A DNA stretch of 64,000 nt from contig NZ_KB911824.1 of NCBI RefSeq assembly GCF_000383675.1, positions 310,001 through 374,000 of the forward strand, given 5' to 3'. A program made the position numbers and the translations under genes. The stretch comes from Terracoccus sp. 273MFTsu3.1 (lineage in GTDB: Bacteria; Actinomycetota; Actinomycetes; Actinomycetales; Dermatophilaceae). The notes beneath the pieces are model-generated. The model was not told the origin of the DNA, made no database searches, and saw only the letters and a list, made by a program, of their open reading frames with translations. Below, in pieces: positions 1 to 64,000 of the stretch (its first letter is position 1; each line of letters starts with the position of its first letter).

Positions 1-642
1 CGGCAGGACGAGCGGGCCGTGGATCTCGTCGGAGATGACTCGGACGCCGTGCTCGTCGGCGACCCGCGCGAGGGCCGCCAGCTCGTCGGGCGTGTGCACC
101 GTGCCGGTCGGGTTGTGCGGGTTGGAGAGCAGGTAGACCGCGCGGTCGCCTCCGGCGGTCGCGTCGGCGAACCCGTCGGCGAGTCGGTCGAGGTCGAGCC
201 GGTGGTCGGGTCCGAGCGGCGCCTCGACGACCCGCCGTCCGCACGCCTCGATCACCTCGTAGAAGGCGTTGTAGACGGGCGGGCTCACGATCACCGGGCC
301 ACCGGGGTCGGTGAGGAGCCCGAGCAGGTGGGTCACACCGGTCAGCACGTCGGCCACGCGGGTCGTGCTGTCGTGGTCGAAGCGCCAGCCCCACTCCGCG
401 TCGGCGAACGCGGCGACCTCGGCGGCATACTCCTGCGTCAGGGCGTAGCCCGTGTCGCCCCGGGCCACGGCGGCGCTCACGGCGTCCACGACGGCGGTGC
501 ACGGCGCGCAGTCCATCTCGGCGATCCACATCGGGATGACGTCGGGCTCGTAGCGTCCCCACTTGACCGACGTGCGGTCGCGCCGCAGATCGGCCAGCGG
601 GACGTCGAAGATCGTCGCGCCGTCCGCGTGCCTCTCACCCAT
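1..642 (-). CDS. MalY/PatB-type PLP aminotransferase (C-terminus beyond window)
   Basis: This is the N-terminal 214 codons of a fold-type I PLP enzyme of the MalY/PatB group, which are cystathionine beta-lyases or aminotransferases acting on sulfur amino acids. The reverse strand stays open from the ATG at 642 to the window edge. It encodes WGRYEPDVIPMWIAEMD near the start, the classic N-terminus of this group, and SNPHNPTGTV at about residue 175, the cofactor-binding loop, followed by SDEIHGPLV. The catalytic lysine lies outside the window, so activity cannot be judged. The gene diverges from the EcsC-family gene that starts at 802. The precise substrate is unknown; a class I/II aminotransferase of different specificity is possible. 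Confidence 0.85.
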   Translation of the reverse strand, partial: MGERHADGATIFDVPLADLRRDRTSVKWGRYEPDVIPMWIAEMDCAPCTAVVDAVSAAVARGDTGYALTQEYAAEVAAFADAEWGWRFDHDSTTRVADVLTGVTHLLGLLTDPGGPVIVSPPVYNAFYEVIEACGRRVVEAPLGPDHRLDLDRLADGFADATAGGDRAVYLLSNPHNPTGTVHTPDELAALARVADEHGVRVISDEIHGPLVLP

Positions 643-801
643 GGGAGCGACCCTACGAGAGCGGGGCGACGTCGTCTCCCGCGGTCCCCGGCCGGCCCGA
701 CTGGGTACGAGGGTGCCACGAGCGACCCGGGCGGCATACGGTGTCGTCGGCGGCGAACCGACAGCCGCCACACAGGGACGACGGACGAAGGGGTGGAGCC
801 G

Positions 802-1557
802 GTGGGCATCTTGGGTTACGGCAGGGACGAGACCGTCGAGGCATCGGACGCGACCGCGGTGAGGCTGCGCACGGCGAAGGACGCCGGCGCGCTCGAGCGG
901 GCTGCCATGCCTGCCGAGGGAGGTCTCTCGGGAGCCGCGACCCGACTCGTCGAGCGTCTCCTCGACGTCGGCATCGACGGCAAGGGACCGTTCGACCCGG
1001 CCCACGAGATCGCCGCCAAGGCGCTCAAGCACGCCAGGGGCGACAGCGAGCAGGCGCTGCGGATCATCGTCCGCGACCACCGGCAGCTCGGCGCCATCGG
1101 CGGCTTCGCCACCGGCCTGGGCGGCTTCTTCACGATGCCCCTGTCCCTGCCGGCCAACGTGCTCGAGTTCTACCTGCTGGCCACCCGCATGACGGCGGCG
1201 ACGGCCAAGGTGCGCGGCTACGACATCGACCAGCCCGAGATCCGCTCGGCGATCCTGCTGACCCTCGCCGGCGCCGACAGCGACGACCTTCTCAAGAAGG
1301 CCGGTCTGCAGGCGGCCGGCGGCAAGCTGTCGTCCGTCGCCTTCGACCGGTTGCCTGCCCCGGCGCTCATGGTCCTCAACAAGGCCGTCGGCTTCCGCCT
1401 GCTCGGGCGCATCGGACAGGGGACCTTCGCCCGCCTCGGGCGCCTGGTGCCCGTCGTCGGTGGCCTCATCGGCGCTGCGGTCGACGTCTACATGCTGAAC
1501 CGCATCGGCAAGCAGGCGGCCAAGGAGTTCCCACCCGTCGAGACCTTCGGTCGCTGA
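802..1557 (+). CDS. EcsC family protein
   Basis: Predicted protein of 251 residues matching the EcsC family, whose biochemical role is not settled (named for a gene beside the EcsAB ABC transporter in Bacillus). Visible family features are HEIAAKALKHARGD, the glycine-rich hydrophobic segment IGGFATGLGGFFTMPLSLPA and the following helix NVLEFYLLATRMTAATAKVRG. I chose GTG 802 because a purine-rich GAAGGGG lies about 9 nt upstream and homology begins soon after. The frame is open much further upstream, to about position 19, but that part is the shadow of the divergent aminotransferase. The C-terminus has another hydrophobic glycine-rich stretch (VPVVGGLIGAAVDVYML), suggesting membrane association. 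Confidence 0.8.
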   Translation: MGILGYGRDETVEASDATAVRLRTAKDAGALERAAMPAEGGLSGAATRLVERLLDVGIDGKGPFDPAHEIAAKALKHARGDSEQALRIIVRDHRQLGAIGGFATGLGGFFTMPLSLPANVLEFYLLATRMTAATAKVRGYDIDQPEIRSAILLTLAGADSDDLLKKAGLQAAGGKLSSVAFDRLPAPALMVLNKAVGFRLLGRIGQGTFARLGRLVPVVGGLIGAAVDVYMLNRIGKQAAKEFPPVETFGR

Positions 1558-1660
1558 GCGACCGGCTGGGAAGGCTCACCGTGGGGAGCACGCAGATCGC
1601 GCTCGGCCGTCGCCGTCCGGGCCGGGGAATCGTGCGCGACGCCCGTTCGTTGGGCCGGGC

Positions 1661-2335
1661 ATGAAGCCCGCATCCCGGATCAAGATGGCCGCGACCGTCG
1701 CGTCGGTCGTGCGCGCCTCGACGCGCCCCGGCGCGCCCAGCCTGCCGGAGCGGCTGTCCGCCGTGCCGCGCCTGGTGCGCGCCACCGTGGACGGGACGTA
1801 TGCCGGCACGACCCTCAAGCGGCTCGGGCTCGTCGCTGGGGCGGTCGCCTATGTCGCCTCGCCCGTCGACCTGCTGCCCGAGGCGGTCCTGCCGGTCATC
1901 GGAGCGGCCGACGACGCCGTCGTCATCTCGTGGGCGGTCAAGGCCTTCTTCGAGGAGACCGAGCGCTTCATCGCCTGGGAGGTCGGTCAGGGTCTGCACC
2001 GCCCCCGGCCCCGGCGTGGCTCTGCGAGCTGGGCGCCCGGTGGAGACCGGGCGACCGAGGCGTCGCGCACGACGGTGCGCGGTGAGCCGGTCGCGGTGCC
2101 GGGCGATCCGGCGTCCCCGGCGTGGGACGGAGGGGCCGAGGGCGGGCTGCGCCGCGACCGCGACTCGACCGGGGCCGCCGCACCGGGCCGCATCGTCAGT
2201 CGGGTCACGCGCGCGAGGGGCAGGTCCACCGCGGGTGACGCGGGTCGTGACGACCGTGCCCGGCTTCCGGAGGGGACGCGCCAGGCCGCGACCGACTACG
2301 TCCTCGAGTCGGTGCGCAAACGCCTCGAGCGCTGA
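1661..2335 (+). CDS. YkvA family (DUF1232) protein
   Basis: Predicted protein of 224 residues. Residues about 45-105 contain the short YkvA/DUF1232 domain: YVASPVDLLPEAVLPVIGAADD is the typical signature, two hydrophobic helices around a P-x-D-L-L-P motif. The function of the family is unknown; members are usually small membrane-associated proteins. The C-terminal 115 residues are rich in Arg, Gly, Ala and Pro, look disordered, and end in a more ordered segment (YVLESVRKRLER). No strong ribosome binding site is seen at ATG 1661; ATG 1685 is an alternative start. Confidence 0.7.
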   Translation: MKPASRIKMAATVASVVRASTRPGAPSLPERLSAVPRLVRATVDGTYAGTTLKRLGLVAGAVAYVASPVDLLPEAVLPVIGAADDAVVISWAVKAFFEETERFIAWEVGQGLHRPRPRRGSASWAPGGDRATEASRTTVRGEPVAVPGDPASPAWDGGAEGGLRRDRDSTGAAAPGRIVSRVTRARGRSTAGDAGRDDRARLPEGTRQAATDYVLESVRKRLER

Positions 2336-2498
2336 GCCCGGCCCGACGGGAGGCACGACGTCCGTGCACATTCTGCTGCGTGCGGGGTGAACCCCGCGGC
2401 TAGGTCCGCGATCCACACCCCCTGACACGAAAGGCGCTCGGTCCACAGGGCCCGATCGGGGTCTGCCCGTCCCCGGTGCGTGCCGCGAGGCTCGGGAC

Positions 2499-4220
<1,722 letters not shown>

Positions 4221-4289
4221 GCCTCCACGGCGGCGGCTCCTCCAGTCCATGTCGTGGAACGGCGCACGGCCTCTCCGGGAGGCCTCGCG

Positions 4290-4295
4290 TATGGT
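4290..4295 (+). promoter_or_regulatory. Candidate -10 element of metX/SAM-IV leader
   Basis: TATGGT lies 6 nt before position 4302, where the riboswitch fold begins. Transcription from this -10 would start at the first base of the aptamer helix. No clear -35 is visible. Confidence 0.45.
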
Positions 4296-4300
4296 TGGAG

Positions 4301-4382
4301 CAGGTCATGAGTACCAGCGACAAGCCCCGGCTCGCTGGTCGGCAACCCTCCTTCGCGGTGGGGTGCCCCGGGTGAAGACCTG
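4301..4382 (+). ncRNA. SAM-IV riboswitch
   Basis: The leader of metX matches the SAM-IV aptamer known from Actinomycetales. It carries the conserved strings GTCATGAGTACCAGCG, CAAGCCCCGGC, GGTCGGCAACCCTCC and GGTGGGGTGCCCCGGGTGAAGACC in order. The ends CAGGTC (4301-4306) and GACCTG (4377-4382) can pair as the closing helix P1. S-adenosylmethionine binding would lower expression of the downstream homoserine acetyltransferase. A small open frame (ATG 4306 to the stop at 4375) coincides with the aptamer and is most simply a by-product of it. Confidence 0.9.
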
Positions 4383-4432
4383 GCCGCCCCGTCCCCGGGT
4401 GCGTGCAAGCGCGAGGACCGAGGAGTACCCCG

Positions 4433-5689
4433 ATGACCGTCACCCACCGGACGCAGAGCACCCGCCGCCGTGCGCGGCCCGGGGCCGCTGGCACCGGCCA
4501 GACCGGCGACCCGGCGACGAGGGACCGTGCGACGAGCCACGTCGACCCGACGACGCCGCAGTCCCACCGGCCCGACGGCGCCTGGCGTGACGGCGACCCG
4601 GTCGGCCGGCGGCAGTTCGCCCACGTCGGTGACGTCGAGCTCGAGCGCGGGGGAGTGCTGCCCGACGTCCGCATCGCCTACGAGACGTGGGGCCGGCTCA
4701 ACGAGGCCGGCGACAACGTCATCCTCGTCGAGCACGCACTGACCGGCGACAGCCACGTCATCGGTGAGGCCGGCGACGGACACGCCTCGCCCGGCTGGTG
4801 GAACGCCCTCATCGGGCCCGGCGGACCGGTCGACCCCGAGCGGTGGTTCGTCATCGCCTCCAACGTCCTCGGCGGGTGCCAGGGCAGCACCGGCCCCGCG
4901 AGCCCCGCGCCTGACGGTCGTCCCTGGGGCAGCCGTTTCCCCTACGTCACGGTCCGCGACCAGGTCGCCGTCGAGCGACGCCTCCTCGAGGGGCTCGGCA
5001 TCCGCCGCCTCGCGGCCGTCGTCGGCGGCTCGATGGGCGGGATGCGTGCGGTGGAGTGGGCCGTGACGCATCCCGACGACGTCGACCGCTGCATCGTGCT
5101 CGCGTCGACGGCATACGCGACCGCCGACCAGATCGCCTGGTGCCAGCCGCAGCTGCTGGCGATCCGCAACGACCCGGACTTCGCGGGAGGCGACTACTAC
5201 GAGGGCCACACGCGTCCCGACACCGGACTGGGCCTTGCCCGCCGGATCGCCCACATCACGTATCGCACCGAGACCGAGCTCGGCACCCGCTTCGGACGCG
5301 AGCCACAGCTCGGGGAGGACCCCCTGCGCGCGGGCGACCGCGGCCGCTTCGCGGTCGAGTCCTACCTCGACCACCACGCGGGCAAGCTGGCCCGGCGCTT
5401 CGACGCCAACTCCTACGTCGTGCTGACCGAGGCGATGAACTCGCACGACGTGGGCCGCGACCGCGGGGGGCTCGAGGCCGCCCTCGAGCGCGTCCGCGCC
5501 GAGTGCACCATCGTGTCGGTCGACACCGACCGCCTCTATCCGCCGCGACTCTCCGACGAGCTGCACGCCGCCCTGCCGCGGTCCCGGCGTGCGCACATCA
5601 CGTCGGAGTTCGGGCACGACGGCTTCCTCATCGAGGAGGACCAGGTGGGCCGCATCGTCCGTGACGCGCTCGAGCAGCGCCTCGACTGA
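4433..5689 (+). CDS. metX: Homoserine O-acetyltransferase
   Basis: Predicted protein of 418 residues, an alpha/beta-hydrolase-fold enzyme that acetylates homoserine from acetyl-CoA, committing it to methionine synthesis by direct sulfhydrylation. The nucleophile elbow is GGSMGGM; the acid and base fit VSVDTDRLYPP and EFGHDGF. The conserved EHALTGDSH and NVLGGCQGSTGP segments are present. ATG 4433 was preferred because AGGAG stands 7 nt upstream; the in-frame ATG at 4403 lacks one. Compared with the usual length near 370-380, there is a basic, probably disordered N-terminal extension of about 55 residues. The gene stands alone behind a SAM-IV riboswitch; no sulfhydrylase gene is adjacent. Confidence 0.95.
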   Translation: MTVTHRTQSTRRRARPGAAGTGQTGDPATRDRATSHVDPTTPQSHRPDGAWRDGDPVGRRQFAHVGDVELERGGVLPDVRIAYETWGRLNEAGDNVILVEHALTGDSHVIGEAGDGHASPGWWNALIGPGGPVDPERWFVIASNVLGGCQGSTGPASPAPDGRPWGSRFPYVTVRDQVAVERRLLEGLGIRRLAAVVGGSMGGMRAVEWAVTHPDDVDRCIVLASTAYATADQIAWCQPQLLAIRNDPDFAGGDYYEGHTRPDTGLGLARRIAHITYRTETELGTRFGREPQLGEDPLRAGDRGRFAVESYLDHHAGKLARRFDANSYVVLTEAMNSHDVGRDRGGLEAALERVRAECTIVSVDTDRLYPPRLSDELHAALPRSRRAHITSEFGHDGFLIEEDQVGRIVRDALEQRLD

Positions 5690-5853
5690 ACCCAGCTGCG
5701 CGGCGAGCCGGTTCGCCCACCGGTGGCGCCGTCACAGGCTCGTCGTCCGCGTCGCCGACGTCGGGGTGAGACTTCGCGCGGGACGCGCCGGACGGCTTGT
5801 TATCGGGTAGGTTGCGAGCACTGGTTGTTTCCGTCCCAAGGAGGTCCGGGAAA

Positions 5854-6252
5854 GTGGCCATCGTCGTTGGTTATGTCGCCACCAAGGAAGGTCGCGCGGC
5901 GCTCAAGCGAGCCGCCGAGGAATGCGTCCTGCGTGGAGCGAAGCTCGTCGTCATCAGCTCCCACCGGGGCGGCAAGGACTTCGACGCGAACGAGGCCAGC
6001 CAGTTCGAGAGCGAGCTCGCCCGGGTGCAGACGCTCCTCGAGGAGAAGGGTCTGGAGCACGAGGTGCGCCAGCTCGTCCGGGGCAACGACCCCGCCGAGG
6101 ACCTCATCTCCGTCGCCGAGGAGGAGAAGGCCGATTTCATCGTCATCGGCCTGCGTCGCCGCAGCCCGGTCGGCAAGCTCATCCTCGGGTCCAACGCGCA
6201 GCGCATCCTGCTCGACGCGAGCTGCCCGGTGCTCGCGGTCAAGGGCGACTGA
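5854..6252 (+). CDS. Universal stress protein (UspA family)
   Basis: Predicted protein of 132 residues, a single Usp domain. It starts with the beta-strand AIVVGYVATKEGRAALKRAAEE and has near its C-terminus the ATP-binding pattern G-2x-G-9x-G-S, seen here as IGLRRRSPVGKLILGSNAQR, so it probably binds ATP. GTG 5854 was chosen because a strong AAGGAGG ends about 9 nt before it; an upstream in-frame ATG at 5797 has no such site. Usp proteins help survival under starvation or oxidative stress, but the exact role cannot be told from sequence. Confidence 0.88.
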   Translation: MAIVVGYVATKEGRAALKRAAEECVLRGAKLVVISSHRGGKDFDANEASQFESELARVQTLLEEKGLEHEVRQLVRGNDPAEDLISVAEEEKADFIVIGLRRRSPVGKLILGSNAQRILLDASCPVLAVKGD

Positions 6253-6258
6253 GCCCCT

Positions 6259-6289
6259 CCGGCACGACGTCCGGCCCGGTTCGTGCCGG
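6259..6289 (+). terminator. Possible terminator hairpin after usp gene
   Basis: CCGGCACGA at 6259-6267 pairs with TCGTGCCGG at 6281-6289, a 9-bp stem with a 13-nt loop, 7 nt after the stop codon. An alternative helix (6268-6275 with 6287-6294) is mutually exclusive with it. There is no T-run. Confidence 0.35.
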
Positions 6290-6351
6290 CCGGACGCCTG
6301 CTCGCGGCACGCGGGGTGGACGCGCGTTCGCTCGGAGGGCGTGCGCCGTTT

Positions 6352-6357
6352 TATAAT
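6352..6357 (+). promoter_or_regulatory. -10 element upstream of sigA
   Basis: A perfect TATAAT stands out in a GC-rich background, about 168 nt before the sigA start codon. No good -35 is visible at the usual distance. A long 5' leader of about 160 nt follows if transcription begins here. Confidence 0.6.
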
Positions 6358-6524
6358 GTCCGAGTACCGGATCGCACGAGGCGCACCGAGAGCTCGAAAC
6401 AGGGATCGACTCCGACAGGCCAAGCTCTTCCGGCACCAACCCCCATTCTCGTTCGTTGTGATGGTGCATGCCCGGATTCGGGTCGATCATCTGACGAGAC
6501 CTGCGACGAAAGGCGACTGCATCC

Positions 6525-8216
6525 GTGCCTAAGGCAACAACCGCTGGAGCTCCGAAGACCCTGCCGAAGGTGTTCCAGCACGAGGCGATCATGCAGCTCC
6601 TGGTCAAGGGCAGCACCAGCGGCACCATCACCGGGACGGAGATCGCGCGTGCCCAGGTCGATGCAGGACTCGACCTGAAGCAGATGAAGCCGGTCCTCAC
6701 GACCCTCGAGGCCCACGACATCGAGATCGTCGTCGACGCGCCGCACTCCAGCACGACGAAGAAGACCCGAACAGGGACCAAGGGAGGCACTGTGGCCACC
6801 GCACGCAGCACCACCGCCGCGGCGACGAAGTCCGCGACGCGGACGACGACCGCGACGACGAAGACCGCCGCCAAGAAGACGACGACCAAGGCGGCGCCGG
6901 CCCGTGCCGCCGCAGCGACCGATGACGACGCGGCCACCGCCCCCAAGGCGGCCGCGGCCCGCACGGCCAAGAAGGCTGCCACGAACGCCGGTGTCGCCAA
7001 GGCGGCTGCTGCGAAGCCCGCTGCCAAGAAGACCGCCACCCGCAAGACCGCGGCGAAGAAGGCCACGGCGTCGGCCGACGGCACCGTCGTCGCCGGTGAC
7101 GGAGACGACGCCGAGCCCGACGACGCACCGGTCGCCGAGCTGGAGGAGGTCGTCGTCGAGCCCGTCGACGTGGACGACGACGCGGAGGACGGTGACGAGG
7201 CCACCCCGGCCGCCGCCGCGAAGACCGAGGAGACCGAGGAGTCCGGCTTCGTCATCCGTGACGACGACGAGGACGACGCCCCGGCTCAGCAGGTCGTCAC
7301 CGCAGGCGCCACGGCCGACCCGGTCAAGGACTACCTCAAGCAGATCGGCAAGGTCGCCCTCCTCAACGCCGAGCAGGAGGTCGAGCTCGCGAAGCGCATC
7401 GAGGCCGGCCTGTTCGCCGAGGAGAAGCTCAACTCCGGCGACAAGATCGACATGAAGCTCAAGCGTGAGCTGTGGTGGATCGCCCAGGACGGCAAGAAGG
7501 CCAAGAACCACCTGCTCGAGGCCAACCTGCGTCTCGTCGTCTCGCTCGCCAAGCGCTACACCGGCCGCGGCATGCTCTTCCTCGACCTCATCCAGGAGGG
7601 CAACCTCGGCCTCATCCGTGCGGTCGAGAAGTTCGACTACACCAAGGGCTACAAGTTCTCGACCTACGCGACGTGGTGGATCCGCCAGGCGATCACCCGC
7701 GCCATGGCCGACCAGGCTCGCACCATCCGCATCCCGGTGCACATGGTCGAGGTCATCAACAAGCTCGCCCGCGTGCAGCGTCAGATGCTCCAGGACCTGG
7801 GCCGCGAGCCCACCCCGGAGGAGCTGGCCAAGGAGCTCGACATGACGCCCGAGAAGGTCGTCGAGGTCCAGAAGTACGGCCGCGAGCCCATCTCCCTGCA
7901 CACGCCCCTCGGTGAGGACGGCGACAGCGAGTTCGGTGACCTCATCGAGGACTCCGAGGCTGTCGTCCCGGCCGATGCCGTCAGCTTCACGCTCCTGCAG
8001 GAGCAGTTGCACTCGGTGCTCGACACCCTGTCCGAGCGGGAGGCCGGCGTCGTCTCGATGCGCTTCGGTCTGACCGACGGCCAGCCGAAGACGCTCGACG
8101 AGATCGGCAAGGTCTACGGCGTGACGCGCGAGCGCATCCGCCAGATCGAGTCCAAGACGATGAGCAAGCTGCGTCACCCGAGCCGCAGCCAGGTGCTGCG
8201 CGACTACCTCGACTGA
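6525..8216 (+). CDS. sigA: RNA polymerase principal sigma factor (RpoD/SigA/HrdB)
   Basis: Predicted protein of 563 residues, the housekeeping sigma-70. Residues about 8-70 resemble region 1.1. Residues about 80-250 are a low-complexity Lys/Ala/Thr-rich then acidic linker. Region 1.2 starts at about 264 ([16 protein letters not shown]). Region 2 runs from about 333 ([17 protein letters not shown], then [16 protein letters not shown] for -10 recognition and melting). Region 4 ends with the helix-turn-helix [20 protein letters not shown]. The start is GTG 6525. The linker is longer than in E. coli relatives but typical of actinobacterial HrdB-like factors. A convincing terminator follows, and a TATAAT promoter precedes it. 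Confidence 0.96.
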
Positions 8217-8251
8217 GGATCGCGCCGCGCCGGCCGGGCCGGACACCGAAG

Positions 8252-8281
8252 GAGCCCACGACACGTCGTCGTGGGCTCTTT
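8252..8281. terminator. Intrinsic terminator between convergent sigA and transglutaminase operon
   Basis: GAGCCCACGAC at 8252-8262 and GTCGTGGGCTC at 8268-8278 form a perfect 11-bp stem with a 5-nt loop, followed by TTTC. It lies between two converging genes and could serve both strands. Confidence 0.8.
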
Positions 8282-8338
8282 CGCGTCCGCGGTGTCCGTG
8301 CCCTCGGATGCCGCGTATGCCGTATGCGGTGTGCCGGC

Positions 8339-10648
8339 TCAGCGGCGCCGGGGGAGCAGGCGGTCCGGGAGCGAGCGCCAGAACGACACGCCCGCCTCAG
8401 GCCAGAAGAAGGACCGTGCCCGGGTCTGCCAGGCCCGGGTGCGACCGACCTGGCGCCGGATCGACCGGATGTCGTGGTGCAGCCGGAAGGCCTCCTGCGG
8501 CGTCGTGCGCTCGGGCCTGTCGTAGCGGGACTTCTCGAGAGTCGCCGTGACCCGTCGCATGGCGGTGGCGTTCTCCTCGTCGAGGTGCCCGTCGGTGACG
8601 TAGCGCTCGCGCAGCTGGCGCAGGGTGACGCCGTCGGGCGCGCTCAGCCCGAGGTCGCCGAAGTGCGAGGTGAGGTCGTCCCACTCGGCCTCGATGAGGT
8701 CCTGCTGGGTCACGGCGGCGCGCCGGCGACGCAGCCGGAGCAGCCAGGCCGTGATCGGCATCGCGAACGCCGCGAGCAGGCCGAGCGCCACGGCGAGGGC
8801 CAGCACGACGTTGCGCACGGTGAACGCGTGCCCGACGGAGTCGAGGAACGTCTCCTCCTGCTGCACGGGGGCTGCGGTCGCCGTCGTGGTCGAGCTCGTG
8901 GCCGAGGCCGTGCCGCTCGCGGTGTTCGTCTCGCTCACCTCGCGCCCACCGCCCGTCGGGCCGGAGCCCGCGCCGAGGACGGCATACGGCGGCGGCGAGC
9001 CCGCCCGGGCACCCGGGGTCGGCTCGAAGCGCAGCCAGCCGTAGCCCTGGAAGTAGAGCTCGGGCCACGCGTGGGCGTCGCTGGCGCGGACGACGTAGTG
9101 CTCGCCCGAGAGCTGGCCCGGGAGGAAGCCGATCGCCATGCGGGCCGGGATCCCCTGGGCCCGAGCGAGCATGATCATCGCCGTCGCGAACTGGACGCAG
9201 TAGCCGCGCCGGGTCTGGTAGAAGTTCTGGATCGGCTCGAGCAGGCGCCCCTGGCTGTCACGAAGCTGCTCGCCGAGGTCGAGGGAGTAGGTGTAGCGGC
9301 TCGTGTCGCGCAGGTGGTCCTGGATCGCGATCGCCTTGTCGAGCGGGTTGTCCGCGCCGCGGGTGACCTGGTCGGACCACTGCTGGATCAGGTCACGCGA
9401 GCGGTCCGGGATGGTGAGGTCGTCGTCGGTGATGTCCGGCGAGTCCGGGGCCCCGGACTCGCGCAGCTCCGGCGGTGACGGCGCGAGGTCGGCATACGTC
9501 ACCCGGTAGTTGCTCACCGCGCGGTCGACGCGGACGTCGCGCGTGACCGGGTCGATGCTCCACGGCGTGCCCTCCATCGCGACGGCGACGACGGGGTAGG
9601 GCGCCGCGATGCGGGGCGCGGCGAGGGTGTTGTCCGAGACGGTGATGACGTAGTCGCGTCGTTTGTCCGGCGGCGGCAGGGGAGACGCGTTGTCGGGACG
9701 GTCGCCGGTGGCGCCGGCGACGCTCCACTGCCCGCGGGAGTAGTACGAGGTCGCGAGCACCCGCAGGGGAGACCGCGTGAAGGCCGTCGTCGTGTAGGTC
9801 AGGACGGGCGACTGGTCCTGGTTGTTGAGGCTGCGCGAGAGGTCGAGCGTGTCGTTGAAGCCGACGGACCCCTCGCCGGCGCCGCCGCCCGACCGGCCGA
9901 GCCCCTCGGTGAGGTAGCGCGGTGGGAAGTGCGGGATGACGGCCGGCACGAGGAGGGCGACGACCACGCCGACGGCGCCGAGCTTGAGCGCCCCCGCCGT
10001 GAACGAGCGCAGGGCGTCGCGGTCGTGGGCGGCCTCGTCGATCTCGCTCTCGTCGGCCGCGCTGGCCGTGCCCCAGCGTCCGAACTGGGCCCGGGCGGTC
10101 GTGTGCAGCATGACGAGCCAGAGCACGACGGGCACGACGAAGAAGCGCAGCGCGAGGGCGGCGTCGCCGTTGGCCGCCGTGATGAGGTATGCCGTCAGCA
10201 GTGGCAGTCCCGCAGCAGCGGGGCTGCGCCACGTGGCGGCCATGGCGTCGACCGCGATGGCGACGAGTGCGACGGCGACGACGAGGCAGAACGTGATGCC
10301 GTCGTTGAGCGGCGCGGGGGCGGAGTAGCGGTTGATCGTCTCGAGGGCCTGCAGGCCAAGGCTGTTGGCCGCTTCGAGCGTCGCGGGTGTCGGCACGAAC
10401 AGGGTGAACGACTCACCGGTGTAGCGGGCGAGGATGACGTAGGCCGTCACGAGCACCTGGAGCAGGACGACGAGACCGCGCGAGCGGGTGAGGCCTCGGG
10501 CGACGAGGCCGAGGCCGGCGACGAGGGCGATGACGAAGGCCGCCTGCGGCAGCCACGTGGTCTCGACGAAGAGGCTCGTGATCGGGTAGACCGCGGCCAG
10601 GGTGGCGAGCGCGGCCAGGAGGGTGATCCTCCAGCGACGGCGGGTCAT
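8339..10648 (-). CDS. Membrane transglutaminase-like protein (TgpA/DUF3488 type)
   Basis: Predicted protein of 769 residues. The first about 260 residues hold several membrane helices (for example LLAALATLAAVYPITSLFV), followed by a large extracytoplasmic region with a transglutaminase core. The catalytic Cys is in RRGYCVQFATAMIMLAR (about residue 481) and the His in ASDAHAWPELYF (about 524). One more membrane helix (VLALAVALGLLAAFAMPI) and a cytoplasmic DUF4129-like tail complete it. Its ATG shares a 4-nt ATGA overlap with the stop of the DUF58 gene upstream, so moxR, DUF58 and this gene form an operon; this triad is widespread but its substrate is unknown. The frame is open further upstream to 11116, which is a shadow of the DUF58 gene. 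Confidence 0.88.
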   Translation of the reverse strand: MTRRRWRITLLAALATLAAVYPITSLFVETTWLPQAAFVIALVAGLGLVARGLTRSRGLVVLLQVLVTAYVILARYTGESFTLFVPTPATLEAANSLGLQALETINRYSAPAPLNDGITFCLVVAVALVAIAVDAMAATWRSPAAAGLPLLTAYLITAANGDAALALRFFVVPVVLWLVMLHTTARAQFGRWGTASAADESEIDEAAHDRDALRSFTAGALKLGAVGVVVALLVPAVIPHFPPRYLTEGLGRSGGGAGEGSVGFNDTLDLSRSLNNQDQSPVLTYTTTAFTRSPLRVLATSYYSRGQWSVAGATGDRPDNASPLPPPDKRRDYVITVSDNTLAAPRIAAPYPVVAVAMEGTPWSIDPVTRDVRVDRAVSNYRVTYADLAPSPPELRESGAPDSPDITDDDLTIPDRSRDLIQQWSDQVTRGADNPLDKAIAIQDHLRDTSRYTYSLDLGEQLRDSQGRLLEPIQNFYQTRRGYCVQFATAMIMLARAQGIPARMAIGFLPGQLSGEHYVVRASDAHAWPELYFQGYGWLRFEPTPGARAGSPPPYAVLGAGSGPTGGGREVSETNTASGTASATSSTTTATAAPVQQEETFLDSVGHAFTVRNVVLALAVALGLLAAFAMPITAWLLRLRRRRAAVTQQDLIEAEWDDLTSHFGDLGLSAPDGVTLRQLRERYVTDGHLDEENATAMRRVTATLEKSRYDRPERTTPQEAFRLHHDIRSIRRQVGRTRAWQTRARSFFWPEAGVSFWRSLPDRLLPRRR

Positions 10649-11889
10649 CGGCTGCCTCCCACGGTGGCGGCCGTCAGGACGGCCCAGACGTGCGCGACGT
10701 CCTCGTCGCGTTGGACCGACACGGCGCGCCAGCCCGCGAGGCGCAGCGAGTCGACGTGCGGCGCGGCCTCCTCGGCGTCGGTCGTGCCGAAGCTGCGGGC
10801 GTCGAGGACGAGCGCGAGGCCGGTGGTGCCGGGCTGGCGCAGGCTCGCCAGTCGGGACGTGATGTCGCGTCCGGACGGGCCGACGAGGGCCACGAGGAAA
10901 CCGCCGGCGGCCGCGAGGGCCTGCCCGGCGCGCAGGATCTCGTCCTCGCCGGTGTCGTCGCGCGGTGTCGCCACGGCGAGCACGTCGAGGATCTCCTCGG
11001 GCGTCATGGTCTCGGCCGCGCGGGAGGTCTCGACCGTCTCGGCGCAGACGAGGTGGACGGCATACCCCGAGTCGCACAGGTGGACCGCGATGGACGCGGC
11101 CGCGGTGATCGCCCACTCGAACGAGCTGCTCACTCCTGTGCCTCCGTGCGCGGAGGGTCGCGGGTCGATGAGCACGACGGCGCGACGCTGTGCGGGGCGG
11201 TCCTCCTGGCGCACCATGAGGTCGCCGGTGCGTGCGGTCGCCGGCCAGTGGATGCGGCGCAGGTCGTCGCCGTCGCGGTACTCGCGGATCGTGACGTCGT
11301 CCTCGCCGTGCAGCGCGATGAGGTGGGCCTGCTCGCCCTCGGAGCCGACCCCGGCGCTCGGCTGGCGGTTCGACGACAGCGGGTGCACGGCCGGCAGGAC
11401 GACGAGGTCGGCGGTGCCCTCGAGCACCGCGTTGCGGTTGGCGAGGCCGAACGGGTCCTGCACCTGGACCCCGAGGGGCCCGAGGTGGTGGCGTCCGCGC
11501 AGGTGGGAGCGCACGGCGTAGTCGATGGCCCGGACGCGGCCCGGCGGGATGCGGCCGACGACGAAGCGGGGACGGTCGCCCAGGACGTAGTCGAGCCGCT
11601 CCTCGGCGAGGAAGATCGGCGTGGTGTTCGTCGAGACGTTCTCGAACGACAGCGTGACGTGAGCGTCCTGACCGACGCTGATGCGCTCGGGGTGACTGTG
11701 CCGCTCGATGCGCATCCGCGTCTTGCGGGTGCGCACGAGGACGGCGGAGATGAGGGGGAGCGCGACGAGGAGCACGCCGAAGCGCGTGAGGTCGCGGAAG
11801 CCGAAGATGACCCCGGCGAGGACGAGGACCGCCCCCGAGCCCATGAAGGCCCGGCCCCTCGTCGTCAGGACGCTGCGCAGCGAGCGCAT
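10645..11889 (-). CDS. DUF58 domain protein
   Basis: Predicted protein of 414 residues. Two adjacent hydrophobic helices near the N-terminus (about residues 15-50, GSGAVLVLAGVIFGF and FGVLLVALPLISAVLV) anchor it. A central beta-rich region leads to the DUF58 signature REYRDGDDLRRIHWPATAR at about residue 210, followed by a vWA-like fold beginning RRAVVLIDPRP. DUF58 proteins are thought to act with MoxR ATPases as substrate or scaffold partners. It lies between moxR (16-nt gap) and the transglutaminase gene (4-nt overlap), supporting joint function. The molecular role is not established. Confidence 0.87.
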   Translation of the reverse strand: MRSLRSVLTTRGRAFMGSGAVLVLAGVIFGFRDLTRFGVLLVALPLISAVLVRTRKTRMRIERHSHPERISVGQDAHVTLSFENVSTNTTPIFLAEERLDYVLGDRPRFVVGRIPPGRVRAIDYAVRSHLRGRHHLGPLGVQVQDPFGLANRNAVLEGTADLVVLPAVHPLSSNRQPSAGVGSEGEQAHLIALHGEDDVTIREYRDGDDLRRIHWPATARTGDLMVRQEDRPAQRRAVVLIDPRPSAHGGTGVSSSFEWAITAAASIAVHLCDSGYAVHLVCAETVETSRAAETMTPEEILDVLAVATPRDDTGEDEILRAGQALAAAGGFLVALVGPSGRDITSRLASLRQPGTTGLALVLDARSFGTTDAEEAAPHVDSLRLAGWRAVSVQRDEDVAHVWAVLTAATVGGSR

Positions 11890-11905
11890 GGGCGCCTGCT
11901 CTCGC

Positions 11906-12940
11906 TCAGCGCGCTGCGGGCGGCACCGGCACCTGGCGCAGCAGGTCGGTGACCACCTCGGCGGTGGTGCGGCGGGCGAGCTGGGTCTCGCTCGACGGCA
12001 TGAGCCGGTGGGCCAGGACCGGCCCGGCGAGCACCTGGACGTCGTCGGGGATCACGTGGTCGCGACCCTCGAGCGCGGCAAAGGCGCGGGACGCGCGCAG
12101 CAGGTGCAGGGCGGCGCGCGGTGACGCTCCGAGCCGCAACGCGGTCGTCGACCGGGAGCGGGTCACGAGGTCGACGATGTACTGGCGGATGGCGGGACTC
12201 GCGTGGACCTGGCTGACGGCGTGCACGACGCGGTTGATCGTCTCGGCGTCGGTCACGGGGGTCAGGGCGTCGAGCGGTGAGCTCGAGCCGTGCGTCTCGA
12301 GCAGGTCGAGCTCGGCGCTGGGTGCCGGATAGCCCATCGAGATACGGGCCATGAAGCGGTCACGCTGGGCCTCGGGGAGGGGGTAGGTGCCCTCCATCTC
12401 GATGGGGTTTTGGGTCGCCATGACGATGAACGGTGCCTGGAGCGTGTAGGTCGTCCCGTCGACGGTGACCTGGCGCTCCTCCATCGACTCGAGCAGGGCC
12501 GACTGCGTCTTCGGGGACGCGCGGTTGATCTCGTCGCCGACGACGACGTTGGCGAAGATGGCGCCCGGCCGGAACTCGAAGCGGCGGGCGTCCTGGTTGA
12601 AGATGCTGACGCCCGTGACGTCGCTGGGCAGCAGGTCGGGCGTGAACTGGATGCGACGCACCGTCGCGTCGATCGACCGGGCCAGTGTCTTGGCGAGCAT
12701 CGTCTTGCCGACGCCGGGCACGTCCTCGATGAGCAGGTGACCGCCGGCGAACAGGACCGTCACGGTCGTGCGGACGACGTCGGGCTTGCCCTCGATGACG
12801 CTCGTCATGGCCCCCATGAGCCGCTCCGCCACGTCGTGGATGAGGTCGAGGTCGGCCGCGCCCGTGGTCGCGGTCGGGCCGGCGCCCGCGCCCGCGCCCG
12901 GTGATGTCGTCGTCCCGAGCCCCGTGTCCGTCGTCGTCAC
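11906..12940 (-). CDS. MoxR family AAA+ ATPase
   Basis: Predicted protein of 344 residues. The Walker A motif [10 protein letters not shown] lies at about residue 75 and Walker B in [10 protein letters not shown] at about 133; [22 protein letters not shown] is the family's sensor region. The C-terminal lid ends the protein. MoxR ATPases act as chaperones that mature or insert protein complexes, usually with vWA/DUF58 partners as found next to it. I chose GTG 12940 because GGAGG stands 5 nt before it; an in-frame ATG at 12964 is less well placed. The first about 25 residues are a Thr/Gly/Ala-rich linker. It is the first gene of its operon and diverges from mraZ across a 520-nt region. Confidence 0.9.
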
Positions 12941-13121
12941 ACTGTCCTCCGTCGTCGTCCCCATGTCATGGCGCAGCGCTGCTCGTGGCGGGCTGTGCAC
13001 ACCGTCAGGTGATCTTCTCCCATGGACCCTCGACACCGGTAGGGCTGCCCCGGTCGTGACCGGATGGAGACCTTGGCCGTGGGCACGTGGTCGACGCCCC
13101 CGGGAACGCTCCCGGGACCAC

Positions 13122-13137
13122 CTCCACTTTCCTCCAC
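13122..13137 (-). promoter_or_regulatory. Candidate MraZ-box pair, reverse orientation (distal)
   Basis: On the minus strand GTGGAG occurs twice with starts exactly 10 nt apart (complements at 13122-13127 and 13132-13137), the same spacing as in the mraZ promoter. It lies upstream of moxR. Confidence 0.4.
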
Positions 13138-13302
13138 CTCCAACGTCCGGTGTGGCCGTTCGGTTCGGTTTGGTGCGGCTCATGGTCGTGCGAAACCCGC
13201 TGCTGAGCACGATCCGCAGGGTCCGGGCGTGGTGCGGACGGCCGTGGCGGGCATCGGCGTGGCCGCCTTGGGGCAGCCGGCAGCACGGTGGTGCGCCATC
13301 CG

Positions 13303-13318
13303 CTCCACTTCGCTCCAC
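13303..13318 (-). promoter_or_regulatory. Candidate MraZ-box pair, reverse orientation (proximal)
   Basis: On the minus strand GTGGAG-CGAA-GTGGAG, complement at 13303-13318, again with 10-nt periodicity. It faces the moxR operon and lies about 60 nt from the plus-strand triplet. Confidence 0.45.
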
Positions 13319-13373
13319 CCCGTCTGACCTGCGTAAACGCGGACTCGCCGGACCAAAAAAGGGTCAAAGTTCA

Positions 13374-13405
13374 TTGACGGTGGAGCAAAGTGGAGTATCG
13401 TGGGG
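13374..13405 (+). promoter_or_regulatory. mraZ promoter with three MraZ boxes
   Basis: TTGACG (13374-13379), a 16-nt spacer and TATCGT (13396-13401) form a plausible promoter. Three direct repeats, GTGGAG, GTGGAG and GTGGGG, start at 13380, 13390 and 13400, one helical turn apart. MraZ proteins bind tandem TGGRG-like repeats with about 10-bp spacing in their own promoters. The boxes overlap the -10 element, so MraZ bound here should repress. Confidence 0.75.
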
Positions 13406-13460
13406 CTTCAAGGTAGGGAATGGGGACGCCTTCGGGTCGACAAAGGGGAGGTGGCGGACC

Positions 13461-13892
13461 ATGTTTCTCGGGACGCACACGCCCCGGCTCGACGAGAAGG
13501 GTCGGCTCTTCCTGCCCGCGAAGTACCGCGAGCGGATGGCTGGCGGCCTCGTCGTCACGCGCGGACAGGAACGCAGCCTGTTCATCTACCCGATGGACGA
13601 GTTCGTCAAGGTCGCCGACCAGATGCGCCAGGCCCCCACGACGAGCAAGGTCGCCCGCGACTACATGCGCGTCTTCCTCTCCGGTGCGTCCGACGAGATC
13701 CCCGACAAGCAGGGCCGGTTCACGATCCCGGCCAACCTGCGCCAGTACGCCGGCCTCGACCGCGAGGTCACGGTCATCGGTGCCGGCGCGCGCCTCGAGG
13801 TCTGGGACAGCGCGGTCTGGAACGCCTACCTCGAGCAGACCGAGCAGAGCTTCGCCGACACGGCGGAGGAGGTGATCCCCGGACTCTTCTGA
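13461..13892 (+). CDS. mraZ: Transcriptional regulator MraZ
   Basis: Predicted protein of 143 residues with two AbrB-like SpoVT/MraZ repeats. The first begins [20 protein letters not shown] and the second contains [17 protein letters not shown]. MraZ forms ring oligomers and binds tandem repeats in its own promoter, controlling the division and cell wall cluster. It is the first gene of the dcw cluster. AGGGGAGG lies upstream of ATG 13461. The promoter carries three matching boxes. A 382-nt gap with a strong hairpin separates it from rsmH. Confidence 0.96.
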
Positions 13893-14274
13893 GTCCGAAC
13901 GACCACCACCGCCGCCGACGACCGCCACGGCGTCACCCACACCACCCGCACCACCGACCGACCAGCACCTGAGCGCCGGCCTCCAGCCGCTCCACACCCG
14001 GGACGACTTCCCCCGTCCCGGGCGAGGCAGCGGATGGGGACCAGCCCCCAGGTCGACGGGCACCCGCAGAGCAGCACCGACAGCACCTCCCGACCGGTAC
14101 GCGACCAGTTCCCTCCACCTGTTCGCTGCCACTCCGGCCGACCGGCCACCACCACCACCACATCACCTGACGGCGGATCTCTATCCGCCGTCAGGTCACA
14201 CAAGTCACACCAGCCCCGTGCGTCACAGGCGTACCAGTCAGGGCCCAGCAGCACGAGCGTGAGAGGGACGCACC
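13893..14274. other. mraZ-rsmH intergenic region
   Basis: No gene is apparent; open frames here are short and of proline/threonine-rich, shadow-like composition. The only clear structure is the hairpin at 14165-14196. The region is cytosine-rich on the plus strand, with runs such as CACCACCACCACC near 14150-14162. Confidence 0.6.
14165..14196 (+). terminator. Perfect 14-bp hairpin between mraZ and rsmH
   Basis: ACCTGACGGCGGAT (14165-14178) and ATCCGCCGTCAGGT (14183-14196) pair perfectly around a CTCT loop. No T-run follows. It could attenuate transcription into the cluster or be an RNA-processing site; the class is uncertain. Confidence 0.55.
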
Positions 14275-15285
14275 ATGAGCGATCGAGGACAGGCGCAGGA
14301 GCGTCACGTCCCCGTCATGCGCGACCGGATCCTCGAGCTGCTCGCCCCCGCGCTGGAGCGGCCGGGTGCGGTGCACGTCGACGGCACGCTCGGCATGGGT
14401 GGCCACGCCGAGGGCGTCCTCGAGCGCTTCCCCGACTGCACCGTGGTCGGCATCGACCGCGACCGTGAGGCCCTGGCCCTGGCGGGGGAGCGACTCGCCC
14501 GGTTCGGCGACCGCTTCCGCCCGGTGCACGCCGTCTACGACGACATCAAGGAGGTCGTCGCCGACCTCGACGTGCCCGCGGTCGACGGCATCCTCTTCGA
14601 CCTCGGCGTCAGCTCGCTCCAGCTCGACGAGGCCGACCGTGGCTTCGCCTACCGGGTGGACGCGCCGCTCGACATGCGCATGGACCAGTCGACGGGGCAG
14701 ACCGCCGCCGACGTGCTCAACACCTACTCGGTCGATGACCTCACGCGTATCCTGCGCGACTACGGCGAGGAGCGCTACGCGCGCAAGATCGCCAAGGCCG
14801 TCGTGCAGGACCGCGCGATCGAGCCGTACACCTCGTCCGGTCGCCTCGTCGACATGCTGCGCCGCGTCATCCCGGCCGCCTCGCAGCGACAGAGCGGCCA
14901 CCCGGCCAAGCGCACCTTCCAGGCTCTGCGGATCGAGGTCAACGACGAGCTAGAGGTGTGGCGCCGCGCCATCGACGAGGCGATCGACGTCCTCGCGGTC
15001 GGCGGCCGGATCGCGGTCCTGTCCTACCACTCCCTCGAGGACCGGGCGACGAAGCGGGCCTTCGCCGCCGGCGCCACGTCCAGCACCCCGGCCGGCCTGC
15101 CGGTCGAGCTCGCCGAGCACGCGGCATACCTCTCCCTCGTCACCCGAGGCGCCGAGGCGCCCGGCGACGACGAGGTCACCACGAACCCGCGGGCCGCCTC
15201 GGCCCGACTTCGCGTCGCAGAGCGCGTGCGCGACACCTCCACGCACACCTCAGCCAGCAGGACCAGGAAGGGACCCACCCGATGA
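14275..15285 (+). CDS. rsmH: 16S rRNA m4C1402 methyltransferase RsmH (MraW)
   Basis: Predicted protein of 336 residues that N4-methylates C1402 of 16S rRNA using S-adenosylmethionine. Typical motifs are [17 protein letters not shown] at the N-terminus, the SAM-binding [34 protein letters not shown] and [13 protein letters not shown]. The length is normal for the family. ATG 14275 is the natural start. The stop overlaps the ftsL-like ATG by 4 nt (ATGA), implying translational coupling. Second gene of the dcw cluster, after an unusually long gap from mraZ. Confidence 0.96.
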
Positions 15286-15944
15286 GCCAGATGACCGCCA
15301 CGGCCCGGCCGCTCCGCGCGCCGCGGCGCGGACCCGCCCCCACGCCCCTCCGGGTCATCCCGAGCAGCATCACGCGCACCGGCAACGGCGCCTTCGTGAC
15401 GATCTGCATCGGGCTGCTCACGGCCGGTCTCATCGCCCTGCTCCTGCTCAACACCGCACTCGCCCAGGGCTCCCTGGCGGTGGGCGACCTCCAGCGCGAG
15501 TCGGCGCGCCTCAGCGACACGGCCGGCAACCTCCAGGAGGACATCGACCGCGCCTCGGCGACGGGCGCGCTCGCCCGCAGCGCCGCCGAGATCGGCATGG
15601 TGCGGATGAACACCCGCGGCTACATCGACCTCTCCACCGGCACCGTGTCGGGCGAGCCGGAGCCGGCGACGAAGAACAACGCCTTCCCGATCGTCACGAG
15701 CCCGACGCCGCCCGCCGTGACGGCCAAGGTCAAGAAGGTCCTGTCCTCGGCGACGAAGGCCAGCAAGGCGGCCTCTGCCACGCCGGCCGTTCCGTCCCAG
15801 GCCGCCACGCCGACGGCGCCCGGTGCCAAGCCGGAGACCACTGCAGCACCCACACTGGGCACGACGCCCGGAGCGTCCGGTCAGGCCACGGGCGCGGCCG
15901 GAGCGGGCCAGGCAGGGCAGGCCCAGCAGACGACGGTGAGGTGA
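15282..15944 (+). CDS. ftsL: FtsL-like divisome protein
   Basis: Predicted protein of 220 residues with one membrane helix at about residues 37-60 ([18 protein letters not shown]). A short coiled-coil-like stretch follows ([20 protein letters not shown]), then a conserved-looking segment [17 protein letters not shown]. The last about 90 residues are Ala/Thr/Pro-rich and probably disordered outside the membrane. Position between rsmH and ftsI, topology and size support FtsL, a bitopic partner of FtsQ and FtsB, although sequence conservation in this family is low. Its start overlaps the rsmH stop by 4 nt; ftsI begins 4 nt after its own stop. Confidence 0.8.
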
Positions 15945-15948
15945 TCCC

Positions 15949-18279
15949 GTGACGCAGAACCGAGCGACCGATCCACGACGGACCGGTCGCGGTGCTGCGC
16001 CCGCAGGGGACACCCGTCGCGCCCCCTCCGCGACGGGCACGACCCGCGCGGGTCAGGCGCGCGCGAGCCAGGGTCGGTCCGCCCAGGGTCGGTCCGCCCA
16101 GGGGCGGGCCGCCCAGCCGGGCTCCGTCCGACAGGGTGGTCCAGCCGGCTCCCAGGGCGGCCCGAAGACGGGACAGAGGTCGGGCCAGAAGCCGGGCTCG
16201 TCCGCAGGCGCGCGCGCGAGCACGGCGTCACGCGCGAGCACGGCGGCACGCGCGACCCCTGCGGGGCGGGGCGCGGCGTCGCCCCGCGGCCGCAGTGGCA
16301 GCACGTCCGGCAGCGCCCGGGCCGCGACGCGGACGAGCGCTCCCCGGACCCAGGCGGCCCCGAGCCGCGGTCGCGGGCCCGCAGCGCAGCGTGCGGCGGC
16401 ACTTCGGGGTCCCCGAGGCCCCCGAGGACCGCGCGGGCCCCGTCGCCCGCTCAAGATCTCGCGCGCCAACCCCCGTCGTCGGGCGCGCGTCATGTTCGTC
16501 GCCATCCTCTTCGTCTTCACGATCTTCGCCGGACAGCTGCTGCGAATCCAGGCCTTCGACGCGTCGGCCACCCAGGAGGCCGCGCTGTTCAAGCGGTCGG
16601 TCAAGACGACGACGCCGGCCATGCGTGGCCAGATCCTCGACACGAACGGACAGGTCCTCGCCGACTCCGTCGAGCGCTTCACCATCGCCGCGGACCCGAA
16701 GATCATCCCGCTCTACACGGTGAAGATCGACGGCGTGCGGCAGGAGGTCGGCGTCACCCGCGCCGCTGCCGACCTCGCCCCGCTCCTCGGCATGACGCCG
16801 TCGGCGCTGACGAAGCTCTTCACCCGCTCGAACACGCGCTACGTCGTGGTGAAGAAGGAGGTCAACCCCGCGATCTACCGTGAGATCCGGGCGCTGGGCA
16901 TCCCCGGCATCACGGGGGAGCGCACGGCCCAGCGGATCTACCCGACCTCCATGGCGCTCGGCCAGCTCGTCGGCTTCGTGCGCCCCTCCGACCAGAGCGG
17001 TGCGGGCGGCATCGAGCAGATGCTCGACAAGGCGCTCAAGGGCACTCCCGGTGTCAGCGTCGCCGAGCGGGCCCGGGACGGCTACATCATCCCGGGATCG
17101 CAGCGGGTCGACACCCCCGTCGCCAACGGGCGCGACGTCAAGCTGACGATCGACGCCGACCTCCAGTGGTATGCCCAGAACGCCCTCGCGAAGCAGGTCA
17201 CCGCCGTCGGGGCCGAGTCCGGCACCGCGGTGGTCCTCGAGGTGGCCACGGGCAAGGTGCGCGCCGCCGCGAGCTACCCGACGTTCGACCCCAACGACCT
17301 CGGCGACGCCTCGAAGTCCTCGCTCGGCAACTACGCCTTCAACGACGCGTTCGAGCCCGGATCGACCGGCAAGCTCATGACGATGGCGGCCGCTCTCGAG
17401 CAGGGCGTCATCACGCCCGACACCGGGGTCATCGTGCCCTCGCGCCTGCCCCGGGCCGGCACGTCCTTCAAGGACAACGAGCCGCACGGCGTCGAGAACA
17501 TGACGGCCACGGGCGTGCTCGCGAAGTCGTCCAACATGGGGACCATGCTCATCGGCGAGCGCGTGTCGCCCGCCATCATGGAGGCGTACTACCGCAAGTT
17601 CGGCATCGGCTCGAAGACCCCTGTCGGCTTCCCCGGTGAGTCCGCGGGCCTGCTCGCCGGCGCCAAGGACTGGGTCTCGACGCGCCGCTACACGATCCTC
17701 TTCGGCCAGGGCTACGCCGTCACGGCGATCCAGCAGGCCGGCGTCTTCCAGACGATCGCCAACAAGGGTGTCCGCGTGCCGCCGTCGCTCGTCGAGGGCA
17801 CCGTCAACGACAGCGGCACCCTCATCCCCTCGACGCCGACGACGCCGAGCCGCGTCGTGACCGAGGACACTGCGGTGAAGCTGTCGCGGATGATGGAGGA
17901 GGTCACCGGCGAGAACGGCACCGCGAGCGCGGCCCGCATCAAGGGCTACCGCGTCGCCGGCAAGACCGGCACGGCCGACCGCTACGACGAGAAGCTGGGA
18001 CGCTACAACGGCTTCACCGCGTCGTTCATCGGGTTCGCGCCCGCCGAGGCGCCGAAGTACGTCGTGGCCGTCTTCATCCAGAAGCCCAGCGCCGGCATGT
18101 TCGGTGGCGCGCTGGCCGGGCCGGTCTTCAACCAGGTCATGTCCTACCTGCTCGAGCGCACCGGCGCCCCGCCCAGCCCCAAGTCGACCCTCGACTACCA
18201 CGTCTGGGCCGACAAGCCCCTGTCGTCCGACGACCCCGAGGTCATCAGCAATGCGCGGGCGAAGCGGGATGGCCTGTAA
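15949..18279 (+). CDS. ftsI: Septal transpeptidase, class B PBP (FtsI/PBP3)
   Basis: Predicted protein of 776 residues that cross-links septal peptidoglycan. The first about 175 residues are a low-complexity Gly/Arg/Ser/Gln-rich cytoplasmic tail with repeats such as QGRSAQGRSAQGR; it is much longer than in many FtsI proteins. A membrane anchor follows (VMFVAILFVFTIFAG). The penicillin-binding motifs are STGK at 472-475, SSN at 527-529 and KTG at 672-674. No PASTA domains are seen. GTG 15949 begins 4 nt after ftsL. It works with FtsW, encoded further along the cluster. Confidence 0.95.
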   Translation: MTQNRATDPRRTGRGAAPAGDTRRAPSATGTTRAGQARASQGRSAQGRSAQGRAAQPGSVRQGGPAGSQGGPKTGQRSGQKPGSSAGARASTASRASTAARATPAGRGAASPRGRSGSTSGSARAATRTSAPRTQAAPSRGRGPAAQRAAALRGPRGPRGPRGPRRPLKISRANPRRRARVMFVAILFVFTIFAGQLLRIQAFDASATQEAALFKRSVKTTTPAMRGQILDTNGQVLADSVERFTIAADPKIIPLYTVKIDGVRQEVGVTRAAADLAPLLGMTPSALTKLFTRSNTRYVVVKKEVNPAIYREIRALGIPGITGERTAQRIYPTSMALGQLVGFVRPSDQSGAGGIEQMLDKALKGTPGVSVAERARDGYIIPGSQRVDTPVANGRDVKLTIDADLQWYAQNALAKQVTAVGAESGTAVVLEVATGKVRAAASYPTFDPNDLGDASKSSLGNYAFNDAFEPGSTGKLMTMAAALEQGVITPDTGVIVPSRLPRAGTSFKDNEPHGVENMTATGVLAKSSNMGTMLIGERVSPAIMEAYYRKFGIGSKTPVGFPGESAGLLAGAKDWVSTRRYTILFGQGYAVTAIQQAGVFQTIANKGVRVPPSLVEGTVNDSGTLIPSTPTTPSRVVTEDTAVKLSRMMEEVTGENGTASAARIKGYRVAGKTGTADRYDEKLGRYNGFTASFIGFAPAEAPKYVVAVFIQKPSAGMFGGALAGPVFNQVMSYLLERTGAPPSPKSTLDYHVWADKPLSSDDPEVISNARAKRDGL

Positions 18280-18290
18280 GTTGGGATGAC

Positions 18291-19859
18291 GTGTCACCTT
18301 CCCCCCTTCGACCCGCCACGTCGGGTGTGCGCCTCCGCGACCTGACGACCCGGATCCGGGCCGAGGTGGCCTCCGGAGCTGACGCCGTCGTGACAGGGGT
18401 CACGCTCGACAGTCGAGCGGTGCTCCCGGGCGACCTCTACGCGGCCCTGCCGGGCTTCAACGTCCACGGGGCGCGCTTCGGCGCCGACGCCGTGGCCGCC
18501 GGAGCCGTCGCGGTCCTCACCGACACGGCCGGCCTCACCGAGCTGGCCGACGTCACGGTGCCCGTCGTCGTCACGCAGGACCCTCGGAGCGTGCTCGGCG
18601 ACGTCGCAGCGCAGGTCTACGGCCGGCCCTCCGAGTCGCTGACGATGCTCGGGGTCACGGGCACCAACGGCAAGACGACGACGGCCTACCTCGTCGAGTC
18701 GGCCCTGCGGGCGCACGGTCAGCGCACGGGACTCATCGGCACGGTCGAGACACGCATCGGTGACGAGCGCGTCGAGTCGGTGCGCACGACGCCCGAGGCG
18801 ACCGACCTGCACGCCCTCCTCGGGCTCATGCGGGAGCGGGGCATCGACGCCTGCATCATGGAGGTGTCGAGCCACGCCCTGGAACTGCACCGGGTCGACG
18901 GCGTCGTCTACGACGTCGCGCTCTTCACGAACCTCTCGCAGGACCACCTCGACTTCCACGCCTCCATGGACGACTACTTCGGCGCCAAGGCCTCCCTCTT
19001 CACACCGCAGCGCTCCCGGGCCGCGGTCGTCTGTGTCGACGACTCCTGGGGACGGCGCCTCGCGTCCGAGGCCACCGTGCCGACGACGACCCTCGCGACG
19101 ACGACCGAGGGCGCCGGTGACGCCGACTGGGGCGCCGAGGAAGGCGCCGACGGCACGTTCACCCTGCGGGAGCGGTCCACGGGCCGGGCCCTGCGCCTCG
19201 TCTCGCACCTGCCCGGTCACTTCAACGTCGCCAACACCGCGCTGGCGGCCCTCGCACTCCTGCGCATCGGCCTCGAGCCGAGCGAGGTCGAGGCCGCCAT
19301 GGCCGTGGCCCCGGACGTGCCGGGCCGCATGGAGGTCGTCGCGCCCGGTGGGCCCGGGGGCCCGCGCTGCGTCGTCGACTTCGCGCACACTCCCGACGCC
19401 GTCGACGCCGCCCTGGCAGCGCTGCGTGCCTCGACCGCCGGTCGCCTCATCGCCGTCCTCGGTGCCGGGGGAGACCGGGACCGGGGCAAGCGGCCGGCCA
19501 TGGGGGCTGCCGCCGCCCGCCGCGCCGACGTCGTCGTCGTCACCGACGACAACCCCCGCTCCGAGGACCCGGCGGAGATCCGGGCGGCCGTCATCGCCGG
19601 GGCCCGCGAGGAGGTCGGTGCCGGGTCGGCGCGGGCATCCGAGATCATCGACGGCGGCACGCGCTCGAGCGCGATCGCCGAGGCCATCGCCCTCGCGGTG
19701 GTCGGCACGGGGGAGGACCGCCCTGTCGACACCGTCGTGGTGCTCGGCAAGGGACACGAGAAGGGTCAGGAGATCCACGGAGTGAAGCACCCGTTCGACG
19801 ATCGCGACGCCGTGCGCGCCGCCCTCGCAGCCGTCAGCTCGTCGGGGGTGACGTCGTGA
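18291..19859 (+). CDS. murE: UDP-MurNAc-tripeptide synthetase MurE
   Basis: Predicted protein of 522 residues, a Mur ligase that adds the third amino acid to UDP-MurNAc-L-Ala-D-Glu. It has the ATP loop [19 protein letters not shown] at about residue 120. The DNPR motif at about residue 420 (VVTDDNPRSEDPAEIR) is the mark of diaminopimelate-adding enzymes rather than lysine-adding ones. The C-terminus has the family segment VVVLGKGHEKGQE. GTG 18291 follows ftsI by 11 nt. The stop overlaps the murF start (GTGA). Whether meso- or LL-diaminopimelate is used cannot be decided. Confidence 0.96.
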   Translation: MSPSPLRPATSGVRLRDLTTRIRAEVASGADAVVTGVTLDSRAVLPGDLYAALPGFNVHGARFGADAVAAGAVAVLTDTAGLTELADVTVPVVVTQDPRSVLGDVAAQVYGRPSESLTMLGVTGTNGKTTTAYLVESALRAHGQRTGLIGTVETRIGDERVESVRTTPEATDLHALLGLMRERGIDACIMEVSSHALELHRVDGVVYDVALFTNLSQDHLDFHASMDDYFGAKASLFTPQRSRAAVVCVDDSWGRRLASEATVPTTTLATTTEGAGDADWGAEEGADGTFTLRERSTGRALRLVSHLPGHFNVANTALAALALLRIGLEPSEVEAAMAVAPDVPGRMEVVAPGGPGGPRCVVDFAHTPDAVDAALAALRASTAGRLIAVLGAGGDRDRGKRPAMGAAAARRADVVVVTDDNPRSEDPAEIRAAVIAGAREEVGAGSARASEIIDGGTRSSAIAEAIALAVVGTGEDRPVDTVVVLGKGHEKGQEIHGVKHPFDDRDAVRAALAAVSSSGVTS

Positions 19860-21277
19860 TCGCCTTGTCCCTCAGCGAGATCCGCGACCTCACCGGAGGC
19901 GTTGTCCACGGCACCGATGCGCCTGAGGCGGTCGTCGTCGACGGCCCGGTGTCCACGGACTCCCGCGAGTGCGGGCCGGGGAGCCTCTACGTCGCGCGGG
20001 TCGGCGAGACGGCCGACGGGCACGACTTCGTGGCTGCAGCCGTCGCGGCGGGAGCGGTAGCAGCCCTCACCTCGCGTCCGGTCGACGGCGTGCCGTGCGT
20101 CGTCGTCGACGACGTCCAGACGGCCTTCGGGCGGGTCGCCCGCGGGGTCGTCGACCGTGCTCCCGAGCTGCGCGTCGTGGGCATCACCGGCTCGTCGGGC
20201 AAGACCAGCGTCAAGGACCTCCTCGCGTCCGTGCTGTCGTCGGTCGCCGAGACGGTCGCGCCGGTCAACTCGCTCAACGGTGAGATCGGCGTGCCGCTCA
20301 CGGTGTGCCGAGTCACCCCGACCACCCGCTTCCTCGTCGCCGAGATGGGCGCCCGGGGCATCGGCCACATCGACTACCTCACGCGCATCGCACCGCCGCA
20401 GGTCGCGATCGTGCTCAACGTCGGCACTGCCCACATCGGCGAGTTCGGGTCGCGCGAGAACATCGCGCGCGCCAAGTCCGAGCTGCCGATGGCGGTCCCC
20501 GCCGAGGGGCTGTCGATCCTCAACGCGGACGACCCCGTCGTGGCCGCCATGGCCTCCGGCGTCGCGTCCCGGGTCCAGCTCGTCGGGCTCTCGCCCGAGG
20601 CGGACGTCCGTGCCGAGGACGTCACCCTCGACGAGCGCGGGAGGGCGGCATACACCCTCGTCAGCCCGCAGGGCTCGGCCCGGGTCTCCTTGCGCCAGAG
20701 CGGCGCCCACCACGTCGGCAACTCTCTCGCGGTCGCCGCGGCGGCGCTCGAGCTCGGACTGTCGCTCGACCAGGTCGTGGCCGGCCTCGGCGCTGCCGAG
20801 GCCGTGAGCCGGTGGCGGATGGAGATCACCGACCGGCCCGACGGCGTGGTCGTCGTCAACGACGCCTACAACGCCAACCCCGACTCCATGCGTGCCGCGC
20901 TCGACGCCGTCGCTGCCATGCACGTGACGGGGGAGCGCTGGGCCGTCCTCGGGGGCATGCTCGAGCTCGGCCCCGACAGCGACGCCGAGCACGCAGCCGT
21001 CGGGTCGTATGCCGCGTCGCGCGGTTTCGAGCACGTCGTGGCCGTCGGCGAGGGGGCCCGTCCGCTCGCCGAGGCCGTCCCCGGCTCGGAGTGGGTGCCC
21101 GACACCGACGCCGCCCACGACCTGCTCGCCGCGCGCGTCCGCGCCGGCGACGTCGTCCTGCTCAAGTCGAGCCGGGACAGCGGACTGCGCTGGCTCGGCG
21201 ACCGCCTCGCCTCCGAGGGTGGCGCGAGCACCACCACACCCGTCCCCACGACCTCCGGAGAGGCGGTCTCGCGGTGA
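19856..21277 (+). CDS. murF: UDP-MurNAc-tripeptide-D-Ala-D-Ala ligase MurF
   Basis: Predicted protein of 473 residues that adds D-Ala-D-Ala, the last step of cytoplasmic muropeptide assembly. The ATP-binding loop is [20 protein letters not shown], and [10 protein letters not shown] and [17 protein letters not shown] are characteristic. It starts at GTG 19856, overlapping the murE stop by 4 nt, and its own stop overlaps the mraY start by 4 nt. No D-Ala-D-Ala ligase gene lies in this window. Confidence 0.95.
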
Positions 21278-22359
21278 AGGGCGTCCTTCTCGCAGCATCG
21301 ATCTCGCTGCTCATCTCGTTGTTCGGCACCCCGCTGTTCATCAAGTACCTCGTCAAGCGCGGCTACGGCCAGTTCATCCGCGACGACGGGCCCACCTCGC
21401 ACCACACGAAGCGCGGCACGCCGACGATGGGCGGAGCCGTCATCCTCGCGGCGATGCTCGGCGCCTACTTCCTCGCCCACCTGCTGACCCTCAACCCACC
21501 GACGGCCAGTGGGCTGCTCGTGCTCTTCCTCGCCGCCGGTCTCGGCTTCGTCGGCTTCCTCGACGACTTCATCAAGATCAGCAAGCAGCGCAGCCTCGGC
21601 CTCCGCTCGAAGCAGAAGCTCCTCGGGCAGGCCCTCGTCGGCATCACCTTCGCGGGACTGGCGCTGCAGTTCCCCAACGAGCAGTACCGCAATCCCGCCT
21701 CGCTGCTCGTGTCGTTCGTGCGCGACACGAACATCAGCCTCGCGCTCGGTGGCAGCACCGTCGTCGGGGTCATCCTCTTCGTCGTCTTCGCCAACGTCAT
21801 GATCGCGGGCGCGTCCAACGGCGTGAACCTCACCGACGGTCTCGACGGTCTCGCGACCGGCGTCTCGACCATGGTCTTCGGCGCGTACGTCCTCATCAGC
21901 ATCTGGACCTACAACCAGAACTGCCAGACCAACCCGGGCATCAAGTGCTACGAGGTGCGCGACTCGCACGACCTCGCCCTCGTGGCCGCCGCGGGCATGG
22001 GCGCGTGCTTCGGCTTCCTCTGGTGGAACGCGACGCCCGCGAAGATCTTCATGGGGGACACCGGCTCGCTCGCCCTCGGAGGCGCACTCGCCGGCCTCGC
22101 CATCACGACCCACACCGAGCTGCTCCTCGTCATCCTCGGCGGCATGTTCGTCCTCGAGACGTTGTCAGTGGTCGCCCAGGTGGCCTCGTTCAAGACGACC
22201 GGTAAACGGGTGCTGAGGATGGCACCGCTGCACCACCACTTCGAGATGGTCGGGTGGAACGAGGTGACGGTCGTCGTCCGCTTCTGGATCATCGCCGGGC
22301 TCTTCGTCGCCTTCGGCCTCGGCGTCTTCTACGCCGAGTGGGTGGTGGGGTCCCAGTGA
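21274..22359 (+). CDS. mraY: Phospho-MurNAc-pentapeptide transferase MraY
   Basis: Predicted integral membrane protein of 361 residues that transfers phospho-MurNAc-pentapeptide to undecaprenyl phosphate, making lipid I. Signature segments are [63 protein letters not shown] and [12 protein letters not shown], all in the usual order. Homology dictates the GTG 21274 start, which overlaps the murF stop by 4 nt. The frame is open much further upstream, but this is shadow of murF. Confidence 0.96.
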
Positions 22360-23846
22360 GCTTCGACCCGCTCTACGAGCCCCGCGAGGGCCTGACCCAC
22401 CGCGATGCCGACTGGTCGGGGATCAACGTCCTCGTCGTCGGCCTCGGGGTCTCCGGCTTCGCCGCGGCCGACGCCCTCGCCGACCGCGGCGCGCGCGTCA
22501 CGGCGGTCTCCCGCGACGAGACCGAGGCGATCCGCGAGCGCGCGACGATCCTCGAGATCCTCGACGTCGACGTCCGCCTGGGCCCCGAGCACGTCGTCGA
22601 GCCGCCGCCGGGCACCGAGCTCGTCGTCACCTCGCCGGGCGTCCCCCCGCACGACCCGCTGATGCTCGCGGCGGCGACGGCCGGCATACCCGTGTGGGGA
22701 GAGGTCGAGCTCGCCTGGCGCATGCGCGCGCGGGAGGGCGCCGCCCCGTGGCTCACGGTCACCGGCACCAACGGCAAGACGACGACCGTCAACATGCTCG
22801 CCTCGATCCTCCGGGCCGCGGGACTGCGCGCCACGTCGGCCGGCAACGTCGGCACGCCGCTGCTGGAGGCCGTGCTCCACCCCGAGCCCTACGACGTGCT
22901 GGCCGTCGAGCTCTCGAGCTTCCAGCTGCACTGGCAGCGCTCGGTCTCGGCCGTCGCGTCGGCCGTCCTCAACGTCGCTCCCGACCACATCGACTGGCAC
23001 GGCAGCTACGCCGAGTACCTCCGGGCCAAGGGCAAGATCTACGAGAACACCCACCTGGCGTGCATCTACAACGTCGCCGACATCCAGACCGAGCAGCTCG
23101 TCATGGAGGCCAACGTCGTCGAGGGGTGCCGTGCCATCGGGTTCACGACGGGCATCCCGGCGCCCTCGATGGTCGGCGTCGTCGAGGACGTGCTCGCCGA
23201 CCGCGCCTTCGTCGAGCAGCGCCAGCGTTCGGCCGCCGAGCTGTGCACCATCGCCGACCTCCGGGGTGACGCTCCGTCGGTGGCGCCGCACTACGTCGCC
23301 AACGCCCTCGCAGCCGCGGCGCTGGCCCGTGCCTACGGCGTCGGTCCCATCGCCGTGCGCGACGGCCTGCGGGCCTTCCGGCCCGACCGACACCGGATCG
23401 CGGAGCTGGCGACGGTCAAGGGCGTGCGCTTCGTCAACGACTCCAAGGCCACCAACCCGCACGCGGCCGCAGCGGCCATCCGGTCGTTCGACTCCGTCGT
23501 GTGGGTCGCGGGCGGCCTGCTCAAGGGGGCCGACGTCGACAGCCTCGTCGAGGAGATGGCCTCGCGCCTGCGGGGGGTCGTGCTCATCGGCGCCGACCGC
23601 GACCAGATCGCCCGGGCCCTTTCCCGACACGCGCCCGATGTCCCGGTCGTCGACGTGTCCGACACCGACACTGGAGTCATGGACCGTGTCGTCAGGGAGG
23701 CTGCCCGACTCGCCCAGCCGGGCGACGTCGTGCTGCTCGCCCCCGCCGCCGCGTCGATGGACATGTTCACCAACTACGGAGCCCGCGGCGACGCCTTCGA
23801 GGAGGCGGTCCGGCGGCACCTCGAGGCACACGGGGGGCTGGAGTGA
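22356..23846 (+). CDS. murD: UDP-MurNAc-L-Ala:D-Glu ligase MurD
   Basis: Predicted protein of 496 residues that adds D-glutamate to UDP-MurNAc-L-Ala. It begins with a Rossmann-like segment ([20 protein letters not shown]), has the ATP loop [19 protein letters not shown], then ELSSFQLHW and [20 protein letters not shown], typical of MurD. GTG 22356 overlaps the mraY stop by 4 nt; the stop overlaps the ftsW start in the same way. At about 496 residues it is slightly longer than enterobacterial MurD. Confidence 0.95.
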
Positions 23847-25138
23847 GCGCGACCACCGCCGGCGACAAGACGGCCGCGGGCACCAAGGGCGTGACCGACA
23901 CCGCGACCACGCACCGGTCGCTGCCCGTCATCGGCAAGCTCGAGTCGCCCCTGACGACGTACTACCTCATCCTCGGCGCCACCTCGACGCTCGTCGTCTT
24001 CGGGCTGATCATGGTCTTCTCGGCCTCCAGCGTCGAGCAGCTGCTCGCCGACGAGGCCTCCTACACCGTGTTCCTGCGCCAGCTGCTCTTCGCCGCCATC
24101 GGCGCCGTCGCGGCGGGGGTGGCGAGCCGTGTTGCCGTGGCCACGTGGAAGCGCCTCGCCTTCCCGACGATCATCGTGTCCGTGCTGCTGCTCGCGGCCG
24201 TCATCCCGTTCGGCCGGAGCGTCAACGGCAACCGCAACTGGCTCGCCATCGGGCCGATCCAGTTCCAGCCCGCCGAGTTCGCCAAGGTGGGCCTCGTGCT
24301 CGTCGGTGCCGTCATCTTCGCGAACAAGTCGTCGCGGATGGCGAGCATGCTCCACGTCGTGCTGCCCTACCTCGTGCCCATCGCCACCATCGTCATCGGC
24401 CTGATCCTCGCCGGGCACGACCTCGGCACGGCGATGGTCGTGCTCGTCATCGTCGCCGCGGTCCTGCTCGTCGCAGGTGCTCCGAAGCGCGTGTTCGCCA
24501 TCGCGGGAGGCTTCGCCGTCCTGGGGGTCGCCCTCATGGTGACCGGCAGCAACAACCGCACGAGCCGCATCGCGAACTGGCTGAGTCCCTCCTGCAACGC
24601 CGACCCCGACGGCTGGTGCGGCCAGTCGGTCCACGGGCTCTACGCCCTCGCGGACGGCGGGTGGTGGGGCGTCGGCCTCGGTGCCTCCAAGGAGAAGTGG
24701 GAGTGGCTGTCCGAGGCGCACAACGACTTCATCTTTGCGATCATCGGCGAGGAGCTCGGGCTGCCGGGCACGCTCATGGTGCTGCTGCTCTTCGGCATCC
24801 TCGCCTGGGCCTGCTTCCGGCTCGTCAGCCGCACCCAGGACCGGTTCGTGCGCATCGCCGGCTTCGGCATCATGGCGTGGCTGCTCGGCCAGGCCATCAT
24901 CAACATCGGCGCCGTCATCGGGCTCTTCCCCGTCATCGGTGTCCCGCTGCCCCTCGTCTCGGCCGGAGGCTCCTCACTCGTGACGACCCTCCTGGCGCTT
25001 GGCATCCTGCTGTCCTTCGCGCGCCACGAACCGGGCTGCAAGGCCCTGCTCGACGCGCGCCCGAGTCTCGTCCGTCGGTCGCTCGCGGTGCTCCCGTCCC
25101 GCGTACGGTCCGTCCCGCAACGTCGCAGAAGCCGGTGA
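23843..25138 (+). CDS. ftsW: Septal peptidoglycan polymerase FtsW (SEDS family)
   Basis: Predicted membrane protein of 431 residues of the SEDS family, which polymerises glycan strands from lipid II together with FtsI. About ten membrane helices are visible, and the family segments NRNWLAIGPIQFQPAEFAK, AGHDLGTAMVV, EAHNDFIFAIIGEELG and GVPLPLVSAGGSSL are present. The N-terminal about 35 residues are polar and cytoplasmic. It starts at GTG 23843 with a 4-nt overlap with murD and ends with a 4-nt overlap with murG. Confidence 0.95.
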   Translation: MSATTAGDKTAAGTKGVTDTATTHRSLPVIGKLESPLTTYYLILGATSTLVVFGLIMVFSASSVEQLLADEASYTVFLRQLLFAAIGAVAAGVASRVAVATWKRLAFPTIIVSVLLLAAVIPFGRSVNGNRNWLAIGPIQFQPAEFAKVGLVLVGAVIFANKSSRMASMLHVVLPYLVPIATIVIGLILAGHDLGTAMVVLVIVAAVLLVAGAPKRVFAIAGGFAVLGVALMVTGSNNRTSRIANWLSPSCNADPDGWCGQSVHGLYALADGGWWGVGLGASKEKWEWLSEAHNDFIFAIIGEELGLPGTLMVLLLFGILAWACFRLVSRTQDRFVRIAGFGIMAWLLGQAIINIGAVIGLFPVIGVPLPLVSAGGSSLVTTLLALGILLSFARHEPGCKALLDARPSLVRRSLAVLPSRVRSVPQRRRSR

Positions 25139-26247
25139 TCCCCCTGTCCTCGCCCACCTCCGTCCTGCTCGCAGGGGGAGGCAGCGCCGGCCACGTGTCG
25201 CCGCTGCTCGCCCTCGCGGACGCCCTCCGTCGTCGCCACCCCGACCTGCGGGTGACGGCGCTCGGCACGCAGGAGGGGCTCGAGGCGCGCCTCGTCCCGG
25301 CCCGGGGCTACGACCTGAGGGTCGTGCCCAAGGTGCCGTTGCCGCGTCGCCCGAGCACCGACCTGCTCCGGCTCCCGGGCCGCCTCAAGGCGGCCGTCGA
25401 CGCCGCGGGCGCTGCGATCGACGAGACGGGTGCCGAGGTGGTCGTCGGCTTCGGCGGCTACGTCAGCACCCCTGCCTACCTCGCCGCGCGGCGCCGTCAC
25501 GTCCCCATCGTCGTCCACGAGCAGAACGCCCGGGCGGGCCTGGCCAACCGTCTCGGCGCCCGCTGGGCGAGTGCCGTGGCGACGACCTTCTCGGTCACGT
25601 CCCTGCCGCACGCCCAGCGCATCGGCATGCCGCTGCGCCGTGAGGTCGCGACGCTCGACCGCGAGGCCGTGCGTGCCGAGGCCCTCGAGCACTTCGGGCT
25701 CCAGTCGCAGTGGCCCACCGTCCTCGTCACCGGAGGCTCGCTCGGCGCCCAGCGCCTCAACGACGCCTTCCGGGCGCGCGTGGCCGAGCTGAGCCGCGGG
25801 GGAGTGCAGGTGCTGCACGTGACCGGGCTCGGCAAGGAGTTCGTCCCCGAGCCGTCGGCCGCGGGGGCCCCGTACGTCGTCGTGCCGTACGCCGACCGGA
25901 TGGAGCTGGCGTATGCCGCCGCCGACCTCGTCGTCGCCCGCGCGGGCGCCAACACGGTGTGCGAGCTGACGGCCGTCGGCCTGCCGGCCGTCTACGTCCC
26001 GCTGCCCGTCGGCAACGGTGAGCAGCGCGTCAACGCCTCCGATGTCGTGACCGCCGGTGGTGGTCTGCTCGTCGACGACGCCGACCTCACCCCCGAGTGG
26101 GTCGACGCCGTGCTGCTCGGGCTCGCCACCGACCGCGAGAGGATCTCGCGGATGGCGGCGGCCGCCCGGACCCTGGGCGAACCCGCCGCCGACGAGAAGC
26201 TCGCAGACCTGGTCGACCGGGCCGCAGAAGGCAGGAACCGCACGTGA
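25135..26247 (+). CDS. murG: Lipid II-forming GlcNAc transferase MurG
   Basis: Predicted protein of 370 residues (GT-B fold) that transfers GlcNAc to lipid I at the inner membrane face. The N-terminal glycine-rich loop is LAGGGSAGHVSPLLALADAL, followed by VVGFGGYVSTPAYLAARR, HEQNARAGLANR and the donor-site region RAGANTVCELTAVGLPAVYV. GTG 25135 overlaps ftsW by 4 nt; upstream reading frame is ftsW/murD shadow. The stop overlaps murC by 4 nt. Confidence 0.95.
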   Translation: MIPLSSPTSVLLAGGGSAGHVSPLLALADALRRRHPDLRVTALGTQEGLEARLVPARGYDLRVVPKVPLPRRPSTDLLRLPGRLKAAVDAAGAAIDETGAEVVVGFGGYVSTPAYLAARRRHVPIVVHEQNARAGLANRLGARWASAVATTFSVTSLPHAQRIGMPLRREVATLDREAVRAEALEHFGLQSQWPTVLVTGGSLGAQRLNDAFRARVAELSRGGVQVLHVTGLGKEFVPEPSAAGAPYVVVPYADRMELAYAAADLVVARAGANTVCELTAVGLPAVYVPLPVGNGEQRVNASDVVTAGGGLLVDDADLTPEWVDAVLLGLATDRERISRMAAAARTLGEPAADEKLADLVDRAAEGRNRT

Positions 26248-27719
26248 CCCAGACCCCGCGCACCCCCACCGTCGACGACCCGTTCGCGGCGGCGCGCTTC
26301 GACTTCCGGGCCGCCGTGCCCGGCGCCGACGAGCTCGGTCGCGTGCACTTCCTCGCCATCGGCGGCGCCGGCATGTCGGGCGTCGCCCGCATCATGCTCG
26401 CGCGGGGCATCCGGGTCACGGGCAGCGACGCCAAGGACGTGCCCGTCCTCAAGGCGCTCGAGAGCGAGGGTGCCGGCGTGTGGGTCGGCTTCCACGAGGC
26501 GCACCAGGAGCGCGCCGACGCCATCGTCATGAGCTCCTCGATCCGCGACGACAACGTCGAGCTGGTCGCCGCTCGCGACCGAGGCGTGCCCGTGCTGCAC
26601 CGCGCGCAGGGACTTGCCGCTCTCATGCACGGACGCCGTCCCGTCGCGGTCGCCGGTGCCAACGGCAAGACGACGACGACCTCGATGCTCACCGTCGCCC
26701 TGCAGGGCTGCGGTCTCGACCCGTCCTTCGCGGTCGGCGGCGAGCTCGCCAAGCACGGCACCAACGCCCACGACGGCTCCGACGACGTCTTCGTCGTCGA
26801 GGCCGACGAGAGCGACGGTTCGTTCGTCGTCTACCGTCCCGAGGTCGCGATCGTCACCAACGTCCAGCCCGACCACCTCGACTTCTACTCGAACTTCAAG
26901 GTTGTCCAGGCGGCCTACGACGCGTTCGTCGGCACGATCCGTCCCGGAGGGCTGCTCGTCACGTGCGCCGACGACGCCGGAGCCGTGGCCCTCGCCGAGC
27001 GAGCCCGGGCTGCGGGCACGCGCGTGCTGACCTACGGCTTCGACCGGTCCTCCGACGTGGTCCTGGACCACCACCAGCAGGACGGCGTCACGTCATCGGT
27101 CACGCTCCTCGACGAGGGCGTCGAGCGACGCATGACCCTCGGCGTGCCGGGCCGCCACAACGCGCTCAACGCCGCGGCCGCGTACGCCGCCGCGGTCCAC
27201 GGGCTCGGTCAGGCCCCCGACCAGGTCCTGGCCGGGCTGGCGTCCTTCACGGGGACGCGCCGTCGTTTCGAGCCGAAGGGCGAGGCCGGCGGAGTCGTCG
27301 TCGTCGACGACTACGCCCACAACGCGGGCAAGGTCGCAGCGGTCGTCGAGACCGCCAAGGACCTCGTCGGCGGCACCGGCCGGCTCCTCGTCGTCTTCCA
27401 GCCGCACCTCTACAGCCGCACTCGGGACTTCGCGACCGAGCTCGGGGCCGGACTGTCCCCGGCGGACGTCGTCGTCCTCATGGACGTCTACGCCGCCCGT
27501 GAGGACCCCGTGCCCGGCGTGTCCGGCCGGCTCGTCGCCGACGCCGTGACCGCTGCCCGGCCCGAGGTCGAGGTCCACTACGTGCCCTCGTGGTCGGAGG
27601 TCGCCGGCCGGGTCGCCGCCCTCGCGCGTCCCGGGGACCTGGTGCTCACGGTGGGCGCGGGCGACGTCACGATGATCGGCCCGGAGGTGCTGCGGATCCT
27701 CGGGGGAGGCTCGCCATGA
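26244..27719 (+). CDS. murC: UDP-MurNAc:L-Ala ligase MurC
   Basis: Predicted protein of 491 residues catalysing the first ligase step of muropeptide synthesis. It shows HFLAIGGAGMSGVARIMLAR near the start and the ATP loop AVAGANGKTTTTSML. The glycine-alanine-asparagine version of this loop differs slightly from the usual GTHGKTTT. VEADESDGSFVVYRPEVAIV and VVVVDDYAHNAGKV are also characteristic. Start GTG 26244 overlaps murG by 4 nt, stop overlaps ftsQ by 4 nt. Confidence 0.95.
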   Translation: MTQTPRTPTVDDPFAAARFDFRAAVPGADELGRVHFLAIGGAGMSGVARIMLARGIRVTGSDAKDVPVLKALESEGAGVWVGFHEAHQERADAIVMSSSIRDDNVELVAARDRGVPVLHRAQGLAALMHGRRPVAVAGANGKTTTTSMLTVALQGCGLDPSFAVGGELAKHGTNAHDGSDDVFVVEADESDGSFVVYRPEVAIVTNVQPDHLDFYSNFKVVQAAYDAFVGTIRPGGLLVTCADDAGAVALAERARAAGTRVLTYGFDRSSDVVLDHHQQDGVTSSVTLLDEGVERRMTLGVPGRHNALNAAAAYAAAVHGLGQAPDQVLAGLASFTGTRRRFEPKGEAGGVVVVDDYAHNAGKVAAVVETAKDLVGGTGRLLVVFQPHLYSRTRDFATELGAGLSPADVVVLMDVYAAREDPVPGVSGRLVADAVTAARPEVEVHYVPSWSEVAGRVAALARPGDLVLTVGAGDVTMIGPEVLRILGGGSP

Positions 27720-28492
27720 TGCTCGAGCACGGCAACGCCCGCCGCCGCGTCGCGGGCACCGGACTCGCCTCGTCGCGCACCCGCTTCGAACGCCGCGCCG
27801 CCGCCGCCCGGCGACGTCCCCGCCTCGTCGCGGGGGTCCTCGCAGCCCTCATGCTGGGCGCCGGACTGCTCGTGTGGGTGGGATGGTTCAGCAGCGTCCT
27901 CACCGCGTCTCGCGTCGAGGTCCACGGCGTGAGCGCGGGCGCCTCCGCGCAGGTGCGTGCCGTCGCCCGGGTGCCGCTCGGCGGGCCGCTCATGCGCGTC
28001 GACACCGACGCCGTCGCGCAGCGCCTGATCGCCGGCAAGGCGTGGTCCGCGGTCACCGTGGGCCGCGGACTGCCCGACACCGTCGTCATCACCGTGACCC
28101 CGAGGGTGGCCGTCCTCGCCGTCCGCAACCCTCGAGGTGAGGTGGACGTCGTGGACCGCGACGGGGTCGCCTTCCGCACCGTCGGCAGTGCCCCCGACGG
28201 CGTGCCGCTCGTCAGCTCGGGATCCGCGCAGGTCACCAAGGCCGGGGTCGAGGCCGCCCTGGGGGCGCTCGGGTCGCTCGACCCGTCGCTGCGCGCCGAC
28301 GTCTCAGGAGTGTCGGTGTCGACGGCGGACCAGGTCTCCTTCACCGTCAAGGCCAAGGGCGAGAAGCGCAAGACGGTCGTCTGGGGTGGCGCCGCCGATG
28401 GCAAGCGCAAGGCAGACCTCGTCAAGATCCTTCTGCCAGAGCCGGGTTCGACGATCGACGTCAGCGTCCCGTCGTCACCGGTCACCCGCTGA
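27716..28492 (+). CDS. ftsQ: Divisome protein FtsQ
   Basis: Predicted protein of 258 residues with a basic cytoplasmic N-terminus, one membrane helix at about residues 40-62 (LVAGVLAALMLGAGLLVWVG) and a POTRA-like domain (VEVHGVSAGASAQVRAVARV), then the beta domain (VTVGRGLPDTVVITVTPR, AVRNPRGEVDVVDRDGVAF). It bridges early and late divisome proteins and pairs with FtsL and FtsB. GGGGGAGG lies 7 nt upstream, and ATG 27716 overlaps murC by 4 nt (ATGA). It is the last gene of the tightly overlapped chain; ftsZ follows after a 360-nt region. Confidence 0.92.
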   Translation: MMLEHGNARRRVAGTGLASSRTRFERRAAAARRRPRLVAGVLAALMLGAGLLVWVGWFSSVLTASRVEVHGVSAGASAQVRAVARVPLGGPLMRVDTDAVAQRLIAGKAWSAVTVGRGLPDTVVITVTPRVAVLAVRNPRGEVDVVDRDGVAFRTVGSAPDGVPLVSSGSAQVTKAGVEAALGALGSLDPSLRADVSGVSVSTADQVSFTVKAKGEKRKTVVWGGAADGKRKADLVKILLPEPGSTIDVSVPSSPVTR

Positions 28493-28852
28493 CGCCGGCG
28501 TCCGGGCGGCTCGTCCGCCACGGGGCCCCGGTCACGGGCCGGCTGGCGGGCCGTGGGATGGTGATCCCGGGCGGTCGGGACCCGAGTGTCCGGTGGTGCT
28601 GGTGTGGCCCTTGGGGCGCGGCTCTCGGAATTGGGGCAATCCCCGCGACGACACGCCGCGACGTGGGTTGATCGACCCTGTGCCTCGTCATACCGTCAGG
28701 GCACTGGTTCGTGACCAAACTGTAACCTTTATGTCTACGTTTAAGGTTTGAGGGCTACACGCTCGGAACGAGCCGCACCACCCACACCACGCACCGCCCG
28801 TCCCCCAGACCACCAGCAGCACCGGCACCACCAGTCAGGAAGGCCCACTCTC
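28493..28852. other. ftsQ-ftsZ intergenic region with candidate ftsZ promoter
   Basis: No gene is seen. The 3' half holds the most AT-rich stretch of the neighbourhood (28705-28750). CTGTAA (28720-28725) and TAAGGT (28742-28747) with a 16-nt spacer are a possible promoter. TGGTTCGTGACC at 28705-28716 recurs upstream of divIVA. AACCTT (28724-28729) and AAGGTT (28743-28748) form an inverted repeat. Which element drives ftsZ cannot be settled by eye. Confidence 0.45.
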
Positions 28853-30142
28853 GTGGCAGCAGCACCGCAGAACTACTTGGCCGTCATCAAGGTCGTCGGC
28901 ATCGGCGGCGGCGGCGTCAATGCCATCAATCGCATGATCGAGGTCGGCCTCAAGGGTGTCGAGTTCATCGCCATCAACACCGATGCGCAGGCGCTGCTCA
29001 TGAGCGACGCCGACGTCAAGCTCGACGTCGGTCGCGAGCTGACGCGTGGTCTCGGCGCCGGCGCCGACCCCGAGGTCGGCAAGAAGGCCGCCGAGGACCA
29101 CGCCGAGGAGATCGAGGAGGTCCTCAAGGGGGCCGACATGGTCTTCGTCACCGCCGGTGAGGGCGGCGGCACGGGCACCGGCGGCGCACCCGTCGTGGCC
29201 CGCATCGCGCGCGAGCTCGGTGCCCTGACGATCGGCGTCGTCACTCGCCCGTTCACCTTCGAGGGCCGACGTCGCGCCAACCAGGCCGAGTCCGGCATCG
29301 GCAGCCTCCGCGAGGAGGTCGACACCCTGATCGTCATCCCCAACGACCGGCTGCTGTCGATCAGCGACCGCAACGTGTCGATGATGGACGCCTTCCGCTC
29401 GGCCGACCAGGTCCTGCTCTCCGGTGTCCAGGGCATCACCGACCTCATCACGACGCCCGGTCTCATCAACCTCGACTTCGCCGACGTCAAGTCGGTCATG
29501 CAGGGGGCGGGCTCGGCCCTGATGGGCATCGGGTCCGCGCGCGGCGAGGACCGTGCCGTCCAGGCGGCCGAGCTCGCGATCAGCAGCCCGCTGCTCGAGG
29601 CGTCCATCGACGGCGCGCACGGCGTCCTCCTCTCGGTCCAGGGTGGGTCCGACCTCGGTCTCTTCGAGATCAACGAGGCCGCTCGCCTGGTCCAGGAAGC
29701 CGCCCACCCGGAGGCCAACATCATCTTCGGTGCCGTCATCGACGACGCCCTGGGTGACGAGGTCCGGGTCACGGTCATCGCTGCGGGCTTCGACAGCGGT
29801 GGCCCCAGCCAGCGCCACGACGACCGCGCCCTCGGGCAGGTCATGGGTCGCTCGCAGCCGTCCCAGCAGCGTCCTGCCGCGCCGGCTCCGCAGTCGGCGC
29901 CGCAGCACTCCAACGGCGTGCCCCAGGCGGCTCCGCAGCAGGCGGCGCCCCAGCAGGCGCAGCCGGCCCCGGTGAACCACCAGCAGCCCGCCCAGCAGCT
30001 GCCGACCCAGCAGCCCGCGGTCCCGGCGCAGCAGCCCCAGCACCACGCTCCTGTCCCCGCGGCCCAGCCGGTGCAGCAGCCGCCCCGCCAGGTGACGTTC
30101 GACGAGGGCGACGACCTCGACGTGCCCGACTTCCTCAAGTAG
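28853..30142 (+). CDS. ftsZ: Cell division protein FtsZ
   Basis: Predicted protein of 429 residues, the tubulin-like GTPase that forms the Z-ring. Present are [17 protein letters not shown], the GTP signature [15 protein letters not shown] and the T7 loop [13 protein letters not shown]. After residue about 320 there is a long Gln/Pro/Ala-rich linker, then the conserved C-terminal peptide [10 protein letters not shown], the docking site for SepF-type partners. GTG 28853 has AGGAAGG upstream; an in-frame ATG at 28748 is less likely. A strong hairpin follows the gene. Confidence 0.97.
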
Positions 30143-30173
30143 GACGACGGGCACCTGCGGTCGAGATCGACCG

Positions 30174-30210
30174 GACGGGCGGGAGACGCATTCAGCGTCT
30201 CCCGCCCGTC
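30174..30210 (+). terminator. Hairpin terminator after ftsZ
   Basis: GACGGGCGGGAGACGC (30174-30189) and GCGTCTCCCGCCCGTC (30195-30210) form a perfect 16-bp stem with loop ATTCA. No T-tract follows, which is common in high-GC actinobacteria. Confidence 0.75.
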
Positions 30211-30266
30211 GGCGTCCCGGGACCGCGGCCGTGCGGTCGGTCACGGGGCGCCTCTGGTCCGCAGGT

Positions 30267-30272
30267 AGGTTT
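30267..30272 (+). promoter_or_regulatory. Candidate -10 of leaderless pgeF
   Basis: TAGGTT ends 6 nt before GTG 30279. This is the distance of a transcription start falling on the start codon, and no good ribosome binding site is present. Confidence 0.4.
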
Positions 30273-30278
30273 GTCATC

Positions 30279-31025
30279 GTGTTCTACTGGCGCACCACCA
30301 CCGCTCGCGACGGCGACGCCTGTTCCGTCGACCTCGCCTTCACGGGTCGGTCGGCCGGCCGGGGGAGCGGGCCGTATGCCGGCCTCAACCTCGGCGGTCA
30401 CGTCGGCGACGATCCCGCCGACGTCGAGGGCAACCGCACCGCCCTCGCACACGAGATCGACGTCCCACGCGATCGCCTCGTCCTCATGAACCAGGTCCAC
30501 GGGGCCGACGTCGTGCAGGTGGACGGGCCGTGGGACGGGGAGCCGCCAGCGGTCGACGGAATCGTCACGCGCGCAACCGATCTCGCTCTCGGCGTGCTGG
30601 TCGCGGACTGTGTCCCGGTGCTGCTGCACGATGCTCGCGCCGGAGTCGTCGGGGCCGTTCACGCCGGCCGACCGGGCATGGTCGCGGGCATCGTCGGACG
30701 GGCGGTCACCGCGATGCGCGACCTCGGTGCGACGTCCGTCTCGGCGACCGTGGGGCCGTCCGTCTGTGGACGGTGCTACGAGGTCCCGGCGGAGATGGCA
30801 CGCGCCGCCGCGGAGACCTCAGCGGCCTCCGCCGCGCGGTCGTGGACCGGCACCCCGGCCATCGACGTGGCCGCCGGCGTCGTCGAACAGCTGGCGGCGG
30901 CTGACGTCGCGGTGCAGTGGGTGCCCGGCTGCACCCGAGAGACCGGCGACCTCTACTCCTACCGGCGCGACGGCCGCACCGGTCGTTTCGCCGGCATCGT
31001 CGCGTTGCGACCGGTGGACGCATGA
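30279..31025 (+). CDS. pgeF: Peptidoglycan editing factor PgeF (YfiH/laccase-domain family)
   Basis: Predicted protein of 248 residues of the YfiH/DUF152 multicopper-oxidase-like family, now linked to removal of misincorporated residues in peptidoglycan precursors. Metal-site segments are MNQVHGADVV, VADCVPVLLHD, VGAVHAGRPG and VGPSVCGRCYEV. The AVHAGRPG form replaces the AVHAGWRG seen in many bacteria. GTG 30279 suits homology and a close TAGGTT; the in-frame start at 30231 would add 16 residues. It overlaps the next gene by 4 nt and sits in the usual place after ftsZ. Confidence 0.88.
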   Translation: MFYWRTTTARDGDACSVDLAFTGRSAGRGSGPYAGLNLGGHVGDDPADVEGNRTALAHEIDVPRDRLVLMNQVHGADVVQVDGPWDGEPPAVDGIVTRATDLALGVLVADCVPVLLHDARAGVVGAVHAGRPGMVAGIVGRAVTAMRDLGATSVSATVGPSVCGRCYEVPAEMARAAAETSAASAARSWTGTPAIDVAAGVVEQLAAADVAVQWVPGCTRETGDLYSYRRDGRTGRFAGIVALRPVDA

Positions 31026-31777
31026 CCGGCGCCGAGGCGGTCGGTGACGAGGCGGTCGGTGACGAGGCGCGGCGCGACCAGCTGCGCGACGGCCTGGCTG
31101 CGGTGCGCGAGCGCATCGAGCGAGGCTGCGCCGAGGCCGGGCGCGACCCAGATGACGTCACCCTCGTCGTCGTCACGAAGTACTTCCCGACCTCCGACGT
31201 CCTGCTCCTGCACGACCTCGGCGTCAGGCACTTCGGCGAGAACCGCGACCAGGAGGCCGCCGAGAAGTTCCGCGAGGTCCGCCACGCGCTCTCGGAGGCC
31301 GGCGCCGCGCCACCGACCCTCCACTTCATCGGCCGGCTCCAGAGCAACAAGGCGGCGCACGTCGCGGGCTACGCCGACGTCGTCCAGTCCGTCGACCGGA
31401 CGAAGCTCGTCGCCGCCCTCGCCAAGGGCGCCCATGCCGCGGACCGGACCCTCGACGTGCTGCTCCAGGTGAGCCTCGACGGCGACACGTCGCGGGGGGG
31501 CGTCCTCCCCGTCGACGTCGACGCCCTCGCGGACGCCGTTGCGGCACAACAGCTCCTGGACCTGCGTGGCGTCATGGCCGTCGCGCCGCTGGGCGCCGAC
31601 CCCGACGCGGCGTTCGCGCGGCTGCGGGACGTGGCGGACGGCATACGTGCTCGGCACCCCCGTGCCGACTGGATCTCGGCCGGCATGAGCGGCGACCTCG
31701 AGGCCGGGCTGCGGCACGGAGCGACACTCCTGCGTGTCGGCACGGCAATCCTCGGTTCACGCCCGTCACTTCTGTAA
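31022..31777 (+). CDS. YggS/PLPBP family PLP homeostasis protein
   Basis: Predicted protein of 251 residues, an alanine-racemase-like fold that binds pyridoxal phosphate without known catalysis and affects PLP and amino-acid balance. The PLP lysine is K53 in [38 protein letters not shown] and [25 protein letters not shown] are characteristic. The N-terminus contains a tandem 15-nt repeat encoding EAVGD twice. ATG 31022 overlaps pgeF by 4 nt. YggS genes are usual between ftsZ and sepF in Gram-positive bacteria. Confidence 0.93.
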
Positions 31778-31817
31778 CGTCGTCAACGATCACAATCCGA
31801 CGTTTTGGGAGTTGGCC

Positions 31818-32300
31818 ATGGCAGGGGCACTGCGCAAGACGATGGTGTACCTCGGACTGAGCGAGGAGGACCAGCGTCACGATCGTTACGACGACTACGA
31901 CGCCTACGACGAGTCCGACCGCTACGACGACGAGACCGAGCACACCGCTGCCGTGACGCAGCTGCCCACGAAGCGGCCCGTCGCCGCCGTCGTGCGCGAT
32001 GTCGAGGTCGGTTCGCTCAACCGCATCACGACGATCCACCCTCGCACCTACAACGAGGCCAAGAACATCGGTGAGTGGTTCCGCGACCAGGTGCCGGTCA
32101 TCATGAACCTCAGTGACATGGACGACGCCGACGCCAAGCGTCTCGTCGACTTCGCTGCCGGGCTCGTCTTCGGCCTGCACGGCACGATCGAGCGGGTCAC
32201 CTCCAAGGTGTTCCTCCTCTCGCCCGCCCACGTCGAGATCTCCGCCGACGAGCCCGAGGCGCCTGCCGCCACGACGCGCGGTTTCTTCAACCAGAGCTGA
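31818..32300 (+). CDS. sepF: Cell division protein SepF
   Basis: Predicted protein of 160 residues. It has an amphipathic N-terminus ([18 protein letters not shown]) for membrane binding, an acidic Asp/Tyr-rich linker ([17 protein letters not shown]) and a C-terminal SepF domain ([19 protein letters not shown], then [22 protein letters not shown]). SepF tethers FtsZ to the membrane, which matters here because no ftsA is present. ATG 31818 has GGGAG 6 nt upstream; the longer frame from 31734 is not needed. Confidence 0.95.
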
Positions 32301-32400
32301 GCTCACCCGTCCACCGCCGTGAGCGCGAACCGGGGTCACAGAACCATCGACCTGGGCCCCGGTTCACACTCTTGCCCCGACATCAGGGACACTGACCGAC

Positions 32401-32685
32401 ATGGACGCGTTCTGGACGATCTACGGGGTGGTGGTCTTCACCTTCTTCATCGCCCTCATCGGCCGCTTCGTCATCGACTGGGTGCAGGTCCTGGCCCGGT
32501 CCTGGCGACCCACCGGGGTCGTCCTGGTCCTCGCCGAGGCCGTCTACACCGTGACCGACCCGCCCCTGCGCGCCCTGCGCAAGGTCATCCCGTCACCGAG
32601 CCTCGGTGGCGTCCGACTCGACCTCAGCTTCCTTGTCCTGATGTTGCTGACCTCTCTCGCTCTCAACGTGCCGAGCTTCTTCTGA
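32401..32685 (+). CDS. YggT family membrane protein
   Basis: Predicted protein of 94 residues with two hydrophobic helices (IYGVVVFTFFIALIGRF at about 8-24 and LSFLVLMLLTSLAL near the C-terminus) around a conserved TDPPLRALRKVIPS segment. YggT proteins are a small family found next to sepF and divIVA; a role in envelope organisation or osmotic response is suspected but not established. ATG 32401 is the only sensible start. Confidence 0.85.
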   Translation: MDAFWTIYGVVVFTFFIALIGRFVIDWVQVLARSWRPTGVVLVLAEAVYTVTDPPLRALRKVIPSPSLGGVRLDLSFLVLMLLTSLALNVPSFF

Positions 32686-32781
32686 CCGACCGGCAGTCAC
32701 CTCTCCCGCACCATGCGGGTGGGTGTGCACACGCCGACCGGTGAGCATGGCTTTGGTTCGTGACCGGAACGTTAGATACCG

Positions 32782-32809
32782 TTGACCCGAACCATTACGT
32801 CTGTATCGA
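32782..32809 (+). promoter_or_regulatory. Candidate divIVA promoter
   Basis: TTGACC (32782-32787), a 16-nt spacer and TATCGA (32804-32809) lie close to ATG 32818. GAGGTG at 32808-32813 would serve as ribosome binding site only if transcription starts further upstream, so an alternative promoter cannot be excluded. Confidence 0.4.
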
Positions 32810-32817
32810 GGTGACAC

Positions 32818-34044
32818 ATGGCGCTTACGCCTGAACAGGTGCTCAACAAGCACTTCCAGACCACGCAGTTCCGTCGTGGCTACGAGGAGCGGGACGTTGA
32901 CGACTTCCTGGACGAGATCGTGGCGGAGATGCGTTCGCTCATCGAGCAGCGTGACGACTACCTGAAGCAGCTCAACGACTGCCGCGCGAGCAAGAACCAG
33001 TCGGCCGTGCGTGCCGACGGTGCGACGGCGGCCATGCCGGCCGTCGGCCGTCCCGGTGACGACGCCAAGCTCGGCGGCCTCACCGCGAAGATCCAGGACG
33101 CGGAGCGTGCCTTCAAGGCCGCCACCGACCGCGCGGCCAAGGCCAAGGCCGACGCCGAGAACGCCGAGCGGGTCGCCAAGGAGCGCATCGACCGCGCCAA
33201 GGCCGAGGCCGAGCGGGCCGAGGCGGCCGCCAAGTCCGCCGTCGACTCGCAGGCGCTCAACGACGCGCAGGCCAAGCTCAACGGCCTCAACTCCCAGGTC
33301 GCCGACGCCGAGGGCAAGCTCACCAAGGCGCAGGAGAACGCCCGCGCCGCCGAGGAGCGGGCCGCCAAGGCCCAGGCCGACGCCGAGGCTGCCGCGGCCA
33401 CCGCCGCACGACTGCGCGAGGAGGCCGCCAAGGCGCCGACTCCGGCTCCGGCCGCAGCTGCTGCTGCCGCTCCGGCCGCAGCCGCCGCGACGGGCAACGT
33501 CGACGCCGCGGGGGTCATCGCCCTCGCCCAGCGCCTGCACGACGAGCACGTGGCCGCCGGCGAGACCCGTCGCGACGAGCTCATCTCCGAGGCCGAGAAC
33601 CGCCACCGCGAGCTGCTCGCCGCGGCGCAGGCTCGCCATGACGACCTCATCAACACCGGTCAGAGCCGTCACGACGAGGCCACCCAGCAGGCTGAGCAGA
33701 TCTCGGCCGCGGCCGCGGCCCAGCGTGAGCAGATGATCGCCGAGGCCACCTCGCAGCGCGACCAGATGATCGCGGAGGCGACGTCCAAGCGCGACGAGAT
33801 GCTCACCGAGGCCCGCGAGCGGGCCACCGGGATGGTCGCCGAGGCACAGCAGAAGAAGGCGGCCCTGCTCGAGGAGCTCGACAAGCAGAAGGGCCTGCTC
33901 GACCGCAAGATCGCCGAGCTGCGTGGCTTCGAGAAGAACTACCGCAGCAACCTCAAGTCCTACATCGAGGGCCAGCTGCACGACCTCGACTCGAGCGTCC
34001 AGGAGCCGGCGCACGCCGGTGCCGGAGACGGCAACCAGGGCTGA
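32818..34044 (+). CDS. divIVA: Polar growth protein DivIVA/Wag31
   Basis: Predicted protein of 408 residues. The N-terminal 60 residues are the DivIVA lipid-binding domain (LTPEQVLNKHFQTTQFRRGY, then DVDDFLDEIVAEMRSLIEQ). The rest is Ala/Glu/Lys-rich with long coiled coil, split by an Ala/Pro-rich hinge at about residues 205-225. Near the C-terminus there are near-identical 10-residue repeats (QMIAEATSQRD, QMIAEATSKRD). Wag31-type DivIVA marks cell poles and curved membrane and directs wall synthesis there. At 408 residues it is longer than mycobacterial Wag31. A GC-rich hairpin follows. Confidence 0.95.
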   Translation: MALTPEQVLNKHFQTTQFRRGYEERDVDDFLDEIVAEMRSLIEQRDDYLKQLNDCRASKNQSAVRADGATAAMPAVGRPGDDAKLGGLTAKIQDAERAFKAATDRAAKAKADAENAERVAKERIDRAKAEAERAEAAAKSAVDSQALNDAQAKLNGLNSQVADAEGKLTKAQENARAAEERAAKAQADAEAAAATAARLREEAAKAPTPAPAAAAAAAPAAAAATGNVDAAGVIALAQRLHDEHVAAGETRRDELISEAENRHRELLAAAQARHDDLINTGQSRHDEATQQAEQISAAAAAQREQMIAEATSQRDQMIAEATSKRDEMLTEARERATGMVAEAQQKKAALLEELDKQKGLLDRKIAELRGFEKNYRSNLKSYIEGQLHDLDSSVQEPAHAGAGDGNQG

Positions 34045-34068
34045 GTCCCACCTCGAACAGACGCACAC

Positions 34069-34098
34069 AGGCCGTCCGGGCATCGTCCCGGGCGGCCT
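34069..34098 (+). terminator. Hairpin terminator after divIVA
   Basis: AGGCCGTCCGGG (34069-34080) pairs with CCCGGGCGGCCT (34087-34098) with one U-G wobble and a 6-nt loop. No T-run follows. Confidence 0.65.
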
Positions 34099-34146
34099 GA
34101 GGTGTATCCGAAGGACGAACACTTCGCCCGCATAAGCGTTTCGCGT

Positions 34147-34175
34147 TTGTGCACGACCCGTGCGGGGCTTATTGT
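34147..34175 (+). promoter_or_regulatory. Candidate promoter of the DksA-like gene
   Basis: TTGTGC (34147-34152), a 17-nt spacer and TATTGT (34170-34175). This predicts a leader of about 39 nt carrying GGAGGG ahead of ATG 34221. Confidence 0.5.
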
Positions 34176-34220
34176 CAGCCCCACTTGTCAGCGTCGACGG
34201 CTTGAGCGACGGAGGGTCTG

Positions 34221-35360
34221 ATGGCGGCGAAGAAGACGGCAGCGGTGACAACCGCGGCCAAGCGGGCCACCGCGAGCAGGGCGACGGGCGCAGCCAGGAA
34301 GGCAGCGCCTGCGGCGAAGACTGCGACGAAGCCCGCGACCGCGAGCAGGACCGCGACGAAGACGGCCACGAAGACGGCCACGAAGGCTGCGCCCTCGAAG
34401 AAGCCTGCGACGAAGACCGCGTCCACGGCGTCGTCTGCGAAGAAGGCTGCGACCAAGGCCTCGCCGGTGAAGAAGGCCACGACCAGGGCCGTCCCCGCGA
34501 AGAAGGCGGCGACGAAGGCGGCGCCGGTCAAGAAGGCCGCGACCAAGTCTGCGACGAAGACCGCACCGGCCAAGAAGGCCGTGACGAAGACGGCTCCCGC
34601 GAAGAAGGCCGCGACCAAGGCCACGCCCGCGACGAAGACGGCGACCAAGGCGGCCGTGAAGCGGGCCGCGACGGGCGCGCCAGCGAAGAAGACGGCGACG
34701 AAGGCTGCGACGAAGGCCGCGACAAAGGCCGCGCCCGTCAAGAAGTCCGCTCCGGCGGCTGGAAGCACCACCAGGTCCACGGCGGCGACGAAGCCGCCCG
34801 CCACGACGTCCACCCGTGCCGGAGCCGCGAGCGCGAAGTCCGCTCCCAAGGCCCCGGCGACACGAACCAAGAAGGCATCAGTGACCACGAGCTCCACGGC
34901 AGGCCCCCGCGCGACCACGAAGAAGGCCGCGGGCACCACGAACCGCACCAGCGCCCGCAAGATCGCCGAGCAGCTCCGGGTCAAGGACGACGAGAGCCCC
35001 TGGAGCGAGGACGAGATCAGCGAGGTGCGCGGCGTCCTGCTCGAGGAGATCGAGCAGCACCGCGTCGAGCTCAAGCTCGCGGAGGACGAGCTCGACGACC
35101 TGCTGCGCGCCTCGGGTGACGGCTCGGGCGACGACCAGGCGGACGCCGGCGCCAAGACGGCCGAGCGCGAGCACGAGATCTCCGTGGCCGCCAACGCCCG
35201 TGCGAGCCTGCGCCAGGCCGAGCACGCGCTCGAGCAGCTCGAGGCCGGCACGTACGGCATCTGCGAGAACTGCGGCAACCCGATCGGCAAGCTTCGACTT
35301 CAGGCCCGTCCTCGTGCGACCCTGTGCATGACATGCCAGGAGAAGCAAGACCGCCACTGA
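34221..35360 (+). CDS. DksA/TraR-type zinc-finger protein with histone H1-like tail
   Basis: Predicted protein of 379 residues of two unlike halves. Residues 1-250 are almost only Lys, Ala, Thr, Ser and Pro in AAKKA/TKTATK-type repeats, like eukaryotic histone H1 C-termini or bacterial Hc1/AlgP tails, and should bind nucleic acid non-specifically. Residues about 255-379 form a DksA/TraR domain with two helices ([20 protein letters not shown]) and a C4 zinc finger, C348-x2-C351-x17-C369-x2-C372. DksA-type proteins act in the RNA polymerase secondary channel. GGAGGG precedes the ATG. lspA follows closely. Similar fusions occur in actinobacteria; function is unproven. Confidence 0.85.
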
Positions 35361-35404
35361 CGCCCACGCACGCCACGTCGACCCCCCGCGCGGGGGTCGA
35401 CGGC

Positions 35405-36169
35405 GTGTCCACCACTACCTCGACCGAGACCGTGAGTTCGACGCCCGCCGACGAGAGACGCCCGACGCCAGACCGGCGCAGGCGACTGTTCATCGTCCTC
35501 GGCGTCGTCGCCGTTCTCGCCTTCGCCACCGACCAGGTGACGAAGATGGTCGCCCTCGACGTGCTCGGCGACGGCGAGTCACGCCCGTTCGTCGGAGACT
35601 TCATCCGGCTCAAGCTCATCGGCAACCCCGGGGCGGCCCTGTCGCTCGGGGCGGGCAACACGTGGGTCATGACCGGCATCGCCCTCGCGGTGCTCGTCGC
35701 GATCATCGTCGTCGCGCGCCAGCTCGGGTCTCTGGCCTGGGCCATCGCGCTCGGCCTGCTGCTCGGAGCCGCGATCGGCAACCTCACCGACCGGTTCGTC
35801 CGCCCTCCGGGCGGCGGCCAGGGCCACGTCGTGGACTTCATCGACTACAACCGCTGGTTCATCGGCAACGTGGCCGACATCTGGATCGTCTCCGCGGCGT
35901 GTCTCGTCGTCATCCTGGCCCTGCTCGGGATCGGCGTCGACGGCCGCCGCGACCACGGCCGGGCCGCGACCGCTCCCGACGCCACGACCGACCAGACCAG
36001 CGCCCAGCCCACCGGCGAGCGCTCTGGCAAGACCACCGGCGAGACCACCCGCGAGACCACCGGCGAGACCACCACGAACGGCGAGACCCACATGACGCAG
36101 CAGACCGACGGGACGCCGGACGCTTCCGAGACGCACGACGCGCGGCGTCAGGGGGGCGATCATGCCTGA
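35405..36169 (+). CDS. lspA: Lipoprotein signal peptidase LspA
   Basis: Predicted protein of 254 residues, the aspartic protease that cleaves lipoprotein signal peptides in the membrane. Four membrane helices are visible, starting with [20 protein letters not shown]. The catalytic aspartates fit IGNLTDRF and [20 protein letters not shown] and [13 protein letters not shown] are also conserved. GTG 35405 is a choice by frame; the frame opens at 35324 inside the preceding gene, and GTG 35432 is another option. The last about 75 residues form an unusual Thr/Glu/Gly-rich tail ([14 protein letters not shown]). The stop overlaps the next gene by 8 nt. Confidence 0.9.
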
Positions 36170-37094
36170 CGTGCGCACGGTGCTCGTGCCCGATGGCCTC
36201 GAGGGCGAGCGCGTCGACGCGGGCGTGGCCCGCCTCTTCGGCGTCTCGCGCACCAAGGCGGCCGACCTCGCCGCCGACGGCCACGTCGTCATCGACGGCA
36301 AGGCGGTCGCGAAGTCCGAGCGGCTCTCGGCCGGCTCCATGCTCGAGGTCTCGCTGCCGCGCGCCGAGGACAGCCCGAGCCTGCAGGTCATCGCCCAGCC
36401 GGTGCCGGGGATGTCGATCATCCACGACGACGACGACATCATCGTCGTCGACAAGCCGGTGGGTGTGGCCGCTCACCCCAGCGTCGGCTGGAGCGGACCG
36501 GACGTCGTGTCGGGCCTCGCCGCGGCCGGCTACCGGATCTCCACCTCGGGTGCCCCCGAGCGCCAGGGGATCGTCAGCCGACTCGATGTCGGCACGTCCG
36601 GTCTCATGGTGGTGGCCAAGAGCGAGTCCGCCTACTCGCGACTCAAGCAAGCCTTCCGCAGCCGGACGGTCGACAAGACGTACCACGCGCTCGTCCAAGG
36701 GCTGCCCGACCCGGTGGTCGGCACCGTCGACGCGCCGATCGGCCGTCACCCCGGCCACGACTACAAGTTCGCGGTCATGAAGAGCGGCAAGCCGTCGGTG
36801 ACGCACTACGAGGTCATCGAGGCGTTCCGCTACGCGACCCTGCTCGACATCCATCTCGAGACGGGCCGCACGCACCAGATCCGCGTCCACTTCGCAGCGC
36901 TGCACCACCCGTGCTGCGGTGACACGACCTACGGCGCCGACCCCACGCTCGCGGCCCGCCTCAAGCTCGACCGCCAGTGGCTGCACGCCGTGGGCCTCGG
37001 CTTCGAGCACCCGGGCACGGGGGAGTACGTCCACTTCGAGAGCGCGTACCCAGAGGACCTCCAACGCGCCCTCGACATCATCGCGACCTTGTGA
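36162..37094 (+). CDS. RluD-type 23S rRNA pseudouridine synthase
   Basis: Predicted protein of 310 residues. An S4 RNA-binding domain comes first ([31 protein letters not shown]), followed by the RluA catalytic domain with its aspartate in [16 protein letters not shown] and the C-terminal [18 protein letters not shown]. The usual HRLDxxTSG motif reads SRLD here. It is likely the RluD-like enzyme paired with lspA in many genomes, as here with an 8-nt overlap. The gene ends just before a strong bidirectional hairpin. Confidence 0.92.
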
Positions 37095-37122
37095 CCTTCA
37101 CCCTCGACGTGAGGGTGAAGGT
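37094..37122. terminator. Bidirectional hairpin terminator
   Basis: ACCTTCACCCTC (37094-37105) and GAGGGTGAAGGT (37111-37122) form a perfect 12-bp stem with loop GACGT. It lies between the converging pseudouridine synthase gene and the secreted-protein gene. Confidence 0.75.
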
Positions 37123-37131
37123 GGTCGCCGG

Positions 37132-37866
37132 TCATGGCGTATGCCGTGTGGCGGAGTGGGCGTCGGAGCTGAACCCGACCGGGGCGGGGCGCTCCGGGTC
37201 CGCCCGGCGCGTGTCCGTCGCCCTCACGACGCGAGACCCTGCTCGCGGACGCCGCCCGATGGCGACCCCGAGCCCGAGCGCGAGCACGGCGGCGACGGTC
37301 GTCGGCCACCACGGCACCGCTCCGCGGGCCGCGTCCGCCCCGGTGCCGCGGGTCACCGGTGCCGCGCCTGCGGCGGCCGCTGCCGGGCGCGCGACGGGAG
37401 GCGGGGACGTCGACGTCGAGACAGGTCTCGTGTCGCCGTGGACGCCGAGGGAGGTCAGCGTCGCGAGGAGCAGGGCGGCGTCCTTGGGTCGGTGCAGCAC
37501 GGTCGGCGCCTGGAAGAGGTCCGTGCTGTCGGCGAGGTTCATCGACGTCTCGACCCAGACGTCGGTGCCGTCGATGATGACGGCATCGACGCGCCACGGC
37601 GTGACGTCGTGGATCAGCCACGTCAGCCGGACCCGCGAGTCCATGAACGAGGCCGCAGGCATCGCGTCACCGGTGGGGGTGTTGTACGCGTCGAGGGCCT
37701 TCTCGAGGTTCGCGTAGGCCAGGCTCCCGGTGAGGGCGCCCGCGGCCCGTGACCCGTCGTAGTCGACGACGAGCACGGAGGTCGGGCCACCGGCGGAGGC
37801 AGGCGGCGCGGCTGCGACGAGCAGCACCGCCGCGACGGCGGCGACGAGAGGGGCGAGTCTGCGCAT
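37132..37866 (-). CDS. Secreted, membrane-anchored protein of unknown function
   Basis: Predicted protein of 244 residues. A clear signal peptide (RRLAPLVAAVAAVLLVAAAP, then ASAGG) is followed by a folded-looking domain of about 125 residues (SVLVVDYDGSRAAGALTGSL, FMDSRVRLTWLIHDVTPW). A Pro/Ala-rich linker leads to a C-terminal membrane helix (TTVAAVLALGLGVAIGRR), as in a wall-spanning anchored protein. AGGAGAG lies 6 nt before ATG 37866. I do not recognise the family. It lies downstream of the sigma/anti-sigma pair on the same strand, 78 nt after the anti-sigma stop, and may belong to their regulon. Confidence 0.65.
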   Translation of the reverse strand: MRRLAPLVAAVAAVLLVAAAPPASAGGPTSVLVVDYDGSRAAGALTGSLAYANLEKALDAYNTPTGDAMPAASFMDSRVRLTWLIHDVTPWRVDAVIIDGTDVWVETSMNLADSTDLFQAPTVLHRPKDAALLLATLTSLGVHGDTRPVSTSTSPPPVARPAAAAAGAAPVTRGTGADAARGAVPWWPTTVAAVLALGLGVAIGRRPRAGSRVVRATDTRRADPERPAPVGFSSDAHSATRHTP

Positions 37867-37944
37867 GGTGCTCTCCTGGCTCGAGTGGGCCCGCGCGTGG
37901 GGCCGACGCCACCTCAACACCGCTGCGGGCGCGGAGGTTCGCGC

Positions 37945-38799
37945 TCACCCCGCCGACCGGGCCACGCGCAGCGCTTCCTCGAGACTGGTCGCACCCTCGA
38001 GGCGGTAGGTCACCTCACCCGCCGGGGACGGCACGACCCAGACGAGGGTCGGCCCGGCGAGACGCGGCGGCTCGGAGTGCGTGTCCCCGGTCCGGTCCAC
38101 CCATTCGACGCGGTGCTGCGACCCGAGCCACACCGCCTCGTGGTCGGCCACACGGGTCGGCGTGACCGCCTCCCACACCGTCTTGAGGTAGCCCCACGAC
38201 AACGAGCCGACGAAGACGTCGAGACGGGTCGTCCCGGCGCCCGACCCCCACACCAGCTCGCCGACGTGACCGTCGTGCGTGACGCTGACGGACGTCGGCG
38301 GGCCGAGCGCCGAGGGCGTCAGGATGTCCGCGCCGATGACCTGCTCGGCCTGTCTCAGCGTCACGGCCCTCGCCGGGCCCGCACCAGTGCCCTCCCCGGT
38401 GCTGCTTCCCGCCGTCCGGGACGTGGGCGATGCCGTCGAGGGCGTTGCCGGCGGCGAGGGGACCTCCCGCACCACGACGCCGCCGATGCGGAGCAGCTCG
38501 AGGACCGCGGCCCGGACCGGGGGGACGAGAGCGAGCACGAGCACGACGACGGCCGCCGCCGCCCAGCCGAGCCGGCGCCTCGCGACACGGGTGGGACGTG
38601 CCTCGATGGGCGCCGTCGCCACCGCGTGGAGCGGCCGCTCGGACGGCGGCTCGGCCGCCGACTCGGGTGACTGCACGGGTGACTGCACGGCGGCCAGCCG
38701 GGCCAGCACGAGCGACGCGAGGTCTGCCCGGGGCGGCTCGGTCACCAGCGTGCGGCCGAGGGCGACGAGCTCGGCCTCGAGGTCGACGTGGTCAGGCAT
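37945..38799 (-). CDS. Putative membrane anti-sigma factor
   Basis: Predicted protein of 284 residues: a cytoplasmic N-terminus of about 75 residues, one membrane helix (LGWAAAAVVVLVLALVPP), a Pro/Ser/Thr-rich linker and an external domain (GELVWGSGAGTTRLDVFVGS, HRVEWVDRTGD). Its start overlaps the ECF sigma gene by 8 nt, which is the usual arrangement for a cognate anti-sigma factor. The zinc anti-sigma motif H-x3-C-x2-C is absent, so if it binds the sigma factor it does so in another way. Role is inference from gene order and topology. Confidence 0.55.
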   Translation of the reverse strand: MPDHVDLEAELVALGRTLVTEPPRADLASLVLARLAAVQSPVQSPESAAEPPSERPLHAVATAPIEARPTRVARRRLGWAAAAVVVLVLALVPPVRAAVLELLRIGGVVVREVPSPPATPSTASPTSRTAGSSTGEGTGAGPARAVTLRQAEQVIGADILTPSALGPPTSVSVTHDGHVGELVWGSGAGTTRLDVFVGSLSWGYLKTVWEAVTPTRVADHEAVWLGSQHRVEWVDRTGDTHSEPPRLAGPTLVWVVPSPAGEVTYRLEGATSLEEALRVARSAG

Positions 38800-39379
38800 C
38801 GGCCATCACCTCCCGGAGCGAGCCCAGCGCGCGGTGGAGCCGGGACTTGACCGTGCCCGGCGGGATGCCCAGCGTCCCGGCGGTCTGGGCCTCCGACAGC
38901 TCGAGCAGGTAGCGGCACGTCACGACGTCGCGCAGGTCGTCGGGCAGGCCCTCCACCGCCTCGAGGAGCCCGGCGCGCCGGTCGCGCGAGACGGCGGCGT
39001 CTGCCGGGTCCGGGACGGGGTCCGTCGCGGTCCGCTCCGCGGCCACCCGGAGCTCGCGCAGCGTGCGTCGTGACCGTCCGCGCTGGAGGTTGCGCGTCTC
39101 GTTGACGACGATCCGCAGCAGCCACGGACGGAAGCCCGCGCCGTCGTGGAACCGCGGGAGTGCCTGGTATGCCTTCACGAACGCCTCCTGCACGACGTCG
39201 TCGGCCTCGCTCCCGGCGCCGGAGAGCACCGCGAGCCGTTTGGCGATCGGGGCGTGCAGCGTGACGAGCACCGCGTACGCCGATGCGTCCCCGGCGCGCA
39301 CCCGAGCCAGTGCCGCTGCCTCCTCGGACGTGTCGATCGCTGCCTCCGTCCCCCACCGACGACCGTGCCTCGGCACCAT
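38792..39379 (-). CDS. ECF RNA polymerase sigma factor
   Basis: Predicted protein of 195 residues. Sigma region 2 is seen at SEADDVVQEAFVKAYQALPR and FRPWLLRIVVNETRN, and region 4 at LPDDLRDVVTCRYLLELSEA and IPPGTVKSRLHRALGSLRE. There is no region 1 or 3, as in ECF factors. ATG 39379 was taken as start; the frame extends to 39406 and GTG at codon 2 is possible. The following gene overlaps by 8 nt and probably encodes its anti-sigma factor. The signal sensed is unknown. It diverges from dnaE. Confidence 0.9.
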   Translation of the reverse strand: MVPRHGRRWGTEAAIDTSEEAAALARVRAGDASAYAVLVTLHAPIAKRLAVLSGAGSEADDVVQEAFVKAYQALPRFHDGAGFRPWLLRIVVNETRNLQRGRSRRTLRELRVAAERTATDPVPDPADAAVSRDRRAGLLEAVEGLPDDLRDVVTCRYLLELSEAQTAGTLGIPPGTVKSRLHRALGSLREVMADA

Positions 39380-39481
39380 GGTGCCGTCCCGACGCCCCCT
39401 CAACACCGCTCGCGGAGGATCGGTTCGCGCGGACCGCGCGACACCCCAACCGACACGCCGAGGAGTGTCCTCGCAGAGGCT

Positions 39482-39487
39482 TAGACT
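39482..39487 (+). promoter_or_regulatory. Candidate -10 of dnaE
   Basis: TAGACT ends 8 nt before ATG 39496, and no ribosome binding site is evident, suggesting a leaderless or near-leaderless transcript. The same hexamer precedes hisD and the S9 peptidase gene. Confidence 0.5.
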
Positions 39488-39495
39488 CGTCCACG

Positions 39496-42400
39496 ATGTC
39501 GACCGAAGCCGCCCCGCGCAACGACCAGAACTTCGTGCACCTCCACGTGCACACGGAGTACTCCATGCTCGACGGGGCGGCGCGCATCGGCGACCTCTTC
39601 AGCGAGGCGGCGCGGATGGGCATGCCGGCCCTCGCGACGACCGACCACGGCTACGTCTTCGGTGCCTACGAGTTCTGGAAGAAGGCCCAGGGCACCGGCG
39701 TCAAGCCGATCATCGGCGTCGAGGCCTACATCACGCCGGGCACGCACCGCGCCGACCGCACCAAGGTCAGCTGGGGCGACGGCGGCCGCGACGACGTCTC
39801 GGGCAGCGGCGCCTACACCCACATGACGATGCTCGCCCAGAACAACCAGGGCATGCACAACCTCTTCCGGATGAGCTCCATCGCGAGCCTCGACCAGGTG
39901 TACACGAAGTGGCCGCGCATCGACCGCGACCTCCTCTCGACCTACGGCAAGGGCCTCATCGTCACGACGGGCTGCCCGTCGAGCGAGATCCAGACCAAGC
40001 TGCGCTTCGGGATGTACGACGAGGCCCGCGAGGTCGCCGGCGAGCTGCGTGACATCTTCGGCAACGAGAATGTCTACGTCGAGCTGATGGACCACGGCCT
40101 CGACATCGAGCGTCGCACGCAGAAGGACCTCATCCGCCTCGCGCGCGACCTCAAGCTGCCGCTCGTGGCCACCAACGACCTGCACTACACCCGCGCCGAG
40201 GACGCCAAGGCCCACGCCGCCCTGCTCTGCGTCCAGTCCGGCTCGACCCTGATGGACCCCAACCGGTTCAAGTTCGACGCCGACGACTTCTACCTCAAGT
40301 CCGCCCAGGAGATGCGCCACCTGTGGCGCGAGCTGCCCGAGGCGTGCGACAACACGCTGCTCATCGCCGAGCGCTGCGAGGTCTCCTTCACCGAGGGGGA
40401 GGGGCGCTTCATGCCGCGCTTCCCGGTGCCGGAGGGCGAGGACGAGACGTCGTGGTTCATCAAGGAGGTCGAGACCGGCCTGTCGCGCCGCTTCCCCGAG
40501 GGGGTGCCGGACTACGCCCGCAAGCAGGCGGCCTTCGAGGAGGACGTCATCGTCTCCAAGGGCTACCCGGGCTACTTCCTCGTCGTCGCCGACTTCATCA
40601 ACTGGGCCAAGCGCAACGGCATCCGCGTCGGTCCCGGCCGAGGCTCGGGTGCCGGCTCCATGTGCGCCTACGCCATGGGCATCACCGACCTCGACCCGAT
40701 CCCGCACGGCCTCATCTTCGAGCGGTTCCTCAACCCCGAGCGCATGTCGATGCCCGACTTCGACGTCGACTTCGACGAGCGCCGGCGTGGTGAGGTCATC
40801 CGCTACGTCACCGAGAAGTACGGCGAGGAGCGCGTCGCGCAGATCGTCACCTACGGCACGATCAAGGCCAAGCAGGCCCTCAAGGACGCGAGCCGCGTCC
40901 TCGGCCACCCGTTCGCGATGGGCGAGAAGCTCACGAAGGCGATGCCGCCCGACGTCATGGGCAAGGGCATGCCCCTCGCCGACGTCTTCAAGCCCGACTC
41001 CAAGCGCTACAACGAGGCGGGCGACTTCCGCGTCGTCCACGACGAGGACCCGCAGGCGCAGGAGGTCGTCGCGACGGCGCTCGGCCTCGAGGGCCTGAAG
41101 CGCCAGTGGGGCGTGCACGCGGCCGGCGTCATCATGAGCAGCGAGCCGCTCGTCGACGTCATCCCGATCATGCGCCGCCTGCAGGACGGCCAGATCATCA
41201 CGCAGTTCGACTACCCCAGCTGCGAGTCGCTGGGCCTGGTCAAGATGGACTTCCTCGGCCTGCGCAACCTGACGATCCTCGACGACGCCATCGAGAACAT
41301 CAAGCTCAACCGCGACGAGGACATCGACCTCGACGAGCTGTCCAAGACCCTCGACGACCGTGCCACCTACGACCTGCTCGGTCGCGGCGACACCCTCGGC
41401 GTCTTCCAGCTCGACGGCGGCGGCATGCGCTCGCTGCTGCGCCTCATGCAGCCCGACAACTTCGAGGACATCTCGGCGGCCCTCGCGCTCTACCGACCGG
41501 GCCCGATGGGCGTCAACGCCCACACGAACTTCGCGCTGCGCAAGAACGGCAAGCAGGAGGTCGTCCCGCTCGACCCCCAGCTCAAGGGCAAGCTCCAGCA
41601 GGAGATGATCGACGCGCTCGACCCGATCCTCGGGATGACCTACGGCCTGGTCATCTACCAGGAGCAGGTCATGGAGATCGCCCAGAAGCTCGCCGGCTAC
41701 ACGCTCGGCAACGCCGACCTGCTCCGCCGGGCCATGGGCAAGAAGAAGAAGGAGGTCCTCGACGCCGAGTACGTCCCCTTCTCCGAGGGCATGAAGTCCC
41801 AGGGCTTCAACGAGGCGTCGATCGCTGCCCTGTGGGGTGTCCTCGTCCCCTTCTCGGACTACGCGTTCAACAAGGCGCACACGGCGGCATACGGCCTCGT
41901 GTCGTACTGGACGGGCTACCTCAAGGCCAACTACCCCGCCGAGTACATGGCGGCGCTGCTGACGAGCGTGCGCGACGACAAGGACAAGTCGGCGCTCTAC
42001 CTCAACGAGTGCCGGCACATGGGTATCAAGGTGCTGCCGCCCGACGTCAACGAGTCGATCGCCAACTTCGCGGCCGTCGGCACCGACATCCGCTTCGGTC
42101 TCGCCGCGATCCGCAACGTCGGCCTGCCGGTCGTCCAGGCCATCATCAAGGCCCGTGAGGAGAAGGGGGCCTTCGCCTCCTTCAAGGACTTCCTTTCGAA
42201 GGTGCCCGCCGTCGTCTGCAACAAGCGCACCATCGAGTCGCTCATCAAGGGCGGCGCGTTCGACTCGCTCGGCGAGAGCCGGCGCGGCATGGTCGAGGTC
42301 CACGAGCGCTACATCGACGCCCTCGTCGAGGTCAAGAAGCAGGAGGCGATCGGCCAGGACAGCCTCTTCGGCAGCTTCGGCGACGACGACGACGCCGGCG

Positions 42401-43089
42401 CCTCCGACGGGCCGGGTGCCTTCGACGGCCTGCCGCCCGTGCCGACGCTCGAGTGGGACAAGGCCAGCCTGCTGTCGTTCGAGCGCGAGATGCTCGGCCT
42501 CTACGTCAGCGACCACCCGCTCTTCGGCATCGAGCACATCCTCGCCACGCATGCCGACACCTCGATCGCCTCGCTCATGGGCGACGACCCCAAGGCCGAC
42601 GGCACGCCCGTCACCGTCGCTGGGCTCATCACGAGCCTCCAGCTCAAGCGCACGAAGAAGGGCGACCTCTGGGCCATCGCGACCGTCGAGGACCTCGACG
42701 GCGCCATCGAGTGCCTCTTCTTCCCGTCGGCGTACATGACGTACTCGACGATGCTCGCCCAGGACACCGTGTGCGCGGTCAAGGGCCGCATCAGTGCGCG
42801 CGACGACTCGATCTCGATCTTCGCCCAGGAGCTGACGATCCCCGACATCAAGGAGGGCCCGCGCGGTCCGGTCGTCCTGACCCTCCCACTCGGTCGGGCC
42901 ACCCCGGCCGTGGCCGAGAGCCTCAAGCGCGTCCTGGGGGAGCACCCCGGTGCGACCGAGGTCCAGGTCAAGCTGACCCAGCCCGGGCGCTCGGTGCTCA
43001 TGTCCCTCGACGACTCGCTCCGGGTCAACGCCACCTCAGCGCTCTTCGGCGACCTCAAGGCCCTGCTCGGTCCGGCCTGCCTCAGCTGA
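39496..43089 (+). CDS. dnaE: DNA polymerase III subunit alpha (DnaE1)
   Basis: Predicted protein of 1197 residues, the replicative polymerase subunit. The N-terminal PHP domain begins FVHLHVHTEYSMLDGAARIG. The palm contains GPGRGSGAGSMCAYAMGITD and the catalytic PDFDVDFDERRRGEVIRYV. Later come YQEQVMEIAQKLAGYTLGNA, a helix-hairpin-helix region (LAAIRNVGLPVVQAIIKARE) and an OB fold (VTVAGLITSLQLKRTKKGD). ATG 39496 is preferred because homology starts 12 residues in. The frame is open to 39283, which overlaps the divergent sigma gene. The start of the AlkZ-like gene overlaps its stop by 1 nt. Confidence 0.97.
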   Translation: MSTEAAPRNDQNFVHLHVHTEYSMLDGAARIGDLFSEAARMGMPALATTDHGYVFGAYEFWKKAQGTGVKPIIGVEAYITPGTHRADRTKVSWGDGGRDDVSGSGAYTHMTMLAQNNQGMHNLFRMSSIASLDQVYTKWPRIDRDLLSTYGKGLIVTTGCPSSEIQTKLRFGMYDEAREVAGELRDIFGNENVYVELMDHGLDIERRTQKDLIRLARDLKLPLVATNDLHYTRAEDAKAHAALLCVQSGSTLMDPNRFKFDADDFYLKSAQEMRHLWRELPEACDNTLLIAERCEVSFTEGEGRFMPRFPVPEGEDETSWFIKEVETGLSRRFPEGVPDYARKQAAFEEDVIVSKGYPGYFLVVADFINWAKRNGIRVGPGRGSGAGSMCAYAMGITDLDPIPHGLIFERFLNPERMSMPDFDVDFDERRRGEVIRYVTEKYGEERVAQIVTYGTIKAKQALKDASRVLGHPFAMGEKLTKAMPPDVMGKGMPLADVFKPDSKRYNEAGDFRVVHDEDPQAQEVVATALGLEGLKRQWGVHAAGVIMSSEPLVDVIPIMRRLQDGQIITQFDYPSCESLGLVKMDFLGLRNLTILDDAIENIKLNRDEDIDLDELSKTLDDRATYDLLGRGDTLGVFQLDGGGMRSLLRLMQPDNFEDISAALALYRPGPMGVNAHTNFALRKNGKQEVVPLDPQLKGKLQQEMIDALDPILGMTYGLVIYQEQVMEIAQKLAGYTLGNADLLRRAMGKKKKEVLDAEYVPFSEGMKSQGFNEASIAALWGVLVPFSDYAFNKAHTAAYGLVSYWTGYLKANYPAEYMAALLTSVRDDKDKSALYLNECRHMGIKVLPPDVNESIANFAAVGTDIRFGLAAIRNVGLPVVQAIIKAREEKGAFASFKDFLSKVPAVVCNKRTIESLIKGGAFDSLGESRRGMVEVHERYIDALVEVKKQEAIGQDSLFGSFGDDDDAGASDGPGAFDGLPPVPTLEWDKASLLSFEREMLGLYVSDHPLFGIEHILATHADTSIASLMGDDPKADGTPVTVAGLITSLQLKRTKKGDLWAIATVEDLDGAIECLFFPSAYMTYSTMLAQDTVCAVKGRISARDDSISIFAQELTIPDIKEGPRGPVVLTLPLGRATPAVAESLKRVLGEHPGATEVQVKLTQPGRSVLMSLDDSLRVNATSALFGDLKALLGPACLS

Positions 43090-44204
43090 TGCGCGAGGCG
43101 GACCGCCGGCGGCTGCGTCGGACGCGGATGGCCGCGCTCGGCCTGGCGCCCTCGCTCGGGAGCGACGGGGCAGTGTCGGCGCTCGCCGTCGCCCGTGAGC
43201 TCGGTGCCCTGCAGGCCCAGGACTACGGCAGCGGTGTGTGGTCCCTCGGCGTGCGCTCGGGACTGTCGCTCGAGCAGGTCGAGCAGGCTGTCCTCGACCG
43301 TGAGGTCGTGCGCACGTGGCCGATGCGCGGCACCATCCACTGGGTCCCGGCCGAGGACGCCCGGTGGATGTGCGAGCTGCTCGCGGCGCCCCGCAGCACG
43401 ACGCTCGCCACGCGGTTCGCCCAGCTCGGCATCACCGAGGCCGACGTCGAGCTGTCCGGACGACTCTTCGAGCAGCACCTCCGCGAGCCGATGAGCCGTC
43501 CCGACGTCGCCGCCCTCCTCGTCGAGCACGGCATCGACCCCACCGACCAGCGCAACTACCACCTCATCGGGCACCACTGCATGAGCGGGCTCATCTGCCA
43601 GGGACCGGTCATCGGCAAGCAGCCGAGCTTCGTCCTCATCGACTCCTGGGTTCCTCACTCCCGCAAGCCGTCCCGTGAGGAAGGCCTGGCGACCGTGGCC
43701 GAGCGCTACGTCCGCAGCCACGGACCCGTCACCGAGAAGGACCTCGCGGGCTGGCTCCTCAAGCCGCTCGGACTCACGCGCGAGGCGCTCGCACTCGTCG
43801 ACGACCGGATCGAGCGCGCGGACCTCGACGGGCAGACGTGGCTCACCCACGTCCATGCACGCCCGGTCCCCGACGGTCCCGGCGGTGTGCACCTGCTGCC
43901 CCAGTGGGACGAGTTCCTCCTCGGCTACAAGTCGCGCGAGCTGACCCTGCCCCCCGAGCACTTCGTCCGGGTCGTGCCCGGCCGCAACATGGTCTTCAAG
44001 CCGACGCTCGTCGTCGACGGTGAGGTCGCGGGCACCTGGCGGCGCGTCCAGAAGCGCGAGCACGTGCTCGTCGAGGTCTCGCCGTTCGTCGACCTGTCCG
44101 CGCGCCGGTGGCGCGAGGTCGAGGTGGCCGCCGCCGCCTACGGCACGTTCCTCGGCGCCGAGGCCGAGGTCGTACGCGTCGTGCCGGGCGACGGGACCGC
44201 CTGA
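43089..44204 (+). CDS. AlkZ/YcaQ-like winged-helix DNA-binding protein
   Basis: Predicted protein of 371 residues with the winged-helix domain shared with YcaQ/AlkZ DNA glycosylases, which excise alkylated bases or unhook interstrand crosslinks. The QxQ catalytic-type motif is visible in LGALQAQDYGSGVWSLG at about residue 42. TWPMRGTIHWVPAEDARWM and LLPQWDEFLLGYKSREL are also typical. It shares one base with the dnaE stop (TGATG), so it is probably co-transcribed with the polymerase. Whether it is a true glycosylase or only DNA-binding cannot be told here. Confidence 0.8.
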   Translation: MREADRRRLRRTRMAALGLAPSLGSDGAVSALAVARELGALQAQDYGSGVWSLGVRSGLSLEQVEQAVLDREVVRTWPMRGTIHWVPAEDARWMCELLAAPRSTTLATRFAQLGITEADVELSGRLFEQHLREPMSRPDVAALLVEHGIDPTDQRNYHLIGHHCMSGLICQGPVIGKQPSFVLIDSWVPHSRKPSREEGLATVAERYVRSHGPVTEKDLAGWLLKPLGLTREALALVDDRIERADLDGQTWLTHVHARPVPDGPGGVHLLPQWDEFLLGYKSRELTLPPEHFVRVVPGRNMVFKPTLVVDGEVAGTWRRVQKREHVLVEVSPFVDLSARRWREVEVAAAAYGTFLGAEAEVVRVVPGDGTA

Positions 44205-44205
44205 G

Positions 44206-45180
44206 GTGGCGCGCGGACCGGTCCCACCCTCGCCGCTGCCGCCGCGTCACGGAGTCGACGCCCAGCGCTTCCGGATGCCGCAGTCGGGACCGTGGGGATC
44301 CTTGCGCGACCACCTCGTCGAGCGGCTCGCGCCGGGCCTGACGCCCGACGAGGTCGACCGGATGCTCGCGGCGGGGGAGTTCGTCGACGCCGCGGGAGCG
44401 CCGGTGCCGGCGGACGCCCCGTTCGTGCCGCAGTCGGCCGTCTGGGCGCACCGCGACCTGCCGGTCGAGGTGGTGCACCCGGAGGAGCTCGTCGTGCTGC
44501 ACCGCGACGAGCGCATCGTCGTCGTCGACAAGCCGCACGACATGGCGACGATGCCCCGCGGCCGGCACGTCGTGCAGAGCGCCCTGGCCCGCGCCCGCGT
44601 CCTGACGGGTGAGCACCGTCTCGCTCCGGCCCACCGCCTCGACCGGCCGACGGCGGGTGTCCTGATGTTCACGACCGAGCAGCGGTGGCGCGGCGCGTAC
44701 CAACGCGTCTTCGCCGAGTCGCTGGCGCACAAGGAGTACCTCGCGGTCGCACCCGTCCGCGAGGGGCTCGCGCTACCCCTCGTCCGGCGCACGCACCTCG
44801 TCAAGGAGCACGGCACGCACCAGGCCCACGAGGTCGAGGGGGCCGAGCCCAACGCCGAGACGCTCGTCGAGCTGGTCGACACGGCGTCCCGCGCCGGGCG
44901 GGCGGGGGAGCACCTCGGGCTCTACCGCCTGACCCCCCGCACCGGCCGCACCCACCAGCTCCGGTGCCAGCTCCAGGGCCTCGGCGTCCCCATCGTCGAC
45001 GACCCCCTCTATCCCGTGGAGCGCGACGTGCCCCTCGACGACTTCTCGACCCCGTTGCAGCTGCTCGCGGCCGTCCTCGCCTTCGACGACCCCGTCGACG
45101 GCACCCCGCGGCGGTTCGTCTCGCGCCGCCGGCTGGCCCGCTGGCCGGGCCCGTGGACGGGGCCGGTCACCGGGTCCTGA
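44206..45180 (+). CDS. RluA-family pseudouridine synthase
   Basis: Predicted protein of 324 residues. The catalytic aspartate lies in APAHRLDRPTAGVLMFT, and the C-terminal segment TPRTGRTHQLRCQLQGLG is typical of RluA-type enzymes. The N-terminal about 90 residues replace a recognisable S4 domain with a different sequence (VERLAPGLTPDEVDRMLAAG). The start is GTG 44206, two bases after the preceding stop. The RNA target is unknown. No clear terminator follows. Confidence 0.88.
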   Translation: MARGPVPPSPLPPRHGVDAQRFRMPQSGPWGSLRDHLVERLAPGLTPDEVDRMLAAGEFVDAAGAPVPADAPFVPQSAVWAHRDLPVEVVHPEELVVLHRDERIVVVDKPHDMATMPRGRHVVQSALARARVLTGEHRLAPAHRLDRPTAGVLMFTTEQRWRGAYQRVFAESLAHKEYLAVAPVREGLALPLVRRTHLVKEHGTHQAHEVEGAEPNAETLVELVDTASRAGRAGEHLGLYRLTPRTGRTHQLRCQLQGLGVPIVDDPLYPVERDVPLDDFSTPLQLLAAVLAFDDPVDGTPRRFVSRRRLARWPGPWTGPVTGS

Positions 45181-45267
45181 AGGGGACGAAACCCATCGTG
45201 TCCGACCTGTCACCACGTGTTCGCACATCGGACGACATCTCGACGCGCGGGACCGTCGACCGCGGTC

Positions 45268-45273
45268 TAGGGT
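45268..45273 (+). promoter_or_regulatory. Candidate -10 of secreted nuclease gene
   Basis: TAGGGT about 45 nt before ATG 45318. The gene also has a good ribosome binding site (GGGAGGAAATCC), so a normal leader is likely. Confidence 0.35.
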
Positions 45274-45317
45274 GACCCGCAGACCGCGCGGAAGAGCCGG
45301 TCCCAGGGAGGAAATCC

Positions 45318-48300
45318 ATGCGTCAATCTCGTCCTGCCCTGCGTCGGGTCGCCGCGGTCACCACCGCCGCGCTCGCCGTGGGCATCACCCCCTTCGTCGC
45401 GGCAGCACCGGCCTCGGCGGCACCGACGGACCTGTTCATCAGCGAGTACGTCGAACCGGCCACCGGCAACAACAAGGCCATCGAGATCTACAACCCTACG
45501 AGCGCCCCGGTGACGCTCAACGGCACCTACAGCCTGTTCACCTCGATCAACGGCGGAACCTCGACCTCGTCGATCGCCCTGCTGGGCACGGTGCAGCCGG
45601 GTGACGCCTTCGTCCTCGGGAACAACAACTCGGCGAACGACCCCGCGATACTCGCGGCCGACCAGCTGAGTGGTTCCTTGACGTTCAACGGCGACGACGC
45701 CATCGAGCTGCGTAAGGGGTCCGCTGTCGTGGACTCCATCGGACAGGTCGGTGTCGACCCGGGCGCCGCGTGGGGCACCTCGCCTGTGACGACGGCCGAC
45801 CACACGCTGCGGCGCAAGGCGAACATCACGGCCGGCGACACGAACAGCGCCGATGCGTTCGACCCCGCGACGGAGTGGGACTCGTTGCCTGCCGGAACCT
45901 TTGACGGCCTCGGCAGCCACACGGTCGACGGGCCGGTCACGGATGCCGCCCCCGGCGTGACGTCGACGACGCCGGCCGACGGCGCCAACACGGTCGCCGT
46001 CGACGCCAGCACGACCGTCACCTTCTCCGAGCCGGTCAACGCTGCTGACGGCGCCTTCGCGATCTCGTGCTCCCTCTCGGGCACCAAGACCCTGGCTGTC
46101 ACCGGCGGCCCGACGACCTTCACGCTCGACCCGTCCGCCGACTTCGCCCGCGGTGACGCCTGCACGCTGACCGTCTCGGCAGACGGCATCACCGACCGGG
46201 ACGCCATCGACCCGCCGGACTCCCCGGCCACCGACGTCGTCGTGCGCTTCTCGGTGCCGGCCGCCAACCCCTGCGAGGTCACCGCGACCCCGATCCCGGC
46301 CATCCAGGGCAGCGGCGACTCCGCGGCCATCACCGGCTCGGTCACGACGCGCGGCGTCGTGGTCGGCGACTACGAGGGCGCCTCTCCCGCCCTGCGCGGC
46401 TTCTTCCTCCAGGACCCGAAGGGCGACGACGACCCCGCCACGTCCGACGGGATCTTCGTCTTCGAGGGCAGCAACGCCAACGCCGTCCAGCTCGGTGACG
46501 TCGTCACCGTGACGGGCAACGTCGGCGAGAACCAGGGCCAGACGCAGGTCAGCGCCGCCACGGTCACGGTCTGCGGCACCGGCACGGTCGCCCCGACCGA
46601 GGTGCGCTTCCCCGTGGCCAGCCCGACGGCGCTCGAGCGCTACGAGGGCATGCTCGTCACGCTCCCGCAGGACATGTCCGTCACCGAGCACTTCCAGCTC
46701 GGCCGCTTCGGCCAGGTCACGCTCTCTGAGGGCGGCCGCCTCGAGCAGCCGACCAACGTCGTCGCCCCGGGCGCGGACGCCGCGGCGCTCCAGACGTCCA
46801 ACAACCTGCGCAAGATCATCCTCGACGACACGACGCAGGCCCAGAACGTCGACCCGATCGTCTTCGGTCGCGGCGGCCAGCCGCTCACCGCGGCCAACAC
46901 GCTGCGCGGCGGCGACACCGTCACCGACCTGACCGGTGTCCTCAACTACACGTGGGGTGGCAACGCGGCCAGCGCCAACGCGTACCGCATCCGCCCGGTC
47001 TCGCCGACTGCGACCGTCGACTTCCAGCCGACGAACCCGCGTCCGACGACCCCGCCCGCCGTGGGTGGCGACACCCGCGTCGTCGGGATGAACCTGCTCA
47101 ACTTCTTCAACACGCTCGACACGACCGGCAACAACTGCCGGGGCGGGCTCACCGGCGCGGTCATGGACTGCCGCGGCGCCAACACGTCCACCGAGTTCGA
47201 CCGCCAGTGGCGCAAGACGCTCGCTGCCGTCTCTGGCACCCAGGCCGACGTCGTCGCCTTCATGGAGATGGAGAACGACGGCTACGGCGCCGACAGCGCC
47301 GAGCAGTTCCTCGTCGGCAAGCTCAACGAGAAGGACGGCGCCGGCACGTGGGCGTTCATCGACGCCGACGCGCGCACGGGTCAGACCGACGCCCTCGGCA
47401 ACGACGCGATCAAGGTCGGCATGCTCTACAAGCCGGCCGCGGTGACGCCCGTGGGCACGACCGCAGCGCTCAACTCGGTCGACTTCGTCAACGGTGGCGA
47501 CTCCGGCCCGCGCAACCGTCCCTCGCTCGCCCAGGCGTTCCGCGACAACTCGACGGGTGGCACGTTCGTCGCCGTCGCGAACCACCTCAAGAGCAAGGGC
47601 AGCGCGTGCGACGCGCCCGACGCCGGCGACGGCCAGGGCAACTGCACCGCGGTCCGCGTCCGTTCGGCGCAGCTGCTCGCCACCTGGCTGGCCGGCGACC
47701 CCACGGGCACGGGTGACCCCGACGTCCTCATCCTCGGCGACATGAACTCCTACGCCAAGGAGGACCCGATCACGACGCTCGAGAAGGCCGGCTTCACCAA
47801 CCTCATCGAGCAGCGCAACGGGCGTGAGGCGTACTCGTACGCCTTCGACGGGCAGTGGGGCTACCTCGACCACGCGCTCGGCTCGGCGTCGATCAGCAGC
47901 CAGGTGACGGGGGTCGGCGACTGGCACGTCAACGCCGACGAGCCCGCGATCCTCGACTACAACACCGAGTTCAAGACCGCCAGGCAGGTCACGAGCCTCT
48001 ACGCGCCCGACCAGTTCCGGATCTCCGACCACGACCCCGTCGTCGTCGGGCTCGACCTGACCAGCGCCGCCCCCGTCGTCGGCACGGTCACCGGTCCGAC
48101 CTCGGCCGTCTCGGTCGGCTCCCCGGCGGGCGTCAGCGCGACGTTCACCGACGCCGACCCCCTCGACACCCACACGGCGAGCATCGCGTGGGGTGACGGG
48201 TCGACGTCGGCAGGCACCGTCACCGGAGGCACGGTGAGCGGCAGCCACGTCTACGCGGCCGCGGGCATCTACACCGTGACCGTCACCGTCACCGACCAGT

Positions 48301-48737
48301 GGGGCAACGCGGACTCGGGGACGACGAGCGTCGTCGTCTACGACCGCGCGGCCGGCTTCGTCACCGGGGGCGGCACGATCGCGTCCCCGGCCGGCGCCCT
48401 GACCTCGAACCCGTCGCACAGCGGCAAGGGGAGTCTCGAGCTCTCCGTCGCCTACGGCAGCGGGGCCGCGGTCCCGTCCGGCTCGTTCACCTACGGGCTC
48501 GCGGGCACGTCGTTCTCCGTCGCCACGACGACGTTCGACTGGCTCGTCGTCACCGGCTCGTCGGCGACCTTCTCGGCGCCGGTCACGGTCAACGGGACCG
48601 CCGGCTACCGCGCGGTCGTCACCGTCAGCGACAAGGGCAAGAGCGACACGTTCCGCCTCGTCGTGACGACGACCTCGGGCTCCATGGCCTACGACTCCGG
48701 CACGCAGACCGTGAAGGGTCAGATCGTCATCCACTGA
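45318..48737 (+). CDS. Large secreted ExeM/NucH-type nuclease
   Basis: Predicted protein of 1139 residues. A signal peptide (residues 1-34, ending AAPASAAP) is followed by a lamin-tail domain (LFISEYVEPATGNNKAIEIY), an Ig-like Big_5 domain (TPADGANTVAVDASTTVTFS, about 215-310) and an OB-fold domain (VTTRGVVVGDYEGASPALRG). The endonuclease/exonuclease/phosphatase core spans about 584-910 (VVGMNLLNFFNTLDTTGNNC, VVAFMEMENDGYGA, FVAVANHLKSKG, DVLILGDMNSY, ISDHDPVVVGL). A PKD-like domain and a last beta-rich domain end the protein. It should degrade extracellular DNA for nutrients or biofilm turnover. Flanked by a very strong hairpin downstream. Confidence 0.92.
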   Translation: MRQSRPALRRVAAVTTAALAVGITPFVAAAPASAAPTDLFISEYVEPATGNNKAIEIYNPTSAPVTLNGTYSLFTSINGGTSTSSIALLGTVQPGDAFVLGNNNSANDPAILAADQLSGSLTFNGDDAIELRKGSAVVDSIGQVGVDPGAAWGTSPVTTADHTLRRKANITAGDTNSADAFDPATEWDSLPAGTFDGLGSHTVDGPVTDAAPGVTSTTPADGANTVAVDASTTVTFSEPVNAADGAFAISCSLSGTKTLAVTGGPTTFTLDPSADFARGDACTLTVSADGITDRDAIDPPDSPATDVVVRFSVPAANPCEVTATPIPAIQGSGDSAAITGSVTTRGVVVGDYEGASPALRGFFLQDPKGDDDPATSDGIFVFEGSNANAVQLGDVVTVTGNVGENQGQTQVSAATVTVCGTGTVAPTEVRFPVASPTALERYEGMLVTLPQDMSVTEHFQLGRFGQVTLSEGGRLEQPTNVVAPGADAAALQTSNNLRKIILDDTTQAQNVDPIVFGRGGQPLTAANTLRGGDTVTDLTGVLNYTWGGNAASANAYRIRPVSPTATVDFQPTNPRPTTPPAVGGDTRVVGMNLLNFFNTLDTTGNNCRGGLTGAVMDCRGANTSTEFDRQWRKTLAAVSGTQADVVAFMEMENDGYGADSAEQFLVGKLNEKDGAGTWAFIDADARTGQTDALGNDAIKVGMLYKPAAVTPVGTTAALNSVDFVNGGDSGPRNRPSLAQAFRDNSTGGTFVAVANHLKSKGSACDAPDAGDGQGNCTAVRVRSAQLLATWLAGDPTGTGDPDVLILGDMNSYAKEDPITTLEKAGFTNLIEQRNGREAYSYAFDGQWGYLDHALGSASISSQVTGVGDWHVNADEPAILDYNTEFKTARQVTSLYAPDQFRISDHDPVVVGLDLTSAAPVVGTVTGPTSAVSVGSPAGVSATFTDADPLDTHTASIAWGDGSTSAGTVTGGTVSGSHVYAAAGIYTVTVTVTDQWGNADSGTTSVVVYDRAAGFVTGGGTIASPAGALTSNPSHSGKGSLELSVAYGSGAAVPSGSFTYGLAGTSFSVATTTFDWLVVTGSSATFSAPVTVNGTAGYRAVVTVSDKGKSDTFRLVVTTTSGSMAYDSGTQTVKGQIVIH

Positions 48738-48747
48738 CCACCGCAGG

Positions 48748-48785
48748 ACGCACGGCCCGGGATCGACCGATCCCGGGCCGTGCGT
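48748..48785 (+). terminator. Strong hairpin terminator after nuclease gene
   Basis: ACGCACGGCCCGGGATC (48748-48764) and GATCCCGGGCCGTGCGT (48769-48785) form a perfect 17-bp stem with loop GACC, the longest in the window. No T-run follows. Confidence 0.75.
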
Positions 48786-48821
48786 CGTGTCCGGAGGGGC
48801 CGTTCCGCGGCGTCCGGCCGC

Positions 48822-48827
48822 TACCGT
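48822..48827 (+). promoter_or_regulatory. Candidate -10 of leaderless deazaflavin-dependent gene
   Basis: TACCGT ends 6 nt before ATG 48834, again the spacing of a leaderless transcript. No ribosome binding site is seen. Confidence 0.35.
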
Positions 48828-48833
48828 GGCGCC

Positions 48834-49250
48834 ATGAGGCGAGCGCTGTTCGTGCGGGTCAACCGGGTCGTCAACGTCGTCGTCCGGCGCCTCGGGCTGC
48901 GCCGCTTCCGAGGTGGTGACCTGCTCCTGCTGACGACGACAGGACGCAGGAGCGGGCAGCGCCGCACGACGCCCTTGCTGCACCTCGCCCGTGACGGCGG
49001 CTGGCTGGTCGTGGCCTCCAACGGCGGCGCCGACTGGGAACCGGGCTGGTGGCTCAACCTCCGCGCCGGCGCCCCGGCCACGGTGGAGGTCGACGGCCGG
49101 GCGGTGCCGGTGCGCGGCGAGGAGGTGACCGGTCCCGAGCGTGAGAGGCTCTGGGCCGAGCTCACCGACCGGGTCTTCGACTTCGACTCCTACCAGGCGA
49201 AGGTGAGCCGACGCATCGCCGTCGTCAGGCTGACGCCGACCACCGGCTGA
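48834..49250 (+). CDS. Deazaflavin (F420)-dependent nitroreductase-like protein
   Basis: Predicted protein of 138 residues of the DDN/FDOR-B family, small split-barrel enzymes that use cofactor F420. The signature TTTGRRSGQRRTTPLLHL and the following VVASNGGADWEPGWWLNLRA are clear. ATG 48834 is chosen on homology; the frame opens at 48780. Function could be reduction of quinones or nitro compounds, but the substrate is unknown. Confidence 0.88.
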   Translation: MRRALFVRVNRVVNVVVRRLGLRRFRGGDLLLLTTTGRRSGQRRTTPLLHLARDGGWLVVASNGGADWEPGWWLNLRAGAPATVEVDGRAVPVRGEEVTGPERERLWAELTDRVFDFDSYQAKVSRRIAVVRLTPTTG

Positions 49251-49264
49251 CCGGGGCCGCGACC

Positions 49265-49270
49265 TAGACT
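49265..49270 (+). promoter_or_regulatory. Candidate -10 of S9 peptidase gene
   Basis: TAGACT ends 6 nt before ATG 49277, giving a leaderless transcript. The same hexamer lies before dnaE and hisD. Confidence 0.45.
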
Positions 49271-49276
49271 GCCCGG

Positions 49277-51376
49277 ATGCAGCACCCCCCGACCGCTCGG
49301 CGCGATCCCGTCGCCCGCGAGCACCACGGCGACCGTTTCGACGACCCCTACGCGTGGATGGCCGACCGTGACTCGGACGAGCTGCGCGAGCTGCTCGTGG
49401 CCGAGAACGCCCACGCGACCGAGCGCACCGAGCACCTGCGACCGCTCGCCGAGCAGGTCTTCGAGGAGTTCCGCTCGCGCATCGAGGAGACCGACCTGTC
49501 GGTGCCCGTTCGTCACGACCGCTGGTGGTACTACTCACGCACGGTCGAGGGCGAGCAGTACGCGGTCGAGGCGCGGGTGCTCGTCGCCGACCACCCGCAG
49601 CGGCCGACCCTCGACGCCGGGCGCCCGCCGGTCGGCGAGCAGGTGCTGCTCGACCAGAACGAGGAGGGCCGGGACCACGAGTTCTTCGCCGTGGGCGTGA
49701 GCGAGGTGTCGCCGTCCGGCGACCTGCTCGCGTATGCCGTCGACGTCGTCGGCGACGAACGCTACGACGTGCGCGTGCGCCGGATCGACGACGGAGTCGT
49801 CCTCGACGACACCGTGCGCCGCACCGGCGGGTCGTTCGCCTGGTCACTCGACGCCGGTCACTTCTTCTACACGCGCGTCGACGACGCCTGGCGTCCGCAC
49901 CAGGTGTGGCGTCACGAGGTGGGCACTCCCGCTGAGGCCGACGTGCTCGTGCACGAGGAGGCCGACGAGCGCTTCTTCGTCGGGGTCGGCACCTCGCGCG
50001 ACGACCGGCTGATCATCATCGCCATCGGGTCCAAGACGACGAGCGAGTTCCGCCTCCTCGAGGCCGACGACCCGATGGGCACCCCCCGGGTCGTGGCCGA
50101 ACGCCGCCAGGGCGTCGAGTACGACATCGAGCCCTTCGGCGACCAGCTGCTCGTCACGCACAACGCCAACCGCGTGAACTTCGAGCTGGCCACGGCTCCC
50201 GTGACGAGCACGACGGCGGACGACTGGGTGCCGCTGGACGTCACGACGGAGGACGAGTACGTCACGGGCGCAGAGGGATTCGACGACTTCATCGCTGTCT
50301 CGCTACGTCGGGAGGGCGGCACCGGAGTGCGGGTCGTACTGCGCGACCCGACCGCCCCGAACGGTCTGGGGGAGGCGCACGACATCGCCGTCGGGGAACC
50401 CATCGGCACGCTCCACGTCGGCGTGAACCCCGAGGCGGACACACCGACGCTCCAGGTCGTCCACGAGTCTCTCGTGACGCCCCGGACCGTGGAGGACTAC
50501 GACGTCCGCTCCCGCACCTTCACGCTGCTCAAGCAGCAGCACGTGCGCGGCGACGTCGATCTGGCGCAGTACCGCCAGCGACGCGAGTGGGCCACGGCGC
50601 CCGATGGGACCCGCGTGCCGATCTCCGTCGTGCACCGCCACGACGTCGCGGCCGACGGCACGGCTCCCGGGCTGCTCAACGCGTACGGCGCCTACGGCAT
50701 CTCGAGCGACCCGTGGTTCTCCGTCCTGCGACTCTCGCTCCTCGACCGCGGCTGGGTCTTCGCCATCGCTCACGTGCGCGGTGGGTCCGAGATGGGGCGG
50801 TCGTGGTACGACGACGGCAAGCTCGAGGCGAAGCCCAACACGTTCACCGACCTCGTCGCGTGTGCGGACCACCTCGTCGAGAGCGGCATCGTCGCGCCGG
50901 ACCGACTTGCGGCAGAAGGCGGCTCGGCGGGCGGTCTGCTCATGGGGGCCGTGGTCAACCTTGCCCCGGAGCGCTTCCGCTTCGTCCACGCGCAGGTGCC
51001 GTTCGTCGACGCGCTGACGACCGTGCTCGATCCCAGCCTGCCGCTCACCGTCGTCGAGTGGGAGGAGTGGGGCAACCCGCTCGAGGACCCGACGGCATAC
51101 GCGCTCATGAGGTCCTACAGCCCCTACGACAACGTCCGGCCGACCCGCCACCCCAGCCTGCTCGTGACGGCGGGCCTCGACGACACGCGCGTCTACGTCA
51201 CGGAGCCGGCCAAGTGGGTCGCCGCGTTGCGGCATGCCGACCTCGAGGTGGACGACCCCGCGCAGATCCTCTTCCGCACCGAGATGGCGGCGGGCCATGG
51301 TGGCCGGTCCGGGCGCTACGACCTCTGGCGCCAGTGGGCCTGGGAGACGGCCGTGCTCATCGACCAGACGTCGTGA
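49277..51376 (+). CDS. S9 family peptidase, oligopeptidase B type
   Basis: Predicted protein of 699 residues with an N-terminal seven-bladed beta-propeller and a C-terminal alpha/beta-hydrolase domain. The catalytic serine is in AEGGSAGGLLMGAVVN (about residue 551), the aspartate in AGLDDTRVYVTEPAKW (about 634) and the histidine in MAAGHGGRSG (about 673). AHVRGGSEMGRSWYDDGK is characteristic of oligopeptidase B, which cuts short peptides after basic residues. No signal peptide is present, so it acts in the cytoplasm. Confidence 0.92.
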   Translation: MQHPPTARRDPVAREHHGDRFDDPYAWMADRDSDELRELLVAENAHATERTEHLRPLAEQVFEEFRSRIEETDLSVPVRHDRWWYYSRTVEGEQYAVEARVLVADHPQRPTLDAGRPPVGEQVLLDQNEEGRDHEFFAVGVSEVSPSGDLLAYAVDVVGDERYDVRVRRIDDGVVLDDTVRRTGGSFAWSLDAGHFFYTRVDDAWRPHQVWRHEVGTPAEADVLVHEEADERFFVGVGTSRDDRLIIIAIGSKTTSEFRLLEADDPMGTPRVVAERRQGVEYDIEPFGDQLLVTHNANRVNFELATAPVTSTTADDWVPLDVTTEDEYVTGAEGFDDFIAVSLRREGGTGVRVVLRDPTAPNGLGEAHDIAVGEPIGTLHVGVNPEADTPTLQVVHESLVTPRTVEDYDVRSRTFTLLKQQHVRGDVDLAQYRQRREWATAPDGTRVPISVVHRHDVAADGTAPGLLNAYGAYGISSDPWFSVLRLSLLDRGWVFAIAHVRGGSEMGRSWYDDGKLEAKPNTFTDLVACADHLVESGIVAPDRLAAEGGSAGGLLMGAVVNLAPERFRFVHAQVPFVDALTTVLDPSLPLTVVEWEEWGNPLEDPTAYALMRSYSPYDNVRPTRHPSLLVTAGLDDTRVYVTEPAKWVAALRHADLEVDDPAQILFRTEMAAGHGGRSGRYDLWRQWAWETAVLIDQTS

Positions 51377-51410
51377 GACGGCCGTTCCCGGGCTGCACCG
51401 TGCGGCGTGG

Positions 51411-52667
51411 TCAGGAGCCGTAGATCGCGGTCACCCACTCCGGGTGGTCGATGAACGGGTTCCGGTTGTGCTGCCAGGTGTCGAAGATGACCTGGTTGCG
51501 GCGCTTCTCGAACGCGTCGGGCGGGTCCTGCAGGTTCCACTGCTTGAGCACCGAGAGCTTGCCGATGTAGGGGGCGGTTCCGTTGCCGACGAGGTTGTTG
51601 GGCTCGAGGTCGGCGAAGCCGTCACCGCCGTCCCAGCGGACCGCCATGTAGAAGATCATCCTGGCGACGTCGCCCTTGACCGCGTTGCGCGGCTCGAAGG
51701 AGTCGGCGTCGCTGAGGCAGCCGGTGCACTGGGACACCGCCGACCCGCCGAGGTCGAAGTCGAGGTTGCCGCGGGTGGAGTTGACGGTGACGTCCTCGGG
51801 CCGGAGGTGGTGCACGTCGGTGCCCGGGCCGTTGACCGTGCCGAAGTCGCCGTGGCTCTTGGCCCAGACGTGCTCGCGGTTCCACTGGTCGACGCCGCCA
51901 CCGTTGTCGGACTTGGCGATCGAGCGCCCCGAGTAGATCTCGACGACGTTGTTGGTGTTGCTCGGGTCCTGGTCGGTGTCCTTGAGGGCGGTCCAGACCT
52001 GGTCGTAGGTCAGGGTCGTGACCCCACTGGAGATGATGCGGTGCAGCTCGGTGTGCAGCGCTGAGCCGGTCTTGCCGGCGGCCGACGCGTAGTACGTCGA
52101 GTCGTAGGGGCTCGTCGTGCCGGTGGGGCTCGGGCTCGTCGCCGTGCTCGTGGGGCTCGTCGTCGTGCTCGTCGTCGACGTGCCGCTGAACGCGAAGGCG
52201 CTCGTCGAGGTCATGCCGGGGTGCGAGAAGTACGCCGCCAGGGCACCCGTCACGTCGAGCTGACGCCCCATGAGGGAGGGGTTGCTCTTCAGGCCCCACG
52301 AGGACCGGAACGCAGACGGGATCTGGACGTAGAGCATCCGGCTCGTCGACGTCTCCGACGCGGTGTCGGCGATGGCGAGGGCGTAGTCGTTGGGGAAGTT
52401 CGAGCGCACGACGGTGCTCGTCGCGGTCGGCTGTCCCACGACGAAGCCGCGGACGGTCGCGCTCTGACCGGTCTGCGACCCGATGGCCTGCGACACCGTG
52501 ATCGGGGCGGCCGCGGCCAGAGCGGGCGCCTGGGCGACGCGGGGGAGTGGCAGGGTCGTCGCCGGCGAGCCCGCAGCGCTGGTGAGTGCGAGGCTCGGCG
52601 GGACGAGGACGATGGCGAGGCCGGTGACGACCGCGGCGATGCGACGTCTGGGGATGACGACGGGCAC
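51411..52667 (-). CDS. Secreted EndA-type nuclease (endonuclease I family)
   Basis: Predicted protein of 418 residues. A signal sequence (RRRIAAVVTGLAIVLVPPSL) leads to an N-terminal OB-fold-like domain (VSQAIGSQTGQSATVRGFVV), a Thr/Ser/Pro linker and the endonuclease I domain at about residues 195-418. Its active-site segments are QWNREHVWAKSHGDFG, GTDVHHLRPEDVTVNSTRGN and DVARMIFYMAVRW. AGGAG lies 5 nt before GTG 52667; the frame extends to 52709. It is the second secreted DNase within 7 kb and converges with the peptidase gene. Confidence 0.9.
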   Translation of the reverse strand: MPVVIPRRRIAAVVTGLAIVLVPPSLALTSAAGSPATTLPLPRVAQAPALAAAAPITVSQAIGSQTGQSATVRGFVVGQPTATSTVVRSNFPNDYALAIADTASETSTSRMLYVQIPSAFRSSWGLKSNPSLMGRQLDVTGALAAYFSHPGMTSTSAFAFSGTSTTSTTTSPTSTATSPSPTGTTSPYDSTYYASAAGKTGSALHTELHRIISSGVTTLTYDQVWTALKDTDQDPSNTNNVVEIYSGRSIAKSDNGGGVDQWNREHVWAKSHGDFGTVNGPGTDVHHLRPEDVTVNSTRGNLDFDLGGSAVSQCTGCLSDADSFEPRNAVKGDVARMIFYMAVRWDGGDGFADLEPNNLVGNGTAPYIGKLSVLKQWNLQDPPDAFEKRRNQVIFDTWQHNRNPFIDHPEWVTAIYGS

Positions 52668-52885
52668 GGGTTCTCCTGTCGGGCGGGGGGAGTCGGGTGG
52701 ATGACACAACCCACGGCCCGGGTCGGGCGGTGGCCCGATGAGCGTCTCGGAACGGCCGTGAACGCCGGGTCAGTCGTTGGTCTGACCTTCGTCAGTGCCG
52801 GTCCAAGATTCGGCAGGCGCGTCGGCGGCGCCAGGCCCTCGCTCCGCACGGTGAGACCGTGGTCCGGGCCCCCGGCCGCGCCTTC

Positions 52886-52891
52886 TAGACT
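52886..52891 (+). promoter_or_regulatory. Candidate -10 of the his operon
   Basis: TAGACT ends 8 nt before ATG 52900, matching the dnaE arrangement. No ribosome binding site is evident before hisD. Confidence 0.5.
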
Positions 52892-52899
52892 GGTGACCC

Positions 52900-54267
52900 A
52901 TGATGTCCTCCCTCGACCTGCGCGGGCGCACGCTCGACGTGCGCTTCCTGCGCAAGGCCCTGCCACGAGCCGAGTTCGACGTCACGGCAGCCCTCGAGCA
53001 GGTGCGGCCGATCTGTGAGGACGTCGAGCATCGCGGGGCCGTGGCACTGCGCGACCTCGGCGAGCGGTTCGACGGCGTGCGGCCGACCCACCTCCGGGTG
53101 CCGCGGGCCGTGCTGCAGTCCGCCCTCGACCGGCTCGACCCCGACCTGCGCGCCGCGCTGGAGGAGTCCATCCGTCGCGCCCGCATCGTCCACGCGGACC
53201 AGCGCCGTACCGACACGACGACCCCGGTCGTCCCGGGCGGCACCGTCACCGAGCGATGGGTGCCCGTCGACCGCGTCGGTCTCTATGTGCCCGGTGGCCT
53301 CGCCGTCTACCCGAGCAGCGTCATCATGAACGTCGTCCCGGCCCAGCTCGCCGAGGTCGGTTCGCTGGCCGTCGCGTCACCGCCGCAGCGCGAGAACGTC
53401 GGCGAGTTCGCCGGCTACCCGAACCCGACGATCCTGGCGGCGTGCGCACTCCTCGGCGTCGACGAGGTGTATGCCGTCGGTGGCGCCCAGGCGGTCGCCA
53501 TGTTCGCGCACGGCTTCGTCGACGACGACCCGAAGTGGGGCGAGGTCGACGGCGAGCCGGTCGTGTGCGACCCCGTGTCGCTCGTCACGGGCCCCGGCAA
53601 CATCTGGGTCGTCGCCGCCAAGCGCCTGCTCAAGGGCCTCATCGGCATCGACGCGGAGGCCGGTCCCACCGAGATCGCGATCCTGGCCGACGACTCGGCC
53701 GACCCGGACCACGTGGCCGCCGACCTCGTGAGCCAGGCCGAGCACGACCCGCTCGCGGCCTCGGTGCTCGTCACCGACAGCGAGGAGCTGGCCGAGGAGA
53801 CCCGTCGCGCCCTGGCCCGTCGGGTGCCGGCCACGAAGCACGCGGAGCGCGTCACCGAGGCGCTCGAGGGCACGCAGTCGCGCATCGTCCTCGTCGACGA
53901 CGTCGACGCCGGTCTCGCCGTCGTCAACGCGTACGCCGCCGAGCACCTCGAGATCCAGACCCGCGACGCCGCGGGCGTCGCGGCCCGGGTCCGCAACGCC
54001 GGTGCCGTCTTCGTCGGTCCGCACAGCCCGGTGAGCCTCGGCGACTACGCCGCCGGCTCCAACCACGTCCTGCCCACCGCCGGCTGCGCCTGCCACTCGA
54101 GCGGGCTGTCGGTGCAGTCCTTCCTGCGCGGCATCCACGTCGTCGACTACGACGAGGCCGCCCTGCGCGGTGTCGCCCGCCACGTCGTGACTCTGGCCCA
54201 GGCCGAGGACCTCCCGGCCCACGGCGAAGCCGTGACGGCGCGGTTCGGCGACGAGGTGCCCCGGTGA
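52900..54267 (+). CDS. hisD: Histidinol dehydrogenase
   Basis: Predicted protein of 455 residues catalysing the last two oxidations, histidinol to histidine. Family segments are [73 protein letters not shown], and [37 protein letters not shown] lies near the end. The start is ATG 52900 or the adjacent in-frame ATG 52903. Its stop overlaps hisC by 4 nt, heading a hisD-hisC-hisB-hisH operon. Confidence 0.96.
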
Positions 54268-55445
54268 GCGACGGACCGACCGACCGGCCGAGCGCCGCCG
54301 ACGAGGTCCAGCGTCTGCTCCGGCCCGACCTGCGCGGTCGCACACCGTACGGCGCGCCGCAGCTCGACGTGCCGGTCCGGCTCAACACCAACGAGAACTC
54401 CTACCCCGTGCCGCAGGTCGTCGTCGACGCCGTCGTCGAGGCGCTCGCCGACGACGTCGCCTCCCTCAACCGTTACCCCGACCGCGAGTTCACCGACCTG
54501 CGCAAGGCCCTGACGGCATACCTCGAGAAGCAGTCGGGGGTGTCGGTGACGCCCGAGCAGGTGTGGGCCGGCAACGGCTCCAACGAGGTGCTCTCGCACA
54601 TCGTGCAGGCCTTCGGAGGTCACGGCCGGGTCGCCCTCGGCTTCACGCCGAGCTACTCGATGCACCCCATCATCAGCGAGACGCACGGCACGACATGGGT
54701 CGACGGGCTCCGCTCTGCCGCAACCGATCCCGATGCCTTCGACCTGACCGCTGAGTCGGCTGCCCAGCAGGCCCGAGCGCACGACCCGTCGATCGTGTTC
54801 CTCTGCTCGCCCAACAACCCCACGGGCACGGCGCTGCCGTTCGAGGTCATCGGTGCCGTGCTCGAAGCGGCGCCGAACGCCGTCGTCGTCGTCGACGAGG
54901 CCTATGCCGAGTTCGCCCGGCCGGGCACGCGAACGGCACTGACGCTGCTCGCCGAGCACCCCAGGCTCGTCGTGACGCGCACGATGAGCAAGGCGTTCGC
55001 CTTCGCCGGCGGACGCCTCGGCTACCTCGTGGCGGCCCCCGAGCTCGTCGACGCGCTGCGCCTCGTCCGGCTGCCCTACCACCTGAGCAGCCCGACGCAG
55101 ACGATCGCCCGCATCGCCCTCGAGCACGCCGACGTCATGCTCGGCACGGTCGAGGTCATCAAGCACCAGCGCGACCGGATCGTCGACCGTCTCACCGAGC
55201 TCGGCGCGCGCCCCGTCGCCAGCGACAGCAACTTCGTCCTCTTCGGCGGCCTCCGCGACGAGAAGGCCACGTGGGACGCCCTGCTCGACGAAGGCGTCCT
55301 GGTCCGCGACATGGGCATCGCCCACCACCTGCGCGTCACGGCGGGCGACGCCCACGAGACGACAGCGTTCCTCGAGGCCATGACGCGCCTCGCCCCCGCC
55401 CACATCCTCCCCAGCAGCGCCGACCGGCAGGAGCCACCCGCATGA
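54264..55445 (+). CDS. hisC: Histidinol-phosphate aminotransferase
   Basis: Predicted protein of 393 residues, a PLP-dependent enzyme. It shows [50 protein letters not shown] and the PLP-lysine loop [22 protein letters not shown] 54264 overlaps hisD by 4 nt; the long upstream frame is shadow. The stop overlaps hisB by 4 nt (ATGA). Confidence 0.96.
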
Positions 55446-56050
55446 GCCCCACCAGCCGCACCGCGAAGATCACCCGTGCGACGTCCGAGTCGTCCGTCGA
55501 GCTCTGGCTCGACCTCGACGGCACCGGCACGTCGGACATCTCGACCGGCGTCCCGTTCTACGACCACATGCTCCACTCGCTGAGCAAGCACTCGCTCATC
55601 GACCTGACCGTCAAGGCCACGGGGGACGTCGACGTCGACGTGCACCACACCGTCGAGGACACCGCGATCGTGCTCGGCCAGGCCCTGCGCGAGGCACTCG
55701 GCGACAAGGCCGGCATCTCCCGCTTCGGTGACGCGACCGTCCCGCTCGACGAGGCCCTCTGCCACGCCGTCGTCGACGTCGCCGGTCGTCCGTACGTCGT
55801 GCACGAGGGCGAGCCGGAGGGCCAGCAGTACGCCCTCATCGGTGGCCACTTCACCGGCTCGATGACGCGACACGTCCTCGAGTCCTTCGCCTACAACGCC
55901 GGCCTGTGCCTGCACGTGCGTGTCCTGGCCGGCCGCGACCCCCACCACATCGTCGAGGCGCAGTTCAAGGCCGTGGCGCGCGCCCTCCGGGCGGCCATCG
56001 CCCCCGACCCGCGCGTCGTCGGCATCCCGAGCGCCAAGGGAGCGCTCTGA
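55442..56050 (+). CDS. hisB: Imidazoleglycerol-phosphate dehydratase
   Basis: Predicted protein of 202 residues, monofunctional (no phosphatase domain, as usual in actinobacteria). Metal-binding histidines are in [30 protein letters not shown] and [20 protein letters not shown] 55442 overlaps hisC by 4 nt. hisH begins 16 nt after its stop. Confidence 0.96.
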
Positions 56051-56066
56051 CGATGGTGGCCCGACG

Positions 56067-56705
56067 ATGAGCGCCGACGTCGTCGTCCTCGACTACGGCA
56101 GCGGCAACGTCCGATCCGCCGTGCGTGCCCTCGAGCGCGTCGGCGCCACGGTCACGCTGACGTCCGACCCTGTCCGCGCGCTCGAGGCGAACGGACTCTT
56201 CGTGCCCGGGGTCGGCAACTTCCACGCCTGCATCGCGGGGCTCGCGGCTGCGCACGGACCACGCATCATCGGTCGACGGATCAGCGGGGGCCGGGCGGTC
56301 CTCGGCGTCTGCGTCGGCATGCAGGCCCTCTTCGACGGCTCGACCGAGCCGTCGGAGCATCCTCTCGAGGGGCTCGCTGAGTGGCCCGGCACCGTCGAGC
56401 GGCTCCCTGCCGACGTCGTGCCGCACATGGGCTGGTCCGAGGTCGAGGTCGCCGAGGGCTCGCGCCTCTTCGCCGGCGTCGAGCACGAGCGCTTCTACTT
56501 CGTGCACTCCTACGCCGTGCAGCAGTGGACGCTCGAGGCCACCGGCGCCTTCGCCCGGGTCGCACCTGCGGTCACCTGGGCGCGCCACGGTGCGAAGTTC
56601 GTCGCGGCGGTCGAGAATGGGCCCCTGAGCGCGACCCAGTTCCATCCCGAGAAGTCCGGCGATGCCGGGCTGCACCTGCTCGAGAACTGGGTCCGCGACC
56701 TGTGA
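56067..56705 (+). CDS. hisH: Imidazole glycerol phosphate synthase glutaminase subunit
   Basis: Predicted protein of 212 residues, a class I glutamine amidotransferase that feeds ammonia to HisF. The nucleophile cysteine is in [19 protein letters not shown], and the His-Glu pair in [22 protein letters not shown] 56067 is used. The partner hisF is not in this window. Last of the contiguous his genes before a 54-nt gap to an unknown gene. Confidence 0.95.
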
Positions 56706-56759
56706 CCGGGTTGCCGTCCGCCGACTGACCGGCGGGCGGGGCCTCGACGAGGAGTGATC

Positions 56760-57254
56760 GTGGCGACGAGGAAGACGGCGAGCAGCTCCAGCAGTGCGAG
56801 CAGGAAGCGCACGACCAGGACGTCCAGGAGCGCGACGAAGAACACGACGAAGAGCACGACGAGGCGGACCTCGTCGTCGACACGGCGGTCCTCGTCGGGC
56901 GCGCTCTACCCCCGGCGCCGGAGCAGCCGCCCGGGACTGCCGACGACCGTGGGCACGGCACTCGGCACGCTCGTCGTGACGACTCTGCTCGACCTGTCCT
57001 GGCCGGTGCGCATCGTCCTCGTCGTCGTGGTGGTCGTCGCCGGGCTGGGCTACGTCCTCTGGCGTCACCGGGCCGAGATCACCACCGGGGGAGGCGCCGA
57101 CGTCCCTCCGGACGGGCCGCCCGCTGCGGACGCGTCAACCGCGCCGGGCGGGGACGAGCCGGGCGGTGACGAGCCGGCAGCGCCGGCCACGGCGCCGGCA
57201 CCGGAGCCTGAGCCGCCGGCTCCCAGTGGCCCGCCCGCCACGCCGCCGTCGTAG
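56760..57254 (+). CDS. Single-pass membrane protein of unknown function
   Basis: Predicted protein of 164 residues that I do not recognise. The first about 60 residues are a highly basic, Ser/Thr/Arg/Lys-rich tract (SRKRTTRTSRSATKNTTK). One membrane helix follows (VRIVLVVVVVVAGLGYVLW), then a Gly/Ala/Pro/Glu-rich acidic tail. GAGGAG lies about 6 nt before GTG 56760; GTG 56754 is too near that site. In some actinobacteria a small membrane protein sits between hisH and priA, which this may match. Confidence 0.6.
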   Translation: MATRKTASSSSSASRKRTTRTSRSATKNTTKSTTRRTSSSTRRSSSGALYPRRRSSRPGLPTTVGTALGTLVVTTLLDLSWPVRIVLVVVVVVAGLGYVLWRHRAEITTGGGADVPPDGPPAADASTAPGGDEPGGDEPAAPATAPAPEPEPPAPSGPPATPPS

Positions 57255-57260
57255 TCCGGT

Positions 57261-58220
57261 TCAGACCGGGATGTCGCCGCCACGATCCGGGTCGACGCCC
57301 CAGAGCCGGGCGACGTGCGAGGCGTCGGTGCCACAGCACCCTCCGACGACCGTGACGCCCGGGACCCGTCCGACCACCAGGTCGTGCCCCGCCGAGATGG
57401 TGTCGAGGTCGCCCGCGTCCAGGTCGTCGGCGTCGTCGAGCTCCGCATGGCTGCGCGTCGAGGTGTTGTAGCGCAGCCCGAGCAGCCTGCTGCGCCAGGC
57501 GCTCCCGTCGTCAGCGGCATCCAATCCTGCGAGCACGTGTTCCGGGTGGGCGCAGTTGACGAGGTAGTAGTCCGGTGCCTCCCGCTCGTCGACCTCGGTG
57601 ATCGTCTCGGCCAGCGTCGTCCCGTCGGGAAGCCGCCCGTCGACCTCCACCGTGAACGAGATCGCCACGGGCAGCCCCAGCTCCCGGCACGACTGCGCGA
57701 TCCCGATCGCCTCGCCCGCGGTGGTGAGGGTGTAGGCCGTGACGACGTCGGCGCCCGCCTCGGCGAACGCCGCCACCTGGGCGTGGTGGTAGTCCGCAGC
57801 CTCGGCCGGGTTCGGCGCACCGGCACTGCGGTAGCCGTCGCCCCGTGGGCCCACCACCCCCACGACGACGACGTCCTGCAGCCCGAGCTCGACGGCATAC
57901 CGGCGACGCAGCGACCGGAGCAGGTCGACGGCGTCGGCGTTGGCACGGTCGAGGTCGGTCGTCGAGTGGCCGAGCCGCCCGCCCCAGTCCGGGTTGGCAC
58001 GCCACGTCGGTGACTCGAGGAGCAGGCCCGCCCCGGCTCGCGCGGCGATGGAGGCGTACGCGTCGTAGTAGCCCGTGAGCAGCTCGCGGCCGGCCGCGTC
58101 ACCGAGCAACGGGTATGCGGCGAAGTCCTGGAGCTCGACGCCGTGGTTGAAGATGAGGTCGGTCTCCAGGCCACCGTCCGTCACCATCGGCCGACCGGCC
58201 AGCTGTGGCAGGTGATGCAT
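57261..58220 (-). CDS. Homocysteine S-methyltransferase (MmuM/BHMT family)
   Basis: Predicted protein of 319 residues that transfers a methyl group, probably from S-methylmethionine or a betaine, to homocysteine. The N-terminus has VTDGGLETDLIFNHGVELQD. Zinc-binding cysteines fit YYLVNCAHPEHVLAGL and TVVGGCCGTDASHVARL. GGGAG lies 6 nt before ATG 58220. It points against the his genes on both sides and splits hisH from priA. Methyl donor cannot be assigned. Confidence 0.9.
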   Translation of the reverse strand: MHHLPQLAGRPMVTDGGLETDLIFNHGVELQDFAAYPLLGDAAGRELLTGYYDAYASIAARAGAGLLLESPTWRANPDWGGRLGHSTTDLDRANADAVDLLRSLRRRYAVELGLQDVVVVGVVGPRGDGYRSAGAPNPAEAADYHHAQVAAFAEAGADVVTAYTLTTAGEAIGIAQSCRELGLPVAISFTVEVDGRLPDGTTLAETITEVDEREAPDYYLVNCAHPEHVLAGLDAADDGSAWRSRLLGLRYNTSTRSHAELDDADDLDAGDLDTISAGHDLVVGRVPGVTVVGGCCGTDASHVARLWGVDPDRGGDIPV

Positions 58221-58478
58221 GACGGCTCCCGTGCGTCGCGAGGTTCGGGTCCCCCCGGTGTACCAGACACGACCACGGGGCACGAGCAGAACGCCGGGAG
58301 GGCGACCGCGCCGGGGTGGGCGCGCGATCCACGGACGGACACGCCAGGAGCCGCGCCGCAGGCACACGGCATACTCGGTTGGTCGCACGTCCGGGGTCCC
58401 GCGCCCGGACACACCTGACACCGACCACCACACCGACCACGACCGCGACGGCCGTGACCGACCCGAGGAGCCGACCCG

Positions 58479-59237
58479 ATGACCGGCCAGCACCACGCCG
58501 TCCAGCCCCACCTCGAGCTTCTGCCCGCCGTCGACATCGCCGGTGGCCGTGCCGTCCAGCTGGTCCAGGGCGTCGCCGGCACGGGCGGCGAGTTCGGAGA
58601 CCCGTGGGAGGCCGCGCTGCGCTGGCAGGAGCAGGGGGCGGAGTGGATCCACCTCGTCGACCTCGACGCGGCCTTCGGTCGCGGCAGCAACCGCGACCTC
58701 ATCGCCTCGATCGTCGGCCGGCTCGACCTGCAGGTCGAGCTCTCCGGTGGCATCCGCGACACGGAGTCGCTCGACGCGGCGCTCGCCACGGGCTGCCGCC
58801 GCGTCAACATCGGCACCGCCGCGCTCGAGGACCCCGAGTGGACGGCGTCGATCATCGGCACGCACGGTGACCGCGTCGCCATCGGCCTCGACGTCCGGGG
58901 CACCACGCTGGCGGCCCGGGGGTGGACCCGCGAGGGCGGTGACCTCTGGGAGACGCTCGCGCGCCTCGATGCCGAGGGCTGTGCGCGTTACGTCGTGACC
59001 GACGTCAACAAGGACGGCATGCTCCAGGGGCCCAACGTGCAGCTCCTGCGCGACGTCTGCGCCCGAACCGACCGGCCGGTGGTGGCCAGCGGTGGCGTCT
59101 CCACCCTGGAGGACATCGCCGCGATCCGCGAGATCGTCGGTGAGGGCGTCGAGGGGGCGATCGTCGGCTCGGCGCTCTACCGGGGCGCGTTCACGCTGCC
59201 CGAGGCCCTCGACGTCGCCGGACGCCCGGCGTCATGA
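58479..59237 (+). CDS. priA: Phosphoribosyl isomerase PriA (bifunctional HisA/TrpF)
   Basis: Predicted (beta-alpha)8-barrel of 252 residues. In actinobacteria PriA does both the HisA step (ProFAR isomerisation) and the TrpF step (PRA isomerisation). The catalytic aspartates fall in [19 protein letters not shown] and [35 protein letters not shown] follows. The insertion [10 protein letters not shown] is of the PriA type rather than plain HisA. Dual activity is inferred from lineage. It shares a 4-nt overlap with the SseB-family gene. Confidence 0.92.
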
Positions 59238-60025
59238 CAGCGTCGGCACCGGGTCCCGGCCGCCACGACGAGCAGGGACGCCCCGCCGACTCTGCCGGTC
59301 AGGCCTGGGAGGGCAAGTCGATCCCGTCGCACGGCTTCTCCGGCGACTCCGGCGCAGCAGATCCCGACCTCGTCACCGCGCTGGCGGCGGCGCACGCCGC
59401 CCCCGGTGGTGACGCGGAGACGGCGCTCATGGAGCACGCCGCGCAGGCGCGCTGGCTCGTCCCCGTGGTCGCCGTGGCGTCCGAGGTCGACGAGTCCGGA
59501 CCGCACGCCGTCGACACGCGCAGCGACATGGCCGCCGTCACCCTGACCTCCCCCGACGGGTCGCGGGCACTGCCGATGTTCACCTCCCTCGAGAGCCTGG
59601 CGGCGTGGGACCCGAGCGCCCGGCCCGTGCCGGTCCGCGCGGCCGCGGCGGCCCAGGCGGCCATCAGCGAGGAGTGCCAGGTGCTCCTCGTCGACGTCGC
59701 ATCGCCCCACGCCACGGTGCTGCGGCCGAGCATGCTCTGGGCGCTCGCGCAGGAGCGCGCGTGGGAGCCCAGCCATCGTGACGCCCACGTCGCGGCGGCC
59801 GTACGAGCGGCGGTCGAGACCGAGCCGCAGGTCGTGGGCCACCGTCTGGAGGCGGGGGAGCCCGCCGGCGCCGGCGTGCTGCGGGTCGTGCTGACCCTCG
59901 AGCCCGGCCTCGACGCCGAGGCCGTCGGGGCGGTCGCGACACGGATCGGGGAGCGGATCGCGACCGACGGCGAGACCCGTGCGAGGATCGATGCTCTGAC
60001 CTTCGCGCTCGAAGCGGCGCGCTGA
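59234..60025 (+). CDS. SseB family protein
   Basis: Predicted protein of 263 residues. Residues about 55-150 resemble the SseB N-terminal domain ([35 protein letters not shown]). The function of this family in actinobacteria is unknown. The C-terminal third is a separate small alpha/beta segment. ATG 59234 overlaps priA by 4 nt, so it is probably translated with it. In many actinobacteria such a gene follows priA in this way. Confidence 0.75.
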
Positions 60026-60051
60026 GTACATCACCCCTGGAGGTGCCGGAC

Positions 60052-61491
60052 GTGGACACCACACCCCAGACGACTCGGGAGCGTGACCCCGAGGTGCCTC
60101 CCGCGACGGCCGGCGCCGGGGCCGCCGCTGCCGGCACGACCGGGACCAACCGCCCCGGACCCCGGTCGGCCGGACGGTCGGCCGGACGGTCGGGCCGACG
60201 GTCGGGTGGGGGCTCGCCCGGCTCGAGCGGTCCTCTCGGCTTCATCGTCGACCCGGCCCTCGACGCGCAGCGCCGCCGCGACCTGCGGCAGATGCGGCTC
60301 GTCGCCACCGGCCTCCTCGTGTTCGCCGCGATCGTCTACGTCCTCACGCGCGGGCACGACGACGGGCTGCTTGGCTTCGTCAACGCCGGCGCCGAGGCCT
60401 CGATGGTCGGCGCCTGCGCCGACTGGTTCGCCGTCACCGCGATCTTCCGGCACCCGCTCGGGCTCCCCATCCCGCACACGGCCCTCATCCCGCGCAAGAA
60501 GGAGATGATCGGGCGCAGCCTCGAGGAGTTCGTCAGCGAGAACTTCATGCGCGAGGACATCATCCGCGAGCGGGTGCTCGACGCCGAGCCCACCCGCCGG
60601 GCGGCCGAGTGGGCCCTCGTCCCGGGCCACGCGAAGCGCCTCGTCGACGAGGTCGCGACGGTCACGGTCCACGCGCTGCACCGGATCCCCGACGAGGACG
60701 TCCGCGCCGTCATCGAACAGGCCCTGCTCCCGCGCCTCGCGCAGGAGCCGGTCAGCTCGCTCGCCGGTGGGCTGCTCGACCAGGTGGTGCGCGACGAGGC
60801 GCACGTCGGCCTCGTCGACCTCGCCCTCGACGAGGTCCGGGTCTGGCTCGTCGACAACGAGGACGTCTTCGAGTCGCTCATCACGCAGCGCGCCCCGGCG
60901 TGGGTGCCCGCCGCGATCAACGACATCGTGGCCCGCAAGGTCCACGTCGAGGCGCTCAAGTGGCTGGCCGACATCCGCAACGACCCACGGCACGACGTGC
61001 GGCTCGCCCTCGACAAGCTGCTGATCGACCTCGCCGACGACCTCCAGCACGACCCCGTGACGCAGGCCAAGGCCGAGCGCCTCAAGGAGCGCGTGCTGTC
61101 GCATCCGCAGGTGGCGGACACGGCGATGTCGCTGTGGGCCTCGTTCCGTGCCGTCGTCGTCGCCGCCCTCGAGGACGAGGACGGGCCCGTGCGCGCCCGG
61201 GCCGTGACCGAGGTGGCGGCGCTCGCCGAGCGGCTACTCGCGGACGCTCCGTTGCGCGACCGCATCGACACGCGGATCTGCGACGCGACGATCTACGCCG
61301 TCGACCGCTACGGCACCGAGCTGACGAGGATCATCAGCGACACCGTCGACCGGTGGGACGGCAAGGAGACGGCCGAGCGCGTCGAGCTCCAGGTGGGTCG
61401 TGACCTGCAGTTCATCCGGATCAACGGCACCCTCGTCGGAGGCCTCATCGGCATGCTCATCCACGCCGTCTCGATCATCCTGCCGTCCTGA
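60052..61491 (+). CDS. DUF445 family membrane protein
   Basis: Predicted protein of 479 residues. The conserved core begins with LRQMRLVATGLLVFAAIVYV, then AEASMVGACADWFAVTAIFR and GLPIPHTALIPRKKEMIG, the DUF445/YheB signature. A last hydrophobic helix is GTLVGGLIGMLIHAVSIILP. Function is unknown. GGAGG stands 8 nt before GTG 60052, which I prefer to GTG 60043. The N-terminal 60 residues include short repeats (AGRSAGRSGRRSGG) and look disordered. Confidence 0.82.
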   Translation: MDTTPQTTRERDPEVPPATAGAGAAAAGTTGTNRPGPRSAGRSAGRSGRRSGGGSPGSSGPLGFIVDPALDAQRRRDLRQMRLVATGLLVFAAIVYVLTRGHDDGLLGFVNAGAEASMVGACADWFAVTAIFRHPLGLPIPHTALIPRKKEMIGRSLEEFVSENFMREDIIRERVLDAEPTRRAAEWALVPGHAKRLVDEVATVTVHALHRIPDEDVRAVIEQALLPRLAQEPVSSLAGGLLDQVVRDEAHVGLVDLALDEVRVWLVDNEDVFESLITQRAPAWVPAAINDIVARKVHVEALKWLADIRNDPRHDVRLALDKLLIDLADDLQHDPVTQAKAERLKERVLSHPQVADTAMSLWASFRAVVVAALEDEDGPVRARAVTEVAALAERLLADAPLRDRIDTRICDATIYAVDRYGTELTRIISDTVDRWDGKETAERVELQVGRDLQFIRINGTLVGGLIGMLIHAVSIILPS

Positions 61492-61531
61492 CACGGCCCT
61501 GCCGTCCGGCCCAGCCGCCCGAGCCGAGAGC

Positions 61532-61990
61532 TCAGGCGCCGGCGTCGAGGCGCTCGGTCACCCGCCGCAGGGTGCGGTGCAGGTCGAGCATCTCCCGGCG
61601 CGACAGGCCGCTGCGCACGGCGATCTGGTGCGGCACGTCCCCGAGGGCGGCGAGGCGGTCGTGACCGGCGGCGGTGGCCGACACGAGCACCCGTCGCTCG
61701 TCCTCGGGATCGCGGACGCGCTCCACGAGCCCGGCGGCCTCCATCCGCTTGAGCAGCGGTGAGAGCGTGCCCGAGTCGAGGCGCAGGTGCCCGCCGAGGC
61801 TGCTCACCGTCAGCGGGCCGTGCTCGCCGACCGTCATGAGGGCGATGTACTGCGGGTACGAGAGCCCGTGCTCGCCCAGCAGCTCGCGGTAGACGGCGTC
61901 GAACGCCCGCACGGTCGTGTGCATGGCGTAGCAGATCTGCTGCTCGAGGCTCAGGGCACCGGCGGGGGACGTCGGATTGGACGGGCTCAT
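61532..61990 (-). CDS. ohrR: MarR-family peroxide sensor OhrR
   Basis: Predicted protein of 152 residues, a winged-helix repressor. The reactive cysteine of OhrR is placed at Cys20 in LEQQICYAMHTTVRAF, near YRELLGEHGLSYPQYIALM. Helices include LGGHLRLDSGTLSPLLKRME and the wing DPEDERRVLVSAT. Oxidation of Cys20 by organic hydroperoxides would release it from DNA. ATG 61990 is used. It diverges from ohr across a 59-nt region with overlapping inverted repeats. Confidence 0.92.
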   Translation of the reverse strand: MSPSNPTSPAGALSLEQQICYAMHTTVRAFDAVYRELLGEHGLSYPQYIALMTVGEHGPLTVSSLGGHLRLDSGTLSPLLKRMEAAGLVERVRDPEDERRVLVSATAAGHDRLAALGDVPHQIAVRSGLSRREMLDLHRTLRRVTERLDAGA

Positions 61991-62006
61991 GGGCCAAGCG
62001 TACTAT

Positions 62007-62037
62007 CAAATTGCGCACAATCTAATTGTTGGCAACA
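62007..62037. promoter_or_regulatory. ohrR/ohr operator with overlapping inverted repeats
   Basis: Three overlapping inverted repeats lie in one AT-rich patch: ATTG-CGCA-CAAT (62010-62021), CAAT-CTA-ATTG (62018-62028) and GTTG-G-CAAC (62028-62036). OhrR binds AT-rich palindromes between itself and ohr. AGGAG at 62040-62044 is the ohr ribosome binding site. Confidence 0.65.
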
Positions 62038-62049
62038 CAAGGAGCCTCG

Positions 62050-62478
62050 ATGAGCACCATCACCCAGACCGCCCAGTACGTCGCCTCGGCCACCGCCTCC
62101 GGACGTGAGGGCCGTGCCGTCACGTCGGACGGTCGCCTCGACGTCACGCTCGCCGCCCCCCGCGAGCTCGGCGGCAGCGGGGAGGGCACGAACCCGGAGC
62201 AGCTCTTCGCCGCCGGGTATGCCGCCTGCTTCGCGAGCGCTCTCGGGCTCGTCGCGCGCAAGCGCCGCGTCGAGGACTTCGACGTCGCCGTGACCGCGGA
62301 CGTCAGCCTCTCCGGCTCGTCGGGCACCGGCTTCGGCCTCGGGGTCGTGCTCCACGTCGAGCTGCCCGAGGGCCTCGACCCGCAGCTGGCCCGCGAGCTC
62401 GTCGACACGGCTCACCAGGTGTGCCCCTACTCCAACGCGACGCGCGGCAACATCCCGGTCGAGATCGTCGTCGACTGA
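62050..62478 (+). CDS. ohr: Organic hydroperoxide resistance protein Ohr
   Basis: Predicted protein of 142 residues, a thiol peroxidase of the OsmC/Ohr family that reduces organic hydroperoxides. The two redox cysteines are Cys60 (FAAGYAACFASALGLVA) and Cys125 (HQVCPYSNATRGN). TSDGRLDVTLAAPRELGG is also conserved. AGGAG precedes ATG 62050. It is divergent from ohrR, a well-known pair. Confidence 0.95.
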   Translation: MSTITQTAQYVASATASGREGRAVTSDGRLDVTLAAPRELGGSGEGTNPEQLFAAGYAACFASALGLVARKRRVEDFDVAVTADVSLSGSSGTGFGLGVVLHVELPEGLDPQLARELVDTAHQVCPYSNATRGNIPVEIVVD

Positions 62479-62542
62479 CGTCACCCGACCCCAGCCGCAT
62501 CGCACCAGAACTGCCAGAACCGCTGTCCCAGAAGGAGACCCG

Positions 62543-63544
62543 ATGACCAACCCCCGTGAGGTCCAGCTCGTCCGCCGCCCCGTCGGCTGGCCCACCCCTG
62601 ACGACTTCGCCCTCGTCGAGAGCGCGCCCGTCGACCTCGCCGATGGCTGGGTCCGCGTCCGCAACGAGGTCATGTCGGTCGACCCGTACATGCGTGGTCG
62701 CATGAGCGACGCCAAGTCCTACGCGGAGCCGTACGCACTGGGCGAGGCCATGCACGGCGGTGCGGTCGGCGTCGTCACCGAGTCGCGGGCCGACGGCGTC
62801 GCCGTCGGTGACCACGTGCTCCACGGCCTCGGCTGGCGCGAGGAGGCCGTCGTCGACGGCTCCGCCGTCCGTGTCGTCGACACGTCGGTGGCCCCGGCCT
62901 CCGCCTACCTCGGCGTGCTCGGCATGACCGGCCTCACGGCATACGCCGGCCTGACCCGTGTCGCGCAGCTCAAGGAGGGGGACGTCGTCTTCGTCTCCGG
63001 CGCGGCCGGGGCCGTCGGGAGCGTCGTCGGCCAGGTGGCCAAGGCGCTGGGCGCGAGCCGGGTCATCGGCAGCGCCGGCTCGCAGGAGAAGGTCGACCAC
63101 CTGCTGGACGACCTCGGCTTCGACGCCGCGTTCAACTACAAGGACGGCCGCGTCTCCGACCTGCTCCGAGAGGCCGCGCCCGACGGTGTCGACGTCTACT
63201 TCGACAACGTCGGCGGCGACCACCTCGAGGCCGCCATCGGTTCGCTGCGGCTCGGTGGCCGCATCGCGATCTGCGGCGCGATCTCGGTCTACAACAACAC
63301 CGAGCCGGCCCCTGGCCCGCGCAACCTCGCGCGCCTCATCCAGACCCGCGGCACGATCACGGGCTTCCTCGTCGGCGACCACTGGGACCTCGCGGGCGAG
63401 TACGCCCAGCGCGCGGCCGGCTGGATCGCGGACGGCACGTTGACCTCGCGCGAGACGTTCGGCGACGGGATCGACCACGCGGTCGACGCCTTCCTCGGCG
63501 TCCTGCGGGGCGAGAACGTCGGCAAGATGGTCGTCCGCCTCTGA
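62543..63544 (+). CDS. Zinc-independent NADP-dependent oxidoreductase (MDR/PTGR-like)
   Basis: Predicted protein of 333 residues of the medium-chain reductase group lacking zinc ligands (leukotriene B4 dehydrogenase or CurA-like). SVDPYMRGRM, GMTGLTAYAGL, the NADP loop VSGAAGAVGSVVGQVAKALG and VDVYFDNVGGDHLEAAI are diagnostic. AAGGAG precedes ATG 62543. It follows ohr by 64 nt and may be co-expressed in detoxification of lipid-derived enals, an inference. Confidence 0.9.
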   Translation: MTNPREVQLVRRPVGWPTPDDFALVESAPVDLADGWVRVRNEVMSVDPYMRGRMSDAKSYAEPYALGEAMHGGAVGVVTESRADGVAVGDHVLHGLGWREEAVVDGSAVRVVDTSVAPASAYLGVLGMTGLTAYAGLTRVAQLKEGDVVFVSGAAGAVGSVVGQVAKALGASRVIGSAGSQEKVDHLLDDLGFDAAFNYKDGRVSDLLREAAPDGVDVYFDNVGGDHLEAAIGSLRLGGRIAICGAISVYNNTEPAPGPRNLARLIQTRGTITGFLVGDHWDLAGEYAQRAAGWIADGTLTSRETFGDGIDHAVDAFLGVLRGENVGKMVVRL

Positions 63545-63567
63545 CGGCACCCGCACGTCGGACGGGA

Positions 63568-63595
63568 AAGGGCGGGTGCGTCGGCACCCGCCCTT
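63568..63595. terminator. Bidirectional hairpin terminator
   Basis: AAGGGCGGGTGC (63568-63579) and GCACCCGCCCTT (63584-63595) form a perfect 12-bp stem with loop GTCG between converging genes. Confidence 0.75.
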
Positions 63596-63622
63596 CGCCG
63601 TCCCGGGCGATCCTGCGTGACG

Positions 63623-64000
63623 TCAGCCCCCGAGGAGCTCCTTGGCCTTGTCGGCCGGCAGCAGGTCGTGGCGCAGCGGCTCGCGCACGAACGACCCGGT
63701 GCCGTGCGACACCGACCGGAGGTCGATGGGGTAGCGCGACAGCTCGGCCGAAGGCACCTCGGCGTGCACCACGGTCCAGCCTCCCTCGGGCCCCATCCCG
63801 TCGGCCGGCTCGGTCCCGAGCACCTGCCCCCGCCGTCCCCGCAGGTCGGACATGACCGCACCGAGGTACTCGTCGGCGATGGTGATGTCGACCCGGTCGA
63901 TCGGCTCGAGCAGCGCCATCGTCGAGGCGTTCGCCGCCTCCTTGAGGGCCAGCGCCGCAGCGGTCTGGAAGGCGACGTCGGACGAGTCGACGGAGTGCGA
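63623..64000 (-). CDS. EF-G-like translational GTPase (EF-G2), C-terminal part
   Basis: The last 126 residues of a protein whose N-terminus lies beyond the window. The visible segment runs SHSVDSSDVAFQTAAALALK, EAANASTMALLEPIDRVDIT, IADEYLGAVMSDLRGRRGQV, the domain IV/V pattern of EF-G proteins, with ADKAKELLGG at the end. Actinobacteria usually carry such a second, EF-G-like gene next to the true fusA; identity as EF-G2 rather than EF-G is suggested by the short, diverged C-terminus but is not certain. Confidence 0.8.
   Translation of the reverse strand, partial: SHSVDSSDVAFQTAAALALKEAANASTMALLEPIDRVDITIADEYLGAVMSDLRGRRGQVLGTEPADGMGPEGGWTVVHAEVPSAELSRYPIDLRSVSHGTGSFVREPLRHDLLPADKAKELLGG

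What the first reader, a model, noticed from the sequence alone, without database searches (positions are those of the whole stretch)
424..62944. An octamer, CGGCATAC/GTATGCCG, is strongly over-represented across the whole window
I count at least 28 copies of the heptamer GGCATAC or its complement (for example 424, 733, 1798, 5110, 8981, 9491, 11059, 15123, 17169, 20647, 22683, 25911, 30374, 31640, 37139, 41886, 49732, 51094, 53469, 54515, 57894, 58368, 62938), and 26 of them extend to CGGCATAC. At about 72% GC, a simple base-composition estimate gives about 6 heptamers and 2 octamers. Copies use all three frames: GCA-TAC or TAT-GCC in many genes, GGC-ATA (rare Ile codon) at 22683 and 31640, CGG-CAT at 37139, and intergenic at 58368. 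Orientations are balanced (16 to 12), unlike polar Chi or FtsK sites. Selection therefore seems to act on DNA. A methylation target, a DNA-uptake signal or a nucleoid-protein site are possible.
Basis: partly seen in the sequence, partly recalled or inferred. Interest (0 to 1): 0.72.

Follow-up and report, generated by a model that had tools for sequence, protein, structure and literature searches.

The report
Directional DNA-uptake-type signal in actinobacteria
The genome of this soil actinobacterium (Terrabacter) carries one eight-letter DNA word about 2,200 times, kept against change and spaced by direction, most likely as a "self" tag for taking up DNA, something reported so far in only two unrelated bacterial families.

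Summary
CGGCATAC occurs 26 times in the window (about 1 expected) and 2,244 times in the 4.94-Mb genome, a Terrabacter. It is maintained as DNA: 163 coding copies against 13.7 after synonymous shuffling, and the third base of TAT is kept 33/40 inside it, 6/35 outside. It is rich (at least 400 copies) in 106 of 186 genomes of one family, and in none of the 293 genomes outside the family in a phylum sample. Some genera carry one-base "dialects" (CGGCATCC, CGGCGTAC). Inverted pairs form hairpins. Of 11 genomes at least 90% complete without the tad ATPase orthologue, none is rich; of 152 others, 92. Same-orientation copies avoid each other below about 1 kb, opposite ones do not (20 against 50 simulated; 55 against 54). 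That held in ten pooled genera and for CGGCATCC, not for CGGCGTAC. I read it as a DNA uptake sequence used directionally by a ComEA/ComEC–Tad system. There is no wet-lab evidence; Chi-like and methylation-mark readings remain possible.

The parts
423..430 (+). CGGCATAC
   Evidence: GGC ATA frame
732..739 (+). CGGCATAC
1798..1805 (-). CGGCATAC
5109..5116 (+). CGGCATAC; in none of 4 aligned Terrabacter
8315..8322 (-). CGGCATAC, outside called genes
8980..8987 (+). CGGCATAC, kept in 5 of 5 Terrabacter
9490..9497 (+). CGGCATAC, kept in 1 of 5
10187..10194 (-). CGGCATAC, kept in 3 of 5
11058..11065 (+). CGGCATAC, kept in 5 of 5
15122..15129 (+). CGGCATAC, kept in 4 of 5
17169..17175 (-). heptamer GGCATAC only
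20646..20653 (+). CGGCATAC, kept in 5 of 5
21007..21014 (-). CGGCATAC, kept in 5 of 5
22682..22689 (+). CGGCATAC (GGC ATA frame), kept in 3 of 5
25911..25918 (-). CGGCATAC, outside called genes, kept in 4 of 5
30374..30381 (-). CGGCATAC, kept in 5 of 5
31639..31646 (+). CGGCATAC (GGC ATA frame), kept in 4 of 5
37139..37146 (-). CGGCATAC (CGG CAT frame), kept in 3 of 4
39167..39173 (-). heptamer GGCATAC only
41885..41892 (+). CGGCATAC, inside dnaE-like gene, kept in 2 of 5
49732..49739 (-). CGGCATAC, kept in 5 of 5
51093..51100 (+). CGGCATAC, kept in 2 of 5
53469..53476 (-). CGGCATAC, kept in 4 of 5
54514..54521 (+). CGGCATAC, outside called genes, kept in 5 of 5
57893..57900 (+). CGGCATAC, kept in 1 of 2
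58367..58374 (+). CGGCATAC, kept in 2 of 2
62217..62224 (-). CGGCATAC, kept in 4 of 4
62937..62944 (+). CGGCATAC, kept in 4 of 4

Best explanation
CGGCATAC (extended form ACGGCATACG in Terrabacter) is a DNA uptake sequence: a self tag that competent cells of this actinobacterial family prefer when taking DNA up by natural transformation, so that it has accumulated by uptake-biased recombination. Shown here: massive over-representation, maintenance as DNA, richness confined to one family in the genomes sampled, one-base dialects, inverted hairpin pairs, no motif-rich genome among the 11 of at least 90% completeness that lack the tad ATPase orthologue, presence of comEA/comEC and tad genes, and spacing enforced per orientation. 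Inferred: that a surface protein of the Tad/Flp pilus (Flp2, TadE1, TadE2 or TadG) or ComEA reads the motif; and that a bound motif starts uptake in one direction and serves DNA on one side for about 1 kb, so that a second motif in the same orientation nearby adds little while one in the opposite orientation serves the other direction.
For: Genome-wide 2,244 copies; 200 against 9.2 in fresh DNA; 163 against 13.7 in coding DNA; third base of TAT kept 33/40 in the motif against 6/35 outside, ATA 12/14 against 0/5, GCA 22/33 against 251/581; sites kept 81/110 against 11,047/20,347 for anagrams. Rich in 106 of 186 family genomes and in 0 of 293 genomes outside it in the phylum sample. Dialects CGGCATCC (G034 3,949 and G024 3,816 copies) and CGGCGTAC (G031 58 against 8.7 in 80 kb). 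Inverted pairs: 34 in this genome, present in 24 of 58 genomes, reversed controls 0-2. ComEC in 57 of 58; comEA overlaps comEC in G000. Of genomes at least 90% complete, 0 of 11 without the TadA orthologue are rich, 92 of 152 others are. G126 lacks the motif (19 copies; congeners 3,681 and 1,062), and no pilin gene was found in the 8 kb after its tadABC. Same-orientation pairs below 1 kb: 20 against 50.2 simulated, opposite 55 against 54.2; ten other genera pooled 60 against 92.5 and 104 against 98.3; CGGCATCC dialect 32 against 49.2 and 49 against 52.6.
Against: Transformation is not shown in these organisms. 16 of 42 genera with the tad gene have no CGGCATAC-rich member; three of those 16 hold a genome with a dialect (G024, G031, G034), and eight poor genera sampled show no comparable word. 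Two motif-poor species keep the pilin genes (G065, G150). G138 (73% complete) is rich with only a paralogue-level TadA hit. Uptake in H. influenzae is reported independent of motif orientation (PMC1939737, passages), so directionality would be new. CGGCGTAC in G031 breaks the orientation rule (same 13 against 19.1, opposite 10 against 20.0). Taken singly, G011 (10 of 21 neighbours opposite) and G019 (28 of 54) show no alternation. In 50 contig-1 sites outside the sampled stretches the repulsion is only a trend (7 against 11.7; 258 of 3,000 simulations as low).
Confidence: 0.68

Rival explanations
1. Chi-like recombination signal: a helicase-nuclease (AdnAB or another RecBCD-like enzyme) entering at DNA ends is tamed by the motif in one orientation; both orientations are needed so that ends from either side are repaired.
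For: Orientation-specific spacing with about 1 kb reach is what a polar end-processing signal would need. Eight-base non-palindromic word.
Against: No RecC match in this genome or in 7 of the 8 other Terrabacter; the one with RecC (G001) has a similar motif load, 2,024. No clear replication polarity: 127 sites on the G-rich and 103 on the C-rich strand, correlation of strand excess with GC skew 0.35 over 23 pieces, a rough proxy. Hairpin pairs, absence from single species of rich genera and richness in one family only are not expected of a housekeeping repair signal. AdnAB was not searched.
Confidence: 0.12
2. Methylation mark: an orphan methyltransferase modifies the asymmetric word on one strand, and the marks serve strand discrimination or another epigenetic role, as proposed for HIP1 in cyanobacteria; each strand needs its own marks, hence per-orientation spacing.
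For: HIP1 shows that an octamer tied to methyltransferases can be highly iterated and has alternates with matching methyltransferases (PMC4390886, abstract and passages). Asymmetric marks would explain same-strand repulsion.
Against: HIP1 is a palindrome, this is not. The tad association and the hairpins are not explained. No methyltransferase was searched for here, so the rival is untested.
Confidence: 0.13
3. Nucleoid-protein, replication or transcription-terminator site.
For: Regular spacing; hairpin pairs, of which the three close ones in the G000 sample lie outside called genes.
Against: 34 inverted pairs account for only 68 of 2,244 copies; 163 of 226 sites in the 464-kb sample lie wholly in called genes, in all six frame/orientation classes; no clear strand polarity; absence from single species of rich genera.
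Confidence: 0.05
4. Artefact of codon usage, mutation bias or sequencing adapters (the Illumina P7 adapter contains ACGGCATACG).
For: The adapter text abstracts contains the motif.
Against: Flanks are diverse and orthologous sites are shared between species; synonymous shuffling removes 92% of coding copies; 106 of 186 family genomes are rich, with flanks that differ by genus.
Confidence: 0.01

Closest known systems
DNA uptake sequence (DUS) of Neisseriaceae, read by the type IV minor pilin ComP
   Same: Short word in thousands of copies, eight dialects by lineage with a conserved CTG core, and five family genomes without an obvious one (PMC3630211, abstract and passages).
   Different: Host is a high-GC Gram-positive; no type IVa pilin match in G000; core here is CGGC-[AG]-T-[AC]-C; spacing is enforced only between copies of the same orientation. 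Uptake not demonstrated.
Uptake signal sequence (USS) of Pasteurellaceae
   Same: Hundreds to thousands of copies with no general orientation bias (PMC2346458, abstract and passages), about 10% as inverted repeats (PMC1939737, passages), two dialects (PMC12616744, passages).
   Different: Uptake reported independent of orientation and position (PMC1939737, passages). That paper cites significantly even spacing from others but judges it weaker itself; orientation-resolved spacing of USS was not computed here.
Flp/Tad pilus-dependent natural transformation of Micrococcus luteus
   Same: ComEA, ComEC, DprA and two tad clusters as the recognised genes (PMC4322843, passages); Terrabacter has comEA, comEC, a tad cluster and an Flp-type cluster. 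DprA was not searched.
   Different: Term searches of PMC4322843 and PMC8467076 for uptake sequence or uptake signal found nothing; no motif is reported there as far as those passages show.
HIP1 of cyanobacteria
   Same: Highly iterated octamer with alternates between lineages (PMC4390886, abstract and passages).
   Different: Palindrome tied to methyltransferases.
Chi sites
   Same: Over-represented octamer that acts in one orientation (recalled).
   Different: No clear replication polarity and no RecC match in this genome.

Membership tests
DNA uptake sequence (DUS/USS) | Short non-palindromic word at roughly 0.5-2 per kb | tested here: met
   2,244 in 4.94 Mb; up to 4,724 in 4.2 Mb (G015)
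DNA uptake sequence (DUS/USS) | No global strand bias | tested here: met
   1,111 against 1,133; 127 against 103 by GC skew of 20- to 64-kb pieces
DNA uptake sequence (DUS/USS) | A minority of copies as inverted pairs | tested here: met
   34 pairs, about 3% of copies
DNA uptake sequence (DUS/USS) | Lineage dialects with a conserved core | tested here: met
   Three words CGGCATAC, CGGCATCC, CGGCGTAC; flanks differ, e.g. AGCGGCATACGG in Intrasporangium. Congruence with a tree was not tested.
DNA uptake sequence (DUS/USS) | Host has competence machinery | tested here: met
   comEA, comEC and tad genes; of genomes at least 90% complete, 0 of 11 without the TadA orthologue are rich
DNA uptake sequence (DUS/USS) | Type IVa pilus with a motif-binding minor pilin (ComP-like) | tested here: not met
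   No N_methyl pilin match in G000; 2 of 36 family genomes searched have one. A Tad/Flp pilus would have to do this job.
DNA uptake sequence (DUS/USS) | Motif raises DNA binding, uptake or transformation | not testable with these tools
   needs an assay
Chi site of RecBCD | RecBCD present | tested here: not met
   No RecC match in G000
Chi site of RecBCD | Bias to the leading strand | tested here: not met
   127 against 103; GC skew of pieces is a rough proxy
HIP1-type methylated iterated palindrome | Palindrome | tested here: not met
HIP1-type methylated iterated palindrome | Cognate methyltransferase gene tracks the word | not tested
   no methyltransferase search was made

The most novel reading that the evidence does not exclude
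A third, independently evolved DNA-uptake-sequence system, the first in Gram-positive bacteria, spread over at least 26 genera of one actinobacterial family with at least three dialects, read by a Tad/Flp-type rather than type IVa pilus, and, unlike known ones, directional: each copy serves DNA on one side for about 1 kb, which writes an alternating orientation pattern into the chromosome.
Probability: 0.45. Interest if true: 0.93.

Novelty: new variant of a known kind. Interest (0 to 1): 0.86.

Why it matters
[quoted passage not shown] A third case in a distant, single-membrane phylum would show that self-tagging of genomes evolves repeatedly, and would record which actinobacteria transform in nature, although transformation has been little studied in them (abstract of PMC8467076, seen). 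The orientation-specific spacing gives a way to infer polarity and reach of DNA uptake from sequence alone, and makes the old question of what uptake sequences do testable in soil bacteria.

Tried and rejected
Adapter contamination: rejected (diverse flanks, sites shared between species). Codon usage: rejected. RecBCD-Chi: rejected for this genome. Type IVa pili as uptake machine: no match in this genome. ComEC or ComEA loss as the cause of motif loss: rejected, both are present in motif-poor genomes (ComEC 57 of 58; ComEA 19 of 19 searched). A TadE family search (56 of 58 have a match) did not separate rich from poor genomes. The tad association rests on a cut-off (best E above 1e-57, or none, counted as no orthologue) set after seeing the values; eight hits between 1e-58 and 1e-96 were counted as present (6 rich, 2 poor of all 186). 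Without the completeness filter, 1 of 16 without the orthologue is rich (G138) against 105 of 170. Relatedness was handled only by a count per genus (0 of 6 against 26 of 42); no tree was built, so 'loss' of the motif in single species is an inference. In the orientation tests the five Terrabacter relatives were left out of the pools because their stretches are orthologous to the window (opposite neighbours 25 of 35, 23 of 37, 19 of 29, 23 of 34, 15 of 28), and G020 (5 sites) was dropped. In one search the printed expectation 7.0 is too low by my formula error; one search redoes it by simulation (11.7). Density in mobile elements, methyltransferases, DprA and AdnAB were not examined. Literature, 10 searches: searches returned no paper; one search returned 46, of which the 20 listed showed none on actinobacterial uptake sequences by title or abstract start; one search returned 5, none on it by title; on the motif letters return mostly unrelated primer, adapter and other papers (2,606 and 47, 20 listed each); two searches were for Micrococcus and HIP1. 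The library holds open-licence papers only.
Full report
WHAT IS THERE. The window holds 28 GGCATAC heptamers, 26 of them CGGCATAC (16+, 10-), where Markov models of order 1 to 3 expect about one. The window is G000:C5:310001-374000 of a 4.94-Mb, 18-contig genome, which holds the octamer 1,111 times on + and 1,133 on -, against 141 and 116 for the reversed pattern. In 400 kb taken from other places of the genome it occurs 200 times against 9.2 expected, and the motif and its overlaps head the lists at k = 6 to 10; the extended consensus is ACGGCATACG (A before in 52%, G after in 65% of sites). ComEC homologues in named genomes identify the genus as Terrabacter: eight congeneric handles have contigs of exactly the lengths of named contigs, six of them labelled Terrabacter and two labelled only by family. 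The family is labelled f1 by the tool; I take it for GTDB Dermatophilaceae, which includes Intrasporangiaceae (recalled). Of the ten large window ORFs scanned, seven match Pfam, and these are ordinary core genes (sigma-70 factor, penicillin-binding protein, MraY- and MurG-like, DnaE-like, an aminotransferase, DUF4192).

MAINTAINED AS DNA. In 464 kb (window plus 20 stretches) my crude gene caller found 329 genes covering 78%. They hold 163 copies; shuffling synonymous codons within genes gives 13.7 (sd 3.2, maximum 21 in 50 shuffles). All six frame/orientation classes occur (83, 51, 13, 8, 4, 4). Of 139 TAT codons 91 are followed by GCC; of 26 ATA codons 13 follow GGC. Against five Terrabacter genomes (84-94% identical) the 26 window sites are kept in 81 of 110 comparisons, anagram 8-mers in 11,047 of 20,347. 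The third base of TAT is kept 33/40 inside the motif and 6/35 outside, of ATA 12/14 and 0/5, of GCA 22/33 and 251/581. Whether this is selection or a biased-recombination drive is not separated. Outside called genes the density is a little higher (0.57 against 0.45 per kb), but the caller misses genes, so this is soft.

DISTRIBUTION AND DIALECTS. Among 58 relatives all nine Terrabacter genomes, this one included, carry 1,423 to 2,358 copies, and the 22 genomes of other families of the order carry 2 to 167. Of 186 genomes of the family (53 genera), 106 carry at least 400. Of 296 genomes drawn across the phylum only the three members of this family are rich; the highest count among the other 293 is 386 in a 7.5-Mb genome, whose reversed control is 176. 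Sampling 60-80 kb from motif-poor genera revealed other words of the same shape: CGGCATCC in G034 (85 against 9.3) and CGGCGTAC in G031 (58 against 8.7), with weak signs in G027 and G032; eight further genera (G009, G010, G014, G016, G017, G018, G021, G022) showed no comparable word, nor did G065; G126 has CGGCGTAC 19 times against 7.3. Genome counts confirm CGGCATCC in G034 (3,949) and G024 (3,816), where the other 56 genomes have 253 to 1,548. Flanks differ by genus: Intrasporangium calvum (G023; genome length 4,024,382 bp as in PMC3035309, passages) uses AGCGGCATACGG, and the named I. calvum PheN6 locus has 6 of 6 copies as AGCGGCATAC.

INVERTED PAIRS. GTATGCCG-(2 to 24 bases)-CGGCATAC occurs 34 times in this genome, 12-38 times in each of the nine Terrabacter, 32 in G023, 53 in G025, 62 in G015, 64 in G029, and not at all in 34 of 58 genomes; reversed controls are 0 to 2. 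Many of those listed, above all in G023, are perfect hairpins. Known uptake sequences also occur as inverted repeats (about 10% of copies; PMC1939737, passages).

A DIRECTIONAL SPACING RULE. Neighbouring sites have opposite orientation in 138 of 205 cases in this genome; after removing hairpin pairs and adding two stretches 135 of 205, against 105.6 (sd 6.6) when orientations are shuffled within stretches, reached by 0 of 2,000 shuffles. Ten other genera pooled give 152 of 254 (6 of 2,000) and the dialect genera 90 of 155 (128 of 2,000). Taken singly the other genera vary: G015 32 of 44, G012 27 of 42, but G011 10 of 21 and G019 28 of 54. The cause is that copies of the SAME orientation avoid each other at distances below about 1 kb, while opposite copies are placed as if unaware of each other: same 20 against 50.2 simulated, opposite 55 against 54.2. 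In the ten other genera: same 60 against 92.5, opposite 104 against 98.3. In the CGGCATCC dialect (G034 and G024): 32 against 49.2 and 49 against 52.6. CGGCGTAC in G031 does not follow it (13 against 19.1; 10 against 20.0). Among 363 octamers of similar abundance in this genome, the motif included, only the motif and the word overlapping it (CGTATGCC) show such a deficit (0.35 and 0.38 of expectation; next 0.61). On the + strand of 367 kb of contig 1 there are 12 pairs against 25.9 (2 of 2,000 simulations as low); in the part of it not in the sample the trend is weaker, 7 against 11.7 (258 of 3,000). Inference: the motif acts with a direction and a reach of about a kilobase.

MACHINERY. G000 has comEA (helix-hairpin-helix, SLBB) overlapping comEC, and a tad cluster at L275:6925-11745: TadA (T2SSE), TadB (T2SSF), TadE1 (TadE), TadG-like (Tad) by Pfam, with TadC, a small Flp-like pilin and a second TadE-like protein judged by position and by eye. 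An Flp-type cluster in L276 holds a TadE match and is otherwise judged by eye. M. luteus transformation uses ComEC and two tad clusters (PMC4322843, passages). ComEC is in 57 of 58 relatives. No type IVa pilin matched in this genome. The TadA orthologue is missing (paralogue-level hit or none) in 11 genomes of at least 90% completeness; none of the 11 is motif-rich, against 92 of 152 others (Fisher p = 7e-5; by genus 0 of 6 against 26 of 42, p = 0.006). The cut-off was chosen after the fact and genera are not independent. Among less complete genomes G138 (73%) is rich with only a paralogue-level hit. In G126, which lacks the motif, tadABC remain but none of Flp2, TadE1, TadE2 and TadG was found in the following 8 kb (elsewhere in that genome they were not sought), whereas its motif-rich congener G127 has all four; but G065 and G150 lack the motif and keep them, and G034 is rich in a dialect although only the end of TadG was found. 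So the tad locus looks necessary over long times but not sufficient, and which protein reads the motif is open.

READING. I take the motif as a DNA uptake sequence. Shown: abundance, maintenance as DNA, confinement to one family in the samples, dialects, hairpins, com/tad genes, orientation-specific spacing. Inferred: uptake function, receptor, and direction of uptake. The directional rule could arise because single-stranded DNA enters ComEC from one side of the bound motif; then a new copy is favoured only where no copy of the same orientation serves that stretch. Chi-like action by another nuclease, or an asymmetric methylation mark, would also give per-strand spacing and are the main rivals; RecBCD-Chi does not fit this genome, methyltransferases and AdnAB were not searched. 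PMC12616744 says that only two families, both proteobacterial, are known to discriminate DNA in this way (passages); my searches of the held library found no report of such a motif in actinobacteria, which covers open-licence papers only, and only 20 of 46 listings were seen.

Noticed in passing
L303:4131-5258 (minus strand; G034 tad locus): 375-aa ORF made of tandem peptide repeats (DWQRQLFQKPLVP...) lying where the pilin genes would be; looks like a repetitive precursor peptide gene.
   Followed up: no
G000, 400-kb sample (L009-L028): A second over-represented word, CAAGGGCAA/TTGCCCTTG: 22 copies against 0.8 expected.
   Followed up: no
L009, L014, L019, L024 (80-kb subset of G000): CACGTGAAA/TTTCACGTG occurs 11 times in 80 kb against 0.1 expected; possibly a regulator site or a repeat.
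   Followed up: no
G055 (another family of the order): CGGCATCC 1,548 times against 184 for the reversed control, the highest among the 22 genomes outside the family; possibly a related signal outside the family.
   Followed up: no
L122-L125 (G031): Several other 9-mers stand out (CACGGCCTA, ACCGTCGAA, ACGGTCACG, AGTTCGACG), perhaps a repeat family.
   Followed up: no
window 45267-49847 (-) and 45318-48737 (+): Two long antisense ORFs (1526 and 1139 aa) overlap; the minus one has no Pfam match, the plus one was not scanned; one of them is probably spurious.
   Followed up: partly
Illumina P7 adapter text abstracts: The adapter contains ACGGCATACG, exactly the extended consensus; a coincidence, but a trap for adapter trimming and for literature searches on this motif.
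   Followed up: yes
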